Of a DNA stretch of 43,880 bases, positions 1-43,880 are shown piece by piece. The translations under genes and the position numbers were made by a program. This DNA is from a virus. Location: positions 1-43,880 of IMG/VR virus record IMGVR_UViG_3300036393_000020, one strand, 5' to 3'. The notes beneath the pieces are model-generated. The model saw nothing but the letters and a program-made list of their open reading frames with translations. It did no database searches and had not been told where the DNA came from. Every line of letters starts with the position of its first letter. Position 1 is the stretch's first letter.

Positions 1-126
1 GAAAATTGGTATGAACTCCAAAGAAATTTATCTCTTCAAGTGGCTCGTGATTTTATTTTAGAACACCTAACACAGAAGTTGAACTTAACTGCATAGTATC
101 AATGTTCTGTCAATGCGTAAGTTCTA
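1..126 (+). mobile_element. 3' end of an insertion sequence (transposase C-terminus plus terminal repeat)
   Basis: Frame 1 is open from the window edge and ends at a TAG at 94-96. It encodes about 31 residues ending in LNLTA, which looks like a transposase C-terminus, but I cannot name the family with certainty. It is followed at 108-126 by TGTCAATGCGTAAGTTCTA. The exact reverse complement of this 19-mer lies at 43757-43775, so I read it as an IS terminal sequence. Immediately after it the open frame of a group II intron maturase begins without a start codon, so the IS appears to have inserted into that gene. The IS boundary to within a few bases and its target duplication cannot be fixed from this window. 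Confidence 0.55.
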
Positions 127-783
127 AGAGGGATGAATATCAGTCAAAAGAAGACCAAAGTAACCGCAACGACAGATGGATTCGACTTTCTAGGTTGGCA
201 TTTTAAAGTGCAAAGCAACGGAAAATTTGTATGCGTTCCTTCAATGAACAACTACAAAGCATTCCGTAAGAAAGTAAAAACCATTGTCAACTGTTCTAGT
301 TATGGTTCTAAGGAAAAAGCTAAAAAGCTGACTCCTATAGTTAGAGGATGGAGAAATTACCATCGTTACTGCAAAATAGTGGGGAACCATTCGTTATACC
401 ACATTCAATACAGAACGTTTAAGGTATTCAACAGAGAAGAAAAGAATGATAGATACTCTAGTAAGAAATTACTAGATAAAGCATTCCCAGCAGTTCCTCA
501 CTCCGAAAATAATTTTATCAACGTCAAAGGGGGAAAATCACCTTTCGATGGAGATATCAGTTACTGGAGTGAACGAAACAGCAAGCTCTACGATGGACCC
601 ACCTCTAAAGCCCTAAAACGGCAAAACCATTCATGCGGAATATGTGGAATGAAGATGATTCCGGGTGAGACAGTCCATCTACATCACGTAGACGGAAATC
701 ACCAGAATTGGAAAGCCAAGAACTGCATAGCAGTCCATCAGTCATGCCATCAAAATCACCACATGAGCAAGGAGAAATCCTAG
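121..783 (+). pseudogene. ltrA: Group II intron maturase/HNH protein, C-terminal part only
   Basis: This is the C-terminal part of a group II intron reverse transcriptase/maturase (LtrA type). It shows the end of the RT domain (DGFDFLGW), the maturase X domain (LTPIVRGWRNYHRYC) and a C-terminal HNH endonuclease with CGICGMK, VHLHHVDG and a final CHQNHH. The frame runs back to 121 (GTT CTA AGA GGG ATG) but is closed there by the TAA of the IS end. The first ATG at 133 lies inside conserved RT sequence. The RT catalytic YxDD region is therefore absent and the protein cannot splice or reverse transcribe on its own. Domains V and VI of the intron follow directly, so the gene sits at its natural place in intron domain IV. 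Confidence 0.85.
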
Positions 784-872
784 AACATCGGGAGCCGTAT
801 GCGGTGAAAGCCGCACGTACGGATCTAACAGAGAGGTGCGCTGGATAATACCAGCCATCGACTCTACCTAAC
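784..872 (+). ncRNA. Group II intron 3' end (domains V and VI)
   Basis: Positions 792-825 form the 34-nt domain V hairpin typical of bacterial group II introns. The catalytic AGC triad is at 793-795, the tip loop is GAAA, and the outer arms GAGCCGTATGCGG and CCGCACGTACGG pair. The next hairpin (about 829-870, arms GAG...GGT and ACC...CTC) is domain VI. The intron should end near 872, because an open reading frame resumes at 873 and continues for 172 codons. The 5' half of the intron is not in this window, having been cut off by the IS. Confidence 0.8.
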
Positions 873-1388
873 ATTGGGTCTATTGGGCTGGCTGATAGCG
901 CCAATATTCGAGATTGCCTCAACTTGATAGTGTTGGGAAGGGTAGTACAAGACAAAAATGGCAAGAAACAGGGGAACTTTGGGGCGATCGCCAATGCGCT
1001 CCGAAATCCCAGTATCGTAAACGCGGACGACCGAGAAGACTTGCAACTGAAACTTGCCGAATATAAGGAAGTATCAATGGATACCGGGCAACCGATTGTG
1101 TTTTCGACAATGGGTTATCCATATCTGATGGGTATCCTGCCGAATTACTCCGAGTACGAATTCTATCGACTGCCCAAGCAGATCATCGTTGATTTTGCTG
1201 CCAAATTAGATTATAGGCAAGCATCAGACAAGGATTGGTATGAAGAGATTAGGGTATGGGCTTTGCAGCTAGGCAAGAAACCAAGCGACCTCGAATTAAG
1301 ACAAAAGTGGCACGAACTAACAAGTTACCAACTAAACGACCACGGCGTTCAAATGTTGCGAGAATTCCTAGACAGAAAGGCGAGCTAG
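873..1388 (+). CDS. 3' exon of an intron-interrupted protein (possibly an ATPase-like mobile-element protein)
   Basis: The frame is open from the intron 3' end and reads IGSIGLADSANIRDCLNL, continuing to RKAS at 1388. The first possible start codon (TTG at 924) is internal, so the true N-terminus must lie upstream of the intron and is missing here. The region 'LIVLGRVVQDKNGKKQGNFG' and the later 'VFSTMGYPYLMGILP' recall the C-terminal part of P-loop ATPases on plasmids and phages, but no Walker motif is in this exon and I cannot assign a family. The exon ends inside the HNH gene that follows, in another frame, which suggests tight packing as in a phage or plasmid operon. Confidence 0.5.
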   Translation: MGSIGLADSANIRDCLNLIVLGRVVQDKNGKKQGNFGAIANALRNPSIVNADDREDLQLKLAEYKEVSMDTGQPIVFSTMGYPYLMGILPNYSEYEFYRLPKQIIVDFAAKLDYRQASDKDWYEEIRVWALQLGKKPSDLELRQKWHELTSYQLNDHGVQMLREFLDRKAS

Positions 1389-1711
1389 ATTGGTCGGCGA
1401 GATACGGCGATATTGACGAGTACAAGAAACATGTCGCGATCGCACATCGAAAAGTTCACGGAAAATGTGTGGTGTGCATGAAGCGAAAGTCTCAAGAAGT
1501 ACACCACGCATTCTATCGGAAGGAACCAGATGTGGCGGGATGGAATACATTCCCGTGCTGCCTCCGTTGTCATGAGGATGTTTGTCATTCCTCGACAAAC
1601 TGGCGTAAATCCCGAAGTAATCCAGTATGGGGGAATCGAAATACCGACGAATTCACGAAACGATTACGATTTGGCTACAAACTACTATACGGAGGAATAA
1701 ATCATGATTGA
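1256..1711 (+). CDS. HNH-like endonuclease
   Basis: A small zinc-binding nuclease is likely. The conserved body (from about 1384) has KCVVC, then EVHHAFYRK, then CCLRCHEDVCH, a Cys4/HH arrangement typical of HNH proteins of phages and cyanobacterial mobile elements. The start is uncertain. The ATG at 1256 or GTG at 1307 would overlap the upstream exon by more than 80 bases, and the residues encoded in the overlap are basic and look non-native. No ATG lies between the end of the upstream gene and the first Cys pair, so translation may begin inside the upstream gene by coupling. The gene ends by overlapping the next ATG (1704). Confidence 0.6.
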   Translation: MGFAARQETKRPRIKTKVARTNKLPTKRPRRSNVARIPRQKGELDWSARYGDIDEYKKHVAIAHRKVHGKCVVCMKRKSQEVHHAFYRKEPDVAGWNTFPCCLRCHEDVCHSSTNWRKSRSNPVWGNRNTDEFTKRLRFGYKLLYGGINHD

Positions 1712-1895
1712 TTTTCTGGAATCAGCAGCAGAACGTGAGTTGCATGAGTATTTCAAATATTGGGACGGCTATTACGAGGGGACGTGGATACCCAAGAACC
1801 TATATGCTAAACGTTGCTATGATCGATACGAACGGTTTAGCGCGGTTGCTCGCTGTTTGAAGCACATTTCTCGGAGGGTTGACGACGATGTTTGA
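1704..1895 (+). CDS. Small acidic/aromatic hypothetical protein
   Basis: This is a 63-residue protein with no family I recognise, rich in Tyr, Arg and Glu (ELHEYFKYWDGYYEGTW). The start is well supported: GGAGGA lies about eight bases upstream of ATG 1704, and the ATG overlaps the stop of the HNH gene. The end overlaps the beginning of the next gene. Translational coupling with its neighbours marks it as a real gene of the phage- or plasmid-like operon rather than a chance frame. Confidence 0.55.
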   Translation: MIDFLESAAERELHEYFKYWDGYYEGTWIPKNLYAKRCYDRYERFSAVARCLKHISRRVDDDV

Positions 1896-2166
1896 CTACG
1901 AGAAAGAAGAACTACTCCGACTTATGTCCGAAGAAATGCTCGAAGCCGTCCGTGACCTCTACTTCCAACAAGGGATGGCACAGATGCAGATTCGGCAGGA
2001 GATGATTTACCAGCAGCAACTCAACCAGCTTTGGGAAACTAACCCAGCGCTAGCAGCTTATGTGGAGCAAACCCGTGCTAGGGCAGAACAACGTAGGGCG
2101 CAGGGGTTTCAAGATGCGATGGGCGGGTACGACAAGCAAACGGGGAAACAAAATGATTGGGTCTAA
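1888..2166 (+). CDS. Small helical hypothetical protein
   Basis: About 92 residues if ATG 1888 is used. I prefer this start to the TTG at 1879 because the GGAGG at 1873-1877 is ten bases from the ATG but only one from the TTG. The protein is rich in Gln, Glu and Met (FQQGMAQMQIRQEMIYQQQ) and predicted to be mostly alpha-helical, possibly coiled coil. It has no enzyme motif and I do not recognise a family. It is the last gene before the long hairpin and terminator at 2173-2350, so it probably closes the operon. Confidence 0.55.
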   Translation: MFDYEKEELLRLMSEEMLEAVRDLYFQQGMAQMQIRQEMIYQQQLNQLWETNPALAAYVEQTRARAEQRRAQGFQDAMGGYDKQTGKQNDWV

Positions 2167-2172
2167 CACGTA

Positions 2173-2251
2173 CCAGAGACAGCCAGCCTTTCTGGGTTGG
2201 CTAGTACTCACCACGATTAATCGAAGTGTTTCTAAGGCTGGCTGTCTCTGG
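2173..2251. repeat. 18-bp perfect inverted repeat
   Basis: CCAGAGACAGCCAGCCTT (2173-2190) is the exact reverse complement of 2234-2251, with a 43-base spacer. The spacer contains a small palindrome, CGATTAATCG. The structure lies in the 250-base non-coding gap after the small-gene operon. Its right arm is followed by GAGGGG and not by a T run, so it is not an ordinary terminator. Confidence 0.85.
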
Positions 2252-2309
2252 AGGGGACAATGAAATAACGAAGAACAGGACTTTTTCCATTAATCGCACC
2301 TGCGTTGCA

Positions 2310-2350
2310 AAGCCGCCGATCTGTGATGTACAGATCGGCGGCTTTTTTTT
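2310..2350 (+). terminator. Rho-independent terminator
   Basis: A perfect 14-bp stem (AAGCCGCCGATCTG at 2310-2323 with CAGATCGGCGGCTT at 2331-2344) with a seven-base loop TGATGTA is followed by an uninterrupted T run. This is one of the clearest terminators in the window. It separates the small-gene operon from the phage tail genes that begin at 2418. Confidence 0.92.
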
Positions 2351-2417
2351 GTTTCGACTATTCTCAAAAGCCCATCAGCAGCAGTATCTTAAGGATGGTA
2401 CATTTGCATTACTCGCC

Positions 2418-2753
2418 ATGTCCTACGCCCAACGCAATCCCTACCCGCTCCAGTGTTTTCAAGGTGAAGACCGCAGCTTCATCGTGCAATTGAAGAAGAA
2501 GGACGGCACGGCATACGATTTGTCGGGGGCTGAGGTGAAATCGGAGATTCGCAAGGCGTGGGGTGCAGTTCTAGCGGACTTGAACGCGACGGTAATTGAT
2601 GCGATCGCGGGTAAGGTGCGACTAACGATAACTGCGGGTGACAGCGTGGAATACGGGCGGCATTATTACGACATCCGAATCTACACTACATCGGGAGTGG
2701 ATTATTTAGATCCCAGTAGTTTTACAATAATGGCAACAATAACAAAACCCTGA
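2418..2753 (+). CDS. Phage-like baseplate/tail protein, BppU N-terminal-like
   Basis: A 111-residue beta-rich protein. The opening (PYPLQCFQGEDRSFIVQLKK, then GTAYDLSGAEVKSEIRK) resembles the Ig-like N-terminal fold of phage baseplate upper proteins, in which a 'GDD..F...V.D..G...DLTGA' pattern is common. ATG 2418 is chosen because an in-frame extension upstream would run back through the terminator. The next gene starts three bases after its stop. The context, a run of tail and fibre genes, supports a virion role. The family assignment is an inference from pattern, not a confirmed domain hit. Confidence 0.5.
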   Translation: MSYAQRNPYPLQCFQGEDRSFIVQLKKKDGTAYDLSGAEVKSEIRKAWGAVLADLNATVIDAIAGKVRLTITAGDSVEYGRHYYDIRIYTTSGVDYLDPSSFTIMATITKP

Positions 2754-2756
2754 GAT

Positions 2757-3197
2757 ATGTCGGATATTATTGCCACAATCAATAGCACCGATGATCCATT
2801 AAATGCTGGAGTGGGGGGAGACTCTTCACTCACTGGCACTATCACAGATCCAAGTGAGAGTGGTGGGGGCGGCGCAGATTTGGAGTGGACGACAGTTACG
2901 AGTAGCGCCACACTAACCCCAAATCGAGCATATGCGGTAAATGCTGCATCATTAATATTGTTGAGTCTGCCGAATGAAGCGCTTTCGGGTCAAAGGCTGG
3001 CGGTGTATAACTTAGGCACTGGTGGGTGGCGGTTGCAGCAGAATTCGGGGCAGCGAATAAAAATCGGTGATAAGATGACGACGACGGGACAGACGGGGCG
3101 TGTGGATGCGATCGCGACGGGGGATTACCTTGAGCTGGTGTTTTTACCCCCGTTATGGGTCTGTACCGACATAATAGGGAATCTAGAGGTGGTTTGA
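2757..3197 (+). CDS. Phage tail fibre-like protein (short)
   Basis: A 146-residue protein. It begins with a Gly/Ser/Asp-rich linker (GESGGGGAD-like, about residues 20-45) and then a domain of about 100 residues that starts W-T-T-V-T-S-S-A-T-L-T and contains GTGGWRLQQNSGQRIKIG, ending in G-N-L-E-V-V. The same domain recurs at the C-terminus of the next protein (3199-4290). It looks like a receptor-binding or trimerising fibre tip. It lies between two other structural genes, with one base to the next start. Confidence 0.6.
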   Translation: MSDIIATINSTDDPLNAGVGGDSSLTGTITDPSESGGGGADLEWTTVTSSATLTPNRAYAVNAASLILLSLPNEALSGQRLAVYNLGTGGWRLQQNSGQRIKIGDKMTTTGQTGRVDAIATGDYLELVFLPPLWVCTDIIGNLEVV

Positions 3198-3198
3198 A

Positions 3199-4290
3199 AT
3201 GGTTCTCCAAAACTCGTGGAATAATCAGTTGGTAGCGGGGTTGAAAGTTAACCTTGGTTCCGACGCCACCGGGGATATTTATTATCGGGACTCATCGGGA
3301 TTTTTGACGAGGTTAGCTTTGGGGTCACCGGGGCAGGCGTTGGTTGCGACGGGTTCAGCCATTGCTTGGCAAACGGGTATTTCGCCGACAGGCAACGCTG
3401 GACAGGATTTGAGCGGGACATACCCTAACCCAACAATCGCACTCAACGCTGTCACCTTTGCCAAGATGACGAATATTGGCACGGGACTGATATTAGGTCG
3501 AAACACGGCAGGAACAGGAAATATTGAGACTTTAGATGCTCCTACTACGCGATCGCTTTTGGGGTTGGGCACAGCTGCTCTTGCATCCACGGGCTTAGTT
3601 GTCGGCAATGTACCCGTAATCCAAGCAGGCGGGACGCTTGACCCCTCGATCATGCCTGCAAGCACACTCACCACAATTCAGGTCGTTGCCGACCAAGCAG
3701 CGCGGCTTGCTTTATCGAATGTACAAATCGGTGATGCCGCCAAACAAAGTGATAACGGGATTACCTACTTGTTATCGGCGCTTCCCGCATCGACGAATGG
3801 TAACTGGATACCCATTGGTGATACTTCAATTGATGGATCTGAGATTGTTTCAGGAGTAATTTCACCTGCACGGTTAGGCTCAGGGACACCATCCTCATCA
3901 AATTATCTTCGCGGTGACGGGACGTGGACTACTGTGCCCAGCACGGGAATGAGTTGGACGGAAGTTATAGGGACTTCGGCGACGATGACCGCGAACAACG
4001 GGTATATCGCCAACAACGCGGCGCGGGTAACTTTGACTCTCCCAACGACAGCAGCACAAGGTACGTCCATTCGAGTTGTCGGTGTTGGAACGGGAGGATG
4101 GCGCATTGCTCAAAATGCCTCGCAGCAGATTCAATATTTAGGTCTTGCAACTACTTCAGGTATTAGCGGAAGGATAGACGCCGAACTGACTCAGACAAAT
4201 TCCTATCGGGCGTGTATAGAACTTATTTGTACGGTTGCAAATACCACTTGGATTGTGGCGAGCAGTGTTGGGACAGTAGACGTGGTATAA
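3199..4290 (+). CDS. Phage tail fibre protein
   Basis: A 363-residue fibre-like protein. Residues about 70-160 carry the NAGQDLSGTYPNPTIALNAV pattern and LGTAAL segments typical of phage tail fibre repeat shafts. A middle segment reads VVADQAARLALSNVQIGDA, a motif common near fibre tips. The last 110 residues match the small fibre gene upstream (GTGGWRIAQNASQQIQYLG). The reading frame is tightly packed between its neighbours. A role in host attachment is inferred from these patterns. Confidence 0.75.
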   Translation: MVLQNSWNNQLVAGLKVNLGSDATGDIYYRDSSGFLTRLALGSPGQALVATGSAIAWQTGISPTGNAGQDLSGTYPNPTIALNAVTFAKMTNIGTGLILGRNTAGTGNIETLDAPTTRSLLGLGTAALASTGLVVGNVPVIQAGGTLDPSIMPASTLTTIQVVADQAARLALSNVQIGDAAKQSDNGITYLLSALPASTNGNWIPIGDTSIDGSEIVSGVISPARLGSGTPSSSNYLRGDGTWTTVPSTGMSWTEVIGTSATMTANNGYIANNAARVTLTLPTTAAQGTSIRVVGVGTGGWRIAQNASQQIQYLGLATTSGISGRIDAELTQTNSYRACIELICTVANTTWIVASSVGTVDVV

Positions 4291-4292
4291 AA

Positions 4293-4883
4293 ATGACTTT
4301 ACTAACTCCCGATGGTACGGATGGCAACACTTTTAAAGGCGTTTCGCAATCTTTCAACAACCGCATCGTGGCATGGGGAACGTCACCCCCAGCATCTGGG
4401 CAGCGTACCGATAAGATGTTATGGTTCCAACCATCGGCACTTCCACAGCCTTGGGAATGGGACAGCGGTGGTAGTTTGTGGCGAAGCGCTCCACAGATGT
4501 TCAATTTGGCGGCATCCAACACGTTTATCGGAAGCAACACAGCGTTTCGTGTTGACATGCCTGTTAACGATAAAGGTAGCGGATATGTTTGGATTGATGA
4601 AGTTTGGTTAACTTGTTCGCCTCGTAGTGCAGCTTTTTCTAGTTCTAACTATTGGCAGATATTGTTTCGGTGGTACAACACTTCGGGAACTGCGACCACA
4701 CTTATTACGTGGAATACGACGAATTGCACGACAAACAACGCACTATATTCAAATAACAACACCGTTTATAACTATTTAAATAACCCCGCTACATTCAGCT
4801 TAGAAGGAACTAAAGTTGGGTCTCCTACCGGGGTTCCCCTCGTTGGGTGTACTTTCATCATGAAATTCGTTAGTTTCGCCTGA
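4293..4883 (+). CDS. Probable fibre/tail accessory protein
   Basis: A 196-residue protein of beta-rich composition (many Ser, Thr, Asn, Trp) with no family I recognise. The start at ATG 4293 is two bases after the stop of the fibre gene; the longer open frame from 4212 would overlap that gene and is unlikely. The Asn/Thr/Tyr-rich stretch NTTNCTTNNALYSNNN near residues 147-162 and the position in the cluster suggest a virion surface protein. It is followed by a 70-base gap. Confidence 0.5.
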   Translation: MTLLTPDGTDGNTFKGVSQSFNNRIVAWGTSPPASGQRTDKMLWFQPSALPQPWEWDSGGSLWRSAPQMFNLAASNTFIGSNTAFRVDMPVNDKGSGYVWIDEVWLTCSPRSAAFSSSNYWQILFRWYNTSGTATTLITWNTTNCTTNNALYSNNNTVYNYLNNPATFSLEGTKVGSPTGVPLVGCTFIMKFVSFA

Positions 4884-4954
4884 TGCCTTGAATGCAAACG
4901 AGCAAGGGGTGATAAGACTGTATATTCATTCTTTGCCAGAGCGTAAGAAAGAAA

Positions 4955-5434
4955 ATGGTAAACTCAAAGGTTCTAACTAAATTACCACAAGCGATAATTG
5001 GTCAGGGTCAGTATGCAATGCTAGCCCGACTCGACGGGGTCGCAGTTTTTGAATTCATCACAATGCCGATAGAGTTACCGTGGGAACGCGCTTTAAATTA
5101 CACGGCATCTGGCGCGGCTGGTGTCATCGTTCCCCGCCAGCAATTCGGCAGTGTGGAGGGGTGGACTTTACAAATCTCGGTTCCCATGTCGGGACGCCAC
5201 GAGAAAAAATCGTTGCTCTCGTACGTCGATTCATTGGCAAAGTTGCAAATTCCCGACGAGGATGCCGTTGCACCCCCGATACTCGCTTTTCGCTGGGGCA
5301 CTCGCTCATTCTCTCCGTGCATCATGACGCGGTTCTCCAAGACCGAGAAGGGGTGGTATCCCAATGGGGATTTGGCAGAATGTACTGTTGGTTTTAGTTT
5401 GTTGGAGGTTCCTGTGAGTCAGGTTGTGGGGTAG
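4955..5434 (+). CDS. Tail hub/tube-associated protein of contractile-tail type (tentative)
   Basis: A 159-residue protein. Its central part (APPILAFRWGTRSFSPCIM then KGWYPNGDLAECTVGFSLLE) recalls proteins of phage tails and contractile injection systems that carry the pattern 'P.L.F.WG...F.....F.PDG.P..A...L.E' and bind the tail tube or hub. There is no visible LysM domain, so it may be the tube-side half alone. Its tail-gene neighbours agree with this. I regard the assignment as plausible only. Confidence 0.45.
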   Translation: MVNSKVLTKLPQAIIGQGQYAMLARLDGVAVFEFITMPIELPWERALNYTASGAAGVIVPRQQFGSVEGWTLQISVPMSGRHEKKSLLSYVDSLAKLQIPDEDAVAPPILAFRWGTRSFSPCIMTRFSKTEKGWYPNGDLAECTVGFSLLEVPVSQVVG

Positions 5435-5439
5435 CTGCA

Positions 5440-5847
5440 AAAACACGTTGCTGGGAATATGTCCCCACCTCAGGAGGTGGTGGACAGGTGGGGACGGAGG
5501 TGGGGACAGCTAGAATTCTTGCCCTAAGCGGACTAGATACTACTGTCCCCACCTGGAACCACCTTTTAGATAAAACTTTCAGCGAAGAAGAAGAAGAAAA
5601 CCATGCGAAAGAATTTTCGCCTACTTGTTCAAATCCTGAAATCTTTAATGGAAGTGGTGGGGACAGGTGGGGACAGCTATCCAATGAAACAACCGGAAAC
5701 GTGGATGATCCAAGGGTTTGCGAGGTGTCCCCACCACCACTTATTTTTGACCCAGAAAAAATTCAAGCCAATGCTGACTGGGCAAAGCTCAGTATCGCTC
5801 GTCGGTCAATTCGTCATTCCCCACCTTATATCCCGACACCAAGCTGA
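5440..5847 (+). pseudogene. Possible C-terminal remnant of a replication/helicase-type protein; GTGGGGAC-rich
   Basis: Frame 1 is open through this interval and encodes a Gly/Pro/Ser/Thr-rich polypeptide (VGTEVGTARIL, TVPTWN, GSGGDRWGQ, VSPPPLIFDPEKI). Similar low-complexity tails with repeated VGT and GDRWG occur at the ends of cyanobacterial plasmid and phage proteins of the DUF3987 kind; I infer this from memory of the style. No catalytic domain is present and no good start exists (GTG 5488 is internal), so I call it a remnant. The DNA holds seven copies of GTGGGGAC or its complement (5461, 5488, 5500, 5545, 5657, 5667, 5727). Confidence 0.3.
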
Positions 5848-5882
5848 GTACAGCTATGGTGCGGGGCGAGGGCGCGAAGAAG

Positions 5883-6779
5883 CTAACTTGGCAGTCTCCA
5901 CGCTGTACAAACTGACCCTTCCCGAACCCTCACGCTTGTTCCATTAGTCACGTAAGCTTTAATTGTCGCCGTATCCCCTGCGTTTAATTGCACAGGTGCG
6001 GCGTTCGAGCTATTTAGGGAGATATCCCCAAATGCTGACATTGCTTGCATAAGCGGAGTGTCAATCTCAACGTTGCCGACAAAAAGCGAAAGCTTCACTG
6101 CAAGTTCTGGGTTGGAAGCCGTTGCTGTCGTATCTACACGAACCTGCGCATGAAAGACATATTTTCCGGTAGTGGGAGCGGTATAGATTCCCCCAGTATT
6201 CCAGTTTGTCCCGTCGGATATGGATTGCCAAAAGAGGGTGTAGTACGTGTCGCGACTTGGTAAACCTTGAAGCGTGGTTTTTCTCGCTGTTCCTGTAAGT
6301 AGCCATGCGCGAGAATTCGCGTAGTCGATGGTCGAATATCCATCCAAACTTGGGAATGCTGGGCGAACCTCGAATATCGGGTAATTTTGAATTTCGGTAA
6401 TAGTGGTGGCGGACGATGTGATTCGCGCAATCTCAAGTCCGATAGTGGGGCGAGTCGTCGTCAGTTGCACCGCGCCAGTGTCTGATATCCACAAATAAGT
6501 GGTAGCCGACGCTCCAACGGTGACAGTTCCTGACGAAATTGCCACGACAATCCCCGAAGGGAGTTTTACGCTTCCCGATGCGTATTGCGCGGTCAATCCT
6601 GTAAGTTGGGTGACGCGAAAAGCTTGGGAGATTTGTGATTTGAGGGAATTGATTTGTTCGGATGCGATCGCAAGCTGTTGCTCTAAATTCGATAGTTTGT
6701 TACGAACAGCGTTAACCCACTCCGCTGCTAGTCTGTCGGAGTCAGAAGCCGTTTGCGTCAAGTCTACGATATCTGTCAA
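5883..6779 (-). CDS. Phage tail fibre protein with C1q-like tip
   Basis: A 298-residue protein. Residues about 15-55 form a heptad-like coiled coil (NKLSNLEQQLAIASEQINSL), as in trimeric fibres. The C-terminal 140 residues are beta-rich and include GIYTAPTTGKYVFHAQVRVD, the signature style of C1q/TNF-like jelly-roll tips. The start is TTG 6779, overlapping the stop of the upstream fibre gene by four bases (TTGA), so the two are translationally coupled. It is the second gene of a minus-strand operon converging on the plus-strand tail genes. Confidence 0.75.
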   Translation of the reverse strand: MTDIVDLTQTASDSDRLAAEWVNAVRNKLSNLEQQLAIASEQINSLKSQISQAFRVTQLTGLTAQYASGSVKLPSGIVVAISSGTVTVGASATTYLWISDTGAVQLTTTRPTIGLEIARITSSATTITEIQNYPIFEVRPAFPSLDGYSTIDYANSRAWLLTGTARKTTLQGLPSRDTYYTLFWQSISDGTNWNTGGIYTAPTTGKYVFHAQVRVDTTATASNPELAVKLSLFVGNVEIDTPLMQAMSAFGDISLNSSNAAPVQLNAGDTATIKAYVTNGTSVRVREGSVCTAWRLPS

Positions 6780-8293
6780 TCTGCAACCCTCCAGATGAAC
6801 AAATAGTTTTGCGCCACACTCCCCATTATTGCGCTAGGAGTATCACCGTCTGGATTATACGCCGACGCTCCATTGGTGTATGAGATAGCGGCTCTTACAG
6901 ATATTTGATTGCCCTGGCTCAATCCGTTTTGGTACGACAACCCAAATGCTTGATAGTCGAGGTGGACAGAATAAGTTGATCGCAAATCAGCACGCAACAA
7001 ACCTTCAAGTTCTCCTGCGCTTTGACTATACAAGAAAGCCCGAACTGCCATCTTCGTCGGCTCATAGGCATTGTTTGCCCTTGTTCGGACCCACAAGCAT
7101 ACACCGAAAATGTAATTCCCCGCCGCCGGAACCGTAAAGACTCCATTGCTCATATACGACGCACCGAGTAAGGTCGAATCCCACACAACCGTTACTGTTC
7201 CCGATGACGACCCCGTATTACAGACTGTCTGATTTGCACTCCGACGAGTGCAAACGAGTGGTTTTGCAAATCGCCCAGCAGCTGCTGACGCCGCGATCGC
7301 ATCCTCCACATATTTCGCCGTCGGCACTTCCGTCGGCAAGTCGGCAGTCGGCACCGGGTAAGAGAGCTGCCCACGTTTAACGTTTCCCGTAAAAACCGGG
7401 TTGTTTCTCGGAGCACCATCGGCAATCTTCAGGTACTGCGATAAGTCAATGTTTCCGACGGATGCGATCGCATCTTTCACATCCCCTCGTGCCGCAGCCT
7501 CACTGCTCGAAGCCCAGCTTGTAGGATTCCAACCGACTATCTGAGCACCAGTTCCACCAGCTGCGCCTTTGGCTGCCATCATGAACCAGTTAGCGTCATC
7601 GCCCGTCAGTGGTGGCGTCTGCCCTTGTAGAGATGATGCGTTTTTCCAGAGATAAGAGTTGCCATTGAAAGAAGCAATTTCTCCGAAAACATAGAATTTG
7701 CTAGCGTTGTACGCACCCGTCGGAACGAGCTTAGTCGAAATTCTGTCTTTGTACGTCTGCACCGTCGTGAGGAGTTCGGCGAGGCGATAGAGGGAGATAT
7801 CTAAATAAGGTTGGGCGGCGTTAATGGCTACCAGGTTCGCAAAGTCTACGGGTGTCGCCGAATCTGGAACGATGGCATGAATCGTATCGCCAATCTGCAC
7901 ATTTTGAGTACTCGCTACTCTGTCAAGTCTGCGTGACAATGTGTCATTTACGCTACCAGTATACCATTGGTTATCAAAGCCGCTACCCGATGTCCATTGA
8001 TGATACGGTCCAGTGTACTGTGTTCCGTCCAAAAGAAAGAACGTCACCACCGAGTTTGACTGAAACAAAAACCAACTGTAAGTAATTCCTTCTGTCGTTA
8101 TTCCTGGTGTCCCCGATAAATTTTGTGATTGAGGTAGAGTGATTGAAAACTGCCCTGCAGTAATTGACGCTTCGTATGGCAAACTGACCAACGTTTTTGG
8201 CGTGGTTGATGAATCATAGAAAATATGGTCGGGGACAGCCCGAACCAATCCGGTGATTGATGAATTCAGTTTGCCTGTTACAGTCGTTGCCAC
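6776..8293 (-). CDS. Large phage tail fibre protein with carbohydrate-binding and C1q-like parts
   Basis: A 505-residue protein starting at GTG 8293. The middle contains GAYNASKFYVFGEIASFNG then LWKNASSLQGQTPP, resembling the small carbohydrate-binding modules seen in phage fibres and chitinases. A collagen-like or linker segment GAAGGTGAQIVGW follows, then a shaft segment with NNPVFTGNVK. The C-terminal 150 residues include GVFTVPAAGNYIFGVCLWVRT, a C1q-like pattern shared with the downstream protein. Host-surface binding is the likely role. It is the first long gene of the minus-strand fibre operon. Confidence 0.75.
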   Translation of the reverse strand: MATTVTGKLNSSITGLVRAVPDHIFYDSSTTPKTLVSLPYEASITAGQFSITLPQSQNLSGTPGITTEGITYSWFLFQSNSVVTFFLLDGTQYTGPYHQWTSGSGFDNQWYTGSVNDTLSRRLDRVASTQNVQIGDTIHAIVPDSATPVDFANLVAINAAQPYLDISLYRLAELLTTVQTYKDRISTKLVPTGAYNASKFYVFGEIASFNGNSYLWKNASSLQGQTPPLTGDDANWFMMAAKGAAGGTGAQIVGWNPTSWASSSEAAARGDVKDAIASVGNIDLSQYLKIADGAPRNNPVFTGNVKRGQLSYPVPTADLPTEVPTAKYVEDAIAASAAAGRFAKPLVCTRRSANQTVCNTGSSSGTVTVVWDSTLLGASYMSNGVFTVPAAGNYIFGVCLWVRTRANNAYEPTKMAVRAFLYSQSAGELEGLLRADLRSTYSVHLDYQAFGLSYQNGLSQGNQISVRAAISYTNGASAYNPDGDTPSAIMGSVAQNYLFIWRVAD

Positions 8294-8324
8294 AGCGGAA
8301 ACTTCGTAAACCAGTACAAAAATA

Positions 8325-8585
8325 TTATCTCAAAATGCTTAACCACGTTACGCCAAATATCCCCAACGCCACCCATAGAACGCTGACGACAATCAGTAGC
8401 ACCATCGGTCGCCATCGATATTCCCGCAATTCACGCTGGTAAGTGCTGTAGTGCTTGGAGATTGCATGAATTGCTTTTCGCTTAGCTTGCTCTACCGAGT
8501 CGCACTGTATTTTCAAATCTTTCGACGAGCCAGTACCGATGACGACTTGGATGTCGGGATATTTCGCGGTGAGTTCCACCAACAA
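8325..8585 (-). CDS. Small membrane-anchored hypothetical protein
   Basis: An 86-residue protein with a basic helical region (QAKRKAIHAISKHYSTYQRELREYRWRP) and one C-terminal membrane segment at about residues 60-82 (VLLIVVSVLWVALGIFG). The start is TTG 8585; a TGA lies three codons upstream in frame, so no longer form exists. It is 31 bases upstream of the large fibre gene on the same strand and probably in its operon. Small membrane proteins of phages include holins, but a single C-terminal segment is not enough to say so. Confidence 0.45.
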   Translation of the reverse strand: MLVELTAKYPDIQVVIGTGSSKDLKIQCDSVEQAKRKAIHAISKHYSTYQRELREYRWRPMVLLIVVSVLWVALGIFGVTWLSILR

Positions 8586-8809
8586 TCCATTTCATAAATT
8601 GCACTAACCGTGCTCATACATGTCGGGCTTGACACTCCCACGGCTAAAAGCCAATGGGCTTTCTGCTTTCAGCACTGTAAATGTAAAGCAGCTTGTTGCT
8701 AGATATCGCTCATAGACGAACTTTTTAATCAGGTCGATACAGATAAAATCAAGCAACAAGGTTTGATGGAGAATTAATATATAATGACTGCGCTACTCCA
8801 CACAAAGCG
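8586..8809. other. Intergenic region between divergent genes
   Basis: This 224-base gap separates the minus-strand fibre operon from the plus-strand helicase and must hold promoters for both. Around 8630-8690 the text GACACTCCCACGGCTAAAAG followed by a short AAGCC/GGCTT hairpin resembles the ends of IS200/IS605-type elements, but no transposase is next to it. I see no clear RNA gene. Confidence 0.4.
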
Positions 8810-11047
8810 ATGTCCAGCGCCTACCTCTCAAGCCAGCAACAAGAAAATGCCACTCCCAGACACGAACAAATTACGGGAGTGGTGGAACGTCTTACGTATC
8901 ACTCAGAGGAGTCGGGTTACACAGTGGCACGGCTGCAACGCCCTGGCGCATCAGAATTAACTACAATTGTTGGTAGCTTTGCAGGTGTTCAACCTGGACA
9001 GACATTGCAATTAACAGGCTTTTGGCGCGAACATCCGCAATATGGACTGCAATTTCAAGCAGTCAATTATAAAGAAACCAAACCTGCCACAATCACGGGA
9101 ATTGAGAAGTATTTAGGTAGCGGTCTGATTAAAGGAGTGGGTCCGGTCACGGCGAAACGGATTGTTGCCCATTTTGGGGTGGAAACCCTCAATATTATTG
9201 AAAACCAAATTAACCGCTTGCAGGAAGTTAACGGCATCGCCAAAAAGCGCATTGCCATGATACAAAAAGCTTGGAATGAGCAAAAAGCCATCAAGGAAGT
9301 GATGGTGTTTCTGCAGAGTCACGGTGTTTCTACTACTTATGCAGTCAAAATCTACAAGCAATACGGGGATTTAGCGATAAACAAAGTTAATGAAAATCCC
9401 TACCAGTTAGCAACTGATATCTATGGTATTGGCTTTATGACCGCAGATAAGATTGCGCGTAACTTGGGAATTCCCGCAGATTCCGAGTTTCGCTACCGTG
9501 CGGGAATGACTCATGTGTTAAGTGAAGCCGCCGAGGATGGACATTGCTATTTGCCGCAACCAGAGTTAATAGAATGTGTTGCAAGTCTCCTCAAAACTGA
9601 ATCGCACCAGCCACAACTGAATTTCATTGCCCAAATCATCCAAAAAATGACACTCGCCGATGAGCTTGTGCGCGAATGTGGTGCAGATAAAATCTTATGC
9701 TGTTACAAACCTACCTTCTTTTACACGGAACAAAACTTAGCTCAATTGGTATGCGATCGCCTGACTTTCCCGATTAATCCTGATATCCCCCGTGTCCGTA
9801 CTTGGTTAGAGCGCTTTAGCGTCAGCCGCAAAGTCTCACTATCAACCGAACAACAACAAGCGGTTGAAACAGCAGCTTACTCCAAAGTCATGGTGATTAC
9901 AGGTGGTCCTGGGGTTGGGAAAACCTTTTGCACCCGTACTATTGTTGAATTGTGGAAGGCAATGGGTAAATCTATTGCCCTAGCTGCACCAACTGGACGC
10001 GCTGCCCAAAGATTAGGCGAAATGACTGGCTTGGAAGCTAAAACTATCCACCGACTTTTGGAATTTGACCCGAAGACGAGGAGTTTTAAACGCGACAAAA
10101 ACAACCCCCTGCCTTCTACAGCAATCATTGTGGACGAAGCCAGTATGCTCGATTTATTTCTCGCGTACTCGTTAGTTCAAGCTGTGGGAGAAAATGCCCA
10201 ACTATTGTTAGTTGGCGATATCGACCAATTACCATCAGTGGGTGCGGGTAACGTGCTTGCCGATTTGATTAATTCGGGTAAAGTGCCTGTGGTGCGACTC
10301 ACCCAAGTATTTCGCCAAGCTGCGACGAGTTCGATTATCACTGCTGCTCACCAAATTAATCGCGGACAATATCCGAATATCGAATCAATTTCAGATACTC
10401 CTCAATCTGATTGCCTCTGGCATGGTGGAGGATTTCAACCCGAACATGGGGTACAGGCAATTAGCGAATTGATTGCTGATTTGATTCCTAAACTTGGTTT
10501 TCATCCAGCCACCGATGTACAAGTGCTTTGCCCAATGGCGAGGGGATTGGTTGGTACGCGCAATCTCAATAATGTACTGCAACAACTCATTAATCCTCCC
10601 AGCCCCCAAAAAATTGAAATTACCAGAGGTGGAACAATCTTTAGAGTGGGTGACAGAGTCATTCAACTAACCAACGATTATCAACGGGAAGTTTTCAACG
10701 GTGATGTAGGTTTTATTACCACAATCGATACTGAAGAACAAGAGATCGTTGTACAGTACCAAGAGCGCGATATTACTTACGATTATGCAGATCTCAATGA
10801 AGTTGCTTTAGCTTGGAGTGTTAGTATACATAAGTCGCAAGGGTCAGAATACCCAGTAGTGATTTTGCCTTTGTATACTCAGCACTATATGATGCTGACT
10901 CGAAATTTACTTTATACTGGGTTGACTCGTGCTAAGAAGCTAGCGATTATCATTGGTTCCAAAAAAGCAATACAGATGTGTGTGCGTTCCACTAAGTCGC
11001 AGGAACGCTACACCCACTTGCAGCAAAGGTTGGTTCAAGCAGCGTGA
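8810..11047 (+). CDS. recD2: RecD2-type ATP-dependent DNA helicase (SF1B)
   Basis: A 745-residue helicase, the usual length of RecD2 (YrrC) proteins, which unwind DNA 5' to 3' and work without RecBC. The N-terminal OB-like and tandem helix-hairpin-helix part is present (VERLTYHSEESGYTVARL, LGSGLIKGVGPVTAKRIV). Walker A is ITGGPGVGKT near residue 365, Walker B is IIVDEASML, and motif III is LLVGDIDQLPSVGAGN. The C-terminal half has SIHKSQGSEYP and YTGLTRAK, the last helicase motifs. ATG 8810 is the only ATG that gives the full N-terminus; an ATG at 8784 is out of frame. Phage or plasmid DNA recombination and repair are plausible roles. The gene is followed by an IS-rich gap. Confidence 0.93.
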   Translation: MSSAYLSSQQQENATPRHEQITGVVERLTYHSEESGYTVARLQRPGASELTTIVGSFAGVQPGQTLQLTGFWREHPQYGLQFQAVNYKETKPATITGIEKYLGSGLIKGVGPVTAKRIVAHFGVETLNIIENQINRLQEVNGIAKKRIAMIQKAWNEQKAIKEVMVFLQSHGVSTTYAVKIYKQYGDLAINKVNENPYQLATDIYGIGFMTADKIARNLGIPADSEFRYRAGMTHVLSEAAEDGHCYLPQPELIECVASLLKTESHQPQLNFIAQIIQKMTLADELVRECGADKILCCYKPTFFYTEQNLAQLVCDRLTFPINPDIPRVRTWLERFSVSRKVSLSTEQQQAVETAAYSKVMVITGGPGVGKTFCTRTIVELWKAMGKSIALAAPTGRAAQRLGEMTGLEAKTIHRLLEFDPKTRSFKRDKNNPLPSTAIIVDEASMLDLFLAYSLVQAVGENAQLLLVGDIDQLPSVGAGNVLADLINSGKVPVVRLTQVFRQAATSSIITAAHQINRGQYPNIESISDTPQSDCLWHGGGFQPEHGVQAISELIADLIPKLGFHPATDVQVLCPMARGLVGTRNLNNVLQQLINPPSPQKIEITRGGTIFRVGDRVIQLTNDYQREVFNGDVGFITTIDTEEQEIVVQYQERDITYDYADLNEVALAWSVSIHKSQGSEYPVVILPLYTQHYMMLTRNLLYTGLTRAKKLAIIIGSKKAIQMCVRSTKSQERYTHLQQRLVQAA

Positions 11048-11104
11048 ATTCTATTTAAACCTTCTCAAGGTGATGGAGTCGGATTTTAACCAAATCGCGG
11101 AAGT

Positions 11105-11153
11105 CCCCACCCGGACTTCGTCCCGCTTCGCTAACAACGTCAGTAGGGTGGGG
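11105..11153. repeat. CCCCACCC/GGGTGGGG imperfect hairpin repeat
   Basis: CCCCACCC (11105-11112) pairs with GGGTGGGG (11146-11153). The loop holds the interspersed cyanobacterial repeat text CGTCCCGCTTCGCTAAC. It lies 57 bases after recD2. No T run follows, so it is more likely a dispersed repeat or IS end than a terminator. Confidence 0.5.
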
Positions 11154-11426
11154 CATTCGTGATAGGTTAAGATAACATTGCTTTTGTCAATTAGAAATTA
11201 TCCTGAAAAGGAAGTCACAAATAAGGTATCCAACTAAGCTTTGTACTGATGTTTCAGCACAAAGATGAATAATGAGTACAAAGATTAGGCGATCGCTAAC
11301 CCAAAAACGATGTTTTCTATCACGGTTTTTTACATAATTTTCCTTCTATATGTATATTGACAAATCCATCATGACCTTAACCTGTCACCAATGAGGGTGG
11401 GGATGGACAGCGGGAGATGACGATTG

Positions 11427-11469
11427 CATCTTCTTCCTTAGCAGCCTACGGCTACTAAGGAAGAAGATG
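11427..11469. repeat. Long hairpin beside an IS200 remnant
   Basis: CATCTTCTTCCTTAG (11427-11441) is the exact complement of 11455-11469, and the inner bases (CAGCC with GGCTA) extend the stem with one mismatch. IS200/IS605 elements carry subterminal hairpins recognised by TnpA. This one lies 18 bases beyond the stop of a TnpA fragment, so I read it as that element's end, although a terminator function is also possible. Confidence 0.65.
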
Positions 11470-11486
11470 TATGAGGAATCTCCAGT

Positions 11487-11597
11487 TCATTCGTTAGGCA
11501 TTTCTTGAGATTGAATATATTGTTTGATTCTTTCAATTGGTGCACCGCCAGTTGAGGCAACATAATAAGAACCAGACCATAAGACAATACGGTTCAG
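11487..11597 (-). pseudogene. tnpA: IS200/IS605 TnpA C-terminal remnant
   Basis: The minus strand encodes LNRIVLWSGSYYVASTGGAP and then IERIKQYIQSQ, ending at TGA (11489-11487). This matches the end of HUH transposases of the IS200 type, where 'LWS.SYY..S.GG' precedes the last helix carrying the catalytic Tyr region. Only about 36 codons remain. A stop precedes them, and the HUH motif and the rest of the protein are gone, so it is a dead fragment. Confidence 0.7.
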
Positions 11598-11642
11598 TTA
11601 AGGCTCAAAGTCAGGTAAAGTAAGGATTATTCCGAAATATGG

Positions 11643-11864
11643 AAATTCAGTAGACCGAAAACTTTTGTCAGTCAACGCAAGAATGAGGGTTTGGGGCGAT
11701 GTTTTGGGCACAGGGTCGAGCGATCGCTTACCTTAGCAGGAGAACTCATCTACAACCCTATTGCTCAAAACGCAGATGATACGGGCATTCTGGCGGATTG
11801 TATACAATCCGCCAGAATGCCCCAATGGTAAGCCTTCTAGAAATCTTTTCGGTCTACTGAAATT
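11643..11864. repeat. 222-bp segment bounded by 19-base near-perfect inverted repeats
   Basis: AAATTCAGTAGACCGAAAA (11643-11661) and TTTTCGGTCTACTGAAATT (11846-11864) are reverse complements with one mismatch. The segment contains the 40-bp palindrome at 11783-11822 and no convincing gene. It could be a MITE related to the adjacent IS4-type element, or two facing IS ends left by nested insertion. Confidence 0.7.
11783..11822. repeat. 40-bp perfect palindrome
   Basis: GGGCATTCTGGCGGATTGTA is followed directly by its exact reverse complement, with no loop. It is centred between 11802 and 11803, inside the inverted-repeat segment just upstream of the IS4-type transposase. It can form a cruciform or a very strong RNA hairpin. 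Confidence 0.9.
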
Positions 11865-11871
11865 AACTATA

Positions 11872-12660
11872 GTGCATCTCAAGAATTTTTCACTGTTGTC
11901 TCCAAGTATACACAGTAGCGATTTACTGAAGGTGATTGAGACAGCGATACCTGCGACGGCAATTGAGGAGGCGATCGCCACTACACAGGTTGATGAGGAA
12001 CGAAAGCGGTCGTTACCAGCGCAATTGGTTGTAAGTCTTGTAATAGCTATGAGTTTATGGTCGAGAGATTCGATGCGCGATGTGCTGAAAAATCTCATAG
12101 ATGGTCTATCGGAGACATGGGTTAAGGTTGGTAAATATTGGCGAGTGCCGTGTAAATCAGCCATCACACAAGCCAGGCAGCGATTGGGAGCAAGAGTGAT
12201 GAGCCAATTGTTTCATCAGTTGGTACGACCAATGGCAACTGATGAAACATTGGGGGCATTTCTAAATGGACTACGAATTGTAGTCATTGATGGTACCTGT
12301 TTTGATGTTCCAGACAGCGATGAAAATGCAAGAGTTTTTGGTCGTCCTAGTAGTCGTCCTAAGACACAAGCAGCATTTCCAAAAGTACGATAGGTAATTT
12401 TGGTTGAGGCTGGGACACACTTAATCTTCGATGCATTGATGTGTCCATATCGTATCGGAGAACGAGTACGGGCACTAAGATTATTACGCTCGGTAACATC
12501 AGGGATGCTGTTGATGTGGGACAGAGGCTTACATTCCTATGCAATGGTCAACGCCACTGTTACTAAAGCGTGCGATTATTTGGGAAGGATACCCGCTAAC
12601 GTTAAATTCCTTACAGAAAAACCGTTGGCAGACGGCTCATATTTATCGTGGATCTACCCA
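11872..12660 (+). pseudogene. IS4-family transposase, nonsense-mutated and truncated
   Basis: The frame from GTG 11872 encodes the N-terminal part of an IS4-family DDE transposase (ERKRSLPAQLVVSLVIAMSL, then SRDSMRDVLKNLIDGLSE and RLGARVMSQLFHQL, and the first catalytic segment VVIDGTCFDVPD). At 12391-12393 a TAG interrupts it, and the same frame continues with LVEAGTHLIFDALMCPY, the second conserved segment MLLMWDRGLHSYAM, and LSWIYPS. Family resemblance is lost after about 12660, before the third acidic residue, and the frame then runs into the antisense of the peptidase gene. It therefore has both a point nonsense mutation and a 3' truncation and is not functional. Confidence 0.85.
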
Positions 12661-12722
12661 TCGCTTAAGCTACGAAAAAAGCGATTTTTTATCAGTCTAC
12701 CCGGTCACGGTTCTGGACGATT

Positions 12723-15047
12723 TTATTTCTTAGATGTCCCGAAAGTGAATGATTTGCTGACTAGAGTCGAATCACTAACCCCAAATGGCATTGGCATCAT
12801 GTCCTTTGGTCTTGTCTTAAAAAATATGCCTGGTATTCCAGGAAGTCCATCTGATTGATCCACAGTTCTAATCTTTAAAGGTTGCGATGGCTTTACTTCC
12901 AAAGTAAGCTCTATACCTTCTTTGGGAAAGGCAAAATAATTTAATACCCACAGCTTTCCTGGTTCAATGTGGGCGGGTATATCGTTTTTGTCAATTCGCT
13001 TCCCATTGACCACAGCCGCTAGAACTTCTGTATTTGAGTCTACGTATATACTCATAATACGCGCTTGCCGAGGTGATGTAATTTGGACGCGCACGATTCT
13101 AACACCATGACGCACTTGGTCACTGAGTGGCTCTATATTTGGTGCAGCCAGTGTTGCCACGGGAGCCTGACTGTTGAGAAATTTCTTCGGCACCAGAGGT
13201 AAATATTCAGCTAAGATACCTTTTTCTGTATTCGCAGACAGGAACTGTGATGTCCACTCGTCAGGCTTTTCATCGATACTGGCCCAGATTGCCTTGCCAG
13301 TGTCGGCATTTAAACCATAAAAAATACTGTTCGGCTTGGGATGGTTTGCGTCAAAACCTGATGTCAAGCTAGCGAGCACAATAAAACTTAAACTTACCAG
13401 TATCGAAGCAGTGGGCAACAACCATTTGTTTTTGTTTGGAATCGACATCAGGCAAAGGTGGGGAATTAGCAATCCAAGTAGTAGCACCACCAGAACCATT
13501 ACCACTCCAGACAACTTTAGGGAAAGTGCGACGAATACCAAGTAAATTGTGGGAGCAAGCAGGATGATGCCTGGAATAGCGCAAGCAGTTAGCACTACCA
13601 AGTGTTTCACCCGGCCAGAATCCCGATCTCTGGAAGCGAATATAAACCCCAATCCTACAAGACTAAACAGTAGCGGCCATGTAAATAGATAACTGGCACC
13701 CGGCAAATACACGCTAGTCAGCACCATTAATATGAACCACCAAAGCAATGCGCCAACTGTTAAGTTTTGTACACTTATCTTTTTGCGGAACCAAACATAA
13801 AGACCTGAGGTAATGGCAATGGTGAGGGCTACAAAGCTTATCATGTAAAATTGGCTGTTATAAGTATCGCCCTGAGGAAACGCTCTATACCCGGTGTGCA
13901 AGGTGCATATCATCCACCACGTAAGTGTCACAATTAGCGAAGCACTGACAATACTTAATAAGAAAGCAAGGAAGCCTAAAACAATACCAGAGAACGTCAA
14001 CTGTTTTCTTCTAAAACCGAGTACCACCACCCCAACAAATAATAAAACTACAAAAACTGTCAAAGGTGCGATCCATACATTGGGGTAGTGAAAAAGAGCT
14101 AAGCCTAAGATGTCAAAGTAGACTGCATCACTTTCTTTCGTATCTTTTAAATCTAAGTTGCCAAAATGACGTGTCAAAGCCAAGGCATAGTCGCCGTGGT
14201 GCTGGAGGCTGCGCTCATCAATATTTTCCAGATTATCAGAAAAAGTGTGATAATGAATGAGACCATTCAAATAAGCAAAATTAAATCCGGAAAGTCCCGC
14301 CTGTTTGAACATCGTTAAATCGGTATCATTGGGCAAAAGCTTATAAATGCTATAAGTGAGTGAATTGGCAACTGGATGGGTGGCGGCTTTAGCAAACTCC
14401 TTTATCAGCCATCCATTATCACTGCTGGTTTCAAACATTACTGAAGCCCCGCTATTTCCACGGGCTTCAAAATTCAGCACAAGTCCAACATCTTTAGCCC
14501 AAGGATGTTCATCCACAAAAGCTTTTGCTCCTAAAAGCCCTGGTTCTTCACCATCAGTGATGAGAAAAATAACATCATTTCTTAACGGTGAATCGGCTCT
14601 TAAAGCTCTAATAGTTTCTAGCATTCCCACGACTGCCGCACCATCATCACTGGCACCAGGACCGTTTGGCACTGAGTCGTAGTGAGCAGCAACTAAAATA
14701 GCCTTAGTGTTATTTGTTCCTTGTAGTCTGGCAACAATATTATGTACGGTTCCGGCTACAAATGGAGTACCCCATCTAGGGTTAACAACCGTTGTTTTCT
14801 GAACTTCTGGGCTAAGTCCCTGAGCGGTCAGTTCTTTTAAGATGTAATCCCGCACTTTTGCGTGTTCAGGTGAACCTATTGGGTGAGGTTTTTGGGCGAT
14901 CGCCTCAAGATGATTCATCGCACGACCAGAAGAAAACTCCATAAGAGGTGCGCTTATGGGTGCTGCGGCGGGAGGGTTTAGCTGGTAAATCCCGATGAAT
15001 GCAAAAAATAGGATGAACAAAAAGGTAACTATTTTTATCTTTTTCAT
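12723..15047 (-). CDS. M28-family metallopeptidase with C-terminal membrane domain
   Basis: A 774-residue protein. An N-terminal membrane anchor or signal (residues about 5-22) precedes an M28 zinc aminopeptidase domain. Zinc and catalytic residues are visible: H122 (AAHYDSV), D134 (GASDDG), E167/E168 (DGEEPG), E194 (NFEARGNSG) and H267 (HYHTFSDN). From about residue 310 there are eight or so membrane segments and then a soluble C-terminal domain, the layout of the large membrane M28 peptidases (ER metallopeptidase 1-like). It is the last gene in the same direction as the NRPS operon, 145 bases after mbtH. It might mature or degrade a peptide, but housekeeping peptide turnover is equally possible. 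Confidence 0.9.
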   Translation of the reverse strand: MKKIKIVTFLFILFFAFIGIYQLNPPAAAPISAPLMEFSSGRAMNHLEAIAQKPHPIGSPEHAKVRDYILKELTAQGLSPEVQKTTVVNPRWGTPFVAGTVHNIVARLQGTNNTKAILVAAHYDSVPNGPGASDDGAAVVGMLETIRALRADSPLRNDVIFLITDGEEPGLLGAKAFVDEHPWAKDVGLVLNFEARGNSGASVMFETSSDNGWLIKEFAKAATHPVANSLTYSIYKLLPNDTDLTMFKQAGLSGFNFAYLNGLIHYHTFSDNLENIDERSLQHHGDYALALTRHFGNLDLKDTKESDAVYFDILGLALFHYPNVWIAPLTVFVVLLFVGVVVLGFRRKQLTFSGIVLGFLAFLLSIVSASLIVTLTWWMICTLHTGYRAFPQGDTYNSQFYMISFVALTIAITSGLYVWFRKKISVQNLTVGALLWWFILMVLTSVYLPGASYLFTWPLLFSLVGLGFIFASRDRDSGRVKHLVVLTACAIPGIILLAPTIYLVFVALSLKLSGVVMVLVVLLLGLLIPHLCLMSIPNKNKWLLPTASILVSLSFIVLASLTSGFDANHPKPNSIFYGLNADTGKAIWASIDEKPDEWTSQFLSANTEKGILAEYLPLVPKKFLNSQAPVATLAAPNIEPLSDQVRHGVRIVRVQITSPRQARIMSIYVDSNTEVLAAVVNGKRIDKNDIPAHIEPGKLWVLNYFAFPKEGIELTLEVKPSQPLKIRTVDQSDGLPGIPGIFFKTRPKDMMPMPFGVSDSTLVSKSFTFGTSKK

Positions 15048-15140
15048 GCTCAGCTACCCTGGTTTTGATATAATATTTTAGCCAAAAGTAGGGTGGTTTG
15101 ATTTTGTTAGTTTTGATTAACACAATAGCAGGACGTTGCT

Positions 15141-15175
15141 CCCTCTGCGTTGCTAGCCTTAAGCAGCGCAGAGTG
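15141..15175. repeat. Hairpin between mbtH and the peptidase gene
   Basis: CCCTCTGCGTTGCT (15141-15154) pairs with AGCAGCGCAGAGTG (15162-15175), with two imperfect positions and a short loop. No T run follows on the minus strand. It may be a dispersed repeat or attenuate transcription into the peptidase gene. Confidence 0.45.
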
Positions 15176-15192
15176 GAACGATGCTAGGTGTT

Positions 15193-15408
15193 TTACGCTG
15201 ACTCCTCCATCTTCTTCCTGAGGCTGAGCGGTTTCATGTCAGTCCACACTTCCTTTATGTAGGCTAGGCATTCTGTCTTGGACCCTGTTTTACCTGCATC
15301 GCTCCAGCCGAGCGCGTTTTCTCGGTCAGTGGGCCAAATGGAATACTGCTCTTCGTGATTCACTACAACTTTGTAAATTGTGGTGTCTTCTTTGTCATAT
15401 GTATTCAT
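15193..15408 (-). CDS. mbtH: MbtH-like NRPS chaperone
   Basis: A 71-residue protein with the full MbtH pattern: N17-H-E-E-Q-Y-S-I-W25-P, W35, CLAYIKEVW55TDMKPLSLR. The three tryptophans that clamp the adenylation domain are present. MbtH proteins bind A domains and allow their folding and activity. The gene has a strong AAGGAGA site upstream of its ATG. It lies 67 bases after the exporter, in the same orientation as the NRPS genes, and probably serves one or more of the four A domains of this cluster. Confidence 0.95.
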   Translation of the reverse strand: MNTYDKEDTTIYKVVVNHEEQYSIWPTDRENALGWSDAGKTGSKTECLAYIKEVWTDMKPLSLRKKMEESA

Positions 15409-15475
15409 TTTTGTCTCCTTTTAATTGATTTGACTGTTTGTGTTAAGTAATTAATCAACTCAGCACCTTGCAATT

Positions 15476-16798
15476 TCAGACTTCATCTGTGGTTGGAACT
15501 GAGTCGGCTAATGCATCCGGCAGTTCATCTTCCACCAGCCGCAGAGGCGGATACATATAGCCCGCAACTGTTGCCAACACGGTGAGCACTCCCATAACGA
15601 CAAATAACAAAGCAATACCGTGTCCTGGCCCCACACCGAGCAATCGTCCAATACTTCCAGCTAGTGGTCCGTCGATAGCAAGCAGAGGCTCGAAGAAATG
15701 GTCAGCTAATGGTCCTGCAACTAAGTAGGCAAGTGGCAGGGAACTCCAGACTATCATTCGTCGCACAGCAAAAACCCGTCCTTGTACATCGGGTGCGACT
15801 TTGGTTTGCCAAATGACTTGACTAGAACCGTTGATAATCGGTACGGTGAAGAAGTAGAGGAAGCCAGTAAAAAAGAAGACCGGGACAGAGGGCCGTAGAC
15901 CAGCAAGTAAAATACACAGCCCACCTAACAGTGAGAAGCTCAACACGGCGTAAATAGGGCGTTTTACACCGCCCCAGATGCTCATGACCAGACTGCCAAC
16001 CAGCATACCGCTACCAGCAAAAGACAGTAAGGTACCAAGCATGGCAACAGAAGTGAAAGCCAGCACCAATGGTGTAACCAACACGCTGACAACTCCCGTC
16101 AGGAAATTGCTGCCAGCGAAGAAAATCAACAATCCAAACAGCCCTGGTTGTGCGGTTATGTAGATCCAGCCGTAGATTGCCTCGCGCCACAGCGAGCCTG
16201 TCCCCTCTTTACCCTCAAGGGTGATCTTGGCTTCAGGAAACCGTACAAACAACAAGGTAACGAGGGAGAAAACAAAAGTGGCAACGTCAATAAAGATTAC
16301 GCCCTGAAGCTGAATCGTAACGACCAGTCCCCCCGCCAGCACTGGTGAGAGAAGCTCCGCTGCCGCCTCTGCTGCTTGTACCATGCCACTGGCGCGACCG
16401 AGGTGTTTTTTGGGAACAAGCTGCGTGGTAGCGGCAGCATAAGCTGGCCACTGGAAGGCTTTGAAGGCAGAGCTGGTTGCGATCACCAGGTAGATGTGCC
16501 AGACTTCCAGCCTGCCAGCCAAGAGTAGGAGTGCTATCACCAATGTGCTGATGCCTGCTCCGGAGTCGCTAAGGAGCATCGCCCAACGTCGGTTCCAACG
16601 GTCAACAAGCGCGCCAGCCAGTGGTGATATCAGAATATGGGGCAGCGTAGTGAACAGTGAAATCAGCGTAAACTGCGTTACCGATCCAGTGCGCTGGTAC
16701 ACCCATATACCCAGCGCGAAGCTGGTGAGTCCGGAGCCGATGAGCGAGATTAGTTGCCCAAACCAGATAAGAATAAAAACCTGTACTTTACTAGTCAT
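15476..16798 (-). CDS. MFS exporter (EntS-like)
   Basis: A 440-residue major facilitator with about 11-12 membrane segments. The loop ALVDRWNRRWAMLLSDSGAG between helices 2 and 3 matches the MFS A-motif of the EntS/macrolide efflux group, and the middle loop (PEAKITLEGKEG) is typical of them. EntS exports enterobactin, and relatives commonly sit in NRPS clusters. It starts 15 bases after the last NRPS gene, so it is almost certainly co-transcribed and likely exports the lipopeptide. The substrate is inferred from context only. Confidence 0.9.
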   Translation of the reverse strand: MTSKVQVFILIWFGQLISLIGSGLTSFALGIWVYQRTGSVTQFTLISLFTTLPHILISPLAGALVDRWNRRWAMLLSDSGAGISTLVIALLLLAGRLEVWHIYLVIATSSAFKAFQWPAYAAATTQLVPKKHLGRASGMVQAAEAAAELLSPVLAGGLVVTIQLQGVIFIDVATFVFSLVTLLFVRFPEAKITLEGKEGTGSLWREAIYGWIYITAQPGLFGLLIFFAGSNFLTGVVSVLVTPLVLAFTSVAMLGTLLSFAGSGMLVGSLVMSIWGGVKRPIYAVLSFSLLGGLCILLAGLRPSVPVFFFTGFLYFFTVPIINGSSQVIWQTKVAPDVQGRVFAVRRMIVWSSLPLAYLVAGPLADHFFEPLLAIDGPLAGSIGRLLGVGPGHGIALLFVVMGVLTVLATVAGYMYPPLRLVEDELPDALADSVPTTDEV

Positions 16799-16813
16799 GG
16801 TGTTTTTGTTATC

Positions 16814-19800
16814 TTATAGCTCGCTAACTGGATGCTCCGTATCCAAGAAACCAATACGAGTGAAATAGGAGAAGTAGGTGTCAAGCAATTGATCATTGAT
16901 TGGTGGACAAACGATGGAAGTACCTGCAAGTCCATCTAACGTGTTCTGGCAGTCAAACTGTACACTGCTAAATTCATCAGATATCAGCTCCTTGAATGTC
17001 TTTTCAGAAAACAGAGGAAGAAGTGAATAAGCTGCATTTTCCGAGGAGTGATCGGCGATGCTAATCAATTCTGCTCGCCACTTATCAGGCAAAATCTGCT
17101 TGAGCGGGTAGCTACGGGCGCGTATCCAATCAACAAGCTTGCTCATATGGATGGGGTGGGGATTGAATAAGTGAAAAGCCTTACCTATCGATTCTGGCTG
17201 CAGCGATAGATGAACAATTGCTTTGCTTACATAATCTACAGGGGTCATGCCCCACCTAACATCTAAGTCTGGGGCACTTCCCACCTGAATACAAGCTTTA
17301 ATCATTCTCCACAAAAAGTCATCTGTTTGACAAGCACCTGTTTGGCTATCTCCTGATATTCTTTCTGGTCTATAGATGCAGACAGGAAGACCACGGGAAC
17401 GTGCAGTCATCACTAGTTTTTCAGCAACCCACTTGCTTGCCGTATACCCAAATCTGGAACCTTTGTAACTGTATTCGAGATTGTCCTGCTCTTGGATTAT
17501 AGTGCCTGCGGGATGGCTAACAAACTGGAAAACAGAGATAGTGGAAATGTGATGTACAGGCTTCACCTTGGTTTGACATGCCAATTTAAGAACCTCTTGG
17601 GTTCCTAAAACATTGGCCGCTTTGAGTACAGAGTACGGATAGATATGATTTGTAGACGCACCATTGTGATAAATTACATCAATTTCGCTTGCCATCATTT
17701 GAAATTGCTTTGCTGAAAGACCTAAGAGTGGCTGAGATAAATCTCCTACAACTGGGATGATTCTGGAACTCAAATCTTCTTGCCAGAGTGAATATAATTC
17801 TAGATTTCTTTGAATCTTCTTCTTAGCTTCCTCAGCATTGAGTGAACGTACCAAACAATAAATGTGCGCCTGAGTTTGCTCAAGGAGTTCATGGAGTAAA
17901 AAAGCTCCCAGAAAGCCTGTGGCTCCAGTCAAGAAGATAGAAGATGCGGTTATATGCTCAACAGCTACAGCTTCTGGATAAATTGTGGGTTCCAAGATAG
18001 TTTCAGCATTGATGTCAGCGATTTCAATAATGTCAGTTACAGCGCCAGTGTCCGTGCGACCAAGAACTTCGATAGCTTGGGCAATACCAGCTACAGTAGG
18101 TGTCTCAAAAAAACATTGTAGAGGTAAATCTACTTGAAAGACCTCGCGCAGTTGGAAAACAATCTGGGTAACCAACAAGGAGTGTCCACCTAAATCAAAG
18201 AAGTTGTCATGCACCCCCACTTTGTCAATGCGGAACGCTTCAGCCCAGATTCGCGCCACCGTTTCTTCAGTGTGGTTGCGAGGAGCCACAAAAGTTTTCT
18301 CTAGCTCAGGTCTAGCCTGAGTAGGAGCTGGAAGTGCGCGGCGGTCTATCTTGCCGCTGGCCGTCAGCGGCAGGGCATCTAACGTCACAAAGGCAGAGGG
18401 AACCATGTACTCAGGTAATTTCTCCTTGAGGAAACTACGCAGTTCTTCGACTGTGAGCGGCTGCTCCTGATTTGGCACAACATATGCCACTAGGCGTTTG
18501 TCACCAAGGTCATCCTCCCGTGCTACAACTACAGTTTCTCGCACTCTGGGATCTTGTGCCAGCACTGTCTCGATTTCACCTAGTTCGATACGGAAACCAC
18601 GGATTTTCACTTGCTGGTCAATGCGACCTAAAAACTCAAGCTTTCCATTGGGTAAGTAGCGAGCTAAATCTCCAGTCTTGTAAAGGCGTGAACCTGGCTC
18701 ATTGCTGAAGGGGTTTGGAATGAACTTCAAAGCGGTTAGATTGGGTTGGTTGAGGTAGCCTAGGGCTAGCCCGACTCCGCCAATGTGCAGCTCGCCCGGT
18801 ACGCCAATAGGTACTGGTTGCAGATGCGGATCTAGTAGATAGATTTGCGTGTTGGCGATCGGGTGACCGATATAAATCAAGTCGTCCTCAAACGTAACTT
18901 CATAAACAGCCGACCAAATAGTAGTTTCGGTAGGACCGTACATATTCCACAGTGAAGCTCCTCTTTCTAATAACTGACGAGCTAGCTTCTGAGGTAGAGC
19001 TTCTCCACCGCAGAGGATTTTCAGCCTTTGACTGCCATGCCACTCAGCATTCAAAAGTAACTGCCAAGTCGCAGGAGTTCCTTGCATAACAGTAGCACCA
19101 GATTTAACTAAATAATCTGATAGTTGTAAACCGTCCGACGCAATTTCACGACTTACTAGTACTAAACAACCTCCTAGACTAATGGGTAAGAATATTTCTA
19201 GAACTGCAATATCAAAAGACACACTGGTAGTACCAAGAAAAATATCTTGATTAGTTAATCCTAGATGTTCACACATAGACATGAGGAAGTTAACTACTGA
19301 CCGATTGAGAACTTGTACCCCTTTAGGTTGACCTGTAGATCCTGAAGTATAAATGACGTAAGCCAAGTTCTCTGCCGTAGTACTGTCACTGGGAAAATTC
19401 GACTCAGAGCAAGTGGCGATTTTACTCCAATCAGTATCTAAATAGACTACCTGAGTATTATGTTTCGGGATTTGCAAGTATTGTTGAGTCAACATCACCG
19501 AAACTTGGGCATCGCCGAGTATATAAGCAAGTCGCTCTGGAGGATAATTCGGATCGAGAGGGATATAAGCTCCACCAGCTTTCAGAATTCCTAACAGCCC
19601 AACGACCATTTCCAATGAACGTTCCACACAAATACCTACCAGTGTCTCTGCTCCCACCCCCAGTGTCTTTAGGTAGTGTGCTAGTTGATTGGCACGAGCA
19701 TTCAATTCTCTATAGGTAAGTTGTTGGTTCTCAAACACCACCGCCACTGCTTCTGGTGTGCGCTCTACCTGCTCCTCAAATAGCTGATAGATACATTTAT

Positions 19801-22800
19801 CTTGAGGATACTGGGTTTGGGTATCATTCCACTCCACCAAAAGTTGATGCTTTTCCTCAGCAGAAAGCAGATTCTGCAATTCATAGCATTCATCTGGATC
19901 GTTGGCCATTTGTGTGAAAATTCTGAGGTAATATCCCGCAATGGCTTCTAGCTGCTCATCACAGAAATCGCTAGTTTGAACGTCTAGGTAAAGCGTCAGT
20001 TCTGACGTGAAAGAATCTAAAACAAAGTAAGCACTCAATGGGAAAAATGTCTGGTCTGATTTGTTACGAAAATCTAAAAGCTCTATTTCACTAAACCCTT
20101 CAAGGCTTTGATAAATGTGGAAATTGATAAAGTTAAATATCGTCTCGAACCAAAGCTGACGACCATTGTGTCGGTGCAATTCGGCAAGAGGATATCGTCG
20201 GTGGGGCAATAAATCACATTCTGCCTCGAAAGTGGCTTTTACCAAATCTAGCCAGGTGCCACCTCCAAACTTTAGGCGTAAGGGCAAAAAGTTCAGGAAA
20301 AGACCGAGAACTCGATCGCCATCTTCTGCTTCTGGGCGACCATTCACTAACAAACCTGTAACTACATCTGATTGACCGCTAAGTAAACCAATAACTCTAA
20401 GATGTCCAGCTAGCAGGACGCTCTTGAGGGGAACACTAGTACGGCTGGCTAAGTTTTTTAATCCCTCTAATACCTCTGTGGCAATGGGAACAGGAACCCG
20501 AAAAGGAAGAGTCTTGGGCTTTTGAGTATTTTGAGTACTCCTAGCAGGCCAGTGTGCTAACACCGTAGGATTACAGTCCATCAGCTTTTGAGTCCAGAAC
20601 TGCTTGCTTTGATCAGATTTGAGAGCCATACGCTCCAGCGCGACAAAATCTCTATAAGAAGTTTTAGGTGATGCTTCAACAATAGGAGTTTGCCCACGCA
20701 AAAAAGCAATGTAGTGGTGGGCTAGTTCAGTTAGCATTGAGGCTGAACTCCAGCCATCAAGAAAAAGATAGCTAAAGGTGAGCTGAAAAGTTTCTTCGCT
20801 AAGGCAGTGAACGTAGAAGCGTACAAAAGGATGACTTCCCCAGTCGAACTTTCGTCTTTTTTCTGTTTCTAACCAAGCATTCAGTAAATTTTCTTGTTCA
20901 GTGAAATCAAGATGTCGCAGATCGTCTACTTGTAAGGGAATGATAGATGTCCGATGCACTAACTGTAACGGTTCGCTGAAATTAGCTAGATCGAATGAAG
21001 TACGGAGTATGGCATGGCGATTCACAAGTAGTTGCAAAGCCTGCCGGAAACTTTCAGGCTCAAAGCGACCTCGCAAGCGAACGCTCTGAATATAAACTTC
21101 TTCGTAGTTTGAACCAGAACCGGACTGCAAACGAATGTTCTGATTATGAACTTCGTAGTTTGAACCAGATTCAAGGTGAAAAATCACTCCCGCTTGGAGC
21201 ATGGAAAGAGGGTAGGCATCTTCCACATCATCGGGCAGTTTCTTTCGATCCTCATTAAAGATCAGGCCAAATAGTTCTGTCTTCAATCTAGATAAAAGTT
21301 CAGGCTTCACTACTATGAGGTTTTGAGCTAACTCATGAATTGTTTGATATTGAAACAGTTGTTGGAGGGAGAATTCTAAACCCATTTTCTGAGCTTGAGC
21401 TTGAACCTGAATACCGCGAATGGAGTCTCCCCCGATATCAAAGAAGTTGTCATAAATACCTACTTGCCTGATACTTAGCACATTAACCCAAATATTGGCT
21501 AGCATTTCTTCTATAGGTGTTCGGGGAGCTACAAAACTAGCTGTCAATTGTTGCGCTACTTCAGGTGCTTTTAAGGCGCGGCGATCTAGTTTTCCATTGG
21601 GGGTCAAAGGGAGCGCATCTAAGTACACGAAAGCAGCTGGCACCATATATTCTGGTAACTTCTGTTTCAAGAATTGTCGCAAGTCGCTAATACTGGGGTT
21701 GTGCTCGGCATCGCTGACGAGATAGGCTACTAAGCGTTTATCATCTGGTGTATCTTCTCTCTTGATTACCGTCACCTGCTGCACGTGAGGGTATTGGCTC
21801 AATACTGCTTCAATCTCACCCAACTCAATCCGAAAACCGCGAATTTTGACTTGGTTGTCAATCCGACCGATATACTCAATATTGCCATCGCTTAAGTAGC
21901 GAGCTAAGTCCCCTGTTTTGTATAGTCGTGATTGTGGGTCATCACTAAAGGGATTAGGGATGAATTTCTCTGCTGTAAGTTGGGGACGGTTGAGATAGCC
22001 TCTGGCTAAACCAGCGCCGCCAATGTGTAACTCTCCAGGCACACCAATTGGTGTTGGTTGTTTTTTGGAGTCAAGGATATAGATTTGAGTGTTGCTTAGG
22101 GGGTGACCGATGGGAACAGTTGAAGATTGTCGAGTATCAGGCACTCCTTCGACTTGGTAAGTAAGAACTCCTACCGTAGTTTCAGTCGGTCCGTAGTGAT
22201 TGATAATCTGAGATTCTGGAGCTAGTTGTTGAATTTGTTTGATTAACTCCCAACTAGTTGATTCTCCACCAAGAACTAAACGCTGAGGTGTCAAAATTTG
22301 CGAGCCAGCCTCTGATGTTAACAACGCTCTTAGATGGGAGGGAACAATCTTAAGACAATCGATTGAATTGGAGTGGAAGTAATCGGCCAGACCTTTGGCA
22401 TTAGTGATTCGCTCCGAAGAGATTATATGCAGACATCCGCCACTACACAAGGAAGGGAAGATAACAGTATGACCCAAGTCTGCTGCTATGGTAGAAACTA
22501 TCGCATAATTGGCATCAGCAGGAAGATTAAGTACGGTTTGAATGCTGTTGAGATAGTTAAACAATTGCCGATGTTCGATCGCTACACCTTTAGGCAACCC
22601 AGTAGAACCAGAAGTGTAAATGACATAAGCTAGATTTTCTGGTTTTACCTGAGTGTTGGGATTGTCGTTGGCTTCGTGAGCTATTTTCTCCCAATCAGTG
22701 TCGAGGTGGATAACATTAACTTGACAATTAGTCAGATTTTTTTGTAGCTTCTGTTGAGTCAATAATACTGAAACTTGGGCATCTTGCAGCATATAGACTA

Positions 22801-24451
22801 AACGCTCTGATAAATCATTGGGATCTAGGGGTAGATAAGCTCCACCAGCTTTGAGTACTGCCAATAGACCTATCACCATATCCAGAGAGCGTTCTACATA
22901 GATACCTACCAGTGTCTCTGCTCCTACTCCTAAGGTTTTGAGATAGTGCGCCAATTGATTAGCACGATTGTTCAATTCCCTGTAAATCAGTTGCTGGTTC
23001 TCAAACACTACTGCCACTGCTTCTGGAGTACGTTCTACTTGCTCTTCAAACAACTGGTGAATGCACTTTTCTTGGGGATAGTCGATTTTCGGATCATTGA
23101 ATTCAATCAGCAATCGTTGTCGTTCGCGATCGCTACACATTTCTAAATCGGCGATCGCTTCATCTGGATGATTGATCGCGCTTTCGAGTAAAGTCAGGTA
23201 TTGTTCTGAAAGGATTTGGATGTTTTTGAGGGGAAATAAGTTGGAATCATAATGAAACTCAAGCAACAAGCGATCGTCTCTACAAACCCCAGAAAGTTTT
23301 ACTCTAAAGCGATCAATACAAGTGTATTGGTTGTAGACAGAAAATATGATGTCATCAACAACACAATTTGTAGACTGTTCTTGAAAATCAAAACAAAAAG
23401 GAAAAAAGGGTGGCTCTGTCCCATTTCCATTCTTAGCGGCAACTTCCTCCCAGCTAAAATATTCTTGCCATTTGTTACCGTAGCTTAAAGTTTCCTCAAC
23501 TTTTTTGAGTAGTTCTCGAAAGCGAAGATTTTCTTCAAGATAGGAATGGATGGGTAGATACTTAGTCAATAATCCTAAGACATCTTCTAATTCTGGATAT
23601 TTACGTCCATCGCTGGCAGTGCCGACAACAATATCTGACTGTTCGGTGAAACGCCAGAGTTGAATTTGCCAGCAAGCTAGTAAGAAAACAGAAATCGAAG
23701 TGTCATACTTGCTCGCAAGCATTTCTAACTTTGTTACTGTATCGGAATTAATTTCTAGTGTTAGAGATTGAGGTTCAAATCGTACTTTGGCAGATGAGTG
23801 ATTTTCTAAAGGGATTTTCCAACTTAAAGCAGAAAAAACATCTCGCTGCCAATACTTTCTTCCTATTTCTGTGTCCTCTGATTCCAATAATTCATTTAGC
23901 CATGCAGATATATCCGCGTACTGCATCGATTCATCAGAAAGTTCTCTACCATGCAAGTATGCTCCATAAGAATGACAGATTTCTTTGACCAAATTATGAA
24001 GTGTTAATAGATCGGCGCAAACGGCAGGTAAGCTGATAAATAAGATCTGCTCACATGATGACAGCTTGCTTAAGACTGTATATAAAAGAGGTTCTTTTCC
24101 AAAATCGAAAGTTTGCCATCTTCTATCTTGAAAAAGTGCGTCGATCTCAATCTTTTGTTCTTGGGAAGTCAAACTGCTTAGATCGCGTTCTTCAAACATT
24201 AGCATACTGTTTTCAGTTACGAACTGAAGCGGAATTGACATTTCAGGCAAGCAATTGAAAACGGTACGAAGAATTTCTTGTCTCTTAATGATGTTTTCTA
24301 AGACAGCTTTTAAAATTTCTGGAGCAAAATTTTCCTGAATACGTATAGCAATTTGAGAATAATAAGCCTGAGAGCGATCGCTTTGCTGTAAAACCCAGAG
24401 ATGCTTCTGCTGAGGTGAAATACGAAACCCATTGCCAATTGTACTTTGCAT
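16814..24451 (-). CDS. NRPS: [C-like, no HHxxxDG]-A(Asp)-PCP-C-A(Gly)-PCP-thioester reductase
   Basis: About 2545 residues from ATG 24451; the longer TTG start at 24511 adds 20 residues before the first C motif. The N-terminal condensation-superfamily domain has LPAVCAD near residue 142 in place of HHxxxDG. The first A domain (about 455-970) gives specificity residues D-L-T-K-V-G-H-V-G, matching the Asp code. PCP1 is DNFFDIGGDSI (Ser near 1007). The second C domain reads FSYLFLDGWS near 1229, lacking the HH pair. The second A domain (about 1550-2050) gives D-I-L-Q-L-G-M-I-W, the Gly code. PCP2 is DLGGHSLL. The C-terminal Rossmann domain (IFLTGATGFLG at about 2169, later YTASKWVAEK) is a thioester reductase, so the product is released as an aldehyde or alcohol rather than an acid. 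Confidence 0.93.
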   Translation of the reverse strand: MQSTIGNGFRISPQQKHLWVLQQSDRSQAYYSQIAIRIQENFAPEILKAVLENIIKRQEILRTVFNCLPEMSIPLQFVTENSMLMFEERDLSSLTSQEQKIEIDALFQDRRWQTFDFGKEPLLYTVLSKLSSCEQILFISLPAVCADLLTLHNLVKEICHSYGAYLHGRELSDESMQYADISAWLNELLESEDTEIGRKYWQRDVFSALSWKIPLENHSSAKVRFEPQSLTLEINSDTVTKLEMLASKYDTSISVFLLACWQIQLWRFTEQSDIVVGTASDGRKYPELEDVLGLLTKYLPIHSYLEENLRFRELLKKVEETLSYGNKWQEYFSWEEVAAKNGNGTEPPFFPFCFDFQEQSTNCVVDDIIFSVYNQYTCIDRFRVKLSGVCRDDRLLLEFHYDSNLFPLKNIQILSEQYLTLLESAINHPDEAIADLEMCSDRERQRLLIEFNDPKIDYPQEKCIHQLFEEQVERTPEAVAVVFENQQLIYRELNNRANQLAHYLKTLGVGAETLVGIYVERSLDMVIGLLAVLKAGGAYLPLDPNDLSERLVYMLQDAQVSVLLTQQKLQKNLTNCQVNVIHLDTDWEKIAHEANDNPNTQVKPENLAYVIYTSGSTGLPKGVAIEHRQLFNYLNSIQTVLNLPADANYAIVSTIAADLGHTVIFPSLCSGGCLHIISSERITNAKGLADYFHSNSIDCLKIVPSHLRALLTSEAGSQILTPQRLVLGGESTSWELIKQIQQLAPESQIINHYGPTETTVGVLTYQVEGVPDTRQSSTVPIGHPLSNTQIYILDSKKQPTPIGVPGELHIGGAGLARGYLNRPQLTAEKFIPNPFSDDPQSRLYKTGDLARYLSDGNIEYIGRIDNQVKIRGFRIELGEIEAVLSQYPHVQQVTVIKREDTPDDKRLVAYLVSDAEHNPSISDLRQFLKQKLPEYMVPAAFVYLDALPLTPNGKLDRRALKAPEVAQQLTASFVAPRTPIEEMLANIWVNVLSIRQVGIYDNFFDIGGDSIRGIQVQAQAQKMGLEFSLQQLFQYQTIHELAQNLIVVKPELLSRLKTELFGLIFNEDRKKLPDDVEDAYPLSMLQAGVIFHLESGSNYEVHNQNIRLQSGSGSNYEEVYIQSVRLRGRFEPESFRQALQLLVNRHAILRTSFDLANFSEPLQLVHRTSIIPLQVDDLRHLDFTEQENLLNAWLETEKRRKFDWGSHPFVRFYVHCLSEETFQLTFSYLFLDGWSSASMLTELAHHYIAFLRGQTPIVEASPKTSYRDFVALERMALKSDQSKQFWTQKLMDCNPTVLAHWPARSTQNTQKPKTLPFRVPVPIATEVLEGLKNLASRTSVPLKSVLLAGHLRVIGLLSGQSDVVTGLLVNGRPEAEDGDRVLGLFLNFLPLRLKFGGGTWLDLVKATFEAECDLLPHRRYPLAELHRHNGRQLWFETIFNFINFHIYQSLEGFSEIELLDFRNKSDQTFFPLSAYFVLDSFTSELTLYLDVQTSDFCDEQLEAIAGYYLRIFTQMANDPDECYELQNLLSAEEKHQLLVEWNDTQTQYPQDKCIYQLFEEQVERTPEAVAVVFENQQLTYRELNARANQLAHYLKTLGVGAETLVGICVERSLEMVVGLLGILKAGGAYIPLDPNYPPERLAYILGDAQVSVMLTQQYLQIPKHNTQVVYLDTDWSKIATCSESNFPSDSTTAENLAYVIYTSGSTGQPKGVQVLNRSVVNFLMSMCEHLGLTNQDIFLGTTSVSFDIAVLEIFLPISLGGCLVLVSREIASDGLQLSDYLVKSGATVMQGTPATWQLLLNAEWHGSQRLKILCGGEALPQKLARQLLERGASLWNMYGPTETTIWSAVYEVTFEDDLIYIGHPIANTQIYLLDPHLQPVPIGVPGELHIGGVGLALGYLNQPNLTALKFIPNPFSNEPGSRLYKTGDLARYLPNGKLEFLGRIDQQVKIRGFRIELGEIETVLAQDPRVRETVVVAREDDLGDKRLVAYVVPNQEQPLTVEELRSFLKEKLPEYMVPSAFVTLDALPLTASGKIDRRALPAPTQARPELEKTFVAPRNHTEETVARIWAEAFRIDKVGVHDNFFDLGGHSLLVTQIVFQLREVFQVDLPLQCFFETPTVAGIAQAIEVLGRTDTGAVTDIIEIADINAETILEPTIYPEAVAVEHITASSIFLTGATGFLGAFLLHELLEQTQAHIYCLVRSLNAEEAKKKIQRNLELYSLWQEDLSSRIIPVVGDLSQPLLGLSAKQFQMMASEIDVIYHNGASTNHIYPYSVLKAANVLGTQEVLKLACQTKVKPVHHISTISVFQFVSHPAGTIIQEQDNLEYSYKGSRFGYTASKWVAEKLVMTARSRGLPVCIYRPERISGDSQTGACQTDDFLWRMIKACIQVGSAPDLDVRWGMTPVDYVSKAIVHLSLQPESIGKAFHLFNPHPIHMSKLVDWIRARSYPLKQILPDKWRAELISIADHSSENAAYSLLPLFSEKTFKELISDEFSSVQFDCQNTLDGLAGTSIVCPPINDQLLDTYFSYFTRIGFLDTEHPVSEL
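21078..21169. repeat. 54-base tandem duplication inside the second C domain
   Basis: Two diverged units, about 21078-21118 and 21132-21169, share CGTAGTTTGAACCAGA and the flanking TCTGAATAT/TCTGATTAT. In the protein they give two SGSNYE segments, one after the other. The period of 54 bases keeps the reading frame. The segment lies in the N-terminal strand region of the C domain, which is usually not duplicated. Confidence 0.75.
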
Positions 24452-24617
24452 ATATCTACGTCCTTTTTCTCCTAAAAATGTTTCCAATTTAACAAACTTC
24501 GGCGGGTTCAAGTCCCCGGCTACAAGAGAAGCCGCAAGTATGTGTTTGCTCTTGTCTTTATAAGAGTTACAAAACTGTACTTTCTCTCTTCGTAGCGGTA
24601 GCGAGTCCGCGAGCGTC

Positions 24618-24642
24618 CTTCCGACTTCCGACTTCCGACTTC
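24618..24642. repeat. Seven-base tandem repeat (CTTCCGA)n
   Basis: Three and a half direct copies of CTTCCGA lie one base beyond the hydroxylase stop codon, in the 190-base gap before the last NRPS gene. They are of the short tandemly repeated repetitive (STRR) type found in filamentous cyanobacteria. The text just left (GTAGCGGTAGCGAGTCCGCG) belongs to the same class of dispersed repeats. Confidence 0.8.
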
Positions 24643-24643
24643 T

Positions 24644-25675
24644 TTAACAAGTTTCAGACATACCTACCAAAACCTTTCTGCTGCCGATAAAAGGCATACG
24701 TCCATGAGCAGCTAACATATTGTCCAGCAACAAAATATCTCCTTTCTGCCAGGGAAAAATCACACTTTCCTGTTGATAGACCTGATTAATTTTTTCGATT
24801 ACTGAGGGTTCAATAGGAGAACCATCGCCGTAATAAGAATTGCGTGGAATAGCATTTTCTGTCAGCGAAGAGAGTAATGATTCCTGTATCTCCGTTTCCA
24901 AACTGGAAATGTGAAACAAATGAGCTTGGTTGAACCAAACCATTTCACCTGTATAAGAATGTTTGGCAACAGTCTGGCAAACTTGACGGGTTGTTAGGCG
25001 ATCCTTTATCCATTCAAATTCAATGCCCAATTTACGGCAAAAACTTTCTAATTCTGATTTATTTGTGGTTTGAAAAACATCTTGCCAGGACAAATCTAAA
25101 TCGCCGTAGTTGCGAACATACATCACCTTCTTTTGCATAAACTTTTCTTTGATGGCAGAATCGAGTCTGGCAAAAACTCTTCGACTGTCAGCAATCGGTG
25201 TTTCTCCACCTTCTTCGGCAGGCTGGACGCAGAAAAAACAAATTTTCATCGGCCAAACGGAAGAATAAGAGTTTTCATTATGGAGAGGGATTGATTGGTT
25301 GGAAGGATATTCAGTTGAGGTATAGATTTTACCGTTTATCTGAGTGCGTGGAGTTGAACGATAATTATACTCTACTAATTCTCCTCTAGAAATTGCCTGA
25401 ATGAATTCCTGGAATTCTTGCACTCCATTGATATTAAAATTCCGAAAAAGTATACCTCCATAATTTAGTAAATGAGCTTCAATCAAATCCCGATTTTTTT
25501 CAGACCATGCGACTAAACTTACTCCATCTATAATGGGTGAAATAACTAAAGGAAGAAAGTTGTCAGAGTAAAGAAACTTTTCTTCGATTAATTTTTCTCG
25601 ATCTCGATCAATTGGCTTTCGCTGAGCCTTACGTAACTTATTGATCCTGTTTTCTTCGGTTTCTGGGATTTTCAT
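24644..25675 (-). CDS. SyrP/TauD-type Fe(II)/2-oxoglutarate hydroxylase, likely Asp beta-hydroxylase
   Basis: A 343-residue non-haem iron dioxygenase of the TauD/SyrP group. Iron ligands H132 and E134 (PLHNEN) and the distal H324 (AAHGRMPF) are visible, and R333 (GSRKVLVG) would hold 2-oxoglutarate. SyrP-like enzymes hydroxylate Asp bound to a carrier protein. Here the next gene holds the only Asp-coding A domain of the cluster, so hydroxylation of Asp-S-PCP is the natural reading. The ATG overlaps the stop of the free-standing C domain gene (ATGA), so both are translated together. Hydroxylation of a free amino acid or of the Asn module is an alternative. Confidence 0.88.
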   Translation of the reverse strand: MKIPETEENRINKLRKAQRKPIDRDREKLIEEKFLYSDNFLPLVISPIIDGVSLVAWSEKNRDLIEAHLLNYGGILFRNFNINGVQEFQEFIQAISRGELVEYNYRSTPRTQINGKIYTSTEYPSNQSIPLHNENSYSSVWPMKICFFCVQPAEEGGETPIADSRRVFARLDSAIKEKFMQKKVMYVRNYGDLDLSWQDVFQTTNKSELESFCRKLGIEFEWIKDRLTTRQVCQTVAKHSYTGEMVWFNQAHLFHISSLETEIQESLLSSLTENAIPRNSYYGDGSPIEPSVIEKINQVYQQESVIFPWQKGDILLLDNMLAAHGRMPFIGSRKVLVGMSETC

Positions 25676-27237
25676 AATTTGTTCTGAAGTTCAGTTGAAT
25701 TTTTCAAGCTACGTCTGTGGAATTTGTTTAGTTTCTGAATGGCAACGTCTTGGAGTTCTTTTTCTTTTACCAATTGTCTTTGTCTGTCTGCCTCATGAAG
25801 TATTTCTTTGATGGTGTTCAATCTGATTTTAGGAGCTACTACGATTTGATTCAAAAGTGTCTGGAAATGTCCTAAAAATCGTGCGATAGTAGCAGATTCA
25901 AACAGGTCTGTATTGTATTGCAACGAGCCAAATAATCCCGTTTTTGCCTCCTCCATATGTAAGAGAAGATCGAATTTTGCCGTTTCGCTATCGACCTCTA
26001 TCAGATTTATATTTAGCTCCGAAAGCTCTATATCTGATATCGGGGTATTTTGGAGAACGAATTTTATCTGAAACAGAGGGGTTCGACTCGGATCTCGCTC
26101 TGATTTCATCGCTCCCACCAGCATTTCAAATGGCAGATCTTGGTGAGTATAAGCCTCTAGTGCCACCTCACGAATTCGTCCTAATAATTCTTGAAAGGTA
26201 GGATTGCCAGTGAGATCGGCTCGCAAGACTAGCTGGTTAGCAAAGAAACCGATTAATTTCTCAATCTCAGCCCGATTGCGGTTAGCTACATCAGTACCTA
26301 CAACTATATCTTCCTGCCCAGTGTAGTAATACAGTAAACTTGTAAATGTTGCAAATAGCGTCACGAACAAAGTGACTCCCTCTTGACGACTTAGCGTTTT
26401 AAGTTCCTCAGTCAAAGTCTTTGATAGTTGCAGAGATTGACTCGATCCTCGAAACGTCTGCACTGCTGAACGAGGGCGGTCGCTGGGTAACTCTAACACA
26501 GCTGGTGCGCCAGCCAGTTGTTTTTGCCAGTAGCTAAGTTGATTTTGTAGTTCTTCTCCCTGCAACCACTGACGTTGCCACACTGCAAAGTCTACATACT
26601 GAATCGGTAATTCCGGCAGAGGCGAGGGCTTGTCTTGCACAAATGCACAGTAGAGAGCGGCTATCTCTTGGATGAACACTCCCTTCGACCAACCATCAGA
26701 GATAATATGATGCATCGTCAGTAACAAGACATGTTCGCTATCTGATAATGCCAGTAGTGTACCTCTGAGTAAGTGGTCTGTTGCCAGATCAAAAGGCTTG
26801 GCTGCTTCTGCGGCGGCTAAGCGTTGAATTTCGCTTTCTCGCTCACTTGCTGGCAGAGTTTGTAAGTCAATTGTGGTCATTTGCCAATCACAAGCTGGAT
26901 GAATGATTTGTATTGCTTCCCCATCTTGTTTGATAAAGTTAGTGCGTAAGGCTTCATGGCGACGAATAATTTCACTTATGCTTTGTTCGAGAGTTGTCGG
27001 CTGTAACTTTCCTTCTATTCTGATGGCGGCGGGGATGTTGTAGGCAGTACTATCTGGCTCTAATTGGTCGAGAAACCACAATCGTTGTTGAGCAAAGGAA
27101 AGAGGAAAAGTGTTAGTCTCTCGTGTGACGGGGGTAATTTGGATTGGCGAAACTTTCTGTTGTTTGTGCAGTCGCCGCATTAAAAGTTCGCGTTTTTCTA
27201 GTGAAAGATTGGCGATGCGTTGTGAAAGGTCAGTCAT
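25672..27237 (-). CDS. Free-standing NRPS condensation domain
   Basis: A 521-residue protein containing a single condensation domain. The first C motif SFAQQRLWFLDQL lies near residue 50, and MHHIISDGWS (catalytic HHxxxDG, second His near 177) is intact. The later motifs, DVANRNRAEIEKLIGFF and HQDLPFEMLV, are also present. No A or PCP domain follows; only a short charged tail does. It lies between an Asn-type module and the hydroxylase/Asp module, so it probably forms the bond that the defective N-terminal C-like domain of the next synthetase cannot. The start is ATG 27237, 23 bases after the upstream NRPS. Confidence 0.92.
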   Translation of the reverse strand: MTDLSQRIANLSLEKRELLMRRLHKQQKVSPIQITPVTRETNTFPLSFAQQRLWFLDQLEPDSTAYNIPAAIRIEGKLQPTTLEQSISEIIRRHEALRTNFIKQDGEAIQIIHPACDWQMTTIDLQTLPASERESEIQRLAAAEAAKPFDLATDHLLRGTLLALSDSEHVLLLTMHHIISDGWSKGVFIQEIAALYCAFVQDKPSPLPELPIQYVDFAVWQRQWLQGEELQNQLSYWQKQLAGAPAVLELPSDRPRSAVQTFRGSSQSLQLSKTLTEELKTLSRQEGVTLFVTLFATFTSLLYYYTGQEDIVVGTDVANRNRAEIEKLIGFFANQLVLRADLTGNPTFQELLGRIREVALEAYTHQDLPFEMLVGAMKSERDPSRTPLFQIKFVLQNTPISDIELSELNINLIEVDSETAKFDLLLHMEEAKTGLFGSLQYNTDLFESATIARFLGHFQTLLNQIVVAPKIRLNTIKEILHEADRQRQLVKEKELQDVAIQKLNKFHRRSLKNSTELQNKL

Positions 27238-27260
27238 GAGAATTTTCCTGTCTTCAGTAA

Positions 27261-30200
27261 CTACTTTTCTGTGGAGAGAATTTTTTGCACTTCGTCGTTG
27301 GATAGTTGCTCTAGTTCTGCCAACATATCAAGAAGCTTCTGGTTATCTACTTGCTCAACTTGTTTGTCTACAATTTGTACAGCCAAGTCTGCGATCATGG
27401 GTGCTTCAAACAAACTGCGTAGGGATAGTTCTACTTGGAAGGTTTTCTGTACCCGAGAAATTAACTGCGTAGCGAGCAGAGAATGTCCCCCCAACTCGAA
27501 AAAGTTGTCATCAATACTTACTTGCTTGACCTCTAGAATTTCAGCCCAAATCTGTGCCAGCATCTCCTCTACAGAGTTGCGGGGTGCAACAAAAGTTCTT
27601 GCCCACTCTGGTCTAGTGTTGTCGGGTATAGGAAGTTGGTGACGATTAATTTTGCCATTGGGTGTCAGTGGCAATGTTTCCAGGAATACAAAGGCAGAGG
27701 GCACCATATAATCTGGTAGCCGTTCTTTGAGGAAACTACGCAATTCGCTGACCGTGGGTGCCTGCTCCTGGTTCGGGACGACATAGGTCACCAGGCGCTT
27801 GTCGCCGGGTACGTCCTCCCGAGCCATAACCACAGTCGCTCGCACAGCCGGGTGTTGAGCCAGCACTGCCTCGATCTCTCCCAGCTCAATGCGGAAACCC
27901 CGAATTTTCACTTGATGGTCGATGCGTCCTATGTATTCAATATTGCCATCTGCTAAGTAGCGTACTGAATCTCCAGTTTTGTAGAGGCGCGAATACAGCT
28001 CAGTGCTAAAGGGATTGGGGATGAATTTTTCTTGTGTCAACTCTGGACGGTTGAGGTAGCCTCTTGCTAACCCAACACCAGCAATATGTAACTCTCCTGG
28101 TACACCCACAGGTACTGGTTGTAAGTACGAGTCTAGGATGTAGATTTGCGTGTTGGCTATTGGTCGCCCAATCAAAATCCCTTGTGCTAGTGAAGTCTCA
28201 TTTTTCACTTCGTAGAAGGAGCAGCCAACAACTGTTTCGGTTGGACCGTATTCATTGATTAGTCGGGTGTTTGGGGCGTTTTGTCTCCAGAAGTGGAGGG
28301 TTTTGCCAAAAAGGGGTTCACCACCAATGACTAATGCTTTGGTTTGTGCTGCGGCTTCTTGAGAGGGGAGTAGTTGGTTGAGTAATTCCAGATGGGCTGG
28401 TGTGAGCTTGACTAAGCTAAACCGGCGCAATTGCAAAACGACACAGAGGGCTTCAATTTCTTGCTGTTCTGGGAGGAGAATGACTTGTTTTCCGACTATT
28501 AATGGCGAGAAGAGGCTGGTAATGGTGGCATCAAAGGCAAAGGAAGACTGCACGGGTGCGCCATCGCCATCGGCGACAGCATAAGCCTGGGTACACCAAC
28601 TGAGATAATTGACGACCCCTTGGTGCAGAATCATTGTCCCTTTAGGTCTACCTGTAGAACCGGAGGTATAAATCACATAAGCCAAGTTAGTTGCTTGCAC
28701 ATCAGTGATTGGATTATTTTGAGGAGACTGAGAAATAAGCAGCCAGTCAGTATCCAAGCAGACAAGCTGCGCTTGATGCTGTGGAAGCCTGTCAACCAAT
28801 CGCTGTTGAGTCAGCAGCACCGAAACTTGAGCATCTTCGAGCATAAAGCTCAACCGACCGGTGGGATACTCCGGGTCAAGCGGCACATAAGCCCCACCCG
28901 CCTTGAGAATTCCCAGCAGTCCCACCACCATATCCAATGAGCGTTCCACACAAATGCCCACCAGCACATCTGCTCCCACACCCAAAGACTTGAGGTAGTG
29001 CGCCAACTGGTTAGCACGACTATTCAACTGGTGGTAAGTAAGTTGTTGATTTTCAAACACGACTGCTACAGCATTTGGAGTGCGCTGAACTTGCTCCTCA
29101 AACAACTGATGGATACATTTATCTAGTGGATAATCCACCTGCGTATCATTCCACTCAACGAGTAACTGCCGTTGCTCAACCTCTGTCAGCAAAGGCAATT
29201 GGGAAATTTGTTGCTGTGGATTGGCAACAATACCTTCTAGCAAGGTCTGAAAATGCCCCGCCATCCGCCGGATGGTGCTGGCATCAAACAAGTCTGTGTT
29301 GTACTCCAACCAACCTTTAATTCCGTTCGCTGTCTCCTCCAGGTCGAGTGTCAAATCAAACTTCGCCGTCCCATTGTCAACCTCTAGCGGACTCAATTTC
29401 AGACCAGAAAATTCCAGGGAGGGCATGGGAGCGTTTTGAAGGGCAAACATTACCTGAAACAGGGGCGTGTGGCTCAGATCCCGCTCTACTTGCAGGGTTT
29501 CTACCAGCTTCTCGAAGGGTAGATCCTGGTGGTTATAAGCTTCCAGAACCACCTTGCGCACCCGACCAAGCAGTTCTCTAAAGGTGGGGTTGCCTCCCAA
29601 GTTAGTACGCAGTACAAGCGAATTGATGAAAAACCCGATCAAATCCTCTGTTTCTACTTGATTGCGATTGGCAACAGGAGATCCTACAAGAATGTCTTGT
29701 TGCCCTGTATAGCGGTAAAGCAGTATTTTGAAAGCTGTCAGCACAGTCATGAACAAAGTTGTTCCTTCTTGCTGACTCAGGTCTGCGATCGCTTCCAATA
29801 AGGACTTTGACAACTGCAATGCTTGCCTTGCCCCATGAAAGGTCTGAACCGCCGGTCGTGGTCGGTCAGTGGGCAATTGTAGTATGGGGAGACTACCACC
29901 AAGTTGCTGCTTCCAGTAGCTCAGTTGTGTTTCTATGACTTCCCCTTGCAGCCACTGCCGTTGCCAAACAGCATAGTCTGCGTACTGAATGGGGAGTTGA
30001 GGCAGAAGTGTCGGTCTACTGTTGGCGAAGGCATCGTAAAGTGTTGCCAACTCCCGCACCAACACGCCAAGGGACCAACCATCGGAGACAATATGATGCA
30101 TTGTCAGCAAGAGTGTATGCTCTTGTTCCGCTAGGCGTAGGAGTTTGGCACGCAACAGTGGACCTCGTTTCAAATCGAAAGGCTGTTGGGCTTCCTGTGC

Positions 30201-30632
30201 AGCTAGCTGTAAGGTTTGGGCTTCCCGGTTGCTTTTAGGCAACTGTTGCAAATCTACTATCGGCAGCACGAAAGAAGGGGCAGAGTGAATCACCTGAACT
30301 GGTTGCTCATCCACAGTCATAAATGTGGTTCGCAAGACTTCATGACGCTGCACGATTTTGTTGAGACTCTGTTCTAATGTTGCTGCGTTCAGGCGTCCTT
30401 CTATGTGTATTGCAACCGGGATGTTGTAAGCTGAGCTTCTAGGTTGTAGCTGGTCGAGAAACCACAACTGCTGCTGGGCAAAGGAAAGAGGTACTTCGTC
30501 TAAGTTTTTTATCTTAGAAATTTTTGATGTCTCGTCTAGTTCAACACCTTCCTCTGCAAGTAGGTACGCCAGAAGTTCACGCTGTTGTGCGGAAAGCCCA
30601 GTTTTGTTTGTTGAGTCTTTAATATCTTTCAT
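27261..30632 (-). CDS. NRPS: C-A(Asn-type)-PCP
   Basis: A 1123-residue single-module synthetase. The C domain has MHHIVSDGWS near residue 182. The A domain (about 480-985) has YTSGSTGRPKG, NEYGPTE and KIRGFRIELGEIE. Specificity residues read by alignment to GrsA are D-A-T-K-V-G-E-V-G, closest to Asn codes (D-L-T-K-L-G-E-V-G), with A at the second place. The PCP is DNFFELGGHSLL, Ser near 1047. No epimerase domain is present. Its ATG overlaps the stop of the upstream FAAL-NRPS gene (ATGA). It adds the second residue of the peptide. Confidence 0.92.
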   Translation of the reverse strand: MKDIKDSTNKTGLSAQQRELLAYLLAEEGVELDETSKISKIKNLDEVPLSFAQQQLWFLDQLQPRSSAYNIPVAIHIEGRLNAATLEQSLNKIVQRHEVLRTTFMTVDEQPVQVIHSAPSFVLPIVDLQQLPKSNREAQTLQLAAQEAQQPFDLKRGPLLRAKLLRLAEQEHTLLLTMHHIVSDGWSLGVLVRELATLYDAFANSRPTLLPQLPIQYADYAVWQRQWLQGEVIETQLSYWKQQLGGSLPILQLPTDRPRPAVQTFHGARQALQLSKSLLEAIADLSQQEGTTLFMTVLTAFKILLYRYTGQQDILVGSPVANRNQVETEDLIGFFINSLVLRTNLGGNPTFRELLGRVRKVVLEAYNHQDLPFEKLVETLQVERDLSHTPLFQVMFALQNAPMPSLEFSGLKLSPLEVDNGTAKFDLTLDLEETANGIKGWLEYNTDLFDASTIRRMAGHFQTLLEGIVANPQQQISQLPLLTEVEQRQLLVEWNDTQVDYPLDKCIHQLFEEQVQRTPNAVAVVFENQQLTYHQLNSRANQLAHYLKSLGVGADVLVGICVERSLDMVVGLLGILKAGGAYVPLDPEYPTGRLSFMLEDAQVSVLLTQQRLVDRLPQHQAQLVCLDTDWLLISQSPQNNPITDVQATNLAYVIYTSGSTGRPKGTMILHQGVVNYLSWCTQAYAVADGDGAPVQSSFAFDATITSLFSPLIVGKQVILLPEQQEIEALCVVLQLRRFSLVKLTPAHLELLNQLLPSQEAAAQTKALVIGGEPLFGKTLHFWRQNAPNTRLINEYGPTETVVGCSFYEVKNETSLAQGILIGRPIANTQIYILDSYLQPVPVGVPGELHIAGVGLARGYLNRPELTQEKFIPNPFSTELYSRLYKTGDSVRYLADGNIEYIGRIDHQVKIRGFRIELGEIEAVLAQHPAVRATVVMAREDVPGDKRLVTYVVPNQEQAPTVSELRSFLKERLPDYMVPSAFVFLETLPLTPNGKINRHQLPIPDNTRPEWARTFVAPRNSVEEMLAQIWAEILEVKQVSIDDNFFELGGHSLLATQLISRVQKTFQVELSLRSLFEAPMIADLAVQIVDKQVEQVDNQKLLDMLAELEQLSNDEVQKILSTEK

Positions 30633-33600
30633 ATTTCAACTCTTTCCCCTTTCTTCTGCTGAAGCGTTATTTTTACGTCTTGGGTGGACATAGCTGTAAT
30701 TTTCAAAAAAATCACAGCTATCTTTTCCATTTGTCCTGGTTTTGTTTCGCGAGCAATCAAAATTTGTGATAACTTTGCTACGGTTGCAGCCTCAAAAAGA
30801 CTGTGTAAAGGCAGTTCTACCCGGAAAAGGTCTCGTATTCTGGAAATAACTTGAATCGCAAGCAGCGAGTGTCCCCCTAACTCAAAGAAATTATCGTGAA
30901 TGCCAACGCGCTCAAGTTGCAAAATTTCACTCCATATCATGGCTAGGGCTTCTTCTAACCCGGTAGTTGGAGGAACATAAGTTCCGGTTTGTTCAAAGCT
31001 TGCAATGTCCGGTGCTGGGAGGGCACGATAGTCTAATTTGCCATTTGGTGTCCGTGGCATTTGCGGTAGGGTGACAAAAGTACCAGGAATCATGTAGTCG
31101 GGCAAATAGCTAGATAAGTAAGTGCGTAAACTTTTAACGGAGAATTGCTGATGATAGGGGTATTCGCCAACGGATGGCCAAAATTCAATCTGTTGGTGGC
31201 GTTGTTTGGGTACTAGGTAAGCGAGTAAGCGCTTGCAAGAAGCATCATTACTCGTGTCATCCTGTACGACGACAGCTACGTCCTCAACACTTGGGTGACG
31301 GCGCAAGATTACTTCGATTTCACCCAATTCTAGACGAAAGCCCCGCACCTTAACCTGGTCGTCAAGACGACCGAGAAATTCGATGTTACCATCTGGTAAA
31401 TACAGAGCTAAGTCACCAGTTTTGTAAAGGTATGCCCCTCGTTCATCACTAAAGGGATGGGGAATAAATTTCTCTGCAGTCAGATCAGGACGGTTCAAGT
31501 AGCCACGCGCCAAACCGGCACCGCCAACGTACAATTCACCCGGTACACCGACAGGAACAGGTTGTAAATGCTCGTCTAGGATGTAAACTTGCTGGTTGGC
31601 AATTGGGCGACCAATGGAGATAATTGACGAGTGGCGATCGCACACCCAGTACGTGGCATCAATGGATACTTCTGATGGGCCATAACAGTTGTGGAGTTCT
31701 ACACTACTCAGGAGGGCAAAAAAGCGATCGCGAACTTCTAGGGGTAAGGCTTCACCACCGCAGGTGACATAGCGAAGTGAGATACAACCTTCTAAGCCTG
31801 GTTGCTCCAGAACTAGTTGGAGCATGGCAGGAACAAAATCCACAAGCGTTATTTGCTGTTGAGCCATCACCTTGACAAGATAGCTGGGGTCTTGATGACC
31901 ACCGGGTCGTGCCATAACCAAGCGAGATCCAGACAACAACGCCCCAAACATTTCCCAGACCGACACATCGAAACTAAACGAAGTTTTCTGTAGCACGCGG
32001 TCGTTAGAAGTTAATTGATAACGAATGGTACCAGAAACAAGACGATTAACAATCCCTTTGTGGGGAATCATCACGCCTTTCGGTTGCCCAGTGGAGCCGG
32101 AGGTGTAGATTATGTAGGCAAGGTTAACGGGGATAACAGCCCCAGTTGGGTTGTCTGCACTTTCTTGGGCAATGATTTCCCAGTCTGCATCCAGGCAAAT
32201 AACCTTGGCTCTGTGTTTCGGCAAACTGGCGACAAGGTTTTGTTGGGTCAACAGGATTGTCGCCTGAGTGTCCTCTAACATGAAGGCAAGGCGTTCTTTT
32301 GGATACGTTGGGTCGAGGGGCACGTATGCGCCGCCAGCTTTGAGAATACCCAGTACCCCTACCACCATCTCCAAGGAGCGCTCCATGCAAATCCCCACCA
32401 GCACGTCTGGTTCCACACCAAGTGACTGTAGGTGATGCGCTAGTTGATTAGCTCGAATGTTCAGATCGCGGTAGGTTAGTTGTTCGTTTTCAAAGACCAC
32501 CGCAATGGCATCAGGGGTTTGCTCCACCTGAGTTGTAAATAGCTCGTGGATGCATTGCTCAATTTTGGATTTTGGATTTTGGATTTTGGATTGATTCTGG
32601 TTGAACTCCGCAAGCAGTTGATACAGTTCTGCTGGCGGTAACATGGACAATTCTGAGAGTTCCTGGTTTGGATTGGCAACAATACTCTCTAGCAAAGTTT
32701 GGAAATGACTTGCCATCCGGGTGATAGTGGCAGCATCAAATAAGTCAGTGTTGTACTCTAAGGATGCCGCAAGTTCTCCGTCCACTTCCGCCATCATCAG
32801 TGTCAAATCGAACTGAGCTACCCGCTGTTCCAGTGCTACGGACTCCATCTCCAGTTCACCGAGATGCATTCGTGCTCCAGCCACGCCTAAAGCAAAGGAT
32901 GCTAAGCTTTCAAGCTTTTGCAGATGCGCTTTCTCCAATACAAACATGGTTTGGAACAGTGGCGATCGACTCGGATCTCGTACTGGTTGCAGTCGCTCTA
33001 CCAACAATGCAAAGGGGTAGTCTTGATGTTCAAAAGCATTTAGCACGGTCTGTTTCACTTGACCAAGAAATGCCTCAAAATTTGGGTTCCCTGAAAGATC
33101 CGCTCGTAAAACGACCGGATTGACGAAATACCCTACCAGATCTGCCAAATCAGCACGACTCCGCCCCGCAGTTGGCGAGCCTACTAAAATATCTTTTTGA
33201 CCTGTATAGCGGGACAGAAGCACCTGATAGACTGCCAACAAGGTCATATAGAGGGTGGCTCCTTGAGCGCGGCTCAGTGCCTTAAGTTTCTGTGTTAGCT
33301 CCGCATTCAGCTTAAAGGGCACAGTTGCCCCTCGATAGGTTTGAACTGCTGGTCGAGGTCGCTCAGTGTGTAAATTTAATACTGGTAACTCACCTGTTAG
33401 TTGCCGCTGCCAGTATGCCCAAAGCCTATCTCCTTCTGGACTTGCTAGCATTTGTGCTTGCCACCGAGAATGATCGGCGTACTGTAGCGCCAGTGTGGGG
33501 AAAAATACGGGGATGCCATTCTTTTGCGCTTGGTACAGCATTCCCAGTTCCTGTACAAACACTGCTAAAGACCAAAAGTCGCTAACGATGTGGTGTACAG

Positions 33601-36118
33601 CTAGCAGTAGAACTTGTTCCTGTGGCGATCGCTTGAACAAATTCACCCGCATCAGTTGACCTTGCTCTAAATTAAAAGGACGGTACGCTTTTTCTAGCAG
33701 ACGTTCGTTCAAGAACGCCTCGCTCCAAGTTGAAGCATCTTCTGTGTAGAAACAAAGCTGCGCCTGCTTGTTAACCCATTGAATGGGTTTGTTATCAATA
33801 GCAGTGAAAGTAGTCCGTAAAGCAGAATGTCGTTCTACCAGTTTCTCAAAAGCACGCTGCAATGCTGGAATATCTACATCTCCCTTTAGACGGACTGCAT
33901 TGACAATATTGTAAGCTGGGCTTTCTGGTGCTAACTGGTACAAAAACCATAGAGAACGCTGAGCATAAGAGAGAGGTTGTTCAATATCAGCTTCCGTAAC
34001 AGGGATGAGATCTGTCTGTGGGTTGGGTTTAAGTTCGGTCAACTGAGCTAACACCTGAGTGACAAGCTGGGCAATACTATCACCTTCCAAGAAACTTGTC
34101 ATAGGCAAAATTACTCCCAGATCAGTTTCGATACTGTGCTGTAGTTCTATTGCCATCAAGGAGTCTAGACCCAAAGAGCTCAAAGGCTGTTGACAGTTCA
34201 ACTGGGAAGGAGTTATCTTTAACACCCGCGCCACACACTCCTGAAGATAAGACTCCAAGAGCAGCTTTTGGTCTTTTGGTTCTATTACCAGGAGAGCTTC
34301 GCGAGTCAGTTTATCTTTGCTCTCCATGACATAAGTATCTTCTAAAATGCTGCTAGCTACTACATCCAGGCTTCCATTGAGAAAGCCGACGCCGCAGGCA
34401 TGGCGTTGAATCTTGCCACTGGAAGTTTTGGGAATGTTTCCTGGCTTGAGCAGTAAGACACCATAAACTTGCAACTCGTGTTGTTCTGCGACTGCTTGAC
34501 GAATAGCTTTCACGACCTCCTCGACATCTAAATTCCGGAGGTGGCTGCGCTTGACTTCCACAACAACCGCTAGCCGTTCTTCACGGGTGACATTAATGGC
34601 AAATGCCGCACTACAAGTGGGTTGCAGTGCCGGATGGCTTTGTTCCACTGTCAGTTCAATATCTTGGGGGTAATGGTTGCGACCTCGGATAATAATCAAA
34701 TCCTTGAGGCGACCAGTGACAAATAGTTCCCCTGACTGCAAAAATCCTAAATCTCCCGTGCGGAGAAACGGTCCTGACGCTCCTGGCGTCGCTAACGCTT
34801 CGCTAACGCCAGTGTCCTTGAGGTAGCCTCGGAAAGTGCGTTGTGTTTCCTCGCTCCGGTTCCAATAGCCTTGAGTTACACTTGGACCCGATATCCAAAT
34901 TTCACCTACTTCATCGGGGTTGCAGCGGGTCATTGTCTCTGGATGGGCAATCACAACTTGTAGATCCTGCAAGGGTTGACCGCAACCAACCACTGTTTGG
35001 CTGGCGGAATCCTCCTTGCTAGCTGTAACTACTCGATTTTGCTCTAGCGCTTCTTTTTGAACGGTTTGTAGGATTGGCGGGGCGCTTGCATGACCACCAG
35101 AAACAATCAGAGTCGTTTCTGCCATGCCGTAACACGGGTAGAATGCCTCGCGGCGGAAGCCACAAAGTGCAAAAGCTGCTACAAAACGCTCCATAGTTTC
35201 GGCACGGATCGGTTCGGCTCCGTTAAAAGCCACCTGCCAGCTACTGAGGTCGAGAGTCGCTCGCTGATCGTCCGTAATTTTGTTCACGCATAACTCGTAA
35301 GCAAAATTAGGTCCGCCGCTGGTGGTGCCTTTGTAGAGAGAAATTGCCGTTAGCCAGCGCAAAGGCTTTTTTAGGAAATTTTCCGGCGACATAAGTATGA
35401 CCGGAAATCCACCATAAAGGGGCTGTAGTACATTCCCAATCAGTCCCATGTCATGAAATAAGGGCAACCAGCCTACAACTATACTTTCTTCTGTATGCTG
35501 GAATGCCGTCTTAATGATTTTCTCGTTGTGCAGCAAATTACCATGACTTACCATCACCCCTTTCGGTGTCCCTGTAGAACCCGAGGTGTACTGTAGAAAT
35601 GCTAAAGTGTCGCTATTTATTTTTAAAGGCTGCCAAGAGAGTGCAAAGTTGTTAGTAAGATTTTCGGTAGCTATATAATGCAAAGCTGCTAGTTCTGGTT
35701 CTTGTTTTAAGCTGTGTTCAATATTGGTAAGAACAGATGTTGTTGTGAGGGCGAAACTAGCTTGGGCATCTTTCACAATCGCTTGCAGTCTTGTCATGCG
35801 CTGATTGCGGCGCGGTGGATACGCAGGAACAGCAGTAACACCTGCGTACAGACACCCGAAAAAAGCAGCAATGAATTCCAGTCCAGGCGGGTATAAAAGC
35901 AGCGCTCTTTCTCCAGTAGCTTTCATGCTCTGCAGCAGAGCAGCAAGCGATCGCGCTTTTTGGTCTAATTCTTTATAACTTAAGCTAACTTCTTGGGTTT
36001 CTCCATCTACCAAAAAGGTATATGCTACCTGGCTTTGTTGCTGTAGCGCTCTTTTGCGTAACAGGTCAACCAAAGTCGCTTCACCAAGAGTCGAGACTGA
36101 AAACAAATTGTTGTCCAT
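30629..36118 (-). CDS. Lipoinitiating synthetase: FAAL-ACP-C-A-PCP
   Basis: About 1829 residues from ATG 36118, which has GAGGGG five bases upstream; the longer open frame (36190) lacks a site. The FAAL domain (1 to about 590) shows PAYPPRRNQ, YTSGSTGTPKG and FLRTGDLGF, so it activates a fatty acid as acyl-AMP. The ACP is LGLDSLMAIEL (Ser near 651). The C domain has VHHIVSDFWS near 844, with the D-F variant common in lipoinitiating C domains. The A domain has specificity residues D-V-W-D-T-G-C-I-D, Ser-like in frame but not matching the Ser code. The PCP is DNFFELGGHSLL near 1746. It is the first gene of the operon and acylates the first amino acid. Confidence 0.93.
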   Translation of the reverse strand: MDNNLFSVSTLGEATLVDLLRKRALQQQSQVAYTFLVDGETQEVSLSYKELDQKARSLAALLQSMKATGERALLLYPPGLEFIAAFFGCLYAGVTAVPAYPPRRNQRMTRLQAIVKDAQASFALTTTSVLTNIEHSLKQEPELAALHYIATENLTNNFALSWQPLKINSDTLAFLQYTSGSTGTPKGVMVSHGNLLHNEKIIKTAFQHTEESIVVGWLPLFHDMGLIGNVLQPLYGGFPVILMSPENFLKKPLRWLTAISLYKGTTSGGPNFAYELCVNKITDDQRATLDLSSWQVAFNGAEPIRAETMERFVAAFALCGFRREAFYPCYGMAETTLIVSGGHASAPPILQTVQKEALEQNRVVTASKEDSASQTVVGCGQPLQDLQVVIAHPETMTRCNPDEVGEIWISGPSVTQGYWNRSEETQRTFRGYLKDTGVSEALATPGASGPFLRTGDLGFLQSGELFVTGRLKDLIIIRGRNHYPQDIELTVEQSHPALQPTCSAAFAINVTREERLAVVVEVKRSHLRNLDVEEVVKAIRQAVAEQHELQVYGVLLLKPGNIPKTSSGKIQRHACGVGFLNGSLDVVASSILEDTYVMESKDKLTREALLVIEPKDQKLLLESYLQECVARVLKITPSQLNCQQPLSSLGLDSLMAIELQHSIETDLGVILPMTSFLEGDSIAQLVTQVLAQLTELKPNPQTDLIPVTEADIEQPLSYAQRSLWFLYQLAPESPAYNIVNAVRLKGDVDIPALQRAFEKLVERHSALRTTFTAIDNKPIQWVNKQAQLCFYTEDASTWSEAFLNERLLEKAYRPFNLEQGQLMRVNLFKRSPQEQVLLLAVHHIVSDFWSLAVFVQELGMLYQAQKNGIPVFFPTLALQYADHSRWQAQMLASPEGDRLWAYWQRQLTGELPVLNLHTERPRPAVQTYRGATVPFKLNAELTQKLKALSRAQGATLYMTLLAVYQVLLSRYTGQKDILVGSPTAGRSRADLADLVGYFVNPVVLRADLSGNPNFEAFLGQVKQTVLNAFEHQDYPFALLVERLQPVRDPSRSPLFQTMFVLEKAHLQKLESLASFALGVAGARMHLGELEMESVALEQRVAQFDLTLMMAEVDGELAASLEYNTDLFDAATITRMASHFQTLLESIVANPNQELSELSMLPPAELYQLLAEFNQNQSKIQNPKSKIEQCIHELFTTQVEQTPDAIAVVFENEQLTYRDLNIRANQLAHHLQSLGVEPDVLVGICMERSLEMVVGVLGILKAGGAYVPLDPTYPKERLAFMLEDTQATILLTQQNLVASLPKHRAKVICLDADWEIIAQESADNPTGAVIPVNLAYIIYTSGSTGQPKGVMIPHKGIVNRLVSGTIRYQLTSNDRVLQKTSFSFDVSVWEMFGALLSGSRLVMARPGGHQDPSYLVKVMAQQQITLVDFVPAMLQLVLEQPGLEGCISLRYVTCGGEALPLEVRDRFFALLSSVELHNCYGPSEVSIDATYWVCDRHSSIISIGRPIANQQVYILDEHLQPVPVGVPGELYVGGAGLARGYLNRPDLTAEKFIPHPFSDERGAYLYKTGDLALYLPDGNIEFLGRLDDQVKVRGFRLELGEIEVILRRHPSVEDVAVVVQDDTSNDASCKRLLAYLVPKQRHQQIEFWPSVGEYPYHQQFSVKSLRTYLSSYLPDYMIPGTFVTLPQMPRTPNGKLDYRALPAPDIASFEQTGTYVPPTTGLEEALAMIWSEILQLERVGIHDNFFELGGHSLLAIQVISRIRDLFRVELPLHSLFEAATVAKLSQILIARETKPGQMEKIAVIFLKITAMSTQDVKITLQQKKGERVEI
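32562..32589. repeat. Four copies of ATTTTGG inside the C-A linker
   Basis: Four exact tandem copies of ATTTTGG (28 bases, followed by ATTG) lie in the coding strand opposite and translate as a QSKIQNPKSKIEQ-like linker between the C and A domains. This is the STRR type of repeat, inserted in frame where a flexible linker tolerates it. Confidence 0.85.
34771..34817. repeat. Dispersed palindromic repeat inserted in the FAAL domain
   Basis: The text CTGGCGTCGCTAACGCTTCG ending in CGCTAACGCCAG is palindromic at its ends (CTGGCGT/ACGCCAG) and of the kind repeated across cyanobacterial genomes. In the FAAL protein it adds about eleven residues (VSEALATPGAS) just before GPFLRTGDLG, where relatives have a short loop. 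The frame is kept. Confidence 0.7.
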
Positions 36119-36362
36119 TAGCCCCTCTGGCTTGTTATAAGTAAGCATTAGTAAAGTGAGAATATTTGTACAACAACAAGCCAATGTCAAATGGAGTTAA
36201 ATTTACGTAGTAAAAACATATGTTTGTTTGATTGCATAATATTTATCTCTTGAGTTTCCACTTGATTAACTATCAAAGTCACCTCTGCTTACTTCTCGCT
36301 TAAGAGCGCAAAGTTTTATGCAAACACCGCTAATTCTTTACAAAACTTCATTAAAGGAAAAT
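36119..36362 (-). promoter_or_regulatory. NRPS operon upstream region
   Basis: This 244-base gap between the adhesin stop and the FAAL start must drive the NRPS operon. It is AT-rich. A segment at 36274-36350 resembles the sequence upstream of the adhesin gene (39545-39620). GATTGCATAATATTTATC at 36230-36247 is a weak Fur-box-like match that I do not trust. No promoter can be fixed by eye. Confidence 0.45.
36274..36350. repeat. Upstream direct repeat, copy 1 (before the FAAL gene)
   Basis: It shares ACCTCTG.. TACTTCTCG, GTTTTATGCAAA and GCTAATTCTTTACAAAA, in the same order and spacing, with 39545-39620. Both copies lie upstream of minus-strand genes, about 155 and 65 bases from their start codons. 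They may be a duplicated promoter region or the ends of a segment carrying the adhesin gene. Confidence 0.75.
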
Positions 36363-39300
36363 CTAAGTACGGCATCCATCTGGCTTGTTCCAAGAACTGC
36401 GAGGCGTGGTGGCTGCATCGGCTGTAAAGACTACTTGCCCTTTTTCATTTATTACCCACCCAGTTGCTTCTACTATAGGTTCTGGTGTGGTGATAGTTGG
36501 ATTTGTGGAAATATTTGCTCTAGAGTTTTTCTCTATTTCGGGGTTGAGAGTGACCCAATCTACTTGAATGGCGTCGGGTGTGAGAATGTCTTTGGGGTTG
36601 GGAGGTAAGCCGCCGCGTCCGGTAATGATGAAACTGCTCTGAGCATAGTTTGGGGAGTTGCAACCTTGGGCTAATTTGGTGTCAATTGGTACTGATGGCA
36701 AGTTGACTAAGCCGCTGTTGAGGTCAATATCGGGTGTGTTGATTTGCACGGTACCACTTAATTCTGGACTTGCCCCTTTGGCGGTAATATCACTTTCTGC
36801 GGTGGGTGCAAGCTGGAACTGGATGCCAAAAAGACCTTTGGCATTAATTCTGACATTACCCCCTCTGAAATCCTTCGAATCAGCACGGATATCGCTATTT
36901 TCCTTTGGGACGGCAACTAGGTTGTCAGTATCAATGGTGATGTTACCGCCAGTGATATTGCTTCCTCTGGCTTTTGTTGTGATGCTACTTCCACGGCGCA
37001 AGATTAAATTCCTAGAGCGCAGGTTAATATTACCCTGCCCCGCTGTGGTGTCAGCACTGAAGCTTGCGCCGTTGGAAAGATGGATAGAAGCAGCTTTTGC
37101 TTCAATGCTACCAGCATTCCCTGAGCCTTGACTATTCACAGTGACTTTGGCATTATCCTGAATAGTCAACTGCCCAGTTGTTATCTTGATGCCTCCCCCT
37201 TGACCTGTGGAGTTAGTCTGTGTATTTGCAAATAAGCCACTAGTAGCACCCGTTTCTGTGATGGCGTTGGCAACAAATGGATCGATGGGATTAGGAAATT
37301 TGGCAATGCGGTTGATATAATCTGAGTCGCTGCCAGAGATAGTCACTCGGTTTGTTGCATTGACTATGATATTGCCAGCTTGTCCCTGACCAAAGGTTGT
37401 GGTTACAAGTTGCCCGCCGTTTACCGCTTCAAATAAGCGGGTAGCATTCACCGTGATATTCCCGCCCTGTCCATCCCCTTTGCTACGGGCGCTTAAAACT
37501 GCCCCCTCTGCAATTCGGAATGTTCCAGTATGAACTATAATGTTGCCAGCCTGAAAATTGGTATCAGTACTGGTAAATAATCCACTAGGCAAACCACTAC
37601 TGGGAACACTGCCTGAAATATCGACAACATCGGCATTAATCTGGATACTTCCTGCGTTACCCTGTCCTTGGGTACTGTCTTTGATGATAGCGCCGTCTTT
37701 TAGCACTAAAGAACCAGCCTTAATGTTAAGGTTTCCACCTGAACCTATCCCCCCTGGCAGCACACCTAGGGTGATTCTGGTCGATTCTCCAGCTTGAGCC
37801 GTTTCTCCTCCAATGAGCAAGATTGTACCTTTGACATCCAAATTGATATTTGCTCCCCGTCCTTGTCCGGCTATATCTAAATCCCCTTGAAGTAAAGCAT
37901 TTGAACTCAAAGATAACTGTTCAGCTTTGATGTTGATGCTGCCCCCATCCCCTTGTCCTGACATACGGGCAATCAGCCCAGCGCTATTGCTCGCAGAAAA
38001 GAACCTAGTCGTGATGTTTATATCACCGCCCTTGCCCACACCTCCAAATTCCACACTGCTGAATGCACTACTCTGGTATCCATCGCTATTAAATCCATCA
38101 AAGGAAACCGTATCGCGGGCAATGATATTTACGTTCCCAGCATTGCCACGTCCACCAGGTTGTATATCGGAAGCTTCACTAACGATGGTTTGCAGTTGAG
38201 CGCCATTGGTAAGAAAAAGCGATCCAGTTGTGATGTTGATGCCTCCACTGTTGCCTACTGCTCCACGTTCCACAATATTAAAGATAGATGCTCTATTCAA
38301 GGAGACGGTATCGCGAGCATTGATATTCACGCTACCTGCATTCCCCTGTCCATTAGTGCTGGCATCCAGAAAAGCGTCGTTAGTTAGGAACAGTGATCCA
38401 GTGTTAATGATAATGCCTCCACTGTTGCCTACTGCCCCTGCGGTGATCGAACTGTATGCTGCTGATGCGCCTCCGTTAAAAGAGACGGAATCTTGAGCAG
38501 TAATCTTGACAGTGCCTGCATTTCCCTGTCCAAGGGAGTTATCAGCAATAAAGCTATCCTCTCTAACGTTCACTACCCCAGTTGCATCAAGCTGAATATC
38601 CCCTGCTTGACTTTGGGGCGATCCCAATTCTGACGCAATCCCTGCTCGCAGTTTACTTTGTCCGGAAATATCGATATTCCGAGCATTGATAGTAATATCC
38701 CCTCTACCCCCGGCGCGTACATTCACTTCAGCGCCATTCACCAGAGATACATCGGTTCGTGAGAACTCATCAGGAAAACTCAAACGCAGGTTGCTTCCAT
38801 CAATATTCAGCCCAACTGTACCTGTTCCCGCAACTCCTGCCAACTCGATTCGACCACCTGGCGCTAGGAGTTGTCCACTGTTCATGCTCACATTGCCACC
38901 TGCAAGTGCTAAGGTTCCACCATCCTTCACTTGTAGATGAGATCCTTGTATCTGAATACTCCCAGCATTAATCCCGTATTGCAAGCCAATAGGCACATTG
39001 ATAGTCAGCAGGGGTGTAGACTGAGGATTAGTCGCACTAAACTCAAAGCCATCTGCAAACTTCAAACTACTAGCCGTACTGCCAACAAAAGAACCACCAA
39101 TATCCAATCGCGCATTAGGACCAAATATAATCCCGTTCGGATTAATCAGAAACAAGTTTGCAGCGCCATTTGCTCTGATTAACCCATCAATATTAGAGAT
39201 AGACTTACCCGTCACACGGCTAATAATGTTCTGAATATCAAGAGCATTATTGAAAAAAGCAGTGCCGTTAGTAGGAACAGAAAACTCCCTAAAGCTGTGG

Positions 39301-39479
39301 AACAAATTGCTTCCGGCTTTGGTTCCTCCAGTAATAGTGCTGGTGTTACCCTGTTGTGTGACAGTGGAATTATTAGGCAAAGTGCCATCGGGGGTAATTT
39401 GGGCGTGAGCACTGTTTGCACTAGAAACACTTATTGCAACTCCTAAAAACCACCCCAAACGAGTACTTATCCCAGACAT
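36363..39479 (-). CDS. Filamentous haemagglutinin-like secreted adhesin (TpsA)
   Basis: About 1038 residues from ATG 39479, which has GGAGGAG upstream; an in-frame extension to 39530 is unlikely. A signal peptide (residues about 1-26, ending SAHAQ) is followed by the TPS secretion domain with ITGGTKAGSNLFHSFREFSV, FFNNALDIQNIISRVTG and LFLINPNGIIFGPNARLD, the last being the NPNGI hallmark. The rest is a long beta-helix of repeats such as GNAGSVNINARDTVSLN. Such proteins are exported by a TpsB/Omp85 partner; none is in the window. The C-terminus (WNKPDGCRT) resembles other cyanobacterial TpsA ends. A role in adhesion or as a toxin carrier is possible, but no toxin domain is visible. Confidence 0.9.
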   Translation of the reverse strand: MSGISTRLGWFLGVAISVSSANSAHAQITPDGTLPNNSTVTQQGNTSTITGGTKAGSNLFHSFREFSVPTNGTAFFNNALDIQNIISRVTGKSISNIDGLIRANGAANLFLINPNGIIFGPNARLDIGGSFVGSTASSLKFADGFEFSATNPQSTPLLTINVPIGLQYGINAGSIQIQGSHLQVKDGGTLALAGGNVSMNSGQLLAPGGRIELAGVAGTGTVGLNIDGSNLRLSFPDEFSRTDVSLVNGAEVNVRAGGRGDITINARNIDISGQSKLRAGIASELGSPQSQAGDIQLDATGVVNVREDSFIADNSLGQGNAGTVKITAQDSVSFNGGASAAYSSITAGAVGNSGGIIINTGSLFLTNDAFLDASTNGQGNAGSVNINARDTVSLNRASIFNIVERGAVGNSGGINITTGSLFLTNGAQLQTIVSEASDIQPGGRGNAGNVNIIARDTVSFDGFNSDGYQSSAFSSVEFGGVGKGGDINITTRFFSASNSAGLIARMSGQGDGGSINIKAEQLSLSSNALLQGDLDIAGQGRGANINLDVKGTILLIGGETAQAGESTRITLGVLPGGIGSGGNLNIKAGSLVLKDGAIIKDSTQGQGNAGSIQINADVVDISGSVPSSGLPSGLFTSTDTNFQAGNIIVHTGTFRIAEGAVLSARSKGDGQGGNITVNATRLFEAVNGGQLVTTTFGQGQAGNIIVNATNRVTISGSDSDYINRIAKFPNPIDPFVANAITETGATSGLFANTQTNSTGQGGGIKITTGQLTIQDNAKVTVNSQGSGNAGSIEAKAASIHLSNGASFSADTTAGQGNINLRSRNLILRRGSSITTKARGSNITGGNITIDTDNLVAVPKENSDIRADSKDFRGGNVRINAKGLFGIQFQLAPTAESDITAKGASPELSGTVQINTPDIDLNSGLVNLPSVPIDTKLAQGCNSPNYAQSSFIITGRGGLPPNPKDILTPDAIQVDWVTLNPEIEKNSRANISTNPTITTPEPIVEATGWVINEKGQVVFTADAATTPRSSWNKPDGCRT

Positions 39480-39544
39480 TCCACTCCTCCACACTTTACA
39501 GCAATTACACTCGATTCTTGAGTAAACCACATAAAAGTGGTACT

Positions 39545-39620
39545 CAAACTACCTCTGTCTACTTCTCGGCAAGAGACACAAGAGTTTTATGCAAAGCGTG
39601 CTAATTCTTTACAAAAGTTT
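39545..39620. repeat. Upstream direct repeat, copy 2 (before the adhesin gene)
   Basis: Second copy of the element described at 36274-36350. It contains TACTTCTCGGCAAGAGACAC and GCTAATTCTTTACAAAAG and lies 66 bases upstream of the adhesin start, where a promoter would be. Confidence 0.75.
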
Positions 39621-39627
39621 ATAAAAG

Positions 39628-40923
39628 TCAATGGTTGCTGGTCAAGCACCAACTAAAGTCTTTTCGGCTTGAGAGCGCAACTTCGAGATAAGCGAACGCG
39701 ATCGCCCACGAGAGAAGGCAGTCATCATGACCCGTAATTGCCTCACGATGAAGTGCCGAGAATTGCCGCATCTCCCGAATCCCTTCCCAGTCGGGTGGAA
39801 ACACTACCTCGCCTTGCTCTAAGCATAGTGCAATTCGGTCAGTCATGATAAGTTTCGATGTTTTGGTCGTCTTGACAAGTTCGATACGCGATCGCGGTCT
39901 GTCGGAAGCCAAGTTCTCAGCGATCACCGTGCCCCCCGAATTCGCTTCAATGGCGACAATGGTAGGTTTGTACTTGTCGATGAGTTCAATGCATTTCTTT
40001 CGGGCTTTGAGATTAGTTTGACCTGACTCGCGATATTCGGCGACCAGAGAGAATGGAAGCTTGGTGATGTCCCACATTTGAGCAACAAAGAAATCCGCAC
40101 CCCCGAAATTTGGATCGATGCCCATGAGATAGTAGTGCGCGGGTTCACGGGCACCGATCCACTTGCCGACGGAGCAAGCCGCGATCGCATCAAGCGAAAA
40201 CAATGAATCACTCTCGCCCGTCGGGATACACAGCAGTTCTTCATCAGCGAAACGTCCATAGTCCCTGAACAATTGCTCACGCCACTGCTCACGAGTCATC
40301 TTTAACCCTTGAGTCAGAACAATTCGCTCAAACAACCCATCAATGAGGGCATCGTCGATTGTGTAGGTATGTAACGAAAAATCTTTCTCCCCAGCGCGGA
40401 TTTCCTCAATGAGCCGATTAAATGGATTGGATGCACCGAAATGAGTGGAGATGATTCGCATCTGTCCACCCCAAGCGAGAATCGCCATACCCGCTTTTAT
40501 CAATTGTTCAAAGTCTTGGTGAAATGCCGCCTCATCAACAACTATCTTCCCTTTCTTTGCCCGGAGGTTACTAGGTCGAGAGGAAAGTGCCGAAACTTTA
40601 AAACCCGATGCAAAACGAACACGAAATACTAAAATGTCCTCCTCATCATCTTTCAGCACGTCTTGCTCGATTTCCGACGCCGCCAGCTGATATCCCCTTG
40701 CCCAGTACGCCACATCTTCTATATATTGCTCCGACATATCTTTGTTGTAACCCACGTAGTATGTGTCGCATCCACGAATTTTGGCTGCATCAAGCGCACT
40801 TGCAGCGGCATCAGCCCAAGATATTCCAATTCGTCGGGATTTCTCGACAACTTTGACCCGTGAGTTATCCGCCACCCATCTCGCTTGGTACGGCAGAAGC
40901 AATGGTGGACTTTTCCTCCACAC
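39628..40923 (-). CDS. terL: Phage terminase large subunit (Mu gp28-like)
   Basis: The packaging motor of a tailed phage. With GTG 40923 as start (AAGGAGA seven bases upstream) it has 431 residues and overlaps the small subunit gene by 59 bases; the open frame to 41037 would overlap it much more. The ATPase half has a Walker A-like VEKSRRIGISW (residues about 27-37) and KIVVDEAAF (Walker B). The nuclease half has GIDPNFGGADFF, TIVAIEANSGG and HDDCLLSWAIAFAY, placing the metal-binding acids. The pattern is closest to Mu gp28-type terminases. The expected next genes (portal, capsid) are missing; the adhesin gene follows instead. Confidence 0.88.
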   Translation of the reverse strand: MWRKSPPLLLPYQARWVADNSRVKVVEKSRRIGISWADAAASALDAAKIRGCDTYYVGYNKDMSEQYIEDVAYWARGYQLAASEIEQDVLKDDEEDILVFRVRFASGFKVSALSSRPSNLRAKKGKIVVDEAAFHQDFEQLIKAGMAILAWGGQMRIISTHFGASNPFNRLIEEIRAGEKDFSLHTYTIDDALIDGLFERIVLTQGLKMTREQWREQLFRDYGRFADEELLCIPTGESDSLFSLDAIAACSVGKWIGAREPAHYYLMGIDPNFGGADFFVAQMWDITKLPFSLVAEYRESGQTNLKARKKCIELIDKYKPTIVAIEANSGGTVIAENLASDRPRSRIELVKTTKTSKLIMTDRIALCLEQGEVVFPPDWEGIREMRQFSALHREAITGHDDCLLSWAIAFAYLEVALSSRKDFSWCLTSNH

Positions 40924-41518
40924 CCAGGATTCTCCTTCTAATCTCGTCGGCGGCTTCTTCGGTAAGCCCACTTCGAGACTGTCCTTTATTATCTTGGCTG
41001 CCGACTTCAGCAAGATACCTGTTGAATAAGTCTGCATCTTTCACCACCAGCGTTAACCCATATTCTGATGCAGCTGCTAAGAGTTGCTCAAGTGTGTTAA
41101 GGGGTTTCGGTAGTACTCGCTCAATTGCCCAGTTTGGCGTGGGACGAGTCTCAACATTATCTTCTTCGTAAGCGCTAAAAACATCAGTGTATAAAATGCG
41201 CCCTTTTTTTGAGTCGCCTTTGTATCGAGTCATTGTTTTTTCTGAGATGTGTTTTTTCCAGCGAACCGTTTGCCCGTGTTCTAAAGTTTCGGTGAGTTTT
41301 TGTGCAGCCGCTCGACGTTGGTGAGTGGGTGCATTTGTTCGGAATTCGGCGCGCGATCGCTCAACTTTGTCTCGAAAGTCTGGAAAGTCTGAAAACCATT
41401 TGTAAAAAGTTGCTTTACTAATACCTCCCGCGATCCAACCGCTCTCGTCACCGCCCTCAGTCGCGATCGCATCACAAATTCTTTCGGCTAGTTCTTGACT
41501 GTAGCGTGACTTCGCCAA
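40865..41518 (-). CDS. terS: Phage terminase small subunit-like DNA-binding protein
   Basis: A 217-residue protein. The N-terminal helix-turn-helix region (YSQELAERICDAIA, then GGISKATFYKWFSDFPDFRD and KVERSRAEF) is the pattern of terminase small subunits that recognise packaging sites. The middle and C-terminal parts are charged and not recognised. It begins at TTG 41518, two bases after the previous stop, with GGGGGT before it. The direct link to the large subunit supports the call. Confidence 0.8.
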   Translation of the reverse strand: MAKSRYSQELAERICDAIATEGGDESGWIAGGISKATFYKWFSDFPDFRDKVERSRAEFRTNAPTHQRRAAAQKLTETLEHGQTVRWKKHISEKTMTRYKGDSKKGRILYTDVFSAYEEDNVETRPTPNWAIERVLPKPLNTLEQLLAAASEYGLTLVVKDADLFNRYLAEVGSQDNKGQSRSGLTEEAADEIRRRILGVEEKSTIASAVPSEMGGG

Positions 41519-41520
41519 AG

Positions 41521-42084
41521 TTACCCCCGGTTCGCGTAACTCGCTATTTCACTTAACACCGATTCTACGTCCTCAGCCGTCACCTGAGCTATCTCCTGTA
41601 GTGTCGGGGGTTTACCAAATCGCCGCCAAGCTCTCGATATTTCTTGGTCAACTAACTGCAAAAGTTTATCTTGGTCAGATGCTGATAATCCTCTGTCGGA
41701 AGTTGGAAGCATGGGTCGGGCGGGAAGTCGAGACGTTCCATATTGATGATACACTGCAATATCTGAATCAAAGTACTCAGTGTACTGCAACCCAACAAAG
41801 CGCTGCCCATAAGATGATCTCATCTTCCCCGTGAAAGTGAGGATTGACCGACGCCCTACCTTTTTCTCCTTCCAAATGCGATAGTTTTCACTCAAGGGCG
41901 TCTGTTTTGTACCGTACGGATCGACTTCTTTGGCAAACTGTTGTGCTACGCGGCTGCGCCTGTAAGATCCGAAGGATTTGAATACGCGATTTACCAGAGG
42001 GGTTTGAAGTTCCTGAATTATATAGTTAAAATCGGGTTGTTCATTAAATTGGACACTAAACACCACCGTCACCGAAAAACTCAT
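41521..42084 (-). CDS. Phage virion morphogenesis/tail completion protein (Mu gpG-like)
   Basis: A 187-residue protein. Residues about 55-125 carry the typical pattern of this family: an N-terminal helical part, then KKVGRRSILTFTGKMRSS, then VYHQYGTSRLPARPMLP, where 'HQ.G......PAR..L' is the family hallmark. It is thought to act in head or tail completion. The start, ATG 42084, overlaps the end of the methyltransferase gene by 29 bases, an arrangement usual in phage operons. Confidence 0.85.
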   Translation of the reverse strand: MSFSVTVVFSVQFNEQPDFNYIIQELQTPLVNRVFKSFGSYRRSRVAQQFAKEVDPYGTKQTPLSENYRIWKEKKVGRRSILTFTGKMRSSYGQRFVGLQYTEYFDSDIAVYHQYGTSRLPARPMLPTSDRGLSASDQDKLLQLVDQEISRAWRRFGKPPTLQEIAQVTAEDVESVLSEIASYANRG

Positions 42085-42817
42085 CTAACCATTTTACCCG
42101 CAACATTGCTACAGCCGCACAGGCTGGTATCACCGTTTTCCCGAAAAGAATACGCGATCGCAGTCTCAACGGCTGACTATAGCGTTCTACTCCAACGCTG
42201 ATGTCGTCCAGTCCGTTGGAAACCCATGCAGCTGCGCCATCGCTTCGGCGCTCAATTTTTGGGAATCGGTATGTAGCCCTAATTGTTTGCAGGTCTCCTC
42301 GAATTTGGTCGTCCCAGCAGGGCGGTTTTTTCCTTGCCCAGAGGAAGTAAGGGTAGGCAATGATAAATACTCGTTCTCTACGTGTCGGTGCTCCAACGTC
42401 CGTCCCTCGTATAGTTTGCCATTCACATACATACCCGACTTGGGAAAGAAACCGAAGTATCGTTCCCATTCCTCGATAGAGCAGCCCTGTCGGGTTTTCG
42501 ACAATGACAAATCGGCTTCTAGCGGCGCGGATGACTCGGAGCATCTCCCACCAGAGTGCTGATTCTGGGTGGTCCAGTCCTGCTCTGGTTCCGACGTTGC
42601 TTGTTCCGCTGCAAGGAAATCCCCCACAAATGAGGGTTCCTGGTTGGTAATTGAAATTCGGTGGTTCATATGTTCTAATATCATCGTGAACTGGTGTTTT
42701 CAAGAAATGTCGGCGCAACATTTTTTGGGCGTCGGCGTTAATTTCTACCAGTTGATGTTCGGTATTACCGAGAATTTGTTTACTGGCAAGGACGAAACCG
42801 CCGATACCAGAAAACAA
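42056..42817 (-). CDS. Phage-type DNA (cytosine-5) methyltransferase
   Basis: About 253 residues, short for the family because the target-recognition part is small. Motif I is FSGIGGF, motif IV is GGFPCSGTSNVG with catalytic C69, and motif VI is ENP at 107-109 in place of the usual ENV. Motif VIII is GAPTRRERVF, and the end has GKTVIPACAAVAML (motif X-like). The natural start is unclear. Motif I reads V-I-D-L-F-S-G, beginning three codons after the TGA of the upstream gene in the same frame; the only start codon is the TTG at 42817 inside the motif. It may have lost its own start. The role is protection of phage DNA. Confidence 0.8.
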   Translation of the reverse strand: MFSGIGGFVLASKQILGNTEHQLVEINADAQKMLRRHFLKTPVHDDIRTYEPPNFNYQPGTLICGGFPCSGTSNVGTRAGLDHPESALWWEMLRVIRAARSRFVIVENPTGLLYRGMGTILRFLSQVGYVCEWQTIRGTDVGAPTRRERVFIIAYPYFLWARKKPPCWDDQIRGDLQTIRATYRFPKIERRSDGAAAWVSNGLDDISVGVERYSQPLRLRSRILFGKTVIPACAAVAMLRVKWLDEFFGDGGV

Positions 42818-42829
42818 ATCGATAACCTT

Positions 42830-43759
42830 TCAAGCAACCTTCTGAGGCAGTTCGGTCTTCTCCCTTCGCCCAAGGGGCGACGCCAAGGGCGAACGCGCAG
42901 CGTCTCCGTCAGGAGAAGGGGAGAGGAGAAACTGCCGGTGTAGTTCTTCATACTTCTCGTTCGTACAAAGATTTGCCTCGCTGACGTGCAACTGAGATGT
43001 TCGCAACCCACTACGGACATTTATCCAATCGCCATCTATTGACACCACCGTCCAGGCTATATCAGCTTCGGAAGCGTAAAGGTCTGTGCAATATACCATT
43101 TCACCAACTTTAAACGGGGACTTTTTTGCAGCTTCTGATTCCTCCTCAATAACCGCTTCTGCTGCTGCAAGAGTTCTTTCGGGAATCCAGTCGATGACGG
43201 CATGAACTCCGAGAGACTTCATATACCGAGCAAGTTTAATGGGAAGTTGATTTTTTAATTCAATTTGGTTTTTGGTTACACACCCGTCGATCAGGCGTTG
43301 CAACTCGTCGGGGTTCCTTTGAGTGGCACATTCAATTTGCTGCCACTTACACAGGTCGAGGGCGACGGTGCTCTGAATGCCGTTCAGGAAGTTGATAACC
43401 TTGTCCTCGTCCTTTTCTTTCATCACTTCTACAGGCGCTTCATACACCACCGACAGCTGCCCCCTCACGATGTCAGCAAAGGGAACCCACTCCAAGTCAG
43501 ACTCATCACCAGTACGTTTGATGTAATCATAAAGCAGATCGCCAAATGATTCGATAAATCTCGTTTTGGAAGTCTGTTTTCCTTTGGCGCTTCTTTTTGC
43601 CAAATCACGAGCGCGTTCTAAAATATTGAGATTTGTTCCGGCGATTTCTCGAATAGTTTCCCAAAGCGGAGCGTCTCCCGATTGAGAAGTCGCTCCTTTT
43701 CGGAAGTCGAGGAGTGCGATCGCACTCTTCTCAATCTCGGCATTCTTTCTCTTTAGTAG
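42830..43759 (-). pseudogene. Phage hypothetical protein, 5' end cut by an IS
   Basis: The frame is open from 43759 (LKRKNAEIEKSAIALLDF) through 43603 to a TGA at 42832. The IS end at 43757-43775 supplies a stop in frame, so the N-terminus is missing; only TTG (43603) could serve as a start, giving 257 residues. A middle segment, KSPFKVGEMVYCTDLYASE, and a later VVSIDGDWINVRS look like a small beta-barrel DNA- or RNA-associated domain. The last 25 residues (SPDGDAARSPLASPLGRREK) come from a dispersed repeat. No family is recognised. It precedes the methyltransferase in the same frame. Confidence 0.55.
42847..42936. repeat. Palindromic dispersed repeat at a gene end
   Basis: GGCAGTT (42847-42853) pairs with AACTGCC (42930-42936), and the arms CTTCTCCC and GGGGAGAGGAG continue the stem. 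The core (CGCCAAGGGCGAACGCGCAG) is the common cyanobacterial dispersed text. The element lies across the last codons of the hypothetical gene and ends near its TGA. Confidence 0.75.
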
Positions 43760-43880
43760 AACTTACGCATTGACAATCAAGACAAAAAGTGCGTAAGGAG
43801 AATTCAGAAAAAAACTAGCGATCGCTATTTACCAGAGGCGTGAAAAACAGATAATTTACTTGTTTGTGTTTAGGGTTCGG
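43757..43880. mobile_element. Second insertion sequence end
   Basis: TAGAACTTACGCATTGACA (43757-43775) is the exact complement of the left IS end at 108-126. Beyond it are GTGCGTAAGG, which can pair with TTACGCA to form a subterminal hairpin, and an AT-rich leader. The element runs out of the window, so its transposase is not seen. The IS has cut the hypothetical phage gene. Confidence 0.65.

Follow-up and report, generated by a model that had tools for sequence, protein, structure and literature searches.

The minus strand of the window (the whole 43,880-nucleotide stretch analysed here, IMG/VR record IMGVR_UViG_3300036393_000020, which is the complete contig C79 of a 7.36-Mb genome) carries a predicted beta-hydroxyaspartate (beta-OHAsp) lipopeptide cluster at 15193-36118, as identified by Pfam/NCBIfam domain calls. 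We consider it probable that this cluster encodes a nonribosomal lipopeptide assembly line that starts with a FAAL and belongs to the beta-hydroxyaspartate (cyanochelin) type of cyanobacteria. The compound class itself has already been described. New here are a beta-OHAsp module split between a lone C protein and an interface domain, the apparent cassette origin of that module and a dehydrating-clade C domain, C4, that lacks the HH of its catalytic motif. The carrier is probably a cyanobacterium related to Brasilonema, because the closest relative of the hydroxylase in the same-genus set is the enzyme of Brasilonema sp. UFV-L1 (G397; 82% identity).

The domains are ordered FAAL-T-C-A1-T / C-A2-T / lone C / TauD hydroxylase / interface-A3-T-C4-A4-T-TD / MFS / MbtH (Table 1). 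The first-pass annotation, made from the sequence alone, had listed a FAAL, an ACP, four A domains, one hydroxylase, a terminal reductase, an MFS exporter and MbtH, all of which were found by domain calls, the hydroxylase as a TauD-family member. The span of 16814-36118 proposed for the operon fits the ATG of the FAAL gene (36118) and the stop of the last NRPS gene (16814), but the MFS and MbtH genes fall just outside 16814. Four-base overlaps, said to join several genes, exist at two places, 30629-30632 and 25672-25675, and a stand-alone C gene missing from the earlier gene list is present at 25672-27237. All reading frames of the cluster are intact. NRPS 3 (2565 aa) probably starts at ATG 24451, which aligns with 'MQLSTIEGYRLSPQQ' of CcsL, and not at TTG 24511.

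Table 1. Features of the lipopeptide cluster (positions in the window).
Feature	Position	Strand	Description
NRPS 1	30629..36118	-	FAAL-T0-C1-A1-T1; Pfam/NCBIfam and codes
FAAL	34331-36082	-	within NRPS 1
Acyl carrier T0	34046-34258	-	within NRPS 1
C1	32609-33979	-	within NRPS 1; motif HHIVSDF
A1	31010-32539	-	within NRPS 1; code DVWDTGCIDK
T1	30746-30958	-	within NRPS 1
NRPS 2	27261..30632	-	C2-A2-T2
C2	29160-30500	-	within NRPS 2; motif HHIVSDG
A2	27627-29102	-	within NRPS 2; code DATKVGEVGK, read as Asn
T2	27363-27575	-	within NRPS 2
Stand-alone C protein (C3)	25672..27237	-	LCL-type; intact HHIISDG at 26692-26712
TauD-family Fe(II)/2-oxoglutarate aspartyl beta-hydroxylase (predicted)	24644..25675	-	HNE and distal H/R motifs intact
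NRPS 3	16814..24451	-	interface-A3-T3-C4-A4-T4-TD; probable start ATG 24451
Interface domain	23102..24427	-	RISPQQKHLWVLQQ and FISLPAVCAD (24011-24040); no HHxxxDG; counterpart of the first CcsL domain
A3	21557..23056	-	code DLTKVGHVGK, read as Asp
T3	21257..21484	-	GGDSI-type carrier
C4	19832..21223	-	CmodAA/dehydrating clade (by sequence); TFS--YLFLDGW at 20750-20773, HH absent
A4	18332..19780	-	code DILQLGMIWK, read as Gly
Terminal thioester reductase TD	16817..17944	-	TGATGFLG and YTASK motifs
MFS exporter	15476..16798	-	Pfam/NCBIfam; 38% identity to the MFS of the cyanochelin B locus (BAU16019)
MbtH-like protein	15193..15408	-	PF03621, E 7e-22
Cassette C3-hydroxylase-interface-A3	21561..27105	-	DNA match to Brasilonema sp. 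UFV-L1

The surroundings of the cluster are mixed. Directly upstream of the FAAL gene and on the same strand lies a filamentous-haemagglutinin-type (TPS-domain) secreted protein (36363-39530), followed at 39628-43603 by phage-like genes for a terminase large subunit, a tail morphogenesis protein and a short C5-cytosine methylase. An M28-family peptidase (12723-15047), on the strand of the cluster and separated from MbtH by 145 bp on the downstream side, is either an operon member or unrelated. The contig is also rich in mobile elements, with a group II intron maturase-type domain at 133-783 and an IS4 transposase N-terminal domain at 11761-12393.

In the pathway that we propose, FAAL and T0 would load a fatty acid, C1/A1 would add a residue X and C2/A2 would add Asn. 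A3 would load Asp onto T3, the free-standing hydroxylase, placed by the interface domain, would hydroxylate the carrier-bound Asp, and the stand-alone C protein would link lipid-X-Asn to the hydroxylated residue. C4/A4 would add Gly, and TD would free the product as Gly-ol or Gly-al, the alcohol being presumably the likelier end. The lipid-X-Asn-(beta-OH)Asp-Gly logic, and with it the beta-hydroxyaspartate lipopeptide class, had been put forward in the first-pass annotation and is supported by the domains and the specificity codes. These ten-residue codes (Table 1) were obtained by alignment to a PheA segment, with the ten-position numbering checked by counting, and for modules 2-4 they agree with the Asn, Asp and Gly residues read before. 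The codes of A2, A3 and A4 are the well-known ones for Asn, Asp and Gly. Applied to the cyanochelin B cluster, where the product is proven, the same script read its final two modules as Asp and Gly. Among the loci fetched, the A domains nearest to A1 are mostly Ser-type; the A1 code departs at H278 and S301, and its acidic residues at 278 and 331 resemble those of basic-residue (Orn/Arg) codes.

Judged by sequence, the parts of module 3 come from three separate genes, for the lone C, the hydroxylase and interface-A3-T3, because of the interface motifs and the conserved C/hydroxylase/interface order in relatives. The terms interface domain and interface-dependent beta-OHAsp module were reportedly coined by Reitz et al. 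in 2019. The earlier reading of a TauD protein plus C-A-T holds for the hydroxylase, A and T, but its "C", the domain that opens NRPS 3 (23102-24427), is an interface domain with RISPQQKHLWVLQQ and FISLPAVCAD at the position of the C-domain HHxxxDG motif. The corresponding domain of CcsL, from the cyanochelin B locus, has RLSPQQKHLWSLQR and ILNLPSLCAD. Membership of the C superfamily, a place before A(Asp) and beside the beta-hydroxylase, and lack of HHxxxDG are the grounds for this assignment. Motif and position are of the same kind as in CcsL, whose product is proven beta-OHAsp. Among 29 relatives from a sample of the order (loci L003-L031) a C domain lies immediately upstream of the hydroxylase in 28 and an SPQQ-type interface domain immediately downstream in 27. 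Beta-OHAsp modules of cyanobacteria are normally built in the order C / hydroxylase / interface-A(Asp). The stand-alone C protein is predicted to join Asn to Asp and shares 80% identity with the pre-hydroxylase C domain of UFV-L1. We rejected the idea that it is an interface domain or a spare, given its HHIISDG motif and the presence of a C domain at that place in nearly all relatives.

The hydroxylase and CcsK from the cyanochelin B locus share 56% identity, and in a search of eight genomes of the genus the UFV-L1-type enzyme was the only close relative. In the hydroxylase tree the window enzyme pairs with that of UFV-L1 (support 100/97), and both fall in a group of stand-alone enzymes, mostly cyanobacterial, to which CcsK also belongs; deeper support is 91-94, and the groupings around CcsK are only moderately supported. 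The window enzyme groups with interface-linked Asp hydroxylases in this tree. A (2S,3R)-beta-OHAsp residue is expected, because the hydroxylase is of the stand-alone type, for which a passage of PMC12628792 cites a 3R rule, and there is no E domain here. Profile HMMs with cut-offs for such hydroxylases, CyanoBH_Asp1 and CyanoBH_Asp2, are available in antiSMASH (PMC12971057). A hydroxylase relative in Richelia sp. SL_2_1 (L087, 9950-11037) is split over two frames by a frameshift or an assembly error.

The cassette C3-hydroxylase-interface-A3 is common to the window and UFV-L1 (NZ_QMEA01000032.1; loci L040, L129, L130) at 86-87% DNA identity, with 87.5% over 21561-24495 and 86.1% over 24644-27105. 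Protein identities are 80% for C3, 82% for the hydroxylase, 82% for the interface domain and 88% for A3, and the last value falls to 20-38% just past A3. Outside this 5.5-kb cassette the best DNA matches among all loci fetched are about 62-75%. For FAAL and C1 the nearest sequences lie on contig C94 of this genome and on contig C287 of UFV-L1. In UFV-L1 the cassette is the last Asp module of a larger line (Asp-Ser-Asp) that differs from the window in having more upstream modules, two hydroxylases with interface-A(Asp)-T-C-A(Ser)-T-C between them, and a thioesterase instead of a TD at its end. The assembly line looks like a mosaic whose cassette has recent common ancestry with a larger beta-OHAsp cluster, and recombination is the simplest explanation of this pattern.

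Comparison with a known beta-hydroxyaspartate siderophore cluster, proposed as a check in the first-pass annotation, showed that the last biosynthetic steps are homologous to those of cyanochelin B (ccs, Leptolyngbya sp. NIES-3755, AP017310.1). Both lines have a FAAL start, the series C, CcsK-type hydroxylase and interface-A(Asp)-T, a Gly module with TD and an MFS exporter. Cyanochelin B ends in beta-OHAsp-ethanolamine, attributed to the Gly module and reductive domain of BAU16060 (PMC12628792), and the window TD is 53% identical to its TD. Reductive release is common to both lines, so that it does not set this one apart as had been thought; we rejected it as a distinguishing feature on the Gly module and TD of cyanochelin B (PMC12628792; protein P0009). 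PKS modules, a thiazoline, E domains, TonB/ABC uptake genes and a second beta-OHAsp (one of the two being made via a fused hydroxylase) are features of cyanochelin B only; the window has a single beta-OHAsp and no PKS, E domain or uptake genes, and its C4 belongs to a different clade and lacks HH.

The sequence of C4 places it in the CmodAA/dehydrating clade described in PMC10880069. Its nearest solved structures are McyA (360 bits) and AmbE (198 bits), followed by an ordinary C domain at 120 bits; as it also groups with CmodAA-type domains, its identification as an interface or E domain was rejected. T3 has the GGDSI form, like the donor carriers of other clade members, a kind found before E and dehydrating domains (PMC10880069). 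AmbE-C2/McyA and C4 are alike in clade, donor T and a beta-hydroxy donor residue, but C4 lacks HH and its donor is beta-OHAsp, found with no other clade member examined. Among the loci fetched, clade donor modules are mostly for Thr/Ser, a few for Gly or others, and for Asp in the window alone. In an alignment of 23 clade members the window alone has TFS--YLFLDGW where the others have FHHAILDGW or CHT/CHNSILDGW, and the absence of HH was seen again with another alignment. C4 also holds about 16 extra residues near its N terminus that resemble a tandem repeat. An AlphaFold model of C4 from a six-sequence alignment had a mean pLDDT of 46 and was set aside. A CmodAA-type subgroup (L093/L126, L106, L107, L109, L036/L128) with CHTSILDG or CHNSILDG, in which the second catalytic His is replaced, sits between Ser/Thr and His modules and is conserved in several genomes.

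Since C4 is without HH and the H1497A exchange in AmbE significantly reduced or abolished the product (PMC10880069), Gly addition by C4 cannot be presumed. The operon had been called complete, which is doubtful with both catalytic histidines missing. The gap may be a six-base assembly error. It is also conceivable, although we lean against it, that the line is partly broken: a recombined dehydrating-type C4 would have lost its active site, and chains would stall at T3 or be slowly released without Gly by a decaying or low-output copy. The loss of HH from an otherwise well conserved domain, when the first His is kept in 22 of the 22 other aligned members, the 16-residue repeat, the marked or complete product loss of the AmbE mutant and the mosaic junction at A3/T3 all point that way. 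However, every frame is open, that of the 2565-aa NRPS 3 included, the other catalytic motifs checked are all present, C4 departs at 7 of 98 near-invariant columns where other members depart at 0-8, and the five-sequence subgroup with a changed second His indicates that this clade allows some variation in the motif. Dehydration of beta-OHAsp to dehydro-aspartate by C4, by analogy to AmbE-C2 acting on hydroxylated Glu, would agree with the bit scores, the GGDSI-type T3 and the beta-hydroxy residues (Thr/Ser) loaded by most clade donor modules. We regard it as highly improbable, as AmbE requires the H1497 (PMC10880069) that C4 has no equivalent of, and as Gly modules, whose residue cannot undergo dehydration, precede some members of the clade. 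Taking both outcomes together, that an HH-less C4 behind a beta-OHAsp module either condenses via another residue and spares the beta-hydroxyl or makes a dehydro-aspartyl lipopeptide strikes us as unlikely.

Whether the product of the proposed lipopeptide line serves iron acquisition is a separate question. The first-pass annotation had seen no TonB receptor and was cautious about a metal-binding role, and both points are upheld: a TonB-receptor family scan found none on the 43.9-kb contig and four elsewhere in the genome. No uptake families were found among the window ORFs scanned, and no match to the 19-bp Fur box consensus was found when up to 3 mismatches were allowed. The window spans the entire contig, so a contig end does not explain why uptake genes are missing from roughly 7 kb on the upstream side and 15 kb on the downstream side. 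The likeness to siderophores had been overstated, as one hydroxylase and one Asp module give a single beta-OHAsp, hence one bidentate group with no second chelator in evidence, compared with two and a likely third donor pair in cyanochelin B. TonB receptors occur in five of six related genomes, several of them beside a beta-OHAsp cluster. Two further contigs of the same genome (G000), C94 (L035, L036) and C112 (L037-L039), carry FAAL-NRPS clusters with TauD hydroxylases and interface-A domains for His (DSALIAEVWK) or Asp, with TonB receptors nearby (C94:28814, C112:138581); these might make beta-OH-His metallophores.

The single beta-OHAsp and the lack of a TonB receptor speak against a siderophore of the conventional sort; in favor of one are the hydroxylase class, the origin of the cassette and an MFS related to its cyanochelin B counterpart. 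The line may instead yield a linear amphiphilic lipopeptide, reduced at its end, that serves as a signal, inhibitor or surfactant in the manner of rotihibin, a possibility we take seriously without favoring it. Rotihibin (rth, Streptomyces scabies) shares with the window a FAAL-initiated linear lipopeptide, MbtH, one beta-hydroxylated Asx and a reductase yielding an amino alcohol, but has an AsnO-type oxygenase, six residues and Asn-ol, and no interface domain is described there; its FAAL, MbtH, single beta-hydroxy-Asn and amino-alcohol end come without a siderophore role (PMC8552735). Some non-metallophores, turnercyclamycin among them, are likewise reported to involve hydroxylases of the CcsK/TauD family (eLife 109154), and the genome already has two beta-OHHis/beta-OHAsp clusters equipped with TonB receptors. 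On the other hand, the cassette stems from, or is common with, a two-hydroxylase cluster of siderophore design, and receptors can be encoded elsewhere and shared. Given the single beta-OHAsp, the missing receptor and the rotihibin precedent, we hold that the line works like the closing stage of the cyanochelin B pathway and do not class it among siderophore clusters.

As a minimal cyanochelin-like lipopeptide, the predicted product would test how small the number of chelating groups is in compounds of this type. The C-hydroxylase-interface-A unit for beta-OHAsp appears to move as a cassette, which is relevant to the engineering of such modules. C4 offers a direct test of whether a dehydrating-clade C domain works without HHxxxDG, and, if true, either reading of the HH-less C4 would mean a new use of the dehydrating clade together with a natural swap of a hydroxyaspartate cassette.
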